NCBI GenBank assembly: GCA_025617375.2
Contig: JAMYGW020000017.1
Coordinates: 1-64,000, forward strand
Reading direction: 5' to 3'
Origin: Acarospora socialis
Taxonomy: Eukaryota; Ascomycota; Lecanoromycetes; Acarosporales; Acarosporaceae
Length of the DNA: 64,000 bases
Below are positions 1-64,000 of this stretch, in pieces. Numbering within the stretch: position 1 is the first letter of the stretch; every line of letters begins with the position of its first letter. The notes below the pieces were generated by a model. That model did no database searches. It was not told the DNA's origin and worked only from the letters and a program-made list of their open reading frames with translations. A program made the translations under genes and the position numbers.

Positions 1-3000
1 GTGAGCATTTTTCAAAACTTGCTTGTAAATAGCTTGTCTCTGTTGATGATGAACTCTTTTGATAGTCTGTAATTGTTAATTAATTCTTGCAGTATAATGT
101 ACATCAATACTGATGCTGTTGCAATTTCTTTGAATGAAATAAACATTGTGTACTTAATCAATCTATTCACTATAGTCAATATGCTGTTGAATCTTACTTC
201 TCATGTTGAATCTTTTGATGATGACAACTTCATAATGAAATTCATGATAACTGACTTTCATGATCTGTCTAATGCATCAATTTGCATTACTTTATTGTAT
301 TGTTTATCTCAGTTGATCTTGTTTCATCAACATGAATCACACTTGACAATCATCTCAGTGATTCATCTTCTAAAATCATCAATGTTGCATCTTCTTTGCA
401 TGAGATTCTCAGTGCATTTAACTTTTAAGTGTTCATAAGTTCTGTTCATATGACATTTTTATATGAGTTTTTCATTTGTCAAGAAAACATTCTCTATCTT
501 GAACATTGTTGCTAACTCTCTGATTAAAATTCTTTTGTTGTCTTTCTTCAGAATTTTGATATGAACTCATTTCACTTCTTCATGATCAGATTGTCTGCTT
601 AAGACATCTGCTTTGTCATTCTCATTATTTTTCTTGTAATGAATCTGAAATTCAAAGTCTGCTAACAATTCAGTTCAGCAAATCTGTCTGCAGTTCAACT
701 GTTTGATTGTTGTAAAGTTTCTCAGATTCTTGTGATTCATATAGATCTGTATAAACTTCTTAATGTTTGTGAAATAAGATCTTCATTCTTGCAGTGTCTC
801 TACTATTGCAAGAAGTTCTTTGTCATGAATTTCATATCTTTTCTTGAGTTCTGATAACTTTCTAAATTGAAACACTATGAGTTTCTGTGTTTCATTTTTG
901 ATCTGATATAAGCATGCTTCAACTGCAAAATTGAATGCATCAATTTCTAATATTTTTTTGCATGCTGTCTGAGATATTATGAGATGAGCTGTTCTGCTGA
1001 GACTTCTTTTCAATATGTTGAATGCTTGTTTCTGTTTTTCATTTCAGTGTCATTTCTTGTTCTTTTACATTAAGCATGTGAGAGGTTCTGCTACTCATGA
1101 GTAGTTTGATATGAACTTTTAATAATAGTTTGTCAACTCTAGAAAGATCTGTACTTTCTTGATTCTTATAAACATAGATCACTGTCTTACTGCTGCTGTC
1201 TTTACTGAATTCTTCTTGATGCATCTTGATTAAATCACATATTCTAAAAATTTGATCTCTTGAGTTTTGAATCTGCTCTTTGACTCTTTCATATACAATG
1301 ATCTCTCTTTTAGTTTCATTAATATCTTTTTCACATTTCTTCAGTGCTCTGACAGGTCTTCTGAGTAGATCAATATGTCATTTAAGTATGTGATCACAAA
1401 ATCATCAAGATATTCTCTCAATATGTTGTTGATAAGTCTCTGAAAGATAACTGATGCATTTTTTAATTCAAATGACATAACAGTATATTCATAGTGTCTG
1501 TATCTTGTTCAGAACACTGTCTTTCATTTTTTATCTTCTTTCATTCTAATCTGATGATAGATGTTCTTGAGATCTATGCTGATAAATTACTTAGTTCAGT
1601 TAAGTTGATTCTGCAATTCTTCAATCAAGAATAAGAAATAACTATCTTGTCTGATTATCTCATTCAACTATTGATAATTGACACACAGTTGCTTCTGATC
1701 ATTCAGTTTTAATATAAATAGAATTGAATATTCTGCTGATGATTTTGATGATTTTATGAATTCTCTCTTGAGATTCTTATCAAGGTAGTCTTGAACTTTC
1801 TTGAGTTGATTCTCACTCATTGAGTATAGTGACATTCACTTAGATTGCTTTTCATTCAATAACAGTATCTCATAATCTTATGACTTGTGTTCTGACAAAC
1901 ACATCTCTGATTGTCTCAGAATCTCATATGTGTGCTCTGTTGTATAAATTTCTTTTGTAATTTAGTCAATCTTGAGATTATAGTTTCTTAAGTATGACAT
2001 ACTCAGTATGACATTGTACTTCATGAATTTCATGACATCTAACATCATGTTCTGACATCTCTCTGAAATGTTAATCATGATGTGAGTCTGTTTCATCATA
2101 TCTTTATAGCTTCTGTTCATCATCAGCACTCTTGCTGAATATGATGTTTTTATGATTTTTAGTTCTGTGTCTTGAACTAGCTTTTGTGAAATGTAGTTGT
2201 TCAACACTTCAAAGTCAACTAAAGCATGTACTGTCTCTGACAGCTGATCATCTTATTTAAAATTCATCTTTATCATGATCTTATCTTTGTGTTGTCTGTG
2301 AGACTTCAATAGTTTCTTGATCTCTAGTCTCATTGAGAAAGCTTGCAGTTTTTTGACTTCTCTGCATTCTCTTGTGCTCTTCTTCATAGATCTCTGAATC
2401 ATTGTAATTCTTGTTTGATGAGCATCAGATTTGTGTGCTTCTCACTTTTGTTTGTGACATACTGTTTATCATGTATTTTCATATCATATCTATCATATTC
2501 TTTCTGCAACAGATTTCAAAGTGCTTTCACTTTGTGTAGAAACTCTGATGAAATATAATCTTCTTGAAAGATTCATAGTTCTTTATTTTCAGTCTTCATT
2601 TCTAAAAATAGACTTATGTCAAGTCTGAATTCTTCTCTGACTGCTGATTGAATTATTGTGAATGAAGATTTGAGATGATTCTTGATGATTCTCTGTGTTT
2701 ATTCAATGACTCTCTTGACAACTTAATCAATGTCTTGTGTCTTATTCTGTTCTTGCTTCAAGACAGTGATCTCTTCTTTTAAATTCTGTTTTTCTTGTCT
2801 AAGCAGTTCTTTCTTCAACATTTGACATTGATTTTCTGGGTGCTCATAATCTTTCTTAAGTCTCATGTCAACTTCTCAGTTGTCAACTTTCTCTTAATTT
2901 GCATTTGAATTCAAGACAATTCAGATGCTATCACTGTAGTTTTCTTCTATCTGAATATCATAAGTATCAATCTCTTCAATCTCAGTCTCTAGAACACACA

Positions 3001-4433
3001 GTTCTTTTTTTGCAGTGTTGTCTGATTTAAATCATTCTGTGATATCATAAGTTTCTTGCTTCTGACATGACTTCTTTGAATAGTATTTGACTTCATTCTT
3101 GCTGCTCATGTGCATTCAACACATGTCATCATAGCAAGTCATTCAACTAAGATTGTCATGCACTATTCTTCTAGTCACAATCACAGCTTTTATTCTTTCT
3201 TTTTTGAGCTTTCTGCAGTTTCTCACAAGATGTTTGATAGTATTGCAGTTATAGCACTTTTGCATTTTCTGATTGCTCAACAACTTCTCTTTTGAGAACT
3301 GTTTCATTTCATGTGATGCTTCTTCTGATTTTTGTATTGAAGATTGATCTTGCTCTGTCATGTTGAGATTCATGAAGTTTGAGTATCATTGTCTTTGATT
3401 ATTCTCATGAGCTCTATCTATTCATTTCTGATGTCAGTAATTCTTTTGTTTCATCTGACATTCTTACTGACAATTATTTATCATGATCATTCAGTTAATT
3501 AATTCTTGAAGATCATCTGATCTTTTGTCTTGTGCAATTTTGTTCTTGATAGATTTCTTCAAGTCTCAATAGTATGTTGATGTTAACTGATCTGTGTTTC
3601 ATTGCATAAGTATTGCAAGTCATTGAAACTCTGTCACATACTTAACTGCAGATTCTTCTTGCTGTAATGTGTGAATCTTCTGTTTCACTGCACACTTTTT
3701 ATTTACTATTCTGAAGATTACTCTGAGTTCTTTTTTGAATCATTCTCAATGACTGATATATGAAATATTGACTTCTTTCTTTTTGAGATTCATGACTAGA
3801 AACTCTCTGAGCTTCAATTTGACTCAGTTGAATGCTGTGTTCTTCAGATAGAATATGGTGAACAAGATTTTGTTGATGTTGCTTGAAAACTTCTTGATAT
3901 TAAAGTCAACATAAAGATTGAGTTGAGCAAGAAATTGTCTCAGATTTCATCAATCATTCATGAAGTTCTCTGATGTCTTGACTTTGAGTATTTCATGATT
4001 GATATTGACAACTTTTGTCAGTTTGATGCTCTGTGACACACTGTCTGAGATTGATTCTTTGAATGACATTCTTTATATTGTAAGAGTGTTCAAAGTGTTA
4101 CATTTCAACTGAGGTTCCTTGATTATAGGGCTAGGGTTTATGCTCTTTGATATAAAGATTCAAAGGTGTAGGTAAATGGTAGCTAGTAATGGGTAACTAG
4201 ATAACAGAATTTGAACATGATTGATTCCATAAGAGAATCAATTCTATTATATAGAATGAGAGTCTTGATGCATGCTCAGCACATCTGTCATGCTTCTTGT
4301 TTCTGACATGCTGAGCACATCTGTTGTGCTCATTGTGTCATCATGTGACTGATTCTTGACAGTTTCTGCTGTCATACACTTCACAGGTGTATCTGTCAGT
4401 CTGTTTTAAGTCTCTTTGAACTTGATTGTAACA
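1..4433 (-). mobile_element. G1: Ty3/gypsy retrotransposon fossil, partial at window edge
   Basis: The element reads right to left: 5' LTR at 4096-4433, then gag, protease, reverse transcriptase and RNase H. A CCHC zinc knuckle typical of gag lies in 3143-3373 (CYNCNTIKHLVRNC). The protease-to-RT link lies in 1962-2207, where NVILSMSYLRNYNLKID recalls the usual gypsy sequence. RNase H lies in 783-1013 (YEIHDKELLAIV). Integrase and the 3' LTR would lie left of base 1. The copy is old, carries many breaks and is heavily C-to-T mutated. It sits inside copia copy C2, because C2 sequence resumes directly after 4433. Family assignment rests on domain order and motifs; I could not search a library. 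Confidence 0.85.
4096..4433 (-). repeat. 5' LTR of G1 (gypsy family)
   Basis: About 338 bp, with termini TGTTAC and GTAACA. It is nearly identical over its whole length to the solo LTR at 14101-14438. It is also a mutated relative of the GC-richer LTRs at 46648-46998 and 47184-47504. Confidence 0.85.
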
Positions 4434-5599
4434 ACATCATTTCTTAAAAATATGTGCTCAAGCAGTAATACTGAAAACACAAAGACTTGAAAGATCAGAA
4501 ACATTGTCTATTCATGCTTCATAAAGTATCATATTGAGTACACAAGTAAAAGATCAGTTTTTTAAATAAACAGCAGTCTGAATAACTTTCAGTCAGAGAT
4601 AAGACTTCAGATCAGAGTCTTTGAGCATAGCTTTAGTGAACTCACAAATAGTGTGATTCAGTCACTTTGAAATGTCACTTTTCTCAGATGAGTAAGACAT
4701 AGTAAATTTTCATGTGATGTCATTAATGATGAATCAGTTCTTCAAAACAAGATATTTGCACTTAAGATCAGTGTAAAGATGTTTTAAAGAATAATTAGAA
4801 TGATCTGTCTTCATTAAGATGATGAAGTTCTTGATATGCTTGATTGTTTTGATCTTAAACTTCATGAGAAATATTCAGATAAATCTGATAAAGTTATTGA
4901 TGAAGATAATGAATCACTGTGAACTGTCATAAGTAATAAGTATAATAGATTCAACAATGTTCAAATGAACAAGATTTAATGATTGAGTTGCTCACTCAAT
5001 GAAAGCATTGTAAAAACAACATATCTGTCTGATCTTGATGCATGACTTATAGATGTCTTGATGTTTAGAAAGATTCTTAAAATTGATATCATTGATGATC
5101 TTGATCAGTCATTCAATATTAACATGATCTAAGTGACTTAGTCAACAATGTCATGTTTCAAAAGATATCTTGAATTCTCTATTAGCTGCAAAGACATGAA
5201 ACTGAGATGTATCATTGAGTTGTAGTCAAAATAAGTTCTCAACTTCAGATGCATATTCAATGATCTTATTGTTATGATGTAAAATGCAATTCTTCATGTT
5301 GAACATGATGTCTTCAACTCACATACAAATGCTGAAAATGAAATATGCAGAGATAGTAAGAAAGTGCATAATATTATTGAGAATAATCTCTTATATGTCT
5401 TCATCAGAACAGACTAGACATAGAGAAACTTGACTCTTTTCTATAATCTTAATCACTTCATTAGCTGTAAGAAGAGATCTATCAATAAATTCATAATTGA
5501 TGAAGAACTTATATGTTGAGCACAAGTGATCAGAGATTGCTGTGTTGACTGTTTATATGTTCACAGTGTGAGACTCAATGACAAAAGCATGAAAATGAA

Positions 5600-5730
5600 G
5601 TTTAATAACATCATAAGCTTCAAAATGAAGCTCAGAGACATGAGCTTCAGAATAAAGTTCAGTGATGTAAGCATCAGAATGAAGTTTGTTGACATGAGTC
5701 TCAGAATATAGCTTGATGATGTGAGTCATA
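5600..5730. repeat. Short tandem repeat inside C2 gag region
   Basis: Units of about 27 nt follow each other, each with a core like GACATGAGCTTCAGAATAAAG. The matching part of C1 (about 15700-15790) carries the same array, so the repeat belongs to the element family rather than to this insertion. Confidence 0.55.
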
Positions 5731-6814
5731 AAGCTAAAAATTGTGACTTAATCACTTTGTCTTTGTTCTTGTCCTTTTGCTTAGCAAACTTAGCTGTATC
5801 AAACTTCTTCTTCTTATAAAGATATTTGAGAAAGCAATTATGCTTCTCATGATCAGTCTTCTTGCAGTGAGTGCAAAGAAGTGACAACATTGATTTGAAA
5901 TTCAATCTAAAAATCAAGTTTGAGTTCTTATTTCAAAAGATCATGATCACTGAGATCTTTTTATTCTTCATTTTAGTCTCATCAATAAGTTTGATGACAA
6001 GAGCATCAAAGATAGAAGTAACAACTCAAATAAATTGACATTTAATTATAACAAAGATATTGAAAGTAGAACTCAGATTGTTAAGAAGAACTGTGAGTAT
6101 AACTCAGTTTGAAAAGATAAAATTTATTCCTTTCAAACATCATGACAAAGTCTTAAGCTGATCAACATAGTTCTTAATGAACTTAAAAGTGTCATAATAA
6201 TGACTGAGAAGTGTAGTGAATGTGAGATATCTGACATTAAATTCTTGAATTTCATACAACTTCTTCAATTTTAATCACATCTGATGAGCAGATAGATTTT
6301 TAATAAAGCTCTTAGAATCATTTTGATAAGAGAGAACTATAGTAGTGCATGCTCTGTTATATTCTCTACTTCAGATGATGTATTTTGACAAGAATTTTGA
6401 GTTCAGATTGTTGTTCACTTCAGATGTGACAATGAATTTAGAAAAAGTGTTGAAAACAACAGTTCATAGATTTTTGTTCATAAGAACAAACTTGATGTTG
6501 ATAACTCATAAGACATAGTTATCAGTGTCAGCAAGATGAGAAAAGTTGAAAGTGTCATTTGAGAAAGTCATGATTATGTGAATTGTTTCTGCAGAATAAA
6601 CATCAAAATGTGTAAACTATTAAAAAGATGAATAAGAAGAACATCATTCAAGAATATTGAGACAATGACTCAAGAAAGCATGCAGATAGACTATTGAGAA
6701 AGAGTCATTTGAGAAAGCATTCAGATAGACTATTGAAATGAGAAAAGATGCTGTTGAAATGATGACAGCAAGATCAATTGAAGATAAAAAAACATTTTAA
6801 GTAAGACAGAAAGC

Positions 6815-6827
6815 TGAGCTCATAATC
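6815..6827 (-). other. Primer-binding site of copia C2
   Basis: Next to the LTR, the minus strand reads GATTATGAGCTCA. It resembles the complement of the anticodon stem-loop of initiator tRNA-Met (TTATGAGCCCAG). Copia-type elements are known to prime from an internal fragment of that tRNA. C1 has the same site at 14576-14588 and C4 a similar one at 28457-28470. Confidence 0.55.
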
Positions 6828-7001
6828 TGTTGAATTTGAAACATTTTTATTACTTAATATTAGATGTCTTAATTATCTAGAAGACTAGAATACACAAAGA
6901 ATAACTTTTGTGTGTGGTGACTAAGTGTATCATGTGACACAAAAGATTTCAACACTAGACTGAATAGAGTTGAACTCCTAAAGAACCTTTTAATTCCAAC
7001 A
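6828..7001 (-). repeat. 5' LTR of C2 (copia family)
   Basis: 174 bp starting TGTTGAATTTG and ending TTCCAACA on the plus strand. It is the reverse of the LTR pair of C1 and of the LTR at 10184-10347. Confidence 0.8.
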
Positions 7002-7015
7002 CAATACTAAAAAGT

Positions 7016-7651
7016 GAGAGAAAATCAGCTTGAAGAAGATCATACAAAATGTATGAACTCAGAGATGATATAACATCAGTCAGAAAAAGAAGATCAGAAG
7101 ATGAAATTAAGTCACTGAATCATTCTTCAAAAAAGTTCTTCAGCTTCATCAGAGACTGAGAAAGACTGAAAGTTCAGAATTGATTCAGTTTTGTATGAGA
7201 TGCATTGATTATAATCACTTTCTTCACAAGATCAAGATTTCTGAAATTTTCTTCATCAACTACTTGTGTGACAAGAAAGCAGAGACTTCACAACATATGC
7301 TGCTGACATGTGAAATCAGAAAGAACTCACAGCTGCTCATTATTCAGAAAGAAAGAAAAAAAGACTTTATATAATTTCTGTTCATCAAAGAGCTGATTCA
7401 TGAGACTGTTAAATGAATTGTGTGTGACAGTCATCTAAGTCAGTTTCAGTTTATGATCAATGTTCTCTATGACTAAAAGTGGAGTCACTCATCTTATGTC
7501 TTATTCACTCAACTTTTGCATCTAATCTACTTTTGTACAAGGGACATTATGAGCTTAGATTTTCATTCTTGTAAGATTTCCTAAGATATGAACTGAAGAG
7601 AAGTTCTGCTTAGCATAGCTAGTTCAGTGTAAGAATAATAATAATAATAAT
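7016..7651 (+). mobile_element. 5'-truncated LINE (non-LTR retrotransposon) with target-site duplication
   Basis: A segment of about 636 bp is flanked by a perfect 13-bp duplication, AATACTAAAAAGT, at 7003-7015 and 7652-7664. It ends in a (TAA)n run at about 7634-7652, a known kind of LINE tail. It carries the C-terminal end of a LINE-type protein (7180-7374). Long target duplication, simple-repeat tail and 5' truncation together fit target-primed reverse transcription. Most of the LINE was probably never copied here. The insertion lies in C3 sequence next to the C2 boundary. Confidence 0.75.
7180..7374 (+). pseudogene. C-terminal fragment of LINE ORF2-type protein
   Basis: A 64-residue frame reads HFLHKIKISEIFFINYLCD, then QHMLLTCEIRK. 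This matches the layout of the end of fungal Tad/I-clade LINE proteins: a basic block with conserved L-H, a Cys pair, then H-x-L-L-x-C. These proteins copy LINE RNA into the genome. Only the tail remains, there is no catalytic domain in the insertion, and base use is strongly AT-biased. Recognition is by pattern only. Confidence 0.5.
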
Positions 7652-8152
7652 AATACTAAAAAGTTTATTGATGTTTATTTCTTTTTTCTCTTCAAAGATT
7701 TTATTAATTAATGTTTAAAATATTAACAGATCATCATTTTATAGTTTGTTAAGTTTGAATATATAACTGAAATGCAAATAATAAACAAAATCAAATAACT
7801 TCATCATTTTCTTACAGAAATTGACTTTTTTAATAATGATAATTCTATTGTTATTGATGCTGATAATTGTGATATATTCAGTATCAATTTTGTTTATGAG
7901 ACTGTTGATTACAATCATGTTAATTTTAAGTTTATTTTCATATTTGAATAAATAGTTGATAAACTCATTAAATCTCTATTTGTTGTTGGAATATGACCCA
8001 TGTTACAGCTCACTTAGCTGTAGACTGAGTCAGGTTTTCAGCCCTAGTGCACTAGTCATGTGATCACTTAGTCATCACACATCAAAAGTTATCCACTTTG
8101 TATATTCTAGTCTTCTAGATAATTAAGACACCTAATATCAAGCAATAGAAAT

Positions 8153-8357
8153 TGTCAGGAGTGCAATACTCACGATGAGAAGTTAAGTTCTCAGTAGTGT
8201 TCTATTGGGCTCAATGCCATATAGTAAATAGTATGTGATGTGAAGCCGTGGCTATCAGTATCAAGAGTATAAGTGTAAGTCTGTTGTTGTTCTACTCTAG
8301 CTACTGTGCGGAAGTTATATAGGGCCTAAGCGAATAGGCTAGGGTATAACCATAACA
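8153..8357 (-). repeat. 3' LTR of the gag-only element
   Basis: 205 bp, TGTCAGGAG to CATAACA. It is highly similar to 9492-9672 and to the reverse of 52815-53020. Confidence 0.85.
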
Positions 8358-8579
8358 ATATGCCCACAATGAAAACGAAAAAGCAATGCCCCCATTGCAA
8401 AATAGCATTCGCACATGCCTATTCGCCAAAGCGAATACCACAGCGATTGGAGAACCCCATAGTAACTAGTATGCAAATCCCTATGCCTCGTGTCCTTCTC
8501 TTTGCATATGCTCTATAAGCTTGTCATAGGTGTCGAAATGGAAGCGACAGCGAGGGCATTTCGCGACTGATTTGTATGC

Positions 8580-9374
8580 ATCGTTAGGTGGATCGTAGTA
8601 GTAGGCCTCGTAGGCATCGTCGGCGATTGGCGGCGTCGTTGCGGGTGTAGTGCTCGTTCGATATTGCGGTCATAGCTTCTGCTGTTGTAGGGCCAAATCG
8701 CCGAGTAAGAGCTTCACTCCACATACTAATCGTATGGAGTTTGGAGCGTTCGCTGGGGCTAAGTTCCGAATGGAACCATTCCAATGCAGTGCCTCGAAGG
8801 CTAAGTTCGACGGGTATAGGCTTATTTGGTGTTCGAGTGGCGATTTCCTTCAGGCAATTGACGAATAGAAAGACGTCATGGATCGTAGGGCCGTTTTCTG
8901 AGTCTGAAATCGTCGATTCGGCGTAGGTTTTAGGGTCGAAATAGCCTATGTCTTCAGGCTTAATGGCCTCCGTACGGGTATGAAGGATAGGGGTAGTGTA
9001 GTCGTTGATATGGGTGTCTGAATAGCCTGAATCGAGGTCGTCGATATAGGAGGCTGACGTGGAGGTTCGGCGGAAGGCTCAGGTGTAGGTGTATGCCCTA
9101 TAGGCTCGGATTCGCGGGGTAGTAGGTTAAATCGACGAAAGGCCTCGTCAAGGACGGTATTCGTACGTCTATCGAAATCGTCGTTCATACGTCGAATGAG
9201 GTCCTCGTTTGAGTGGTGGATCATAGCTATGACGTCTCGTCGAGTCATAGGCAGATCGTCTTCATGTGACGGCGATGACGTGGGTTCTGGAGGCTCGCGA
9301 GTAGGTGAGGATTGGGTGGTATCTTGAGCAGTATTGGCCGACATGCTTGCTTGACGGCGTGTGAGTGGTGCCAT
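8580..9374 (-). CDS. gag-like coding region of the short LTR element
   Basis: The minus strand from 9374 reads a Ser/Thr/Pro-rich start (MAPLTRRQASMSANTAQ) with a charged helix-like stretch, NEDLIRRMNDDFDRRTN. The 8584-8784 part reads MEWFHSELSPSERSKLHTIS followed by a W-x-E-A-L-x-x-R-F-G motif. This is the pattern of the structural retrotransposon gag domain, which coats element RNA. No zinc knuckle is seen. It is a fossil-type virus-like gene in an element lacking pol. Confidence 0.5.
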
Positions 9375-9465
9375 AGGCTGACGGCGACGACAAGGTGGGT
9401 GTATTCGACGGGCCTAACGAAAGGATCGAATGCTGAGGTGGATAAGGAGGTTTATGTGGAGGTAT

Positions 9466-9489
9466 GAAATCGAACCGTTGGTGCTACCA
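9466..9489 (-). other. Primer-binding site of the gag-only element
   Basis: On the minus strand, two bases after the 5' LTR, the sequence starts TGGTAGCACC and continues with CGGTTCGAT. It resembles the complement of the 3' end of initiator tRNA-Met (TGGTAGC, then GGTTTCGATCC in fungi). This fixes the element's orientation. Confidence 0.6.
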
Positions 9490-9491
9490 TT

Positions 9492-9672
9492 TGTCAGGAG
9501 TGCAATACTCACGATGAGAAGTTAAGTCCTCAGTAGTGTTCTATTGGGCTCAATGCCATATAGTATGTGATGTGAAGCCGTGGCTATCAGTATCAAGAGT
9601 ATAAGTGTAAGTCTGTTGTTGTTCTACTCTAGCTACTGTGCGGAAGTTATAGGCTAGGGTATAACCATAACA
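9492..9672 (-). repeat. 5' LTR of the gag-only element
   Basis: 181 bp, the shorter partner of 8153-8357, with the same termini. Confidence 0.85.
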
Positions 9673-10183
9673 GAAATGTTTCAATTTTCAACATTTGTTA
9701 TTAAGTTTTGTCACTTTCTTAGTCAGCTAGATCTAGCTGCAATGACTTTATAAATTAAATCAATGAAAATTCAATTAGTTGTGATTTGAGTAACTAACTT
9801 GTTGAAAATCGAGTCTAGCCGCTCGCTTAGTTAGTCTTATTACATAACTTAGAAAACGCACACAGCCGTTTAGTTTTAACAACATCAACATCAACGCTTT
9901 CAACAAATATAACAGATTATAGTCTATATCATAGTCATTACAACTTCTTAAATCATCAACTGATTTTTTGTTGTGTGTTTAAGTTCTGATCTTGTTGTTG
10001 CTTCACTTTTTGTGTTTTTGCTATGTCTTTTCTTTTAATTGTTCTCACTTTTTATTTCACTGTTGACTTGATCTTTTTTATGATTTCTTTGTTATTTCAT
10101 TGTTGAGTTTATCTCTTGATAGAATTGAAGAATCTATACTGACTAGTGACTGAGTATTTAGATTGACTAGATTTGAGAGAGAA

Positions 10184-10347
10184 TGTTGAAATTAGAAGAT
10201 TCTTTAGAAGTTCACCTCTATTCAATTTAATCTGTGTCACATGATATTGCTTAGTCATCATTCACAAAAGTTATCCTTTGTGTATTCTAGTCTTCTAGAT
10301 AATTAAGACACCTAATATCAAGCAATAGAAATGTTTCAAATTCAACA
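10184..10347 (+). repeat. 3' LTR of C3 (copia family)
   Basis: 164 bp, from TGTTGAAATTAG to TTCAACA. Same family as 19363-19536, with a short internal length difference. No target duplication can be tested because the other end is outside the window. Confidence 0.75.
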
Positions 10348-10591
10348 AATTCTTATTATCGATCTGATTTCTGAATGTTTTTCTAAATTTCTTCAACAAC
10401 AAACAAATTTGGTATAAAGTCTACATGATTTGATTCCACATGCTAATAGTCTATTCTACCGTTTTCAGCATTGAACATTCCACTAACCTGGTTGGAAGGT
10501 TCTTATTCTACCGCAATTATCTTTCCCGAAGCTTGGTGCAGACCTAGAAGCACGGCTCATAGAGGCTTTTGCTGGAGTAAAAGAGTAACGC

Positions 10592-11278
10592 ATGAAAATA
10601 GTTCCTCTCACTTGTAAAGACGCGCCAGCCTATCAACGCACAGATTGCTTCTTCTGCTCCGCGCTGACCGCATTTTCGACCCCCGACGGACGCCCAGCGC
10701 CAATGCCTAGCTCCTTCTTTGGGCTTCCACCGGAGATCCGCACCATGATCTACAAGCTGATTTACGTCAAAAACACCCCGATTTGGAGTGAGGACGACCA
10801 CCACTGGGTAGTGCCCCATCAGAATGCCTTGATCTGTCGGGTCTTCAGAGAGGAGGCACTCACCATCTACTACAGCTGGAACACCTTCCGGATCAGATAC
10901 CTCAGAGAATGGGATTTCCTTGCTCAGCAAAGTTTTTCTCGCCTCGTTCGAAGAGTCCAATTAGAGATTTCGCCTTGCACGATAGACTGGATCCGAGAAT
11001 TCAACGATAAATTGCACTCGAGATTGCCAGGTCGGAAGCGCTTGACGGCCGTTTTTACTGATTTCCCACGCTCGTGGGCACGCAACGCCACATTCCTCGT
11101 CACTTATATGAAGGTTCTCATCGAACCCCTCATCGTCGATGAAGTGGTAATGGAAGGGTTCTGGTGTCACGACCGTCATGAGATTGCAACCAGGGCATTG
11201 GAGGGACCGGTTCATTTGCAGTGTCGGAAAGAGGTGATGGAATGGTTGTCTGAGGTTGTGTCAAATACGGGCTTCTGA
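10592..11278 (+). CDS. 2EXR / F-box-like fungal protein
   Basis: A 228-residue frame in normal-GC sequence. From residue 38 it reads MPSSFFGLPPEIRTMIYKLI, the hallmark of fungal 2EXR and F-box-like proteins (LPxEIRxxIYxL). It is followed by ICRVFREEALTIYYSWNTFR around residues 82-101, the second conserved piece of that family. Many such proteins are large lineage-specific families of unknown role; F-box relatives recruit substrates to ubiquitin ligases. The ATG at 10703 just before the motif is at least as likely a start as 10592, because the first 37 residues have no family look. The C-terminus is not recognisable. Isolated gene, with transposons on both sides. Confidence 0.65.
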   Translation: MKIVPLTCKDAPAYQRTDCFFCSALTAFSTPDGRPAPMPSSFFGLPPEIRTMIYKLIYVKNTPIWSEDDHHWVVPHQNALICRVFREEALTIYYSWNTFRIRYLREWDFLAQQSFSRLVRRVQLEISPCTIDWIREFNDKLHSRLPGRKRLTAVFTDFPRSWARNATFLVTYMKVLIEPLIVDEVVMEGFWCHDRHEIATRALEGPVHLQCRKEVMEWLSEVVSNTGF

Positions 11279-12645
11279 TGCGAGTGGTGAGTTCGTCGAG
11301 CTGAGTTAAGGAACGTTGTTTTTGCTAACATATGCCGCTATTGTAGGTCATCTTTATTTGAAAGGAAGTGGAGCAAAGTGGGCAAACGTATGACGCCGAG
11401 GGAACCTTGATGACCATATTCTTTGTAGCTTATATGATGCAGAAGGACCCTCTCTCGCCGCTAGACTACTCGCAAGAGCAAATCTTGATCAAATACAAAA
11501 CATATCAGCTCTGTTGAAGTTCCAGGTTTTACTGCGAGCTTACTCTTTCGTTTCTCTCGGCATGTGGGCCAATGTACTGCTCGGTTGACGGCGGAATCCC
11601 TCCTCTCCACCATCCCGTTGTCGTTAGCTCATAGCTCGAGAAGCGTACGAGTAACCCTGAACTCGCAGCCTGTACCGGCCTACCATCATATAACTATACC
11701 TACTGCTGCCTCTCACAGGCTCAACCTTCTTTCGCTCTAGGAGATTAGGTGTGGAGGGTGTGGAGCTTGGCTTCTATTTTCACAGATCCGAGATGTTATC
11801 AAATACCCTCACCTTGATATAAGCGTCAGACTATTTTCTCGACCACATCATAGAGTGTGTCAGGAAGAGACTCGTAAACGCTATTTTTCCATCTAACCCT
11901 AGTCAGTGCGAGAGCCTCTATTGCCGGAGCGACGATGTAGCGACCCCAAACATAAGTTGTGTTAGCATTCTGGTGGGTCGCGTTCGAAATCTCTATATCC
12001 TAGAAGTTAGAGGTTGTGGCTTAAGGAACCTTCTACTTTTTCTGGATCAATAAGGTTTGAAATCTTGCCGGAAGTCTTCCAAATGCCTTTAGGTGAACTG
12101 CCCGGCGAAATTGTGACTTGGATATTTTCGACAAAACACCAGATGGAATTCTGTCTCAGGCATCAATACTTATGTTGAAGTCGGAGACGCTGCGGTTTGT
12201 GTGGTGTCCCGTATTCGCTCTTCTTTACTGCAGTTCTCAGTGTCAGCAGCATTGATTCCTTGAAGAAGTTGAGGGACAACTTCTATAGAGATTAGCCAGA
12301 GGCAAGCTGGAAGGTTTAATTTGGGAAATCGGTTAGAAAGATCACTTTTTACTCAATCACTGTCTGAAGGTTGATCTACTATATCATAGTGTGCTCATTG
12401 TGAGGTTCGGCGGGAAATGAGAATGGCATGTATAAATTCAGCTTGTAAAATCACAGATCCCGTTCTCTAGACAATATCCACACCTTTCAGTTCTCACGTA
12501 GTCCTGCACTAAGGATGATCTAAACAAACTCTAGCCTCTCTTCTTCTTGAGCCATTCGGGCTGGTGCCGGATCTGGTTTAGGGCAAGAGGATGTATATCA
12601 CTGACCTCCATTCCCAGTAATAGGTCTTGTGTTCGTCTGGTTCTT
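11279..12645. other. Non-coding stretch of the 10.4-13 kb island
   Basis: Base composition is normal, with CpG present. There is no frame with a recognisable domain and no repeat seen elsewhere in the window. It is probably the 3' flank of the 2EXR-type gene and ancestral single-copy sequence. Confidence 0.4.
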
Positions 12646-12870
12646 TTATTGGTACTTCTTTGACTTCTTTCTCTTCTTGTCGCGTCCTCGTAAACCTATC
12701 GATCGAGCCCTGTGGAGCAACGTTCTTCCGGTAGACTTTGATTGAGGTACGCTTGACGTCGTCCGACTGCGCATCAAAGCAAAGGCGCTGGACTTCAGTG
12801 AGACCACCAGGATCAATGCCAGCATTGCGAAGAAGACGCTCCGAAGGTTGTGAGAGAAATTAGCAGACAT
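12646..12870 (-). CDS. Small basic protein with signal-like hydrophobic segment
   Basis: A 74-residue frame starting at the ATG at 12870; a longer reading to 12909 would need a GTG start. Residues about 10-29 (RSVFFAMLALILVVSLKSSA) form a hydrophobic core followed by AFA, which looks like a signal peptide with a possible cleavage site. The rest is Ser/Thr/Arg-rich and ends in a very basic tail (RDKKRKKSKKYQ). TTTAAAAG about 65 bp upstream could serve as a TATA element. Small secreted proteins in transposon-rich islands are often effectors in plant-associated fungi, but there is no cysteine and no match I recognise. It may be a chance ORF. Confidence 0.35.
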   Translation of the reverse strand: MSANFSHNLRSVFFAMLALILVVSLKSSAFALMRSRTTSSVPQSKSTGRTLLHRARSIGLRGRDKKRKKSKKYQ

Positions 12871-13030
12871 AGTCAACAGTTTCGCAGGTAAAGAGGAGGA
12901 GATGAACACTTGTGAGTCCTAGAGAAGAGCTTTTAAATGTGCAAGATTCCTGCCTGAAGAATATGAACTTTGTACAGGTGTATCGCAGAGTACATACTGT
13001 AAGGTAAGGTAGGGCAAAGATTAAGACTAG

Positions 13031-13058
13031 CGTGGGCAAAGGCTAGCGTGGGCAAAGA
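13031..13058. repeat. Short tandem repeat at the island edge
   Basis: GCGTGGGCAAAG occurs twice in tandem, with a third diverged unit just upstream (GTAGGGCAAAGA). It lies directly before the LTR fragment at 13064. Confidence 0.5.
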
Positions 13059-13063
13059 CTATA

Positions 13064-13400
13064 TGTTACGTCCTCACCGGAGATTCCTCTGATATTAGAA
13101 CTAAAGGTTTTGACTTATTAATAAAAAGATTTCAATAACAGTGACTTCATAGTTAATTCTTAGATTCTAACTTAAATTGAACATGATCATTTTCATAAAA
13201 GAAACAGTTTTGCTATATAAAGAATCTACTTATCTGTTTGCTGCTGAGATGATAAATATGTCTGATGTCTTGACATCTCATCATTAAGTTGTTGAGCACT
13301 CTGCTCATCATGTATGAATTGAGTTGTTTAATATTTTTGTTTCATGCACTTTAAGATGTTACATAACTGCTTTTTAGCAGTTCTTTCTTGATACTCTATT
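13064..13400 (-). repeat. Degraded LTR of the G1 gypsy family
   Basis: It begins TGTTACGTCCTCACCGGAG, like the LTR at 46648, and keeps the central block (GAACATGATCATTTTCATAA) and a later block shared with 46255-46491. The 3' end is not clear, so the right border is approximate. Confidence 0.6.
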
Positions 13401-13621
13401 TGCATAATTTCATGAATGTGTCTTAATTTAATGAACACTCTGATTGATTCATTGAATTTTTAACTTCTTTCTGAACTATAATCATATCATCATTTTTTTC
13501 TTTCAGATGTTAGTTTTCTAGAGTTTATATAATTGAAAATGTTTACATCATTCATTGTCAGCAATGATGTTTTCAAAAAATTGCTAAGAAAATTCAATTG
13601 AATAATGTCACAGTCTTATTT

Positions 13622-13761
13622 TGTTGAATTTGAAACATTTCTATTGCTTAATATTAGATGTCTTAATTATCTAGAAGACTAGAATACACAAAGGATAACT
13701 TTTGTGTGTAATGACTAAGTGATATCACATGACACTTCTAAAGAGCCTTCTAATTCCAATA
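13622..13761 (-). repeat. Short solo LTR of the C1/C2 copia family
   Basis: It reads TGTTGAATTTGAAAC to ATTCCAATA and is internally shortened to about 140 bp. It is flanked by near-identical pentamers, TATTT (13617-13621) and TATTC (13762-13766), which look like a target duplication. Confidence 0.7.
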
Positions 13762-14057
13762 TATTCTCTTGTGACTATTGTTATTAGTTATGATCTTAAT
13801 TGTTTTGTAATAAAATCTTGATCATTTATGTATCAATATATTGTAAGAATCTTTCAATAAAACTCATCTTTTGCTTTCCAAAAAATAAGTAAAATAAACA
13901 ACAAATTGATAGTTTTATCTGAAAAAATTTTTCATCTTTAAAAAAAACTCTCAATCAAGCAGATTGCTATGTATTCAAAAGATTGACTATCTTGCTGATG
14001 AGTTTGATAGTGATAATAATGAGATGAAAAATGAAGAAAATCTCTTAATTTAGCAAC

Positions 14058-14575
14058 TGTTGAAATTAGAAGACTCTTTAGAAGTTCAACTCTATTTAGT
14101 TGTTATGTTCCAACTGAGGTTCCTCGATTATAGGGCTAGGGTTTGTGCTCTTTGATATAAAGATCCAAAGGTGTAGGTAAATGGTAGCTAGTAATGGGTA
14201 ACTAGATAACAGAATTTGAACATGATTGATTCCATAAGAGAATCAATTCTATTATATAGAATGAGAGTCTTGATGCATGCTCAGCACATCTGTCATGCTT
14301 CTTGTTTCTGACATGCTGAGCACATCTGTTGTGCTCATTGTGTCATCAGATGACTGATTCTTGACAGTTTCTGCTGTCATATGCTTCACAGATGTATCTG
14401 TCAGTTTGTTTTAAGCTTCTCTGAGCTTGATCATAACATTAGTCTAGTGTCAGAATTCTCTGTGTCACATGATATTGCTTAGTCATCACACACAAAAGTT
14501 ATTCTTTGTGTATTCTAGTCTTCTAGATAATTAAGACATCTAATATTAAGCAATAGAAATGTTTCAATTTCAACA
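14058..14575 (+). repeat. 5' LTR of C1, interrupted
   Basis: LTR sequence runs 14058-14100 and resumes after 14438. The interruption is the solo gypsy LTR at 14101-14438 plus its duplicated TTAGT. Confidence 0.8.
14101..14438 (-). repeat. Solo LTR of the G1 gypsy family inside C1's LTR
   Basis: About 338 bp, almost identical to 4096-4433, with inverted ends TGTTATG and CATAACA. The target pentamer TTAGT is present on both sides (14096-14100, 14439-14443). The uninterrupted C1 LTR at 19363 reads straight across the equivalent site. A solo LTR forms by recombination between the two LTRs of a full element. Confidence 0.9.
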
Positions 14576-14588
14576 GATTATGAGCTCA
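14576..14588 (+). other. Primer-binding site of copia C1
   Basis: GATTATGAGCTCA directly follows the 5' LTR. It is the same internal initiator-tRNA-Met complement as in C2. Confidence 0.55.
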
Positions 14589-17500
14589 AATTTTCACCTC
14601 ATGTAGAATATTTTCTTGTCTTCAATTGATCTCATTGTCACTATTTCAACAGCATCTTTTCTTTCTCAATAGTCTATCTGCATGCTTTCTCAAGTTGTTG
14701 TCTCAATATTCTTGAATAATGTTCTTCTTTCATCTTTTCAATAGTCTATGCATTTTGATGATTGTTCTGCAGAAATGACTCACATAATCATGACTTTCTC
14801 AAATGACACTTTCAACTTTTCTTGTCTTGCTGATGCTGATAACTATGTCTCATGAACTATTAACATCAAGTTTGTTTTTATGAACAAAAATCTATGAACT
14901 GTTGTTTCTGACACTTTCTTTGAATCTATTGTTACATTTGAAGTGATCAACAATCTGAACTCAAAGTTCTTATCAAAATACATCATCTGAAGTAAAAAAA
15001 ACAACAGAGCATGTGCTACTATAACTTTCTCTTGTTAAAATGACTCTAAGAGCTTCATTTAAGATTTATTTGTCTGTTAGATGTGATTAAAACTGAAGAA
15101 GTTGTATTAAATTCAAGAATTCAATGTTAAATATCTCATATTCACTACTTTTTTTTGATCATCATTATTACATCTTCAAGTTCATTAAGAATTATGTTGA
15201 TCAACTTAAGACTTCATCACAACATTTGAAAGAAATAAATTCTATCTTTTCAAACTGAATTATACTCACAGTTCTTTTTAACAATCTGAGATTTACTTTC
15301 AATATCTGTGTCACAACTAAATATCAATTTATTTGAGTTATTACTTCTATCTTTGATGCTCTTGTCATCAAACTTATTGATGAGACTAAAATGAAGAATA
15401 ATAAGATCTCAGTGATCATGATCTTTTGAAACAAGAATTCAAACTTGATCTCTAGATTGAACTTTAAATTGATATTGTCCCTTCTTTACATTCATTGCAA
15501 AAAGACTGATCATGAGAAGCATAACTGCTTTCTTAAATATTTTCATAAGAAGAAGAAATTTAATGTGACTAAGTTCACTAAGCAAAAGAACAAGAGCAAA
15601 GACAAAGTGACTAAGTCATTCACTTCATTCAAGTTTAATGATAATGATACTACAATTCTTAACTTTATGACTCACATCAACAAACTTCATTCTGATGCTC
15701 ATGTTATCAAACTTTATTCTTAGACTCATGTTTCTGAGCTTCATTTTGAAGTTTATGATGTTGTTGAGCTTCATTTTCATGTTCATGTTATTGAATCTTG
15801 TATCATAAACATATAAACTGTCAACACTGCAGTCTTTGATCACTTATGCTCAACATGTGAGTTCTTTATCATTTATGAATTTATTGATAGATCTCTTCTT
15901 ACAGCTAATAAAGTAATTAAAATTATAGAAAAGAATCAAGTTTCTTTATATTTAGTTCATTCTCACAGAGATATACAAGAGATTGTTCTCAATAATATTA
16001 TGCACTCTCTTACTATCTCTGCAAATCTCATTTTTGATATTTGTATGTGAGTTAAAGACATTATGTTCAACATGAAAAATTGCATCTTATGTCATAATAA
16101 CAAAATCATCAAATATGCATCTGAAGTTGATGACTTATTCTGACTACAACTCAACAATACATTTCAGTTTCATGTCTTTGTGACTAATAGAGAATTCAAG
16201 ATATCTTTTAAAACATAGCATCATCAACTAGATTACTTAAATCATGTCAATATTAAGCAACTAATCAAGATCATCAATGATATTGATCTTAAGAATCTTT
16301 CTAGACATCAAGACATCTGTAAATTATACATCAAGATTAGACAGATGTGTCATTCTTATAATGCTTTCATTGAGTGAGTAACTCAATCATTAAATCTTGT
16401 TCATTCAAACATTGTTGAATCTGATACATTCATCACTTATGACAGTTTAAAATGATTTATTATCTTCATTAATAACTTTATCAGATTTATCTGAATATTT
16501 CTTATGAAGTTCAAAACTGAAATGATCAAGCATATCAAGAACTTCATCACTTTGATGAAGACAAATTGTTTTAATTATTCTTTAAAATGTCTTCACATCA
16601 ATCTTAAACATGAATATCTTGTTCTGAAGAACTGATTTGTTATTAATGATATTACATGAAAATCTACTACACTTTATTCATCTGAAGAAAACAACATTTC
16701 TGAGTGACTAAATTGCATTATTTGTGAACTCACTAAAACTATGCTCAAAGACTTTGAACTGAAGTCTTATCTCTGACTGAAAGTCATTTGAACTGCAGTT
16801 TACTTAAAGAATCTGTCTTCTACTTGTGCACTTAATACAATGCTCTATAAAGCATGAACAGATGATGTTTCTGATCTCTTAAGTCTTTGTGTCTTTAATA
16901 TTACTGCTTGAACACATATTTTTAAGAAATGATGTCAGTAAGAAGTCAAATTTGATGATTATAGTCTCAAATGTCACTATTTAGACATGAACAGTAGCTC
17001 TATTTATTCTGTTTGAGACTTAAAATCAGAATGTGTTCTTATTATTCATAACTGTTTTGTGAAAAAAGATATTAATGTCTATGAAAACATAATTAACATA
17101 GAGATCTACAGCAAGAGAAAGACATTTAGTACTGTTGGTCTTTCTTTCAATTTTTCATTCTTATTCACATATTTGTTGTCACAATTTTCTTTCTCTTCAG
17201 AAAAAGTTTTCAGATCAGCTACATCACTGTTGTGATCTTCACTGTTACAGTGTTTTTAAAATCTTTGAGATGTTGATCTGAACAATTCTTGTTTATTGAA
17301 TACATCTTGACTTAAGATGTTTGACACAGAAAATCAAGACTCAACATCATCTATTTGATATTTTATCATTGCTCACTCATCTTTCTTATCAATATCATTT
17401 AATGTTACAGTCAACTATTCTTCTCTTCACTTTGAGTTCTCATCTTTGTTCTCTTCATCTCAGAATTCTCAACTTTCTGACTTTTTTGATGACTTTGATG

Positions 17501-19362
17501 CACACTTTTTATATATATATACTGTGATTTCTTTAAGCAACATTGTTAAATCTTTTATTTATAAACAAGTTGTTCAATTGTCACTATGCAAGAAGTGAAA
17601 GCAAGTGATGAAGAATGAAATATACTTTTTGAAGAAAAACAACACATAAAAAATGATTTCTGTGTCATCAGATCAGCATGTTTTTCAAGAATGCTGAGTG
17701 TATAAAATCAAGTGTAATGCTCATGATCAAGTTAGTCACTAAAAGACTTGCTGAGTAGTCAAGAACTACAAACAGCAATTTGATGTTAACTATGATCAAA
17801 TCTTTGCATCTGTTGTCAAGTCACAAATCTACAAAGCTCTATTCATCTTAATTGTCTTTTTTGATCTAGAGACTGAGCAAATGAACATGATAACTGCATT
17901 TCTTTATGATTCTATCAATCAGATCATCTATATGAAGCTTTTTCATGAATATGAGTTTTCTGACATGATTGTCTTGCTCAATAAGATCTTATATGATCTA
18001 AAGCAGACATCTTGTCTTTGATACAAGACTTTATATAATAATCTTATCTTACTTGATTTTCATCATCTCAATTCTGATCATAATGTCTTCTTTTGAATTA
18101 ATGATAGTGTTATCATCACTGTCTACATTAATGATCTTTTTCTTATAGAAGAGAATAAATCAGTCATTCAAGACATCAAAGTACATCTTACTAACATCTT
18201 CAAGATGTCAGATCTCAGTTCTGTGTTCTACTATTTAGATATAAAGATTTAGTGCAACTGTTCTGAACACACTATTTGTCTTATTCAGATGACTTACATC
18301 AATAAGATTCTTAAGACATCTCAGCAGTTACAGACAGTTTCTGTTGACATATTTATGAATTCTGATGCAGTACTCATGAAGAAGTTCATCATTCAGACTG
18401 ACATCATCATTATTTGACACTATCAAAAGACAGTAAAATCACTAATGTATATCATGTTACAGATGCATTTTGATATTGTCTTTGTCATCTCTATTGTCAG
18501 TCAGTTCAGTTAGAATCTGAATGTCTCACACTATAATGCTGTCAAGTAAGTCTTCAAATATCTCACTGACACTACAGACTTGAGTGTCATCTATGACATC
18601 ATCAACACAGATCTCATTGACTATATCAATGCTGATTAAGACAGATGTCACAATACTTAAAAGTTCACTGACACTTATCTTTTTCTTCTCTTTGAAGATT
18701 CTATTAATTAATTTTCAAAATGTCAACAGACTGTCATCTTGTTGTTCACTGAGTCTAAATACATGACTAAAATGCAAGTGACAAAGAAGTCATATAACTC
18801 ATTATTTTCTTACAGAAATTGACTTTCTTAATCAGTGATTCTATTGTCATTTGTGCTGACAATTGTGATACTATAAATCTAGCTTGAAATTCTGAGTTTC
18901 ATGTTCACATCAAGCACATTGATATTTAGTATCACTTTGTTCATGAGAATGTCAATTGCAGTCTCATCAATCTTGAGTTCATTTCTATGTTTGAACAAGC
19001 AGTCAACAAACTCATCAAGTTTTTACTCATCATAAAGTTTCATTGCTTTCTTAGTCAGCTAGAACTTATGTCAACAATGTTATGAATTGAATTGATGAAG
19101 CACTTATTAATGATAATCAGAATAACTGACTTAATGAGCTTGTGAAGTATGAGAGATCATAGTTTACATCACAAGATGTTAATCTTTGCGATATTTTTTC
19201 TTATATCTCATTCTCACTTTCTTCTCTCACTATCACCTCAATCTTTTTCATGACTTCTTTGTCATCTTGCTGTCAGACCTATCTCTTGATAGAATTGAAG
19301 AATCTATACTGACAAGTGAATGAGTATCTAGATTGTCTAGAACAGCTAGATTTAAGAAGAAG

Positions 19363-19536
19363 TATTGAAATTAGAAGATTCTTTAGAAGTTCAACTCTAT
19401 TCAGTCTAGTGTTGAAATCTTCTGTGTCACATGATATGCTTAGTCATCATGCACAAAAGTTATTCTTTGTGTATTCTAGTCGTCTAGATCATTAAGACAT
19501 CTAATATTAAGCAATAGAAATGTTTCAATTTCAACA
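19363..19536 (+). repeat. 3' LTR of C1
   Basis: 174 bp ending TTTCAACA, followed directly by the duplicated target GCAAC. Confidence 0.85.
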
Positions 19537-19576
19537 GCAACACATGTAATAACTCATTGATTTTATATTATTATTC

Positions 19577-19741
19577 TGTTACAAGACAAGATCTCTTCAC
19601 ATTGTGATGTCATGCTTACTAAGCATGATTACTAAGCATTCTCACTGCATATATAGTGATCACAGTTCTCTACTCACTTACATTCTTAACTTACTTACAT
19701 ATTATATCTTGAATCACATAGCTTAGGTTTACACCCTAACA
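19577..19741. repeat. Solo LTR, family Z
   Basis: 165 bp from TGTTACAAG to CACCCTAACA, with perfect flanking TATTC (19572-19576, 19742-19746). The inner block GTCATGCTTACTAAGCATGA and the run up to the terminus match the unmutated copy at 63485-63819. Confidence 0.85.
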
Positions 19742-19961
19742 TATTCTTTTGAAGAAATATTCTATATTTTTTTCAAAATGTTGAAGTGTTCTTGTACAGT
19801 TTTTAAGATTTCTCTTGAGTTCTCAGATACTTTTTGAGATATTATAATTTTTTTATTTTACAAAATAGTAAATTTTTTCTATAATAATTTTTTTCTTTAA
19901 AATATTCTCAACTTTATATTCTTCATCAAGTTCAATAGATTTTTCAGTGATCTAAATTGAA

Positions 19962-20231
19962 ATGATTGTATTTTGCAATAATTATCTTAATTATAACATA
20001 ACAATACTGAAAGCAGAAGCAATGCAGATGAATGATATGACATTGAAAAATAATTTTAACAAAGACTTTTGCAATACAGAAATGCATATAATTCTGAGAA
20101 TGAATACTCACTTCAAAGAAAGCAAAAAACAGATCAACAAACACTTTCAAGAGGTTGATCAGTGCTTTGATAGTCTCAAGCTGCATATAAATAGAAAAAT
20201 AGATGCTTTGAAAGACAGAATAAACTTTTGA
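19962..20231 (+). CDS. Short coiled-coil-like ORF between the X arms
   Basis: An 89-residue frame from an ATG. Residues 45-89 (FKESKKQINKHFQEVDQCFD and on to DALKDRINF) show heptad spacing like the repeated MDxRFDxVDxRF coiled coils common in fungal hypothetical proteins. It occupies the spacer of the inverted duplication. AT-rich with no Gly, Pro or Trp, so it is probably a relic rather than an active gene. Confidence 0.25.
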   Translation: MIVFCNNYLNYNITILKAEAMQMNDMTLKNNFNKDFCNTEMHIILRMNTHFKESKKQINKHFQEVDQCFDSLKLHINRKIDALKDRINF

Positions 20232-20496
20232 TTTGAAGTAATGAACAAGTAATTACAAATTGAACTTATCTGAAAACATAAGAATACACTCAATATTTTA
20301 TGCATTCATGCTACAACATTGTGATCAGTTTATATCACTTTAAATCACTGAAATGTCTGTCAAACTCAATGAAGAATATGAAGTTGAGAACATTTTAGAA
20401 AAGAGAATAATTAATGAAGAATTTCACTATCTTATGAAATGAAAAAATAACAATATTCAGAAAACATCTGAAAGCTTAAGAAAAATCTCAAGAACT

Positions 20497-20732
20497 TGTG
20501 AGTCCCAATACCTATCTATCACAGATAGATTACTAGGGTAGATTTATGACAGTGTGAGATATGATGATATGCAAGCTGTTTGATGATAAAGTGACACAAT
20601 ATATCTCTATTAATGTCAAGACTAATTTCTGAAGAGTCTTATGTGCAGAGAAGTCTCATACTTATAGACTCTTGCTTAACTATGCTTACTAAGACATAAT
20701 GCTGTGACTGTGCTTCATTATTTACTCTAATA
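20497..20732 (-). repeat. 3' LTR of G2
   Basis: 236 bp starting TGTGAGTCCCAATA. It contains the short palindrome CTATCTATCACAGATAGATT and is highly similar to 27441-27676. Confidence 0.88.
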
Positions 20733-20833
20733 ATTGTCTTTCTTCTTAGATACTGATTCTTCAGCATCTCTATGACATTGTATTGTTGTTAAGAGTTTGT
20801 TTCATTCTGAGAATCTCACTAGATTAAATTGAG

Positions 20834-22017
20834 ATGCTGCTTAGCATTTCTCATTATGTCTCATTTGATCTAAAAGAAATTTTCTTATCATATTCAATTG
20901 AATCTGATGATGTTATTTACAGAAGAGAAACAACAAAATGCTTTTTCTCTTCTTCTTTCTTTCTTTTCTCTTCATTTTTTCTTCATACATGTCATCAACA
21001 ACAAACTCTATGTCAACATTATCACAGTGCATCTCTTTTGTTCAGATATCTTGTTGCTTGTGCTATGCAAGTCACTTTCTGTCAATGTCACTTCACAGTC
21101 ACTTCACTTTCATTTTTGTTGCATCACACATTCAAGATCATGTCATCAGTAGATCTCTTGAGTGTCTTTACAAAATATGTTAATCTCTTCTTTAAAAAAA
21201 CAACATCAAGAAGCTTAACAGCAGTCAAAAGAAATGCAATTAACTCTTGAAGAAAGAGCTGAAGAAGCACTTGATATGTGATGATGAAAAGAAAACTTTT
21301 GAGAAGATTATTGTTGAGAATAAGACATCAGATTCTATCTTTGATGAAGAAGATGACTTAAGTGAACTCTCTGTCAAGAAGATAAAGCAGAAGTGTCACA
21401 TTACTGTTAAGATGATGTCAGCTGTGTGTGTTGCTGTGTTTAAGTCAGTCAATAATGTTGTCAACATTAAACTTAAGTTCTTCTTGATCTTCAACAACAC
21501 TCTGTTCTTCACAAATCATCATCATGTTGCAACAGTGTTGAGTGTCTGTGATGTCAATGATACATTTACATTGACACTGAATTGTTCTCATCACAAGACT
21601 GATATCTCAACATCAATCTCAGCTCACTTCACAGACTCATCATCAACACTTAGTCATTTCTACTGTCTTTGCTGCAGCAAGAGAATTGTTGTTGATTCTG
21701 ACTATATTTGCAATGTCAAGTCAAATGTTCACTGCAGCTATTGCATCAAAGAACACAAGTCTTGCAACAGCATAGATTCAGTATCTATGCTACATCATCA
21801 TTTTGCTAATTTCTTTTAGATTTCAACTGAGTTCTTTTCTTGTGTCAATTGTCTCTTTGCTGCTGTTAATGCACTGAATAAGAATGAAGTTGCTGATTCT
21901 GCACTCATTAAGTGTCAGAAAGACTACATCACTGTTGTTATGATTCATCAGTGTGTTGTTGATTGTGAAGATCTTAAGAAGAAACTCATCTCACAGATAA
22001 AGATTGATCTTCTTTAA
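20834..22017 (+). other. Accessory antisense coding region inside G2, Cys/His-rich
   Basis: Between the 3' LTR and the integrase end lies about 1.2 kb whose best coding potential is on the strand opposite pol. The frame at 21247-21819 (190 residues) is charged at the N-terminus and has a cysteine cluster near the C-terminus: CLCCSK, then C-x9-CSYC, then C. That spacing suggests a metal-binding module like those in fungal hypothetical proteins. It could be a captured host gene carried antisense by this gypsy lineage. Broken fossil; function unknown. Confidence 0.4.
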
Positions 22018-25000
22018 GACTGACTGAATCTCATCATCAGACATATCTTTTTAAAGACATATTGAACTTCTTTCAAATCATGATATGTCTTTGTTTCATC
22101 TTTGTCTTGACTGCACACTGCTAATGCATCATAGCACAATCTGCTGTCTCTGATTCATGATTTAATTGTGATATTTGAGAAGAATGAGAAGATTGAAGAG
22201 AAAAAGAGAAATAAGATGACTTTCAGTCATTAGACTGTCATTTTGCTTGCACATGATTAACACTTTATTTCTTTTCTTCAGATGTATCATTAAATCTTGA
22301 ATTATCTACAGACATAATGACTTCATCTCTTCTGTGTCTTTATGACACTTTTAATAATATCAGTCAGTGTTACATGAGTCATCTGAGTTGACTACAGTCA
22401 TCTTCTGTCTTTTTTCTTCACTCTGATGTTGTACTTCTGTTGTAGCTCTTGTGCATCTGTCATGTTCTGTTCTGAAATTCATTGATTATACTCAGTAAAA
22501 TAGTTCTTTCATTTAATCTTATATCACAACTTGTCTTTCTGTTGCTGTTTTTCTAGAATTTCTTCAATTTCATACTTTTTACTCTCATCAGTGAGTTTGA
22601 GAGATGAAAGCATCAGTGCTATGTCTTTGTCTTTGCATTGATCATACAACTCTAGATAGAAAACATGAAAATGTTATGAATTCAGTAGATAGAAGATAGA
22701 TGTAGACAATATGCTTGCTTTCTGACAAGATTCACAATGCAAAAGAGTTCTGCAAACTTATGTGAATGTTTCTATTGAGATTGCTTCTGACTTAGGTTCT
22801 TTGTTGACAATAAGACAAGGTCACTCTTATTATAAGTCTTTGATTTGTGCTTTTAATTATAAGTCTTGACTTGTGACATCACAAGATTTTTCATTGCTTT
22901 GACAGCTCTTCTCTAACAACATGCAGCTTCTTTACTCTATTCTTGACTGTGAATATCTTCTCTTTTCAGATGTTGTTCTCAATGCTGTAATGAATGAAGA
23001 CATTATAATCTGTAAATACATAGTAGAAACTACATCTGAGTGTTGCTTGCTTTGCATTTATATATGTAAATTCTGCAAGAGATAATAGATTGACTCAGTT
23101 TATCTTATTCATTGTTGCAATAGTGCAAAGATAATGTTCTAGAATTTGATTTTGACACTCAGTTTGCTTATCTGTCTGTGAATGAAAGATGATGCTAAGT
23201 TGATGTTTAATCTTTGTCTGATAGCATATCTCTGATCAGTAACTGCTCATAAAATAGAATCTCTATTCAAAACAATTTCTTTGAATGTTTCATAACAGCA
23301 TACTATTTCTTCAAAGAAGACATCAGCTAATTGTATAGTGATAAGAGTTTTACTTATAGATATATATCTGATCATCTTAGTATAATGATTGATCACAACA
23401 AAAATCACATCATAGACACTGATATCACACTTGCTAGACAGTAATTCAGTGATCATATTCATGATTATCTTTTTTCAAGAATCATTTGAATGTGATAGTG
23501 ACTGCATCTCATCATTTAAATGTGATAGTGACTGCATTTCATCATATGAATGATGTCTTGACATCTTTACTCTTTGACATACATCACATGAGAAGACATA
23601 CTTCTTTGTATTCTTAGTCATTCTGATCAGTAATACTTGCATAACATTGACTTTAATGTTCACTCAATATCAAAGTGTTCTGTCAGTTCATCATCATGAT
23701 GACACTTCAGTAGCTCTGTTCTAACTGATGTCTCAGATGATATATATAACTGTTCATTATAGCAAAGCCAATTCAGTTAAATCAAATGCTCATCTCAGAC
23801 TTCTGATGCAATGACAACATTTTTTTTTTGTCTCACTGACTTTTCATGCTCATACAAGTGCATCTGTCTCTTGTAGAGAATGTACTAACAATAGAAAGAA
23901 TTTGCTACTGTCATTATATGTCATTTTGTGACTAGTCAATTTCTGAACTAGTACACATGAAATGAGTTGTCTACAGTCAATAGTTTCAGCAGCAGAATTA
24001 AGTACACTTGCTATGCTGTGTCTTTGTACAGTCAGCAATTCTTTGCTGTCTGATCCTTTCAGTATATGTTAACTGAGTTGAAGTTTTCTAAGTTTCATGT
24101 CATTTTACTCTTCACAAGCATGACAAACTGTCTCAAGATGACTGATAATCACTGAGAACTTAAACATAGTTGCAGACATAGCTGCTAACTTTCTTTGTAA
24201 TGTCAACAATAGTTTATTAAGACTTTCACTGATAACTTTGACATAATCTGAGTGTCTTGATGATGCATTGACAGAATTTGTCTTGCTTGATCTATGCAAA
24301 ATAACAAAATCAAAGATGACAAGCTTCACTGCCCATCATGTCTGTCTTTCATTTAATGTCTTAATGTTCATAAATTCACATAGATTATTATGACTCATTA
24401 GAACTTTCACAGATTGCACACTATCTTTGAGATAGTGATGTCACTGCTTGAATGCTTCAACAATAGCTAGAAGTTCAAGATCATGTGTCTCATAGCTATT
24501 CTTCATTGAGAACAGCTTCTGTAATCAGTAAACAATGAAGTGTCACTGTTCAGATACTTGCAACTGAGTATAAATTTCTGTTACAGCATGCTCAGAAGCA
24601 TCAGTCTTCATTTGATTTTTAAGTTCAAGATTGAAGTGAACAAGAACAGATGCAGACATAAAGACATCTTTAAGCATGCAAAATGTCTTCACTGCATCTT
24701 CAGATCATTCAAATGACTCTAACTTCTTTTCATTCTTACTGTCTTTTAATAGATTCATAAGTGAGTTCACAATTCACAAATAAATCTTGATAAATCATCT
24801 ATAGAAGTTGACAAACCCTAAGAAGACTTGCATCTCTTGAAAAGTTTTGAACATCAATCAATTCACAATGATTTCTACTCTTTGTGAATTCATTATTATG
24901 TCAATGATCAATATTATAAAACTCAAGAATTTCACAGTATTCATAGAGAAGACACACTTCTTCAAATTCACAAAGAGCTTATAGTGTTGAAGTCACTTCA

Positions 25001-27440
25001 GTATTTTACATACATGGTGCTTGTGCTTTTTTTTTGATTGTGAGTATATAAGAATATCATTCAAATACAATACACAAATGAAATTCATATGTTCCACAAG
25101 CACACAATTGATATAGACTTGAAAAGTAGCAGATGCATTGACAAGTTCAAATGACATGATTAAATACTCAAAGTGATTGTAACATGTGCAAAATGCTGTC
25201 TTTCACTCATCATTCACCTTTATGCAGATGCAATGATAGACATTCTTAAGATTCAGCTTGATGAAAATCTTTGCATCACTTAGTTGATTCAGAATCTCAC
25301 TTATTAAGATAAAAAGTGATGATTCTTCATGATAATTTGATTCAACTCACAGTAGTCAACACATAGTCACAAGTCATCATTCTTCTTTGAAGCAAACAGC
25401 ATTGAAGCATCAGTTGAGCTGATGAAATGTTTGATTCAATTCTTCACTAAAGTGTTGTTCAGATAGTTCTGCAAAACTTGAAGCTTCTTGCTTGATAGAT
25501 TATATAGAGATTTATGTGAAAAATTCTCATCATTAATATCAATGACATGATCATGCTTCTCATGAAAGACAAGACATTCTGTTTCAGTTTCTAAGAAGAC
25601 ATCTGCATACTCAGAATACATCTGAGATATAGAAGATGTGATGATCATGCTTTGAAGATGTACTGTTTACATCTTAAATACAGTTCAAAGAAGTGCACAA
25701 GTGATCAGATCTTCAGCAGTTTCTTCAAACTCTTCTGAGTCTTTCAGTGTAAGAGTAGATGTTTTAATATTGAAGTGTCAGATCTGTGATTCACAGTTAA
25801 TGTGAACTTACTTCTTTTTTAGAACAAGTAGTCTCATTACAAACTTGAGTCTGTCTTTCTTCAATGCATAAAAGACATGTTCACAGTCACACTTCTTGTC
25901 TCAACTGTCTTTTAAATGATACTTCACAAGATAAGCATCATAACAGTATACTGAGTGATCATTCATAAATAGAAAGTTTGATACTTCTGCATCAAACTTC
26001 ATCATTTTGTTCATGACAGTGAAATGCTGACTTATCATGTTCAATTCAGTGACACTATTCAAAAGAAAGAAAGCTGAAACTTGATCTTCTTTCACAACAA
26101 TGACTTCTTTGATCACAATACTAGATCTAGTCTCTACTTTTGCTCTTCATTGTGTTGTCATAAAAACTTCAACAAGACATTCTTTTTTTTTGACTGAGTC
26201 ACTGAGAAAATGCAAATGTTGTTAGAGTTGTTCACTGACTTAGTGCAATCACTAACATAGTGATTCTTTTCTTGACAACAATAAAATGTCACATTTAACT
26301 TCATTCTTAAGCAAGCACTAAATGAATCTGACTTGACATCAACATTGTTATGTTGTCTCAAGTGTATCAATTTCAAAGTTCTTTAATTATTAGAAGAAGA
26401 CATCTGACTTGAAGTATTCTCTGTATAAAAATCATTGGTTGACTTTCTTACAGTTGTAGTGCTGAGTTCACAAAGATTATTCTTTAACTGTGTCACTAGA
26501 ACAACTAAACTATTTTGCTTGCTTGAAAGATCTTAATAGTTCAACAAAGTCTTTCTGATTTCTGATTGTAGCTTTGTAAAGAAGTGCATCACTAACTGTT
26601 TCTCATTATAGAGTGACAGCTGCACTTCAAGAGTGCTAAGATATGCTGTAAAAGCATGCACACTTTGATTTGACTTTTGTATGATCTCAGTGTATACTTG
26701 CACAATGTGTAGCTGATGATTCACTGAGTCTTTGATGAGATTGAGAAGATAATTGATAAAGTATTCTCAAGAGATTGTCTCAAGAAAAATCATTTCTTAA
26801 TGTCAATATCATGCATTCTGTGATTCATTCACTAGAAATTGCATCACATATAGAATTTTTGTTTTATTATTAACAAAGTTCTTAAACATCAAGCAAAACA
26901 TCATCTCAGCACTTCATATAAAGTTTAGATGCTTTTGTATGAATTTTTCAGCATAAATATTTAGATATTTAAGACAAATATTTCTTTTAATCATTACTGC
27001 ACTGAGATGATTCTCTGCAAATCACTTACTAGAGACTCTGAATGAGATTTGCTCTGATATCAAAGAATTATTGTTTGCTTTCACATCAAGTGAGTCATCA
27101 ACAGATGTTTCATTGACATCTTGATGTTGCAGCACTTGAACTTTTCTCTGAATAGATGCAAGATGATGTCTTTTTAAGAATAAGTCTTTTTTCTTTTCTG
27201 CTTGCTTTAACTCAGCATTTAGATTCTTAAGTGTTGATGTGAAGTGATTGATTTCATGTCACACTGTTTGTGATGAATCTATCAAAGATGAATTCATCAC
27301 AAGTGAATCATTTGAATCTGCATGATTTCAAGATTGATTTGATGAATTTGACATATCATCATCACTTTGATGTTGTCAGCTTTGCATTTGCATATTATCA
27401 CACAACAAACTGTCAACTGTAACAGTAAAGAGATTAGAAT

Positions 27441-27676
27441 TGTGAGTTTCAATATCTATCTATCACAGATAGATTACTAGAGTAGATTTATGACAGTGTG
27501 AGATATGATGATATGCAAGCTGTTTGATGATAGAATGACACAATATATCTCTATTAATATCAAGACTAATCTCTGAAGAGTCTTATGTGTGAAGAAGTTT
27601 CATACTTATAGACTCTCACTTAGCTATGCTTACTAAGATGTAGCACTGTGACTGTATTTTGTTATTTATTCTGACA
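27441..27676 (-). repeat. 5' LTR of G2
   Basis: 236 bp, TGTGAGTTTCAATA to CTGACA, followed by the duplicated target GAACT. Confidence 0.88.
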
Positions 27677-27726
27677 GAACTGCACAAGAACACTTCAATA
27701 TTTTGAGAAAAGACTAGAATAGAATT

Positions 27727-28065
27727 TCAGAAAAATAAAGTCATTTTGTTGATCAGTTGTGATAGCAGTTGAGAATTTTCATTCTCTGTCTCATCATTAT
27801 CATCAGCAAGCTCTTGAGCAAGATATCTTGCTTTGATGTCTATTTGAGCTTCAGACTGCTTTAAGATTTTCTGCAACTGAGCAATTTTGATTAAGAGTGT
27901 GAAAAGTTGTTTATTAAGAGTCTGAGAGAGCTTATTTTCAGTTTTTAAGTGTATAAACTTTAAAAAGTTAAGAGAAAGACTGATGCAGAAATGATCTTGA
28001 TGCATATACTCAGTGCACTTCACAGACTTTGAGAAGTCAGACAACATTGAAGAATTGAGTGGCAT
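27727..28065 (-). CDS. Coiled-coil ORF of the X repeat
   Basis: 112 residues from the ATG at 28065. Residues about 55-90 (NKQLFTLLIKIAQLQKILKQ and on) have a leucine/isoleucine heptad pattern, followed by an acidic run, ADDNDETENENS. The left arm X1 carries a diverged copy of the acidic part around 13990-14057, so the ORF belongs to a duplicated unit. No family recognised. The arm is mutated but less stripped of Pro than the nearby elements. Confidence 0.35.
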   Translation of the reverse strand: MPLNSSMLSDFSKSVKCTEYMHQDHFCISLSLNFLKFIHLKTENKLSQTLNKQLFTLLIKIAQLQKILKQSEAQIDIKARYLAQELADDNDETENENSQLLSQLINKMTLFF

Positions 28066-28281
28066 CACTATACAAGTTCATCTTGCTTATGAATTTACTT
28101 CTTATATATAACTGACTGATTTCATAGCTTAGAAAATATCACCCTTCATTCACTTAACATGATGCTCATAGTAGCAGTCAACCTCAACAGTATACATTTC
28201 ACTATATAGACAGTATAGCACAAGTATCCTTTAGACCTTTCACTAGGTTCAATACTTTTAATATTTAAATAATTTAAGTGT
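28066..28281. other. Short spacer between X2 and C4
   Basis: AT-rich single-copy-looking sequence with no frame or repeat recognised. It may be the promoter side of the X ORF. Confidence 0.3.
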
Positions 28282-28456
28282 TGTCAGAAATTTAGACCTT
28301 ATCTAGTAGAAATTCTCATAGAGTTTTAGGTCATGTTCTTCAGTAGCCTATTTGAGCTTAGTGGTGCACACCATATATTGTGTAAATTAATTCTAGATAC
28401 TCTAGATAATAATGACAACTAATACTATCTGCATGCTTTGATCTTCAAAACTGACA
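28282..28456 (+). repeat. 5' LTR of C4
   Basis: 175 bp, TGTCAGAAATTTAG to CTGACA. A primer-site relative (ATAATGAGCTCAG, 28458-28470) follows. Confidence 0.85.
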
Positions 28457-31235
28457 GATAATGAGCTCAGATTGTGTGTAGAATGCTTAAACAGTGAAGA
28501 AAGATCTTGTTGTCATTGATATACAGAATTGTTGTCAATACTCTAAGAGAAAGTGTGAACTCAACATAAAGATGAGCACTCAACTGTTCAAAAGTGTTAC
28601 AGACATTCATGCAACATTCACACAGATAAGAATTGAAATAATGATCTCATGAACATCAAAATTACATTCAAAATCAATAGATTTGTCTGAAAACATGATA
28701 GTTTTCAACTTTAATGATATCATCATACAAATCAAACACAATGTTGTCTTCAGATCTTTTCTTTTTACAAATTGTGAAGCTGAAAAACTCAGTGAACTAT
28801 TCAGTCTGAAAGATGTCAATTAAATACATCTTGATCAGCTTTGAACTGTAAAATATAGTCAATGAAACAGAAACAAAGTCAGAATTAATGATAATGATGT
28901 TAGTTTCAACAGCAACAACTTTAGACACTACAATGTCTGCAATGATGCAAACTGCAATTTTCAATTCAGTCTATATTGACTGAGTCAATAAAAACAACAA
29001 GATTATGATTATCATCATTCTCAATGTTATCTTCAAAGTAACAGCTATCATAAACAACATAAGAACTGCAAAAGAAATGTGAAAGCATCTGCATTCAATT
29101 TATATTTCTCATGAATTTAATCTTCAGTACATTCTCTTTATCAATATTTATGATCTTTGTCTGAATCAATTTGCATCAATCAATAACTATACTCTTAAAT
29201 ATATGAAACTTCTGATCAAAATTGCAGCATTTAATTTTGTTATTAATGAAATGTTGAAGATTATTCTCTTTCTCATCAATCTAGAATTCTTTTATAATCA
29301 ATGAATGACAGCAAAATGTTTCACTGTCTGAATCATACTTTCTTTACTTAACAGTCTAATTGCAGAGCTTATTGACAAACAACAACTCAAAGAAGAGAAC
29401 AAAAATCTGACTTTAATGAGAATGTTCAAAAAAAAGAAAGAAATAAGAACAAGAAAAAGAACAAGTAAATGAAGAACAAGAAGAAGAATGCTGAAAAGAG
29501 CAAAGAAAAGAATGAAAAGTACACATACTATAATAAGAAAGTTCATGCAGAGCAGAACTGCTGACACAAATATTCTGACAAGATGTCAAATGAGATCAAG
29601 AAGAAACAGAAAGTCAATAAGAAAAAGAGTTTGAATTTAAATGAAGAACATCATTTCAACAAAGATTCACTCATTCTGACAGCAATCATCACTATTTTTG
29701 TGATCAATGAATCATCATGACTAGCTGATTTGGCAGTCACACAGCATATATACTGTGACTGTTTCACATTTTTGACAATCAAGATGCTCAAAGATGAACT
29801 TATGATATGAGAAGTGACTAAATCAACAATTGTTCACAGTATCAGAATTGTCAAACTACAACTGAAATGCAAAGATGACATTGAATTTTATTAAATCACT
29901 TTAATGAACATTTACTTCATGTCAAATATTGATCTCAATCTCTTCTTGATAGAAACAGTCAAATTAAAAGAAATATCTGTTGAAATTCACAAAGAAATAC
30001 TACAACTAAAGAACAAGATAAAAAAAACAGTCAGATATGCATCTAGATCAGATAAGCTGTACTATTTACAGACTTTGACAGATAAGCATATTCTCTTTAA
30101 ACAAGAAACACTGTCAGTCATTGACAACAATAAGATATTATAAGTCACATAACATTGATACTTTGAGCATCTAGAAGACTTAAGTCTCAAGTGTGTGTTT
30201 AAGAAACTGAACATCAACAACATTGATCTACACAGACTTGCAGATAAGTCATCTCATTTATGCAATATCTGTCTGACAGCAAATCAGAAATGACAGCTGT
30301 TCAAGCTTTCTCAATGGTGAGTCACTAAAGTGACTAAACTTGTTCATATTGATGTTGTTGATTTCATTACATCAAAAGCATTTGATGAATCAGTATGATA
30401 TATAGTCTTTATGAATGACTATTCTCACTGACAATATGTTTGCAACATAAAGATCAAAGATCAGATTAAAGATGAGATTGCATGCTTTGTTAACATGATC
30501 TATACACAGATGCATAAAATCATCAAACATATATGAATTGACAATGACAAGAAGTTTAAGAATCAAAGCACTTATTGACTGACTACAAAACAACAGAATA
30601 AGCTACAAGACTACTGTTTCTTATGAATCAAAACAAAATGATGTCACTGAGTAAAACAATGATCTACTGACTGAAAAGACTAGAGTCATGATAATTAACA
30701 GTGAAGTATCACACAACTTGTGATCAAAGACAGTCAAAACTGTCTGTTATCTACTGAATTGACTATCAATCTCAGCAATAAAGAATGACAAAGTTTCACT
30801 TCAGCTACTCTACAAATCACTCAACAATGATAATATGACTGATCTGATCAATCTTGACACATATAATTCTTTGAATGCATTGCATATGTGTATATTTTTA
30901 AAGAAAAATGACATCAAGACATCAAATTTGAGACACAAAGCAACAAAAACATACTGATAAGCTATGAGAAACACAATCAGTATAGAATCTGATTGCTGAA
31001 GAAAGAAAAAGAAAGTAGAGTGATTACAATTCAAGATGTTCAATTTGATGAAGAATTCAGAATTTATGACTTGAATATAAATTTTAAGCTATTCAATGCT
31101 TTCAACTCTGAACTTCATGTGACACAGACTGATGACTCTAACTATAGAAACTCAATGAACAATGCAATGAGTATAAAGCAAGAGAGTGTGAGCAATAGTA
31201 CTTCACATTCATTTCATGCACATCATTCTTTCATG

Positions 31236-31297
31236 CATCAATCACAAGCTTCTCATCTTGTGCATCAATCACAAGCTTCTCATCTCATGCATCAGAT
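31236..31297. repeat. 30-nt tandem repeat in a C4 frame
   Basis: The unit CATCAATCACAAGCTTCTCA plus about ten more bases occurs twice in a row, giving the repeated peptide HQSQASHL in the 30993-31691 frame. Confidence 0.7.
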
Positions 31298-33361
31298 GCA
31301 AGCACTGTTGATATTAATGTGTTTATTTTTCATGTTTGATATGAAAAGTCTCTCATCTTTATATGAATCACTGTATGCATCTTTGAATGAGATAACTCAA
31401 TTAAAGAAGTACAATAAGAAGTTTGACAATAAGATGAAGAACAAAAAGAAAAACATAATGAAGCAACAATCATCAATCAATGTGTCAATGCTGTCAAGAT
31501 GCTCAGACAGAGAACAAAAGAAGTTTTTGAGATTCAGTCTCAAGATCATTGTTGTTTTGTCTGCTGTTCATGATACATTTCTCAATGCTATCATCATCAA
31601 CACTACAGAAGAGCATGAACTTGAAGTTCAGTCAGACAGCAAATTCAGCATCTATTATGAGACTATTGTGAGCTTCAGTTTCAAGCACTGAAAATAGATT
31701 ATAAATGATGAGATTAAGTTCTTGAAGACTAATTCAACATGAGATCTAGTGACACTATCTCTGAATTGCTGTGTTCTACATGAAGAAGTGAGTTTATCAT
31801 TACATTACAAATGTGATTCTAATGACACAATCATACAATATAAAGCACAGTGAGTTGTCAAAGACTTTGAGCAACATTTCAACATCAACTACAACAAGAC
31901 ATTTGTCATCATCATTAAGTTCATGATCTACTAGATCATCTTTGTCATCACATGCATACTATGACTATGAGTTGAAAAAAATGAATGTCAAGATGATGTT
32001 CTTGCACAGTGATTTGAAAGAGATGATGTACATGATACAACTCACTGAATATGAGAAAAAAGAAAAAAAGATGTGTGAACTGAAGAAAGTCTTATATGAA
32101 CTAAAACAGTTTTCTTGTCTATGATATGAGATAATGCACAAGTTTCTTGTTGACAATGACTATATGTGTCTTCACACAGATAATAGTGTGTTTCTAATCA
32201 GCAATCTCATCATTGTTGTCTATATTGACAACATCTTGATGTGCAGATCAAGCAAGAAAGCAATCTGCAATCTAAAGATTAAATTGAGCAGTCAGTTTGA
32301 AATGACAAACTGTGAGACATGCAAGCACTACTTAAACATGCAAATAATGCACATAAAATTCATTAAATTCTCATTCTGTCACAGAAAACTTATCTTAAGA
32401 AGATGCTTATCAAATTTGATCTCAACAACACAAAATCAGTTCTGATTTCTATGAATTCTGATACACATCTGATACAGATTAAGAAATTCTTTATTTCACA
32501 GTTAATACAGCAATATCAGTGTGCTATAGACTCTCTTATGTATGCAATGACTTAGATGTGTTTTGATATTGTCTTTGTGATATCAATACTCAGTCAGTTT
32601 TCACACAATTCTGATGAGATGTATTGAAAAAATCTTGAAATGAGTGTTCTGCTATATATGTGACATCTTTAATGTATTGTTGAATACAAATTAAGTTCAA
32701 ATTGTCTTCAACTTCTAGAGTATTCAAACTTGAACTGAGATGAAGATCTCAAAATGAGAAGATCTACAATGAATTACATGTTTCAGCTGATAAATGAGTC
32801 AGTTTTCTGATGTTTCAGACATCAAAAAACAGTCACTCTGTTCTTCACAGAAACAGAATACATGACTGTGACAGAAATAATGAAGAAAGCCTGTCTGAAT
32901 GCATGAACTACTACAAGAAATGAGACTTAAGAAGTTCAACATGATGTTTATTCAAATAAATAATACAGAGACTATTATCTCAATCAAGAATTCTGAGTTT
33001 TATATCTGTACAAAACACATCAATATATGTCATCATTATGTACAGAAAGTCAAATCACAAGATTTTATTCATCTTAACTACATTTTTATCAGTGACATAA
33101 TTATCAACAGACTTACTAAGTCACTTTCTATCATCAAATTCACACACTTTATTGATCTTATTGATCTTGTCTGTCACTAAAGATTCTGTGATCTATATGA
33201 AAGAAACATTGAGTTGTTGTTTGATGAATTTCAATAAAGTGCATTTGAATCACATCAAAGTCAATTGAATCTTTGCAATAAACTGAGTGATTTATTATAA
33301 AGATTCATTCTTTTTTCTCTTCTTACTCATCTCACTGTTGCTGAAACAGTCTGAGAGAATG

Positions 33362-33537
33362 TGTCAGAAATTCAGATCTTATTTAATAGAGATTCTCATA
33401 GAGTTTTAGGTTCACACTCTTCAGTAGTCTATTTGGGCTTAGTGGTGCACACCACATATTGTGTAAATTAATTTTAGATACTCTAGATAATAATGACAAC
33501 TAATACTACCTGCATGCTTTGACCTCCAAGACTGACA
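33362..33537 (+). repeat. 3' LTR of C4
   Basis: 176 bp. Directly after it the base composition jumps from AT-rich to GC-normal. Confidence 0.85.
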
Positions 33538-33609
33538 CAATTTTTTTCCTGATTTAGTATATCAAGAGGCTGGCTCGTTCAGGTTTAGCAAGGCTGGCAT
33601 TGGGTTGGT

Positions 33610-34167
33610 GTGCGCCAGTTGGGTTTGGCACCGCCAGTTCGGGCAAGACGCCCTTGCTTCGTTCAGGCGCTGCTTTTCAACGCCTATAACGAACCCCTCT
33701 CTCCCCTTTCACCTCACTCGCAACTCTCTCACCTGCTACCTTCAACCCCCAACTCATCTTCCCTCTTTCCCGCCTTCCCCTACGAGGCGCCAAGGCCTGG
33801 CTCTCCTCGAACTCGGTCTCAGTCTCGGTCTTACCCTGTGCCTCCCTGCCCCACCGCTCCAGCTTCAGTGCCGCAGCTGCTGCCCTCTCAGCATGGAGGC
33901 CGTCTCGTTCAGACAGGCTGCGGCAACCCAAATTCAAGCACAGCTGGTCATCCTGGCTGCACAGCATCGCATGGTGCCGTCGATGTTTTGTACCTTCAGG
34001 CGGTACCTTCTCGATCTGCTGCATCTTCATCGCTCCTCTTCTCTCCTCAGTTCTCGAACAATCCAATTTTTGTTCGCGGTTCCCTCACAAGGCTCACGCT
34101 CGTGGTCGCGCAGGACCGGATGCCAGAGATCATGGGCTACAGTGCCACTGCAGTAGCTTTACACTAG
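33610..34167 (+). CDS. Proline/serine-rich ORF, function unknown
   Basis: A 185-residue frame in a GC-rich island. Residues 30-100 are rich in Pro, Ser and Arg (SPRTRSRSQ-like stretches). The C-terminal half is less biased (HPGCTASHGAVDVLYLQAVP) and ends EIMGYSATAVALH. Two other long frames overlap it (33605-34156 plus and 33677-34066 minus). I prefer this one for its less biased C-terminal half, but GC-rich sequence gives long chance ORFs. It lies directly after C4, with no signal peptide and no known domain. Confidence 0.3.
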   Translation: MRQLGLAPPVRARRPCFVQALLFNAYNEPLSPLSPHSQLSHLLPSTPNSSSLFPAFPYEAPRPGSPRTRSQSRSYPVPPCPTAPASVPQLLPSQHGGRLVQTGCGNPNSSTAGHPGCTASHGAVDVLYLQAVPSRSAASSSLLFSPQFSNNPIFVRGSLTRLTLVVAQDRMPEIMGYSATAVALH

Positions 34168-35123
34168 CAACGGCGCAGTACTATCCTCAAAGTCGTCAAT
34201 GCCCATCCTACGCTCCTTCAAGCAAGCCTCAGTCTATCTGGCTCGTCGCTAAGGGGAGATGCCCAATAGCAAAAAGCCTCACAATCTCGAGACCGGATGT
34301 CAGAGATCCCGACCTGCGATGCCAGTCGCAGCGGGGCTGGCACTGCAGGTAGAGAAGCTGAACTCTCTGCCGCTCTGACTCTGCGACATAACCAGCCAGA
34401 AAAATGCCTCATTCGCAGGCGCTGCAGTGTCTGCCTTACTCCGCCGAGATTGACACGTCGGCCGTGGCCTGTGCCAGGATGAGAGTGTGGGGGTTGCGTT
34501 TCTGCTCACGGCAATGCTCGTCGGTGACTGCGACAGTGCGGGCTCTGCCTTAGCGGTGCCTCTGGGTTGCGACCTGACCAATCGAAGACATGCCTCATGA
34601 CGACGTGCCTGGCTTCTGCCTGGCTGCGCCGCAGACAGATTGCGTGTCGAGAACAAGGTCTCGTGAGTTTCCATCCATAATAGGAGACAATATGCACTGT
34701 GTGCCTTGATCTGGGCTTCAATCTGGGCTGATCTGTGACAAGAAGGACCGATTTCTGTCTATGTGGCTGCAACAGATTGGATCATCAGTGCTTGGCTAAG
34801 CATCCTTCAGATTGAATATGATACGCTGCCGGTGGAACCACTAGGATGACTAGGTAGGGAAATGTGGACGATTGCAGGCGACAGATCGTGTGACCTTGGA
34901 AGGAGCTCTATCCGGACCTCTTGCATATTGAAGGATGGGTTTGATGAATTGAGGGCTGCGAGGATCTTTGGCATTGTGTGCTGCTAGTTGGTGTGAGGCC
35001 AAGATTGGCTAAATTCCTACAAGGACGTGCTCACCGGCTATCATATAAGCCACTTCATCCCGCTCATTGAAAACCCAACATTCCCAGACTGTATTCTCCT
35101 GCTTCACGTGTTCTCGTCTTGTG
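34168..35123. other. GC-normal stretch without a supported gene
   Basis: Only minus-strand shadow ORFs (34300-34674, 34506-34772) are seen. A short segment near 34289-34306 (GACCGGATGTCAGAGATC) repeats one at 34112-34131 with one difference, hinting at a local duplication of the end of the preceding ORF. Confidence 0.35.
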
Positions 35124-35612
35124 ATGGCTGCCGTCACAGGAATTCTGTCCACTGCTGGATGCCCCTTCTCAAGCCATCATCTTATCAAAATCACTCTCTT
35201 TTACCTGCTAAAGCTGGTCAATCTATTCACACAATCAACACCCAGACCCAGAAAGTGTCACCGTTTGATGGGCCAGATCAGCTACGCAACCATTGCAGCC
35301 AATCTAAGTCTGCGGCGCCGGCCACTTTTGCCCATTCTAGAGCTAAAGGTACGTTGAGAATGCACACCGCATATAGATATTTTCTAACTCATCTATCTCA
35401 AACTAGATCACAATTGCGCTTCTATCTACAGTAACAACAAATTAGGTGATGAATACCTCCCAACTGTCAAGATCCTCCAGACTCCCTTCCCTACAAAAGC
35501 CTTGACAAAGCCTTTAAAACCTGAGCGCAACCATCAGTACCTCGACAAGCCAGCTTCTGAAGCGACTAGTATACAGATTGACCACACAAGGCCAGGGTTG
35601 GGTGATTATTAG
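35124..35612 (+). pseudogene. Two-exon gene remnant with a frame change
   Basis: Exon 1 runs from the ATG at 35124 to 35348 (75 codons: MAAVTGILSTAGCPFSSHHL onward to LPILELK). A good intron follows, 35349-35406: donor GTACGT, branch-like TTCTAAC, acceptor CTAG. Exon 2 reads ITIALLSTVTTN and meets a stop at 35443. One frame over, a coherent sequence continues from 35445 (GDEYLPTVKILQTPFPTKAL and on to PGLGDY, stop at 35610). A one-base length change is the simplest reading, by decay or sequencing error. The protein has no domain I can name. It lies just upstream of the Myb-type gene and may be part of a recurring gene set. Confidence 0.45.
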
Positions 35613-35673
35613 GGTAGAAGTCATGGGCGTATCAGCTCTCTATTGTAGCAAGCAGTCTGCTAATGACCCACAG

Positions 35674-37224
35674 ACCAACCAGTAATTATCGAAGATGACA
35701 AATCAGATAATACAGATGCTGAGGCCGAGACTATTACTAGTGCCAACGCTGAATTTGGCAGTCCTGAACGAGATACAAGTCCATGCAGAACCAGTTCAAC
35801 CCAAGATCCTATCTTTGAGTCGAGCACGCCAGTTGATACGTCCGGTCCTAATATATTGTATGATGTTGAGAATGATCACTACATTGACAAAGAGGAATTC
35901 CTGTCAAGTCTGGGGCTGAGGAAGCAGGAAGGCTTGACTCCTCTGACTCCGGCCCAACATCATCATTGCTCTCTTCGCCAATCCTCTAAGCCATCACTAG
36001 ATCAGATTGACTGTCATAATGCCAGTGGAATCACTCAACAAATGTCAGAACAGCCCACAACTCAATCTCCCCTTGAGCCTTTACGCAAGGGCAGTGATGG
36101 ATGGAGTGTAGATGCACTTACTGAACTTGAAAAGGAAGTGGAACTGGCTTTGGAGGACCAAGAGAAGTCATCGTCGACCAGCTCACCCAACTCCGAACAC
36201 CCACCTCATAGCATTGAGCCGTCGCACAACAAGATCAATCACAGAAGTCAGAGCAAAATCAGTTGCAGAAGACCGGAAGAGCGACGAGGTGACTCTCGAC
36301 TTGATACCCCAGATGTGGGTGAGGAGGAGCGGCTGCAGCAAGAGGTGGAGGCAGTAGCGGACGTGGACACACTACAGGCGAAGTGGCAGCAGGAGAAAGA
36401 GATGGCGGGAGTGTTAGAGGGGATGGAGATACAAGGATTGCAGCAGCAGCAAATGAGGAGGATGGGTTGGTGGGGGAGGAGGAAGAACTCGATGAGCTGG
36501 CTATGGAAGAGCCGGAGGAGAGGGAGGAAGAGGATGACATGGACAATCCCGAGGACAAGGATTACAGTCGTGACACCGGGGACGAGGGCGATGAGGACGA
36601 TGAGGTTTTACGACCTGCAAAACGACAGAGGCTGTCTTCACGGCGTATCGACAAGGTTCTGGAGGCGGCTCGGTGTCAGACGGCCTCGCCGTCTTTCATC
36701 ACCTTTATCTGTGCAAGTCGAGACAGACGATGTACAGTCTCAGACACAGTGGTCGACTTTCATAGTTAACAAGCAACACGACACTCAACAACCTTCTCAA
36801 AACTCCTCCGCCACAGGAGAGTCGGTACCAACTGCTGAATACCAGGAGTGGCCCGTCCATGGCTTCTTCAAACGGATCAGGATCGGGAAGGAGACAATAT
36901 TCAATCTGGATTTTCATCTAACCCATCTCCCGGAGGACCTCGAACTATCGGTTGCCCCCGAGGCGTTGGACAGTAGCTATATTGAAACATCAGCACACAG
37001 TTCTGTCGCGCATTCCAAGACTTGCCGTTGTCGCGTCTTGGCATCCAACCAAGCGTGCTCAATGGACATCAAAAGAGGATGCGATTTTAGTCAGGATGAA
37101 GAAGGAGGATAACTGTTCGTGTGAAGAGATTTCTGCCGCCCTGCCCTCCCGGAGTCCGGTGGCGATTCAAGTACGGTACTCCACTAAGTTCAAGAGTGGT
37201 ACCTCTAGATCGAGGAAACATTAA
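35674..37224 (+). pseudogene. Myb/SANT-domain protein gene, frame broken
   Basis: The first part is open from 35674, after a plausible acceptor (CTAATGACCCACAG), and contains YDVENDHYIDKEEFLSSLGL. An acidic block with a nuclear-signal-like RPAKRQRLS is read in another frame (36383-36769). The conserved EYQEWPVHGFFKRIRIGKET block near 36835 returns to the first frame. The DNA-binding domain is in the third frame, in 37044-37206: WTSKEDAILVRMKKE, then EISAALPSRSPVAIQVRYST. That is a SANT/Myb helix set of the kind seen in many Eurotiomycete proteins. The order of parts is right but at least three frame changes are needed without clear introns. It is therefore probably a dead copy, or the assembly contains small errors. 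Confidence 0.55.
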
Positions 37225-37547
37225 CGGTCATAGGAGTTTTAGACACAGAAATTGTATCTTTTCCAGATTGATAGAATATAATTCGTTTTCGAATTCGATC
37301 AACACCGTCCGCGGATCAAGAGGTGATCATCTTGTACAATGTGTCTCGCTAGTAGGGTTCCTCTCTGGAAGGCAACGGCACAACCCCGCCTCGAAGCCCG
37401 ATGCCGAGCTCAAACGAGGGAATCAACATACAAATCCTGGGTCAATTGCGATGTGTTATTTGCCTTTAGGTGTTTGCCCCTTCGAGTTTGGCGGGTCTTC
37501 CCTTCCGGAAACGGCGGCTCGCCGCTCCGACCTCCGACCCCTCGACA

Positions 37548-37554
37548 TATAAAG
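37548..37554 (+). promoter_or_regulatory. TATA-box-like element followed by CT-rich tract
   Basis: TATAAAG lies in GC-rich sequence. A pyrimidine-rich stretch (37555-37625) and an ATG at 37642 follow. This is the layout of many strongly expressed fungal promoters. There is no proof of use. Confidence 0.3.
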
Positions 37555-37641
37555 GGCCTTCGACCTCTGCTGTTTTTGCGTCCGCCTCCATCCTCGCTTT
37601 TCTCCCCCCTTCACCCCTCGATTTCCTGCGGCCCCCAATTT

Positions 37642-37770
37642 ATGCGCCGTCTTTCGACGGCTCGTTCCAGGAAAACCTTACGTGCAGCCGCTAACTCCAT
37701 CTCAACGTCCAATCCCAACGTTCAGCTCGGCATGGGTTGCGCTGTCACCGTCGGCGATCTGTATAAATGA
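37642..37770 (+). CDS. Possible 42-residue ORF after a TATA-like element
   Basis: It starts at the first ATG after the CT-rich tract and reads MRRLSTARSRKTLRAAANSI, ending GDLYK. Basic and without a known domain. It could be the first exon of something longer, since the sequence after it loses coding character, or chance. Confidence 0.2.
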   Translation: MRRLSTARSRKTLRAAANSISTSNPNVQLGMGCAVTVGDLYK

Positions 37771-40700
37771 AAGTACCATTATCCGCTAGATAGAGGCAAC
37801 ATCCATGGCGAACCATTACAACTAGAAAACACAGGTACAGATAGGAAGTTTTGTCTCTCCACATGTGATACATGGATTCTGTTGTTTTGCCACAGTCAGA
37901 GATGAAAGATCAGTTGGATCAGGGAGCTCAACTCAACAAAAGTGTGAAATAGCCCGATCTAGAAAGTCTTGTTCCGCATTAAAAATAAGTCTTGGTCACT
38001 GCATCCCACAAATTATCACTGTGGCTGCCTCCTTGAAAGCAAAGTAATGCTCTCTAGTTCAGTCTTGAACTGATATATGATCTAAAAAGAATTGCAAGAG
38101 TAGTTCTGCAAACTCATCCACCTCTGTAGTCATTATCTGCACATGTAATGCTTTCAGATATATAATAGATTTCAGCATGAGGCAAAGCAGTCTAGAAAAG
38201 CCTGTTCAATGATTTCTGACTTCTGGTGAATCTTGAGAAGAAGTTGAACATGCTTCATGACAATAGCAGATTCTGAGAAGCTATTAGTTAAGTGTTGTTG
38301 GCTAGAAGTTACAGTATGTACACATAGACATATGAGAAGTCTTCTATCTTCAATGACTTGACAGTATCTCTGCAACAATGTCAGGCAAAGACATCACAAC
38401 AATGATCAAAGACTTGAAACTCTACTGAGATAGTCAAAGCAGTAAGAGTCTGTAAGACATGATTGAAATTTATGTTTCAGAACATAGATGTCACACTAAT
38501 CAGCTCAGTTATGCATGGTCCAGTGGCACCTGTCTTGTTGGGTGCATAACTTGCTTGATGAAGTGCTTTGAGTTCATCATAGTAGTATGTGATGAATTCT
38601 TGATGAAACATAAGACTATTCTTGCATGTCAGTCTTCAAACTTATGAAAGATCAAGTGCTCACTCACTATGAATCATGAGTGAAAAGATATACCAAGAGA
38701 TGGCATGAGTCAGCTCCTTTTGAAGATTGATGTTGAAGTGTAATGATGGTAGAAGACAGATTTGATGAATCATGCTGTCTTCATTTGTAGAACAGAATTG
38801 AATGAGAATGTTGTCTGTACAGATGTTCTTGGTGTGTTGATGAAAAGATATGAACAAGAAAAGTTTCACAATCTCAATTAGTAGCTGTGCTTTTGAGTAT
38901 TATAGATTTTAAACAAGAGCTCATTGATCTAACATAGAGTTCTGTGAGATAAGCATTGATACTAAAATGACATGTCATCACAGTTCTGATGTCAAAGTCT
39001 AGACTAGAAGATTTAGAAATGCATTGATTCACAACTGCAGATGGACAATGAACATGCATCAATCTCTCTCAGATTATATCAATGGTCTGATCAGACCTGA
39101 AAGAAGAATGATAAGCATTTTCACTCAGAGTTTGGAGCAGTAGTCAATTCTGTCTGTTTGTGACCACATATGGTGTTCATTCAATAAAACTTTGAGCTTG
39201 AACAACAGCAAAGTCAACATCAGAAAATATAAAACTTTCAGACTCTCTCACAGCATTCTTGTGATCTGTTAAGCCTTCAGAAAGAGCCCATTTGCATATT
39301 ATTGAGTACTGATCAAAGTACACATCTATATGTGTGATTACATGAAAGTTATGTACAGGTGTGAGCACTTCAGATATGTCATCAAGGCTTGGTATGAAAT
39401 CTATGCAGAGACACAAAAGTGGTGTTGAGTTAACGTGATAGAAATGTAAGCATACCTTGCCCTTGCCAATACCTTATTCAGATAAGGTCATCGAGGATTG
39501 TGGTCTGTTTTGACCTTTCACTCCATTAGTGCTACTTGATAATGGTAGAACACTGACACTTAACATCAGGGACGTGCAAATATGCAGTGGAAAGAAAGTC
39601 ATTCAAATGACAAAAGCTGAATGCAGTCCTTCAAACGCAGAAATAGTAGCCCATACTCCCAAAAGAGAAAAGTGAGAGAGATGCATTAGAGAACTGAGAA
39701 AGGTGTCGAAGCAGATACAGATCAAGTTCAGAATTGAAAGATGATGTATTATTTTTCATGCATGGCACCAATTCTATATGGGCTCAAGAGGTTGAAGCTA
39801 GGTAGTAATTAATGATTGGTAGGCCTTGACCGTTATACAAGAGCTGTGAAAGAAGCCGATGACTTAGGCTCCTTATTCAGTTATGCTGGCACTTCACAAT
39901 TAGGTTACTTTCAATGGAGTCCACATTAGCCTTGAATGGAGCTTTAGTTTAGCTTTGAATGGAACTCAGTTTAGGTTGTGTCCACCATGTGCTTTGGATG
40001 ACGGAGGTATTTGGTACGAAGGCTATTTGCAAATTTGTTCACCACCTCAAGACTTTGCTCTTCAAGACAGTAACAATAACAAGAACCCAAAATATCACCT
40101 AACTGAGCTCAGATTTGTGCTTTCCTACTGCTTGTAAATCAGAATGAAGATTTTAGAAGTCATAGTCCTTATGTTGACACAAGTAGCTCTGAGTGAAAAG
40201 TCCTTCAGTGGGTAGGGTAAAAGTCTGGGGTTGGCGAACAAATTTGCAAATAGTCTTCATACACATAGAGATTGTCTCATACAACATTGTTTACACCCAG
40301 CAACTACCTGGTTACTGATCTGTTCCAACAATTGTCTGCTGTCACCTTTCTCATCTTTATCTTGTTCAGTTAGAATCATGATCACACAATCAGCTTCTGT
40401 AAAGCTGAGTTTTCAAAATATATCTTGATGAGATCAGAAGCCTCATGATTCATCTTTTGATGTCAATCTTTCTGATATACTTCAGCTCAGAGTTACTTGA
40501 CTCATCACTGAAGAGCACATGATGTGTAGTTTTGATATTGATTGAGAACAGACAAGCATGAGATTTTCTTTCTGCAAGCCTTTCTGCTGCAGCAGCATTA
40601 ATCTTACTATTGATTTGACATGACAGACCTGTGTTTCTTATGATAGACTGACTGACCATCTCTGTTTGATCTTTTTAACTCATCTTAGAGTCAATTGATT

Positions 40701-41465
40701 GCAGCATGTATCACAGTAAATCCATGAGTTTTGATATCAGCTTACAAGTTGCTTCAATGTTGATGATGCTCTTGTTCTTCTCTGCACCAACTATTGTCAA
40801 TTTAAATGTCTTGATATAAATTTCTTCTTTTTATGTGAATAACAATTTATGCTTGTAGCAAAGCAAGCAATCTCATTGTCAGTGAACAGATCTCAGACAA
40901 GAGTCATTTTACCTTGTGTAATAGCTAAAGAACTGAACATGTTATGATCATGTAAAGATCAACATTGCATGCATTGTAGACTGCACAATGAAAATTCAGA
41001 CCTGATGTGTCAACAGTATATGACATTTCATCAGAAGTTCAGACTATCAGTAAAACAAGATTCAAAGTTTCTGTTCAACATCTTCAAGACTTTAAATTAT
41101 CTTCAAATCTTCAATCAGAATTGATTTCATAAGAGTTACACATTGGTCTGTCTTCAACTCACCACATCTCATTATGAATTCTTCACTATGTCACAACAGC
41201 TTTCTATGAAGTTCATCAGTGCATCTACAGACTCTTTATTCTTTTTTTGTGTTTCAGTTCATCAAATCAAATGTGCAGTGTTCTGCAATTCTTGAGCACT
41301 TACTGTCATGAGTACAAGCACAGATGACAGAAAACTTTTCTTCTTTCTCAAGTTCTTCATAAAGTCAAAGTAGCACTTGAACAGTGATTCAATCATTATT
41401 AATAATGACTGCATATCAGTTGTTCACTTGATGAGAATCATTTGATCTGAGTCAGCATTGTCAAT
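37771..41465. other. Intermediate-composition sequence, no gene recognised
   Basis: CpG is largely lost but CC and GG are partly kept, which suggests milder decay than in the retrotransposons. Only short frames occur. A small imperfect repeat at 39928-39978 (TTGAATGGA...TTTAG twice) and an inverted repeat at 40014-40264 were seen. Confidence 0.4.
40014..40264. repeat. Inverted repeat of about 45 bp arms (possible MITE)
   Basis: Left arm 40014-40058 and right arm 40220-40264 are reverse complements with a few mismatches. They share CTATTTGCAAATTTGTTC and end GTACGAAG/GTATGAAG. The interior is about 160 bp and non-coding. No clear target duplication, so the class is open. Confidence 0.45.
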
Positions 41466-41600
41466 AAAGATTAGGGTGGTCATTGGGCCAGGTTGAGCTC
41501 AGATTTTGAAACTCAACTCAACTCATCAAACTCAACTTTGCAACCTGACCCAACCCTGAGCAGAACCAAGTTTAAGATAGAGTTGAGTCAAGTTTTTCTT
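41466..41600. other. hAT-like terminus with subterminal repeats
   Basis: TTAGGGTGGTCATTGGGCCA near 41471 resembles hAT terminal sequences (TAGGGTGG...CGGGCC). It is followed by repeated CAACTCAACT and CCTGACCCAACCC motifs, as in hAT subterminal regions. Its partner end was not found, and linking it to the hAT relic at 45.2 kb is a guess. Confidence 0.3.
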
Positions 41601-44600
41601 GACAGCTCAAACTAGATTAAAATTAAATAGCACATGATAACTAAGCAGAGTTTAGTTGATAGATATTACTAACACAAAACTATTTGATGATAGTTTCACA
41701 AAGCACTTTTTGTTTGACTATATGTTTGCAGCATGCTTTGTGAACATTATATGTGAACATTATAAGCTATTCATTACATCACATATCTAATATAGAGCTA
41801 GAGTACATTAACTAATAAGAAGTTCATTTTCTTAGTAGAGCTGAAAAGTATCAAATATCATCTTTGTCTTTCACAACTCTGCTGTCATAATCAGATTCTC
41901 TTTCTTATGTAACTTTGCAACTATATAACATATAAGTCATAGAAGAGAGATTTTGATATGTGAGAATTTATACTTTCAAAATAAGTACAAAAAAATACTT
42001 CTTTTGTCTTCTGCAGACTTGTGATTGCTGATTGATATCACTTTAAATTCTAATTATACTGAGTGATTATCTCTCTGATCAGAAGAGAGAATGCTGTTTA
42101 ATTGATTTTGAAAAAATACAGCTCTTATCAACATTATCATTACTGTATAGTAGAATCTTGTCAGAGAGCATTAAAATTGTGCATTATATAATATGATTGT
42201 AGAAACTATGTAACTCACTAGACTCTTTTTTCATAGCAATTGATTTAAATGAAGAAGAATTATCAAGAATTCAGTCATCTTCTTGAAAGATGTTATATTT
42301 GACTGCAGCTTCTTTGCTCTCTAGTTATGATGTCATCTCTGTATTATATATTTTCATCTTTTTTTCAAAGACAGTTTTCATCAAAGATTTCTTCTTAATT
42401 TCTTCAGTCATCTCTGTTGTCAACTTGACTTTCTTTTTTGACTTTAGTTTTTGTTTTGATGTCATGATGCTAAATACATAACTTGAATGTCAGTTTCTCT
42501 ATTTTTATAATGTCTATATTAGAAAATGAAATTGATACTAATGTGATTTCTTTTACTGCACTTTACAAACAGTATGTAACATGTCTTAGAATTAAGTATG
42601 TTTGTAGTTGTCTGAAATAGAATGATCATGAGATAAAATTTCTAAATAATTGCATAGTTTGTTTTGAAGTTATCTACAGATTCACTTACAACAAACAACA
42701 ACATTCATGTAAATAAACTGTACTATGAGTGCTTAGTGACAAAGTATGCAGTCAAGATTAAAGAGAAGATTGTGACTCAAAAATATGCAGAGAGTGAACA
42801 TGATGAGTATTAATCTACTGTTTTAGTTTTACACAATTTTTAACTTAATATGTAATGATCTTTCTCATGAATCAGAATGCAATAACTCAGCAAAAGAAGA
42901 AAAATAACACTGTCAAACACAATAACTTCATCATACAAGCTGAAGAAATTCAAACTCTACATAAGCTTCTTGAAGCAAAGAGTTCTTCTGCAGTTTTTAA
43001 TGAAAAAATATATCTTATCTGTTTGAATTTTAAACTGTGCTGATGTGATTAAATTGCAAAAATTCATCAAAATATTCGAGACTGCTGAACAGAATTTTTA
43101 TGTACAGTAATTAAGCATCAAAAATGAATCATTTAGTTTCACAGCTATGAAAAGCTTACTGCTGTGAAAGATGAGAACTCAGATTTTGTCATGCAAATTT
43201 TCAATAATATTGTACTTGATTCAAAACACATAACAGATAACAAAGTTCATCAGTATGTATTTTATGTTTAATGCTCATTTATAATGCTCTTCAAGACAGT
43301 AATTGATGCTGTTTTGTTTTCTAAATATCAGCTATTAATGATTTTCAATGCATCTGCAGATGAAAATGCAGAAGTGAAAGTAGTGTTGAGTGAGAATGAG
43401 AAAATAACTACAGTAGTTGTTTCTGAGTAAATTGTGCTAAATGAGAATATTGATGATGAATGCATCTTTCTCAAGTTCAGCAAAATTGCACTAGCAAACA
43501 TCAAGAAAACAGTCTTAAAAGAAAACAAGATATATTAATTCTGTGCTATTTTAGTATCAGAACTCTCATTAAATAATAAATTTCACAGACTGCATCTTTG
43601 AAGTCAAAAAGTCAGAAAATTGATGTACACAATGATCAGATATGTTTATATCACTCAATTATAATGCTTTTACAATCATCTATCAAGTTCTTGCTAATTC
43701 AATATATTTGTAGATTAAGACAAAATTTAAAATTCAATCATCAATAAAGCAGACTCTGTCTGTTGCAGATGATGTTGATGAAAAGATAAAAGTTTTAAAA
43801 ATGAAAGAAAATATACAGAATAATGATGAGAAAAAAAAGAAAAAAGATCATCATCATCATGATAATGATGAGAATAGTGAAGATGTGAAACTAAACTGAA
43901 CTATAATGTTCTAAGTGAAGATCAAAAATCTTTAATATCATTGTTGTTGATGTGTAAGCAAGTTTAAGTCTAATACTTTACTCAAAGTCACTTTCATAAG
44001 TGTATTTTTTTTCTTTATATATACAATACTGTTGATTCAGAATGTAATTGTTGTTTATTATAAACAACTCAACATCAATGAACTTCTAAGAATTGCAGAG
44101 TATGAAAGTATATCTATATACATGTGTATGATTTAGTCTGTCAAACATGAAAAGTATGAAGTCATGAATTAATCTAAAGAATGCAGCAACAATGAGAGTT
44201 GTAATCAGACTGTGATAAAGAGACAAAATTATTAAGATAGTAAATATAGAAATGAGATCACTGTGAATTTATGAAAACATTGTGCATGTATTCTGTCTAA
44301 AATTCACAACAATTTCATGATGTGCTCAATAACAAGACTCTCTGTTTATAATGTCACTTCATGCTTTAGAAGAATGTGAAACAAGAGTTTACTAAGATCA
44401 ATGTCACTTAGATCTATAAACATCAACATTATCTTCAGATGAAAATGAATGTATTTTTCTTGACTTTGAAGAATCACTGATGTGACTGATATGTGAAAGA
44501 TCAAGTGTCTCATGTGATCTCAATATTAAAGTAATGATGATCTTAAAGTGCAGTGTTTGTGCTTTTGTCTGTAAGAATGATATCTTTGACAGTTGTTTGC

Positions 44601-45180
44601 TTCATTTATAAAGAAGATTTCTGTCTCTTGACTGACATGATGTTGTATTTGAGACTGTGTATATAATGACAGTAAAGATACTTTAAATAAAGTTGTTGAA
44701 GCTGATGTTTTGAACAATGAAACTGATAATAGTAAAGTCATTAAAGATGAAGCTAATAATTGAGACATCAATTGCTGCAGATAACATATTCAGTGAAAAA
44801 GCTCTGTGCTTTTCTTCTGAACTGATGTTTATTGACTTATGACTATAGTTGTTGTTGAAGATTGTGTGTCTTGATGTTGCATGATTTGTGATATTTATAA
44901 CACTCAGATATATTACTTCAATGTTTAAATTTTGATTTTAATCACTGTTGTAAAGTCTAGAGTTAATGTTTTTATCTTGATCACTGTTGAAAAGTTTGAA
45001 GTTGTTGTTGTTCTTTTGATCACTATCATTATAAAGATCATCATCAGTGAAAAATTGATCTGATAGAAGCTCTGTACAAGATTTGATTGTTTTTTAATTT
45101 AGTTCATCTGCTGAAGATTCTTCTTCATCACTGTTGATAATTATTGTTAATGCAGATCTTTTCTTAAGATCTTTTATCAA
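41601..45180. other. AT-rich decayed sequence, no element identified
   Basis: Plus-strand fragments look protein-like but unassigned: 42855-43043, 43130-43430 (SYEKLTAVKDENSDFVMQ), and a His-rich stretch at 43846-43870. They are depleted in CC, GG and CG like the retrotransposons, so this is probably another dead element. Confidence 0.35.
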
Positions 45181-45184
45181 TTCT

Positions 45185-45800
45185 GTTACAAATGTAAACA
45201 TGTTATGATATTTAATCAGCATGATTTTCTTGATGATTTCTGAATTTAGTTGATTTCAATGATATGTGATGACATCTCAAATCATGTTGAATAAACATTC
45301 AATATCAACATCTGCTGCAGAAATCACAAGTATATTCTTTGCAAATTGAATTATCACTGATTTCAACTTCTTCATCAGCTTTCAGTACTTAAGAATTGAA
45401 ATATTCACATCAGATACTGAAGACTTTTGTAAATAATCTGCAAGTTTTCTTTTCACAGATGTATCTTGATGCTTTTTTATGTTCTTTATATGACTCATTA
45501 TAGCTATTGTTATCTTTTCTTTGAGATCAAATATGATCAAATCTTAATCTGATAACTCATTTTTCAGATGCTGATAGTTAATGCTGTAGTATTTTTGAAA
45601 CTTAAATTTATAAATAAGTACTGCATTTTACTGAAACTCAATGATAAAATTTATTTCTATGTTAGATACTTTTTATCAATAACTTTAAAGACTTTTTCAA
45701 GTTCTTTATACTTGCTGAAGTCATTAAAAATGGATTTTTGTCAGTTAGCTATTTTTGATAAATTTTTCAAAAATTTATACAGTTTGAAATTAACTTAATC
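45185..45800 (-). pseudogene. hAT transposase C-terminal relic
   Basis: Read on the minus strand, 45230-45420 gives NISILKY, then IIQFAKNILVISAADVDIEC, then LFNMI and NQLNSEIIKKIMLIK. This follows the hAT dimerisation domain, in which a leucine/tryptophan start is followed by a conserved A-I-L-x-I-x-A motif and an E-x-x-F signature. Upstream (to about 45800) it has a KFKFQKYYS piece like the segment preceding that domain. Several stops interrupt it and the catalytic core further right is not recognisable, so it is a dead DNA transposon. Confidence 0.55.
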
Positions 45801-46254
45801 AAAGATTAGATTCTTATAATATGTCATAAAAACAATGTTTTTTTCTACTTAATTCAAAACTTAATTTAATTGAATTTAATATATAAGTTAAGTTTAATTA
45901 ATAAGATTCACAGCTATTCACACTCTTTGTTAAAGATATTTAGCATCTGTATCTTAAATATATTATTTGATATCTTTATCATCTAAGTTTGTTGTGCTGT
46001 TTGTATCTGCAATGATATTGATAAGAGTGATGTGTTCTGTATTGATTTTGAACTAGTAATGAGATAAAGATATTTTTCTATATATTAGACATTGTTATGT
46101 TATATTTTAATTATAGTACAAGTGTTATATTTTAAATTTGAGATTTATTGAGTATATGTTTATTTATATAAATTGATGTGTATGATATGATTAATAAATT
46201 AGTAGATAATAATATTTTATTAATAAGATAAGTAGAATATAATTGTTTATATAA

Positions 46255-46491
46255 AAGAAATAATTCTTCTATATAGTGAGTCTGCTTAATGATTTTATCA
46301 TTGAAGCTCTTTAAATTACCTTGTCATGTATACATTGAGTTAGCTCATCATGCAGATATTAAGTTAACCTATTATGCTTGATGTAAAGTATGATAAGATG
46401 TCATATAATTGCTGTTTAGTAGTTTTTTTTTCTGTATGCTCAGTCAGTGTACTTGTTAGTCTGTCTTAAGTTTCTCTGAATTTGATCATAA
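46255..46491 (-). repeat. Degraded LTR of the G1 gypsy family (3' part)
   Basis: It shares TTAAGTTTCTCTGAATTTGA and the ending GATCATAACA with 14101-14438, and an inner block with 13064-13400. The left border is not clear. Confidence 0.55.
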
Positions 46492-46647
46492 CATATGATT
46501 GCTTACAGTATGTATCATGACTTGATACTAAACTCTTGTATGAACAATTTTATATGAATCAACTTTATCATTTCCTTAACAACTCTCTTTACATTCTTTG
46601 TTCAAACTCTAGCTGCTTATACTATCCTTTAGTTTTGAGTAGAAGAC

Positions 46648-46998
46648 TGTAACGTCCTAACCTGAGATTCCTCGGGTATGTAGGGCTAAGGGTTTGTGCT
46701 TATTGATATAACGGCTGGTCTGGAACGGTTCTGGACTTTAACTCTTAGATGGTTACTTAAGTTGAACACGATCGTTTCCATAAGGGAAACGACCCTACTA
46801 TATAGATCTCCTGCTCGCCGGCCTCGCCGTCGAGCCTGTCGAGCTGGCTCGCCCATGCAACCCGTCGAGCTGCCTCGCTGCGCTCGCCGTCGAGCATGTC
46901 GAGCTGTCACGTGACTGCTGCCTAGATATCCCCTGGATATACGCCCTTCACGCGTACGCACCAGTCCACCTCAAGCCCCTCTTGGCTTGGTCGTAACA
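46648..46998 (-). repeat. Solo LTR, G1 gypsy family, unmutated form
   Basis: 351 bp, TGTAACGTCC to GTCGTAACA, GC-rich and with intact CpG. Perfect AAGAC duplication at 46643-46647 and 46999-47003. It keeps the block TATGGAAAC/GTTTCCATA shared by all family members, so it inserted after, or escaped, the mutation wave. Confidence 0.88.
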
Positions 46999-47183
46999 AA
47001 GACTTTGATATATTATAAAGATCTTACTCTCACTGTAGCACATGTCTTATGATGTGTTACAGTCATATCAGTACAGATATAAGCAAAACTGACAAGTACA
47101 TCAAGAAAGCATACAGCAGTTAAGCTGTCAAGAAAAGTCATGTAACATCTTAACAACTCAATACAATCAGTAATTGAGTCAAC

Positions 47184-47504
47184 TGTTACGGCCAACCCAG
47201 AAGGGGTTAGACGGACAGGATATGGTGACTCCATGTATGCGGGCAGACGGGACAGGGAGGCACAGCTCGACAGTCACGTGTTGTTGAGCTCGACGGGACG
47301 ACACCGTCGAACCGTCGCACTCGAAGCTCGGGGAGCTTCAAGCCTATAGTATATAGTAGGATCGTTTCCCTTATGGAAACAATCATGTTCAACTTAAGTA
47401 ACAATCTAAGGCTTAACACCAGAACCGTTCCAGACCAGCTCTTATATCAACAAGCACAAACCCTTAGCCCTAATACGAGAGGAATCTCCTGTGAGGACGT
47501 TACA
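47184..47504 (+). repeat. Solo LTR, G1 gypsy family, unmutated, opposite orientation
   Basis: 321 bp, TGTTACGGCC to GGACGTTACA, with perfect TCAAC copies at 47179-47183 and 47505-47509. It lies only 185 bp from the previous solo LTR and points the other way. Confidence 0.88.
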
Positions 47505-47539
47505 TCAACAAATCAATTAATTAAGCAACTAACCTCAAT

Positions 47540-47700
47540 ATCTTGAAGTGTCAAGTTCTTAATATATAAACACAATCATTTTTCTTATGAAAATGATCAT
47601 GTTCAACTTCAGTTACAATCTAAAATTAGTTCTACAAGCTGCCTGAGCAACCTTTATATCTATAAGCCAAAACTCTTAGTCCTACGGAGGTGTAGCCCAC
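47540..47700 (+). repeat. Older, mutated LTR remnant of the same family
   Basis: AATCATTTTTCTTATGAAAA, GTTCAACTTCAGTTACAATC and a later CTCTTAGTCCTACGG follow the order of 47350-47480 but are C-to-T mutated. The ends are not defined. Confidence 0.5.
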
Positions 47701-47870
47701 TTGTAGTGCCACACCCACTGAATTCTGACTAAGCAGTCTGAGATCTTCATCAGCTGTAATAAATCTGGTGTGAGCAATACAACTTTTGCGATTCTACATT
47801 TATATATTTACTTTTATGAAAAATATTTATTCTCTAATGTTTCAAATAAGATAAAGTAATAAGAAAGAAT

Positions 47871-47970
47871 NNNNNNNNNNNNNNNNNNNNNNNNNNNNNN
47901 NNNNNNNNNNNNNNNNNNNNNNNNNNNNNNNNNNNNNNNNNNNNNNNNNNNNNNNNNNNNNNNNNNNNNN
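47871..47970. other. Assembly gap (100 N)
   Basis: Exactly 100 N, the usual placeholder for a gap of unknown size. It falls inside the protein kinase gene, so sequence left and right of it need not be adjacent. Confidence 0.98.
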
Positions 47971-49099
47971 AATCCTTCCGGAACATTCTCGGCAGTTTGC
48001 TCAACCCTACCAAGCCAACCTCGCATCTCAGAGAAAGCCTGCTCGCTCTCAAAGACGTCTGCAATCTTCCAGCTGCCCTTTGGCAGGGGTATTAGGCCAA
48101 ATGCAAAAAGTAACGTGATCCCAAACGCCCAGATATCACCCGGGAATCCTTGCCGGCGCGTGGAAATATATTCTGGTGGTACATAGCAGGGTGTTTCGCT
48201 GTTATTCTGCACCGGATTGGTAGCTCCTCTGATAGAGAATCCGAAGTCGCAAAGCACAGCTCTACCACCGGTGCTGAGTAGGATATTTTGGGGCTTGATA
48301 TCAAGATGAATGATGCTCTTGGAATGGATATATTTAATGCCATGACTGATATCTATCAAGACCCGATGTTGTTGGTTTTCTGACAATTGTGACATTCGCT
48401 GTGCATCGACAAAATGCGATAGATCAGGCCCGATGTATTCAAGTTCAAGGGTAAGACTTGCAGCATCATAGTGGATGAGTTTTATAATTGACGGCTGCTA
48501 GAGGGTTAGATCTTGAAAAGTCAGATGCTTCGGAGGACTTACATGATGTACATTGCATAGTATTTGCAGCTCATTCCTCCAGGTTTTCGCGGATACTTTC
48601 AGTTCGGGTTTCCGACACGCTTGATTGCAACTACCACGCCGTTACGCTCAGCTTTGAACACCTGTGTTTGCATGCTCTGCCCAATAGTTTCATTTGGTGT
48701 AGCAATCTTAGAATAAGACTGAGACTGTAATTCAGGTTTCTTTTGTCTTCCAGATCCTTCCAAAGCAGGCTGCTTCTTCCTCATGATAGCTGCTTCTGAT
48801 CCCGTCGGACGAGACAGGGTATTCTTAGAGATGACCCTTTTGGGCAATTTAGTCATATCTGTCGTTCTCTTGGGCTTGATGAATGAGATATTTCTAACCG
48901 GGGAGATTATTGATGCATGACAGCCTGTTTCTTCTGATGTGTATGGCATAATCCTGATTTCAAAATCTAATCCATTGCCAAGCCTGAGCCGCCAACTTCC
49001 GTATTCAAAGTACTGTCCTCTGTGTGACTGAACAACGGTCCTGCCATGGTTTCTAAAATTAGGTTTGGTGGCTACTTCTGTATTTGTATTTTGGTACAA
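47971..49099 (-). CDS. Serine/threonine protein kinase, 3' end lost in assembly gap
   Basis: Reading leftward, the first exon (49099 to 48543) ends its N-terminal part with IGQSMQTQVFKAERNGVVVA and IKR: a glycine-loop region and the VAIK lysine. It then continues as KTWRNELQILCNVHH in a shifted frame. The intron is 48542 to 48498 (GTAAGT, TCTAAC, CTCTAG). The second exon carries HLDIKPQNILL (catalytic loop), CDFGFS (DFG) and ETPCYVPPEY with DIWAFG. Kinases of this layout phosphorylate Ser/Thr. The loop has HLD instead of HRD. The C-lobe end is missing in the N gap. A one-base length mismatch near 48605 means either a damaged gene or an assembly error. The true start is unresolved; the N-terminus (YFEYGSWRLRLGNG) faintly recalls an FHA domain. 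Confidence 0.7.
48498..48542 (-). other. Intron of the kinase gene
   Basis: 45 nt with donor GTAAGT, branch-like TCTAAC and acceptor CTAG. It joins CNVHH to QPSIIKLIHYDAASLTLELE in phase 0. Confidence 0.7.
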
Positions 49100-52000
49100 G
49101 TATGCTCACAGATACATACAGCCTTTTCCTGACTTCACGCTCACACATATCAGACATTGTGCACAAATTTAAACTGAATGGCTTTTGCAGAGAGGGTCTG
49201 AATCAGATGTAATTGGGGTCATATTTCTGGTGAAGATGGACAGCAATGTGTTTGACTGGCAAATGACTTTGCATCCATGGTTCTAAAACAAGACCTCAAT
49301 CTCTTTCAAACAGATTATTCACATCTTCTAGAATTCATCAAGCATCAATGTTTCATAGCTCTTGACCTCCACTGTGAAAGGTTGAAAGTTGGTGTTGATT
49401 CAATTCCTTCTCAATGCTTTGTCACAAAGTACAATGTGAATCACAATGTGTAAAAGGTCCTCAACTTCTTTCAGAAACATTGGTGTGCTTAGCATATTCA
49501 GAATGTTCAAGAAAGTTAGATTCAGTCATGTTCAGCATTTTGGTAGTCTTCTACAATGAGGTGGTGCTGGACATTCAGAGTACATGTACTAAGACTGATC
49601 CCTTTCATTGATTTCTGACCAACACCCCACTAATTCTTCTTCAGCATCCTGAAAGCAAGATTCAGATCATCATCAGTTGTCAGGTTCAAGTCAAGTGAAG
49701 AAGCAGGAACAGATCAATAATCTTAGAACAGTCTTCAATCAAAGTGGAGATGTGCATTGCACTTAAGTTCTCAATAGTGGTTGAGGGGGATGCAGACAAG
49801 ACAACTGCACTCACAACAAGGAACATTTGACTTTCTTCTGTTCTTGAAGATTAATTATTACAGAATGATCAGTTGCTTCATCATGGCACTCATGATCAAA
49901 GTGGGGCCGGGGGTTTGCAGGTGACAATAGGTCCAGCTTGCAACCTTTGTAATACAAGGCTGTGAGGAGAAATGGCAGCTCAGCTTCAGTGTAAGATAAA
50001 TAATACTTCATGACTCTTTCAGCAAATGTCTTTTCTGTGCTCTTGAGTGAAAAGAAAACTGGTAAGAGTGGTTGGTCAAGTGTTGACTGAGCTTTCCCGC
50101 CATGGTGCAGCCAGAAAGATAAGGTTGATTCACAAACTTTGTCATCAATGAGTTGTCAGTGACTCAATACTGAAAACAGCAACACTTCATGAAGTCATTA
50201 TTGGGTGCGACACAGGGTAGCTGAATGGAAACAATGCACAGATTGGATGTGTGAGCAGAATAACTGTGATACTGGATGCTTCAGTCATAGTTATAGAGTA
50301 GATTTGCAATTCTCTTTTCTCTTTTCTCTTTCTCTTTTCCCCATTTCAATCTGTCATCTCTCAGTCTCAGACTCTTCTGAAATCTAGTTCTCAACACTGT
50401 CTTCTGATATTACAAGAAGCTAATGAATATCATCAGTCATACAAGGTGGGAATGTTGACTATCATGATTCTTGATTCATCAACATTGACTAATGGCCACA
50501 GCTTCAACATGTGCTTTGTTCTTGTTATTTGTTTCATATTGTGACCCAAGGGGTACAAAAGACCAAGTGGCCTCATCAGCTGAGTTTGAACCAAGCTCTG
50601 AAGCTGGTGTCATCAAAATCATCCTTGACTGAATGTGGTCAATGCCTGCAGAGAAGCTCTTTCTTCAACTACATCAATCTTGTCACCTCCTTATCATGAT
50701 TCAAAAACATCTGATGATGATTTCATGAATGAGTCTTCTTCATACAATTCCAACACTACTGTTTCTTCTTCAGAGTGAAGACTGAGATTTAGTTTCATGT
50801 ATATGTAGCAGGGACAAATGCACATGAAAGTTCAAGTAGAGATTTGACTTTATGTTTCCTTTCTACAGTTCTAGAATGCAGGAGAAGCAAGCTGAATCTT
50901 GTTTTGTTGTTCTCTAATATAATCTGTCTGTTTCAATTTCACAATACACAGCTAGTATACATCTACTATTTTGGCTATTCAGAATGTTGTACACTTGACC
51001 ATTTCTCAACAGGTGCAGAGGCATTGACACCCAAGTTAACTGTTGACTTCTTTGCTGTGTGTTAATCTTCTTATGATCATCTATCAATTCATTCTGTGTG
51101 CTGCCCCTTGATTCTACATCCTCTATCACATTCTTCTTCTCTGATGTATCAGAATCTTTAGTGCTGTTGTCAGTCTGAACCTCAAAGTCTGACAGATACT
51201 TGTGTTTCAGAAGTGAATAGTGGTTATTCTATTCAGACAGTCAGTTAAGCTCACAGTTGTTGTCTCTTAGATTCAGATTGACTCTACAATTTTGAACTCT
51301 GATGATGATCAGTGAGATTGATTTGTTGATTTGTATGTGTAGTATCTGTCATTGCAATGAATTAGAATGTAAATCTTCACTTCACACAAGAACCCAAGTT
51401 TGTGAGCTTTCTTGAGACAGTTGGCTTTTCTCTTTCAGAATCTCTCTCTTGTCACTCTCTTCAGATTAGTCTTTGGCATTCTGAATTCTGGTTGCTTCGA
51501 AGTGTAGCTGTTGTTTGTGATAGAAAAAGGATTCTTCAAGTTGAACATATATAGTATTTGTAGATCATGCAGCTAGCTGTGTGCAGTGATGACAGGTCAT
51601 CAATGTTCAAAAATAGTGACTGACCTGCTGAGAAGTCTCTTTCCAACACCACACTCCTGCTTGATCAAAGTTGCTGCTTGAGCTTCAGAGATGGCTGCTC
51701 AGAATCTACTTAAATCTCAAGTGTTGTTTTGTTCTTTCTTCATTTTTCAATATATCTGCTTCAGATAATTCAACTACTGCTTTCTGCTCTTTATGGAATT
51801 AATCTGTGTTTACTCTATCATCATTGATGTTGTGTTCATTCTTCTGATACTATATCACACAATTCTGAACTTGTTTTGTGCTCTACAAACCCATATACTT
51901 CACTTTGTTCTGAAACATCTAATGTATCCAATTGTCCTTTGTTGATGATGTTTCTTGGGGCCATGAACACACTGGTTTCTGATTTTACAGTTTGTTTATT

Positions 52001-52814
52001 GAAATGTCACTCTGAGTTGCATCAGCATCGGGGTCAGAACATTGGCTGAGACAAGTGCTAGGGCTGGCACCCTTGACATTATTCAGCTAGTGTCACTATT
52101 CTTTGAGAAACATCTTGATTTTGCTGCTGACTTGATAGAAATGCTGTTGCTTGCATATTGATGAGTTCATGATTTCATTGAAACTTCAGTCTTTGTGCTG
52201 AGCTTGTTTCATGCACTCATCAACATAATCACTGACCCAGACCTTTTCTTTCAGAATGACCTTCAGCTCTATGATTTCATTGTATTTCTCACTCACTGTT
52301 GAATGTGAAAAAGACACTCATGTTAATCTAGAGTGACATCTCATTGATGCTGCTGCTTCTTCTTACCTTCTTGTTATTTTGAAGACTCTCTTATGAAATA
52401 TTTCTCAGAGTACATCAGCTGTTGACTCTGACTGCAGTGTATGTCTTGTGGTGTCATCTCTCAGTCAAGAAGCTTTTTGCATGAATATATATTCTGATGG
52501 CTGCTGAGCTCTTCTGTGAAGTGATGGTTTGACAAGTTCTGCTTGTTGTATTTTGTAACTTGATTCTTGATCATGTCTTTGTCTGAGCAGATGTGACTCA
52601 AGACAATGACATGATCAAGATCAGTCTGACTCTACCATGACTCTGAAACATATGAATGAGTTAATACATCAATCTCTGCATATCATTCATCAGTCTCTGA
52701 TCATTTTTACAGAGTCACTCATTCATGATTGTCTCATGAACTGAAGAGAAAGCATCTGACCTGTTTCTTCTTGCAGAGATGAAAGCTGAATTCATCAGAA
52801 AGTTGTTACAATAC
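49100..52814. other. Decayed intergenic sequence
   Basis: CpG is nearly absent while CC and GG remain at low level. Only short frames occur, and none carries a domain I recognise. I cannot tell whether this is old transposon or old single-copy DNA. Confidence 0.4.
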
Positions 52815-53020
52815 TGTTATGGTTATACCCTAGCCTATTCGCTTAGGCCTTATATAACTTCCGCACAGTAGCTAGAGTAAAACAACAACAGACTTCACAC
52901 TTATACACTTAACATTGATAGCCACGGCTTCTCGTTACATACTAATTACTATATGGCATGGAGCCCAATAGAACACTACTGAGGACTTAACTTCTCATCG
53001 TGAGTATTGCACTCCTGACA
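52815..53020 (+). repeat. Solo LTR of the gag-only element family
   Basis: 206 bp, TGTTATGGTTATACC to CTCCTGACA, the reverse complement of 8153-8357 with few differences. Perfect AATAC duplication at 52810-52814 and 53021-53025. Confidence 0.9.
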
Positions 53021-53958
53021 AATACACTTGACCCCACACAGGCAATTCAACAGAAACAGACTATCATCTTGCTTGATTCAGCAGTTCTCACAGTCATACT
53101 CTGAATCTTGAAGATTACAGCAGCATTATCATGATCACAACTGAGTTGAGCATTGCTGCACAGTTACCCTATTTGAAGAAGCTGATCAAAGGGTACAATG
53201 ACTGCAATGTTTGAACAAGACAGATAAATCTCATATGACAGATAGCAACATGAAGTTGATGAATTAATCTGACCCTTTCACATGACCATGATCTTAATGC
53301 AGAGATGCAGATGATCAGTCTGGAGCTGTTGATCTAGTCAATGAGACTTTAAGAGAAGATGTCAGAGACAATGACTATGTGAGTTCATCTTGTTGTCAAA
53401 GAGAGCATCAATGCAAGAAGCTGATGTGTTAGATTCTCTGTATCTCAATCTATGTCTTAAAAGGTTATTCTTATCAGACATCTTCAAAGAGAGAAGAAAC
53501 ACATGAACATCTGCTATACTATGATGGCAAAGCAGATCTGAATGCTTTAATGACAGAGCATGTGGATGAATGCAAGAACAAAACACTTGTAATTGATAAA
53601 TTCATCTTTTCTGAAGTCAGTGTCAATCACTGATGCTCAAGATCAGTTTTTGCCAACAATCTTGTGTGTGATCAGCTGCAGAAGTTGGCACAGAAGTATG
53701 TAGATGAGGGTGTCTGACTGCTGAAACTGAACTTTCAATCAATCAAGACAAGAAGTTTGTGATCATCATAAAGAAGAAAGACACAGGATCAGACTGTCTG
53801 ACTGTAGTCAATATGTGAGGAGATTAAAGGTAGATCAAGTACATGATCTATAGTTATATGACATATATTTGAGCATTCATAATTAGGCACTCCAAAATAT
53901 GATAGTCATCAACAATTGATTGTGGATATTGCCATCATCACCATTAGTCTGAAGGCTA
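53021..53958. other. Decayed sequence without recognised gene
   Basis: Short frames only. A segment near 53680-53760 (QLQKLAQKYVDEGV on the plus strand) looks once-coding but is not assignable. Confidence 0.3.
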
Positions 53959-54222
53959 CTACTCAATTTTGGGATCAAAGGTGAAGCTTAGAATCCACCC
54001 ATCTACTTGATCAGGTAAGTATAGGATCTGTAATGAGATTGATTCTAGGGTTGCACCCACTTCCTCATAGTGTCCTAAAGCCCAATTCTGATCTTTGATG
54101 ATTTTTCTCACATATTTTGTATTGTTCTTGATGCTATTCTCCACCTGATGAGCTCTCTTCTTGTAATCATTGACTACAGCTTTCTTGAGTAGCTTCTCTG
54201 CAGAGACTTCTTTTTGACTCAT
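53959..54222 (-). CDS. Hypothetical 87-residue ORF
   Basis: Starts at the ATG at 54222. The first half is lysine-rich and helical (EKLLKKAVVNDYKKRAHQVE); the second is less polar (SLQILYLPDQVDGWILSFTF). The same frame stays open upstream without an ATG (reading IYLVAV before it), so this may be the last exon of a longer gene. No family recognised. Composition is intermediate. Confidence 0.3.
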   Translation of the reverse strand: MSQKEVSAEKLLKKAVVNDYKKRAHQVENSIKNNTKYVRKIIKDQNWALGHYEEVGATLESISLQILYLPDQVDGWILSFTFDPKIE

Positions 54223-55020
54223 GACTGCAACAAGGTAGATGGAAGAGTCAAGAATGAATGTGGTGAAGCTTGTAAACTTGATAGGCTTGTGGAGCAGGTG
54301 AGGTTCTTGTGTATACTGAGAGATGGGTTGTTGGAGGAAAGAATGATAATGCTGGAGCAGGCTTGGGAGGAGGTGCCTCGAGGGCGGTGAACGGCCGAGC
54401 TTTGGACGGAGCCAGAATTGGAGGCATACTCTCTCCCTTTGTAACCCCGTCTCGAAGCCATTTTTAGGGTCGTCTGGGGCTGTATGAGCAAGCGCTCCAT
54501 AGAACGGTGAGCGTTGGGAGCAGTCGTCACCCGGACGGGGATGCTACATCACCCGGGGTGGGGTGCTGGATCACCCCGGTCACCCTAAAAGCGGCAGCCT
54601 CGGGAGAGCGTCGACTGACCTGGGCACCGATTTTTGTCCTCTACACCTGCCAGTCTAACTACCTACTTTTCAGATACTTCGTAGACCACGAAAGGATATC
54701 TCAGTCCCGATTGGCAGTCTTCCGTTTCAACTATGTATTTCCGTTTCAAACGACGCGCCTCAACCTCGGCGATGGAGCAAGAGAATACAATTACAGTACA
54801 AGGGGTCTAAGGTCAACTCGCAGTGAAGGACACCAACTAAGTACATCGTGGGCTACTCTTCAGCTTAAATGCTTGGTGATAGGCACTCTGCTTCCTTCAG
54901 ATCCAGAATCAAGGCATGCAAGCTCAACAAGGAAACAGCTTATGTCTGTTGCAACTCCCGATTCATAACAGGCGGTACCAGCCGCTGTCCAACTTCGGAA
55001 CTCTCGGATGATTGCCCAAG
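54223..55020. other. Region between two minus-strand genes, no supported CDS
   Basis: GC rises sharply from about 54360. A run of similar words (CACCCGGACGGGG, CACCCGGGGTGGGG, CACCCCGGTCACCC) lies at 54529-54585. The 54507-54968 plus frame has no ATG near its start. Confidence 0.35.
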
Positions 55021-55893
55021 CTAGCGGCAGCAGAACGGCCACCCGACTTCCCAGAAGCCCCTCAACACGCCCCGGAAAACCTTCCTGAGACTCCAAGACC
55101 TCGGCCACCCGACCTTCCAGAAAGCCCTCCACACGCTCCGGAAAACCCCCTCATTCTGAGACCCCGGCAAAGGATAACCACACCGCCCGACATCCGCCCG
55201 AAACTGTTCGTAATCAAAGAGGGGTTGGGCCCAGTAACGAAGCGTTGACGCAAGCATCTTCAGATCAGATTCCAGAAGAGCTAGGTCGTGATCCTCGTGC
55301 AGGTCGACATATATATCCTCGAGGCTCTGTAGGAACGTGCGAGTCCAGTCGGCGGAGTCAATCTGCACGAAGTCGGGTCGTGTGAAAATCCACAGGCAAA
55401 TCCACAAAGATTCTCGTGGTAGGCCTGTTGCACAGCTCTTGAACAGTACTGCGATTCGGCTCTGCTCGTGATCGGTAACTTGTGGGCCGCATAGCACCAA
55501 GATGTTACTGAAAAGGTATAACGTCTCAAACCTGTCAATAAATGAGTCGCTCTCTCGCGTTGAGCGAACAAGCTCGCGGAGTAGCTGAACAACAGAGTCG
55601 TTCGCGGCTTTTGCTACAATGTCGGCGACCATGACTCGGTTATCTCGAAGTAGGGTGTTGATGAAAGACCTGGTTCCACATGGACCACGACAGCAGAATA
55701 CCTGGTACAGAAATTCCAAGAGTTCTGTAGCACACAGGTCATCAGATTGTCGGGCTGTCAAGTTCGCGAAGTCCTTCGAGAGCTGTTCGTTTTCGTTGCA
55801 CTGGTTCCGAAAGGATGCCAAGAGGCTACCGTAAGAGATTCGCGGAGGAAGTGGAGGTGGATCTTGAGAGGAGATCTTGGTTGTGGCATCCAT
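55021..55893 (-). CDS. Hypothetical protein with N-terminal PPPLPPR motif
   Basis: 290 residues from the ATG at 55893. Residues 12-18 are PPPLPPR, a polyproline stretch of SH3-ligand type. Residues about 35-220 look all-helical with leucine-rich segments (VVQLLRELVRSTRESDSF, FETLYLFSNILVLC), which could be an armadillo- or MIF4G-like helical repeat, but no family is certain. The last 40 residues come from a 66-bp tandem repeat and look non-native (FRSVWRAFWKVGWPRSW). The real C-terminus may differ by an intron or a shifted frame. It is divergent from the gene at 56914. Confidence 0.5.
   Translation of the reverse strand: MDATTKISSQDPPPLPPRISYGSLLASFRNQCNENEQLSKDFANLTARQSDDLCATELLEFLYQVFCCRGPCGTRSFINTLLRDNRVMVADIVAKAANDSVVQLLRELVRSTRESDSFIDRFETLYLFSNILVLCGPQVTDHEQSRIAVLFKSCATGLPRESLWICLWIFTRPDFVQIDSADWTRTFLQSLEDIYVDLHEDHDLALLESDLKMLASTLRYWAQPLFDYEQFRADVGRCGYPLPGSQNEGVFRSVWRAFWKVGWPRSWSLRKVFRGVLRGFWEVGWPFCCR
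55039..55167. repeat. 66-bp tandem repeat, two units
   Basis: Units start at 55039 and 55105 with CCACCCGAC; each contains CCAGAA...GCCC and CGGAAAACC. On the plus strand they encode a proline-rich repeat (PPDFPEAPQHAPEN, PPDLPESPPHAPEN); on the minus strand they form the tail of the neighbouring ORF. Confidence 0.75.
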
Positions 55894-56913
55894 GCTGATG
55901 ATTGTTTGGGCGGACTAGGTGGAGTCTTCACAGATTCGTGCGATGCTTGATGAAGAAGAGGCTGAAAGACCGTTATAAAGGTTTTTCTCACAGAGCAGTC
56001 GGATGAGTAACAACAAAAAGCTTTCCAGCGCTCAATGCCACCAGCCCCTGAGTTGAAGGTCTGGACCAACCATAGTATACAACAATAATTGGGAGGTTGG
56101 TGTAAGAAGGATATCAATGCCCGTACACCGGAAGTTCTCCTTCAACTAATGGTGTGCACCGGGGGTAACATGTCTTGCTGCCGAAATATTACATGGTTGC
56201 CAACTCTATTTACAATCTATGAGTGATGATTACCCATTGGCACTTCACTCGCGCCAGGGCTAAGCATCGGGGAAGATTATAGTCGAGGTTGGGCATCACA
56301 CCACCATCATGGGAACACTACAAATGCAATACACCTACCCGACTGACCACTCAGCTATCAGCACAAACGTGGTGGCAGTGGACACGATGGACACCAAGAA
56401 CACTAACAACACTAACAACACAACACTCTGAATTTGACTGGTAACAGTTGAAACTACCCGGGTTACACAGGCGCTAATTGACGGCACACGGTCACCAAGC
56501 ATCGGCGATCGCCCTCCCTCTCTACACAGCGGTGGCAACGGAAACAACGAACACCCTGGACACTAAGTACACAGCCGACACCACATACACAACTGACGCT
56601 ACATTACCTGTGCATGTGTCCACTAACCCCCTGCATAGCCAATGACAGTTACAGGATTCTGACCTCACCGGGTGATTTCAGCTGTCCTTTATTCGATTCG
56701 GCGCAAGCACATACCCTCATGCTGCAGTTGCGGAATAGGGAGAAACCCCAATTGAAACTGGGGTGCACCGAGATGCCTCCATACCCAAGACTCACATATT
56801 CGGAATTCAAGTGCATTTAAGGTCCAATTATAACATGCTTGTTTCCGCAGTTGTTTGCAAAGCCTCACCTTACAATATCTTGGACGCCAACTCCAACAGT
56901 ATCGGAACGCACG
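55894..56913. other. Divergent intergenic region, about 1 kb
   Basis: It holds the promoters of the two divergent genes. A short array of AACACTAAC words (56398-56430) and two similar stretches, GTGGTGGCAGTGGACAC and GCGGTGGCAACGGAAAC, were noted. No other gene is supported. Confidence 0.4.
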
Positions 56914-58580
56914 ATGCAATTCCTCAAAGCACTCTTCGGAAAGCAGAAGAATTCAAAATGGTCTAAGAAATCTCATAGAAAGATTTCCAGACCTCTTGAA
57001 TGCCCGAGCCTGAACACAGATCACCTTCAGTCTACTTCTCTTCTTTCCTCTCGCCCTCCGGCCTCTTCTCATCATCTTTGTGTTAAGCCTTATTCTTCTT
57101 GCTCTACTCACCCTGCTTGTTCTATTCGTTCTACAACAAATCCTATTCCTCTTCCCACATCTGATACAAACCCTTCACCATCCTTTGCTTCCCAAAGCAC
57201 TGCACCCCCCGACTCACCACCCAATGACGTCGGGTCCGACAGCACTACACTTGCTGGGTCGCCATCTGCTGATGACATCCCTGATGCTTCAAGCCCGGAC
57301 ACAGAGAGCAACTATAAACCACCTCTTCCTCCCCGCCCCCCCCACAGGTACAAACATATCGGTCTTCAAGACGGAACTTGGGCAGGTTTGAGCAGTCGAG
57401 GCCTGCACCTAATTGGGATTTGAGCCGTGATGCAGAGAGGAAGGGATACAATATCTGGCAAGGCCATCGGGTCCTTGCAGGTGTTACTTGTATGACTATT
57501 TTCCATCAAATCCTCACATAGCGCTAAGCAGACATAGTTGAATCGGCGTGTGAATATCTGCAGATCACAACTGTAGACCGTACCAAGACTCTCCAAGGTG
57601 CCTGGAGATTGCTCAACTCATCGAAAGTGAATTCACCTGCGCGATCACGGGCTTTTCTTCAGTATGTAGTCCAGATCTTCTTCGAGGCAGAAAAGGCAGC
57701 TATGCCCCTTTTTGTACCTCTAAATATACGGGCCAAGGTGGACAGGGCACAGTATGAAGGTTCGCGTATTTGGAAGTTGGGAGAGGTGTACAGGTCAAGA
57801 CTGCATACTCGACAAGAATTCAGGGAGTTTCTTGTCGCCATTGTGGACACATTCGATGATGATTCATTCAAGGCTCACCTCATAATCGCTATGATTGAAC
57901 GAGGTCTGCTTGATGGGCGGGAACGGGATGTCTACTACATCCTTATTAACCTTTGCAAGTCCGAGATACGAAATATTGGTGAAGTCTTCCGGATCGCAAA
58001 GGACGAGGCTTTGGCGAACATGCTCTCCTCTTATGTTCTTCAGTTATTCCCAAAGGTGATGGGCCTTACCCTGCGGGAAATCCGGGACTTTGTCGATATG
58101 TGTGGTGTTCTCGGAACGTTGATGGGGAGTTCAAGAATACCGCAGATCTATGACGTGGTGTTGAGAAGGGTGCAGCCATGCAATCGCCCTCTTGCACTGT
58201 GCTTATTTGTTGAAATGGCCAAGGATTACGATGGCTTGATTGAAGAACTACTTGAACGGCTTGCAGGTCTTGTGGTTGAACAAGGTGGAACTTGGCAGGA
58301 ACGCAGGTTATTAACAACTGCCCAGATTCTGTCCGGGGTGATTGTGCAGATTAAGAGAGGCAACACGCTCCGTTCTCTTCGAGGCGACGTCTACTACTAC
58401 TTCCCGAAAGTTCTTTACACCATCCTGCGCCGATGCCTAAACCCTCAACTCGAAAGTATACTTTCATCCTTGGGCCGAGACGATCCAACATGCTTTCGCC
58501 TAATCAAGAAACGAGAGCGGGCCTGGGAAGAAGAGGCGAGGTGTGAACGACGAGCATGGGTTTCAGCGATGAGGCAATAG
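56914..58580 (+). CDS. Hypothetical helical protein with PPLPPR motif, three exons
   Basis: Proposed exons are 56914-57347, 57386-57480 and 57532-58580, giving 525 residues. The N-terminal third is Ser/Thr/Pro-rich and disordered, ending YKPPLPPRPPHR. Exon 2 reads FEQSRPAPNWDLSRDAERKG. Exon 3 is one long helical region (ADIVESACEYLQITTVDRTK onward to WVSAMRQ) with repeated amphipathic helices (LLDGRERDVYYILINLCKSE), as in armadillo- or MIF4G-type scaffolds. Intron 2 has good signals; intron 1 is only 38 nt and less certain. Starting at 56914 avoids a frame with no upstream ATG. No enzyme motif seen. It shares only the polyproline motif with its divergent neighbour. Confidence 0.6.
57481..57531 (+). 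other. Intron 2 of the 56914 gene
   Basis: 51 nt, GTGTTA to CTAAGCAG. Splicing gives HRVLADIVESACEYLQ and removes the in-frame stops on both sides. Confidence 0.6.
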
Positions 58581-59159
58581 ATGGACGCAGAGCAGCGTGC
58601 AGACACGGAGGCACGAAGGCACGAGAGAGTGTGGACAACATGCGAACATAGTCCACATGGAAGTTGCTCGGGTTGAGCGGATGGTCAAGGAACGGTGGCA
58701 GGAATATTTAGGCTTTGACAGGCAAAGTTGTTGTTCGCTTACGACCAATAGCAACTGGGCGGAGTGGCAAGGCCGGGCCTTGCCCAAAGTCCATCATGGT
58801 AGCTGGCTATGGGTTCTCTTTTTTCCTCGCACTCTGGTAGTTGCGAGGCCTGCTCAAATCACGTATGCTTTCTTTCATTCGTCAGAGTTTCTTCACATTG
58901 TCATCTTCTGTAGCAAGCTGGACCGCTAATCTCGGCTGAGGCACTTCAAACTTGGTCATGGTTGCACAAATGAAAGCATATAGGTTCGCAGAGCTGCAAC
59001 ACCATGAAGTCTTGTCATAATAACTGCCGTCACCCAACACATAGATATCGAGCACGAAGCAAGCATCGCAAGCGTACCAAAACGAATGAGGGTTAGGGTG
59101 ACACTTCTCAAAGTTAGGATCCAAATGAAACGGCAGTGTCTAGCCTTGAACTTCTGATC
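58581..59159. other. Between two convergent genes
   Basis: The minus frame at 58882-59124 (NPHSFWYACDACFVLDIYVL) may be the last, shifted part of the ankyrin gene. The plus frame at 58597-58929 lacks an upstream ATG of its own. Neither is firm. Confidence 0.3.
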
Positions 59160-60080
59160 CTAAATGGAGCTCTTCGGCCTGGAATGAACCACCCAACTCC
59201 ACCACTGAAGATAGTTGAGCACAACCAAAATATCATCCGCAGCCTCCACCACCACTAGGCGTTCAGCCCGGAGAGCATTGATCAGATCAGATCGCACATC
59301 TTCATAGTACTCATGACCAATACCTTTGAGATAGTCGTCAAACTTCACGAGCGTCCAATAGGTGTGTAAGCCCCGCTTGTCTCCAGCTGGTGCGCATCTC
59401 TTTTGAAGAGCGCGCCGGACTTCAGGAGGGGCTGCACTTGCGAAGGCTCTCTGAAGCGGGGTCTGATCACCAAAATCATAGGCTCGTGCGCTGTCCGGGC
59501 ACTTCTTCAGCAGGATCTTCACACACAGCTCATATCTCTTAACCGTCATTCATATCCTTCCGCTTCCTTATCCACATGCATGATTGCACAGTGAAGGGGG
59601 GTGCTACCATTCCGTAGTCTGATTGTGGGATCGCAGTTTGAATCTAAGAGGAACTCCAACGTTTCAGGGTTTCCCCAGTTGGCAGCCAGTGCAAAGCGTT
59701 ACCGCCAGCCCAGCAAGTGGCGTTGTCTAAAACTGTAGCTGAGATCGATGCTCCTGCCTCTTGCAGGAGCAAAAGCTGCTCCGCTGAGCGTTGCGTGCTG
59801 TAATATGCACAGGATTTTCGCCGTATTGGTCATAGATATTGATGGCAGCTTGGCGGCGGAGGAGAGTGGCTAGCAAGTCGTTGTCGTTGTCGTAAAGTGC
59901 CCAATGGACGGCACTGGAACCACACTCGTCGGATAATCTGATGCCAGGACGCGTCGCAAGTTGGGCATCTGAGTCAGTCAAAGCCCAATGCCGCAATCTT
60001 GCCATATGCCACTTCGCGTATGTGTCTCGAAGTGAGGGATGCAATGTTGCGAGGGCTATCTCGTAAGTATGATTAGCCAT
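59160..60080 (-). pseudogene. Ankyrin-repeat protein, frame broken in three places
   Basis: Start ATG at 60080 (MANHTYEIALATLHPSLRDT). Ankyrin units are read in order: SSAVHWALYDNDNDLLATLL with NIYDQYGENPVHITARN; then EQLLLLQEAGASISATVLD with GGNALHW; then NWGNPETLEFLLDSN with NGSTPLHCAIMH; then CVKILLKKCPDSARAYDFGD with QTPLQRA. The repeats bind partner proteins. The reading frame has to change near 59785, 59690 and 59552. None has intron signals and each shift is one base, which suggests decay or uncorrected sequencing errors. No effector domain is recognised downstream. Confidence 0.65.
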
Positions 60081-62301
60081 TGTGCTCACCGTAAAGTAAG
60101 ACGCAATATATAGAGTCAGAGAATCAATGAACTTGTGTGCGAAGTCTTGAGAGGTTAAGACGTGTATTCTTCCAAGGAGCTCAGGAAACAAAGGTCTTGT
60201 TCTCTGCGAGTATCGGAAAGCAACATACAAGATTTGGAGCTCTTGGCCTGTTGTTGGAGAAACGAAAGCCTATGCAGGGGAAGCGAATGCAACACAACAT
60301 TGTTCTAAGGTGTGGCCACACACTAATTCTGTATTCCTGCTGTGATCCAATGAGCAGTGAAATTAGCCCCCAGAGATTGCGTCCCACCCTGACTCGACCC
60401 AGCCTACTCGCACTCTCGTATATGCACAACCTCCCTTACAGCCACTGTTTGATCACCAACGCCAAGCTGGCAAATCTCAGAAAAGCGAAAGCTCAGAGAC
60501 AAAAATAAGATTGTTGGTTGTCTTGACGAGTTAGGGTGAGGCGTGGTACCTGCTCAATCGCCGCTGTGTGGACAAGTATTACGGCGGGGCGATGTATTGA
60601 TAAACTGTTGGCCGTGACAAGTCTTATGGTGGGGTTTAGGTGGCCAGGTATCCGGTAGATTTTCAGTCACGTTGACAGGTGTTACGGCGAGCTGAGTATC
60701 TGTTGAAGATGGTGAAGAGACACTGTCCATGTAATGATACCTCTGCTGCAAATATAGAGTTGGAGTCTGTGGAAAGCAGAGAGCCTGCATACCATTTTGG
60801 GGCTTCAGCCATGGTTTCAGCACACCTTTTGTGCTGCTTCAGGTCATCATCTATTCCGGAGACTTTCAATTCCTGACTCAGACATTTGGGCCTGCAGCAG
60901 TTGCATGTCAAGCCCATTGATGGGGAGGACAACTGGGGAGTCTTCTTTCCCACACTGTGCCTTTAGCCCTCAGGACCTTCTTCCGGTTCTGCTGCCTGGA
61001 TGGATATCTCAGATTTTGGTGAAGAAGACTTTTGGCCAAAGTTGAATGTTTTGATGGTTGTGGAGCCTTGATAATCTTGTTGGATAAGCCTGACTTGAGA
61101 GCTGGTCCATGGCCCAGAATGTGAACATTCCTCTCAGCCTTCTTAAAGACAGTCTCGGTATCAGGAGGAGTTTCAGACCGGAGATTATTGTCTGATGAGA
61201 TGCTGTGATCTGGGACGTGATTTAAAGCTTGTGCAAGGAAATGCGCAAAAGCCTCTCCTGGTGAGCTTCAACCACTGGTGGGTGATATTGAACAAGGTGC
61301 ACTGGCACCAGCACTGTCCATTTTCAAGAGACAATGAGGGGCTTCGTTCTGGTTCCTGATAAATCGGGTGAGGTTGTCACAGTCCTGTGTTGAGGACACG
61401 GGAGTAGTAGTGGTCGATGCCGCTTGCTCCTCTTCCAACTTGCACTGCTTTCAGCTCCTATCCTACCTCTTCCAATTTGCACCTCCTTCCAGCTCCTACA
61501 GCTTCTGTTGTCAAGACATTGAACTTGTTATCAGTGCCAGACCCGCACTTTCCTCGAGCATGGACGATCAGGCGGCCATTCTCTACCTCATCCCTTACAC
61601 TGTGGTGTGCCTGGGAGGGAACCTTCTATCCCTCAAGCTCGTGATACTGGAGACGGCGATGATACAGTGACCCGTGAAGGAACACCAGAAACCCACACCT
61701 GACTGTGTGATACCCGATTTCTCCGCCTTCTGCCCTCCTCTCGTGCAGCATTTATCCGGGCAGGTCTGGTCTGGCACATTGCCTTCAAAGCGATGATCGA
61801 ATCGGCAGCATTGTTCGAAGTACTACAAGGGCCCCTTTGGCAGTCCAAAAGAAGATTGAGCTTATTTGTTGAAGTGATATCTCTTGTGCGGGCATGAGTG
61901 ATCATATAAGTTTCTTGCTCTTTGTTGGATTTTGAATATTGTCTCCTAAGAGGTCAATCTTAGTTGAGTTCGAGCTACATTTTTTAGTATTCAGCTGACT
62001 CCTCTGCCCTGATACTTGTCCTTGTCCACCATTGTACGTCAGTCAGTGGGCAGTGGTGTCTTATATATCTGGATATACTTCAATGAATGAATCTCTCCAG
62101 CAAGGAAGACCTTTCCTTACTGATTTGAGTTAGATCAGTGAAGGAAAAATATTCCTCCGAAAGGTAAACCCTGCAACCATCCGTTGACCTTTCACAGGTC
62201 CGGAAAACTCCGTAGGGATTCCAACGGAATACATAAGATTCTGAAATAACTGCTTCGAAGACATCTACCCTGAAGACCTTGCGTCCCTGGAACCTTTCTA
62301 A
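60081..62301. other. Normal-GC stretch without a supported gene
   Basis: Frames of up to 123 residues occur on both strands without domains or convincing introns. A two-unit repeat of about 36 bp lies at 61430-61505 (CTTCCAACTTGCAC, CTTCCAATTTGCAC). It may hold one or more decayed genes. Confidence 0.35.
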
Positions 62302-62903
62302 ATGGCTAGCGGCAAGAAATGCACTACTTCCTCTACTAGTATCGACGCGCAGAAACGGGTAGGGGTGAGCGACGATGCGGAAGATAAGGATCGTTGGCGC
62401 CAATTCATGGTGAGTGCTCACGACCAACCCAGGAGCCCAGCGCTTACAGATGCCCTTTATTGCCAGGATTTGACATTTAAGTATCATGCGACGTTGTGTA
62501 CACAACATGACCTTGATTGCGGAGGTTCATGGCGAAGTGTCGACCGAAAAATAAAGCGTCAGGCAAGGCAGGATGTTCTAGAGAAGCTCTCTGAGAACGC
62601 TTTGTTTCCGGGCATAGAGGAGAAGCACCTTATAGAGGTTATTGACTGGAGGCTGGGTCACATTTTCAAGAATAAAAAGTACAACAGCCAAAAAGATCGG
62701 TCCAAGCGGACAAAAGGTACTTGTGTCCTTTCTCTCGTTGACCTGCACTGACCACCTCAGGAGATCGATCCTCAGACAAGGTGGATCCTCCAGATCCTGA
62801 GCTGCAATTTCCACCCATTGACAGTGGTCGAGCCAACATCAGAGCAGAGCCAAATGACGCTGTCAAAGAGACAGCTGCTGACTCTGGCAGAAATGCATCC
62901 TAA
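62302..62903 (+). CDS. Hypothetical protein, two exons
   Basis: Exons 62302-62716 and 62761-62903 give 185 residues. The intron (62717-62760) has donor GTACTT, branch-like CTGAC and acceptor CAG. Splicing replaces a short ending by GDRSSDKVDPPDPELQFPPI and stops at 62901. The middle is charged and helical (RQARQDVLEKLSENALFPGI then EEKHLIEVIDW), followed by a lysine-rich stretch before the splice site. Cys residues are few and there is no signal peptide. No family recognised, but length, start and intron look genuine. It is the cleanest host gene of the right half. Confidence 0.6.
62717..62760 (+). other. Intron of the 62302 gene
   Basis: 44 nt with GTACTT, CTGAC and CTCAG at the usual fungal spacings. 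Phase 1. Confidence 0.6.
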
Positions 62904-63469
62904 ACGCCTCAATGTTATGGATGGGGCACAACATGGCGCCATTTGCATTTTCTCCTTTCCTGATGATTACCGGTTGCCATGAATCAGTCAACTGTTCTGC
63001 TTACGCTGTCTCAACCTTTCAAGGTTATTGCTTGAGGACTGGAACACTTGAACATTTCATCACATGCAGTTGCATTCAGATGAGATCATAAGCTGTCAAT
63101 AGTGGACGATATGTTTTGAGACAGGTTGACACTTAGACCAATCAAACCATTACTGTAAATCATCCTTGATATGCTAAGTGTTCTGCTATTAGCTTTAATT
63201 GACAAGACAACAACTCCATGCCATCACAGCTTCAATCATACTGCTCCTCAAGAGTTTGCAGAACCAGCTGCCCTTCTCAACTCAAAATTGCCAAAGCCCT
63301 TCATGAATCCTCAGAGAAATCATCAAAAGAATCACAAGACCACTGAAATGGACCCAGTTGTAGATCACATGATCTATATAGCACAAGTATTCTATTATTC
63401 TTCAATAAATCTGATATTCTCAATATTTTTCTCATTATCTGTAGTAAATACTGTAAATAATAACAAAAT
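62904..63469. other. Spacer before the right-edge LTR nest
   Basis: Composition becomes AT-rich from about 63060. A 113-residue frame (63171-63512) runs into the LTR and has no recognisable domain. Confidence 0.35.
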
Positions 63470-63484
63470 TGTTGGAATTGAACA

Positions 63485-63819
63485 TGTTATGGGGCATGGC
63501 CACTCCACATGACGTCATGCTTACTAAGCATGATTACTAAGCATCCCCGCCGCATATATAGCGGTCACACCCCTTTACCCAACTTACTTCCTTAACTTAC
63601 TTATATATTATATCTTGAATCACATAGCTTAGGTTTACACCTGTTATGGATTTGCCATAGGGCTCGGCGAGATTGAGGCTCTGCGGGAGTACCCGCCGCT
63701 AGGCCCCATTAGGCGCAATAGGGTAAAACACCACTTCCTAGATAGTTTCCTCAACAATCAACACTTTATCATAGACTTAGGAATCAATCATATAAATTGA
63801 TCCTAACAACACCCTAACA
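63485..63819. repeat. Solo LTR, family Z, inside the outer LTR
   Basis: TGTTATGGGGCATGG to CACCCTAACA, unmutated, with perfect GAACA copies at 63480-63484 and 63820-63824. It is itself split by family Y at 63642-63808. Confidence 0.88.
63642..63808. repeat. Solo LTR, family Y, inside family Z
   Basis: 167 bp, TGTTATGGATTTGCC to GATCCTAACA, with perfect ACACC copies at 63637-63641 and 63809-63813. No other copy of this family is in the window. Confidence 0.8.
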
Positions 63820-64000
63820 GAACATTTCTATTGCTTGATATTAGGCATCTTATTATCTAGAATACTAGAATACACAAAGTGAATAACTTTTGGTGTGATG
63901 ACTAAGCAATCACATGACACCATGCTAGTAAACTAGAACTGAAAACCTGACTCAGCATACAGCTAAGCAAGTCTTAACATGAATCATATTCTAACACTTT

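Follow-up and report, generated by a model that had tools for sequence, protein, structure and literature searches.

Organization of the locus

We analyzed a stretch of 64,000 nucleotides of Acarospora socialis DNA, referred to here as the window, in which blocks of mutated repeat relics surround a gene island and an intact LTR element. The features are as follows.

1 to 8150, no strand: saturated block (CG 0, CC and GG near 0) of repeat relics, from composition and repeat searches
1239 to 1688, minus strand: RVT_1 reverse-transcriptase (RT) relic, with 4 TGA, 1 TAG and 1 TAA in frame
4434 to about 7000: copy of element A inside the saturated block
4434 to 6434, plus strand: piece of element A used as a query, with matches elsewhere in the genome
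8151 to 9655, plus strand: LTR element lying as an insert within the saturated block, normal in composition and serving as the unmutated reference
10400 to 13000, no strand: spared gene island with ORF 10592-11278 and normal CC and CG, single copy in the genome
13251 to 33250, no strand: saturated block containing another copy of element A and at least two other repeat families
14928 to 16935, minus strand: second element A copy
21247 to 21819, plus strand: relic with a 190-aa open frame lacking Gly, Pro and Trp; the repeat it lies in occurs nine more times at about 1.5 kb or longer
30993 to 31691, plus strand: relic with a 232-aa open frame lacking Gly, Pro and Trp; the repeat it lies in has 18 more matches, among which seven are near full length
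38001 to 41750, no strand: partly mutated block with few detectable relatives, namely a 0.75-kb match on C22 at 71% and some short pieces
40014 to 40262, no strand: 249-bp MITE-like repeat with 43-bp inverted ends and nine other copies
41751 to 46500, no strand: additional saturated block, from composition
48500 to 54000, plus strand: stretch with a partly mutated repeat; the sole other match to 50000-52500 is C3:2384274-2386791, fully mutated
52811 to 53021, minus strand: unmutated solo LTR of the 8151-9655 family, within the partly mutated repeat

Loss of CC, GG and CG

Positions 1-8000 contain 10 CC where base content predicts 180, 22 GG (192 expected) and no CG (186 expected), and positions 15001-33000 contain 26 CC (471), 15 GG (374) and 2 CG (420), which bears out the original prediction that these dinucleotides are almost absent from the old elements. 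Where computed, CC and GG in saturated blocks amount to 4-11% of expectation. In 1-8 kb, 13.25-33.25 kb and 41.75-46.5 kb, CG is nearly absent and CC and GG are rare, with CA, CT and GC retained; per-kb odds in saturated blocks are 1.3-1.8 for CA/TG, 0.55-1.23 for GC and 0.4-0.8 for TA. The regions at 38-41.75 kb and about 49.25-54.25 kb are intermediate, having lost most CG and kept part of their CC. The extent first proposed, 1..33537, is therefore only partly right: saturation is present there, but 41.75-46.5 kb is saturated as well, and about 8.25-9.75 kb, 10.25-13.25 kb and short stretches near 4.1-4.4 and 14.1-14.4 kb are unaffected. The young LTR insert and the gene island, both expected to be spared, are so. 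Of six 1-kb samples from the genome, five have normal composition and one is intermediate, too small a set for gauging what fraction of the genome is mutated.

Within the 190- and 232-aa frames the odds of CC, GG and CG are all 0.00, and Gly, Pro and Trp cannot be encoded there because these dinucleotides are absent, as had been suggested. The classical RIP indices do not flag a single one of 55 saturated 500-bp windows; standard tests for RIP miss this damage because the mutated C stands before G or C, not before A. Element A has 40 matches in the genome, of which 18 are near full length, including both copies in the window, and each of these 18 carries 0-2 CC+GG and no CG per 2 kb. Aligning them to each other gave no information on CC or CG, since all 18 cores are saturated.

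Next-base context of C-to-T change

With the intact 1.5-kb LTR element as reference, C-to-T changes were counted by next base over non-overlapping chains of matches. The search for this element listed at least 75 matches from 40 scored candidates out of 138; 20 loci including the window's own were cut out, and nine of the other 19 (L030-L048) were used. Those left out of the count (L033-L035, L040, L041, L043, L044, L046 and L048) correspond to the already mutated stretch 9899-10351, with L044 additionally containing part of the LTR, and L047 is the same locus as L038. In six saturated copies the changes affect 284/286 CG, 322/376 CC, 78/656 CA and 67/693 CT (CC versus CA, Fisher p = 1e-136). 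CA and CT, described as kept, have themselves undergone some C-to-T change, 12% and 10%, compared with 3% and 2% for the opposite direction. In the partly mutated copies the contexts rank CG > CC >> CA = CT, with counts of 40/47, 26/76, 5/103 and 6/115 in L032 and 28/54, 17/76, 3/97 and 7/108 in L031. Preceding bases in L031 and L032 together (TCG 29/44, ACG 18/23, GCG 13/22, CCG 8/12) do not reveal the preference for T before CG of the Pucciniomycotina-type TpCpG pattern.

A second, unrelated and younger family gives the same picture. One open RT copy compared with seven others (95.6-99.3% identical) has changes at 15/27 CG, 65/237 CC, 5/919 CA and 2/633 CT; these copies are mutually related, so that the same sites are counted more than once. 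The summed reverse direction (CC 22/194, CT 13/644) indicates that the copy used as reference carries mutations of its own and that CT is not fully silent. In a third repeat, the window at 48.5-54 kb compared with its C3 copy, 68/76 CC have become T with none retained, together with 4/4 CG, 192/626 CA and 161/495 CT, and this deepest pair reaches about 31-33% C-to-T at CA and CT. Alignment of two unrelated element families and a third repeat thus shows directly that C changes to T before C or G, as the original prediction held. Neither of the patterns that would speak against it, CpA depleted as strongly as CpC and CpG or changes spread evenly over contexts, was found. The rate at CpG is about 2.5-5 times that at CpC, by arithmetic on the LTR-element and RT-family counts, and the preference is a hierarchy, not a single equal rule for both.

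This hierarchy could in principle reflect two overlapping processes, with CpG lost through one enzyme or methylation and CpC through a RIP-type enzyme. CG is always ahead of CC, as in L030 (CG 14/78, CC 5/87; reverse direction 6/71 and 5/89), but the two increase together in L031 and L032 with both strands used, and a single enzyme whose preference is graded would be the simpler account; we regard a pair of processes as unlikely.

Stop codons in the RT relics carry the same signature. Among the matches listed, 127 of 150 frames contain 418 TGA, 60 TAA and 21 TAG, so that TGA makes up 84% of stops, as against 54% when the stop triplets of the window's saturated DNA are counted over all frames. 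Such dominance is expected if stops arise from CGA and TGG and not from CAA or CAG. A search of the genome for integrase returned 10 matches only.

DNA methyltransferase genes and host placement

The proposed search for DNA methyltransferases recovered RID-type, DIM-2-type and DNMT5-type genes. The predicted RID-type gene, L002, has its catalytic motifs, FCGAGG, PPCQ, ENT, QARKR and GN, spread over two exons; we assume these motif names and its orthology to Neurospora RID. The DNMT5-type label presumes that 7r76 is a Dnmt5. In a DIM-2 tree of 27 rows the host falls in a fully supported group of eight with Pleopsidium flavum, and by sequence it is placed as an ascomycete near Pleopsidium.

Speed, strands and distribution of the mutations

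Over 1450 bp, the LTR pairs of eight elements show 49 transitions and a single transversion, with CG wholly gone in the saturated ones, and the RT family shows 129 transitions and 5 transversions; changes are almost solely C:G to T:A, and the ratio in the LTR pairs points to fast hypermutation, not slow decay. Slow decay would entail repeat methylation at CpG and CpC, for example by DNMT5 or DIM-2 in heterochromatin, followed by spontaneous deamination with no induced mutation. The DNMT5-type and DIM-2-type genes, the lead of CpG and the lack of strand runs (below) agree with it. However, 736 bp of LTR pairs from the saturated elements L036, L038, L042 and L045 contain a single transversion, and RT copies in which as many as 21/31 CC have changed differ by 0-4 transversions in 750 bp. 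By our own arithmetic, deamination would have to outpace transversion by a factor of the order of thousands. Nor is CpC a usual site of maintenance methylation. This route is strongly disfavoured and, in our view, improbable. Clock-like methyl-CpG decay confined to CpG likewise does not fit, with CC lost too and saturation reached with almost no transversions; context counts exclude it, as had been argued from the sequence.

Plus- and minus-strand changes are intermixed in each of nine LTR-element copies, and no significant same-strand runs were found in the nine. A cytidine deaminase editing retroelement cDNA before insertion would suit the fact that the nameable affected elements all have reverse transcriptase or LTRs, but it would mark one strand, and LTR pairs carry independent post-insertion changes, which makes it highly improbable. 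Classical CpA-type RIP on an odd starting composition is refuted, in spite of the RID-type and DIM-2-type genes, by CpA counts of 5/919 and 5/103 against 65/237 and 26/76 for CpC, by TA odds of only 0.4-0.8 and by the failure of every saturated window on the classical indices; it had been set aside at the outset on the same grounds of context.

The mutations are associated with repeats, and their dependence on repetition is by association. The one gene island tested, at 10.4-13 kb, is single copy and spared. The partial mutation of 38-41 kb, with so few detectable relatives, implies that restriction to repeats is not strict or that relatives have been lost. Of the 150 RT matches listed, 23 lack an internal stop; 17 of these fall into three clusters whose frames span 380-1329 aa. 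Two stop-free copies share 99.3% identity across 753 bp. Long repeats are therefore not all struck at once. CC and CG persist in all ten copies of the MITE-like repeat, of which nine lie in DNA with a GC content of 44-56%. Ten LTR-sized matches (about 200 bp) comprise four intact, one with 3/5 CG changed (L072) and five mutated, three of which adjoin further element pieces; no clean length threshold appears among these ten. The rDNA copies L005 and L006, the latter with about 900 N, differ at 1/324 CC and in no other context.

A probable RIP-like process with CpG/CpC specificity

We conclude that the probable cause is a RIP-like genome defence specific for CpG/CpC, the opposite of the CpA rule. 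Multi-copy DNA would undergo bursts of C-to-T change on both strands wherever C precedes a strong base, the contexts ranking CpG > CpC >> CpA = CpT, and repeated rounds would leave old elements saturated, with no CG and almost no CC or GG, while single-copy genes and the newest inserts escape. The trigger would be homology and the timing the sexual cycle, and the candidate enzyme is the RID-type cytosine methyltransferase of this genome, perhaps with DIM-2, whose neighbour preference would be unlike that in Neurospora. The earlier proposal of a RIP-like process with another next-base preference is supported in that the change is repeat-associated and fast.

More tentatively, a RIP pathway enzyme may read a strong 3' base (G, then C), a mirror of the CpA rule, under which the RT lineage could purge its targets and keep transposing; we offer this as a possibility short of a firm conclusion. 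The lineage has 1-3 CG in about 750 bp, GCC is absent, ACC and TCC occur singly and CGN codons are few, and more than half of the remaining CC and GG sit in Pro, Gly and Trp codons. Purging would be feasible because CpG/CpC mutation makes stops from CGA and TGG only.

Comparison with known systems

Coccidioides belongs to the Eurotiomycetes, a class other than that of this fungus. Its repeats resemble those described here in having CpG and CpC as main targets, a 2022 review describing repeat-induced mutation "especially affecting CpG and CpC", in a passage that gives no context order, degree of saturation or speed (PMC9409882). The suggestion that the process is possibly undescribed was accordingly too strong, and the CpG/CpC context is not wholly undescribed. 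RIP in Neurospora crassa is likewise fast, repeat-targeted C-to-T change in a genome with RID-type and DIM-2-type genes, but its reported order is CpA > CpT > CpG > CpC (PMC5496416), with CpA first in place of CpG. Trichoderma reesei also has CpG among its main targets, but there CpA is reported as about equal to CpG and CpC is least affected (PMC5496416, PMC10170752). CpG-biased RIP-like mutation is described for Aspergillus nidulans MATE and Microbotryum Ty1, with CpA as second context or with TpCpG (PMC2621366), whereas in the present genome CpC takes second place and CG preceded by T is not favoured. Rhizoctonia solani AG8 shares C-to-T change with a CpG bias, and its Table 2 puts CpC changes at one per 214 bp, a higher density than for CpG; it differs in being a basidiomycete with heterozygous SNPs that affect genes and repeats equally (PMC4014442). 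None of the terms CpA, CpC, CpG and CpT occurs in PMC11969663.

Implications

The authors of a survey that appeared in 2025 and covered 1,239 fungal species concluded that their results suggest a CpA preference common to RIP-like defences (PMC12543289). This genome is a clear counter-example, being saturated in several families. Mutation of the CpG/CpC type may be overlooked elsewhere, because no saturated window here passes the standard RIP indices. What determines the neighbour preference of RID-type enzymes, a question to which the passages on RIP that we met in the literature give no answer, becomes testable. Our findings also suggest another evolutionary outcome of such a defence, in which reading frames last longer and elements can purge their targets rather than die.

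Composition of the mutated blocks

Per-kilobase dinucleotide odds bear out the original prediction that CC and CG are near absent while CA is kept: across 1-8 and 14-33 kb of the window, CC lies at 0-0.3, CG at 0-0.1 and CA at 1.3-1.8, with TC/GA at 1.2-1.7, GC at 0.55-1.23 and TA at 0.4-0.8. Base content by itself predicts about 186 CG in positions 1-8000 and 420 in 15001-33000; 0 and 2 are observed, respectively. The range first proposed, 1..33537, does contain saturated sequence (CG gone, CC/GG almost gone) but falls short of the full extent, as 41.75-46.5 kb is saturated as well. At 38-41.75 and about 49.25-54.25 kb the signature is half-developed, CG being mostly lost and CC merely reduced, which is the earliest hint that CG is lost before CC. 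A protein kinase fragment occupies 47814-48395; its frame crosses unknown bases (34 X; 100 N in the window), which may mark an assembly gap or a withheld stretch.

Next-base preference and speed of mutation

An intact reference LTR element (8151-9655) was compared with nine copies, counting, on either strand, each C whose following base agreed between the two copies, with the reverse direction as background. We also compared window 48.5-54 kb with its sole match, on contig C3, requiring an identical preceding base as well, and, in a younger, different family located via its reverse transcriptase, one open copy with seven others (95.6-99.3% identity, about 750 bp).

C-to-T changes by next base (changed/compared)
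Light copy L030: CG 14/78, CC 5/87, CA 3/101, CT 8/109; reverse: 6/71, 5/89, 4/101, 7/108
Partial copy L031: CG 28/54, CC 17/76, CA 3/97, CT 7/108
Partial copy L032: CG 40/47, CC 26/76, CA 5/103, CT 6/115
Six saturated copies, pooled: CG 284/286, CC 322/376, CA 78/656, CT 67/693; reverse: CA 19/598, CT 14/648
48.5-54 kb versus C3: CG 4/4, CC 68/76 (no C kept at the 76 CC sites), CA 192/626, CT 161/495; reverse: CA 12/439, CT 15/344
Younger family (copies share descent, so changes are not independent events): CG 15/27, CC 65/237, CA 5/919, CT 2/633; reverse sums: CG 0/12, CC 22/194, CA 1/915, CT 13/644 (reverse CC and CT show that the reference bears changes of its own)

Across the partial and saturated LTR copies, changes concentrate on CG and CC and not on CA or CT, as had been anticipated. 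In the light copy CG alone stands out above background, weakly. By arithmetic from the fractions kept, CpG is lost about 2.5-5x faster than CpC, and CpC roughly 20-100x faster than CpA or CpT. In the partial copies a preceding T favours change at CC: 17/33 TCC sites changed versus 26/113 with other preceding bases (p = 0.002, from C and T cells alone). Once CG and CC are lost, saturated copies L036-L045 change next at TCA (35/165) and, in excess, at CCT (38/193).

Both LTRs of an element are identical when inserted. Over 1450 aligned bases, LTR pairs from eight elements show 49 transitions against a single transversion; the four saturated elements have no CG left in either LTR, yet only one transversion across 736 bases, and the reverse-transcriptase family has 129 transitions versus 5 transversions. 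Ordinary methylcytosine deamination would leave far more background change than is seen; gene conversion between LTRs could mask some divergence. Within L031 (C5:2367700 region) the 5' LTR is nearly unmutated (CC 11, CG 3) and the 3' LTR strongly mutated (CC 4, CG 0), a gradient within one element.

Stop codons offer an independent prediction of CpC/CpG mutation. Such mutation creates stops from TGG and CGA only, that is, TGA, and CpA-type RIP (repeat-targeted C-to-T mutation) creates TAA and TAG from Gln codons. At least 151 reverse-transcriptase matches were found, with 150 of 435 candidates scored; among the 150 listed, 127 carry stops, in an excess of TGA (418 TGA, 60 TAA, 21 TAG), compared with 2710 TGA, 1603 TAA and 741 TAG when every frame of the saturated window blocks is read. 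Because these matches are related copies, a p-value on the contrast overstates their independence.

Targeted and spared sequences

Element A, searched with a 2-kb piece, has 18 near full-length copies on 10 contigs (18 examined among 40 matches), each with 0-2 CC+GG and zero CG per 2 kb. The gene island at 10.4-13 kb, predicted to be spared, is single copy and of normal composition; CC and CG are also normal in the methyltransferase gene loci and rDNA. For the partly mutated 38-41 kb, the search found only one 71% match (0.75 kb, contig C22) and short pieces as relatives; partners of 38001-41000 may have disappeared or diverged too far, or the process may leak or target loosely, the restriction to repeats not being strict. 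A 249-bp MITE-like repeat retains CC and CG in each of ten copies (114-250 bp aligned), but nine of these sit in DNA of 44-56% GC, making length and location effects inseparable; the window's copy has 2 CG versus 3-6 in the others. Ten LTR-sized matches comprise four intact, one with 3/5 CG changed and five mutated, three of these adjoining other element pieces. No clean length threshold was seen in these two sets.

Methyltransferases and known systems

The genome (31.1 Mb, 38 contigs; the window begins the 110,609-bp contig C17) contains three C5-methyltransferase genes, a class the original prediction had proposed seeking. One, which we take to be RID-type from its motif layout, has catalytic motifs intact across two exons; 11/13 relatives show near-full coverage at 49-73% identity. 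The second, DIM-2-type, forms one group with Pleopsidium flavum, its nearest named relative, with full support (tree of 27 rows; 62% identity, other relatives up to 85%). This places the host as an ascomycete close to Pleopsidium, a lichen-forming genus. In the third, L003 (C8:614 kb), two stretches match solved protein 7r76 (E = 5e-68 and 2e-67), named 'DNA repair protein Rad8' by its depositors and presumably Cryptococcus Dnmt5, hence our DNMT5-type assignment.

The process works like RIP, shows some of its broad features and may share others; the CpA preference that marks classical RIP does not hold here. Context order is CpA > CpT > CpG > CpC in Neurospora and CpA about CpG, then CpT, with CpC last in T. 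reesei (PMC5496416). Results of a 2025 kingdom survey suggest that CpA preference is common to RIP-like defences, and its main text lacks the terms CpC and CpG (PMC12543289). Among lichens, RIP is reported with positive classical indices in Endocarpon (PMC3897900) and via GC content in Cladonia rangiformis (PMC12542154). Table 2 for Rhizoctonia solani AG8 gives CpC changes every 214 bp, denser than CpG (370 bp), in a paper that itself stresses CpG (PMC4014442). Among the sources consulted, the single precedent found for CpG plus CpC targeting is one sentence on Coccidioides (PMC9409882).

A reverse-transcriptase lineage with few targets

Among the 150 listed matches, 17 stop-free ones, with open frames of 380-1329 aa, lie in three clusters that include L084, L085 and L091:
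C1:2.65-2.80 Mb, stop-free reverse-transcriptase cluster
C14:11-85 kb, stop-free reverse-transcriptase cluster
C10:187-265 kb, stop-free reverse-transcriptase cluster

These three named copies hold 1-3 CG per about 750 bp, with GCC 0, ACC 1 and TCC 1. In L084, 22/38 CC/GG fall within Pro, Gly or Trp codons and 4/38 at the second and third positions of other codons; the corresponding fractions are 158/410 and 106/410 in the host DIM-2 gene, 84/238 and 66/238 in RID exon 1, and 29/89 and 23/89 in the window gene. The element may have been AT-rich from the start. In a single 750-bp stretch compared among three copies, the pattern looks as if rounds of mutation had alternated with selection that kept the protein functional. 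The lineage of open copies, with few CG and few synonymous CC, seems to persist under the mutator.
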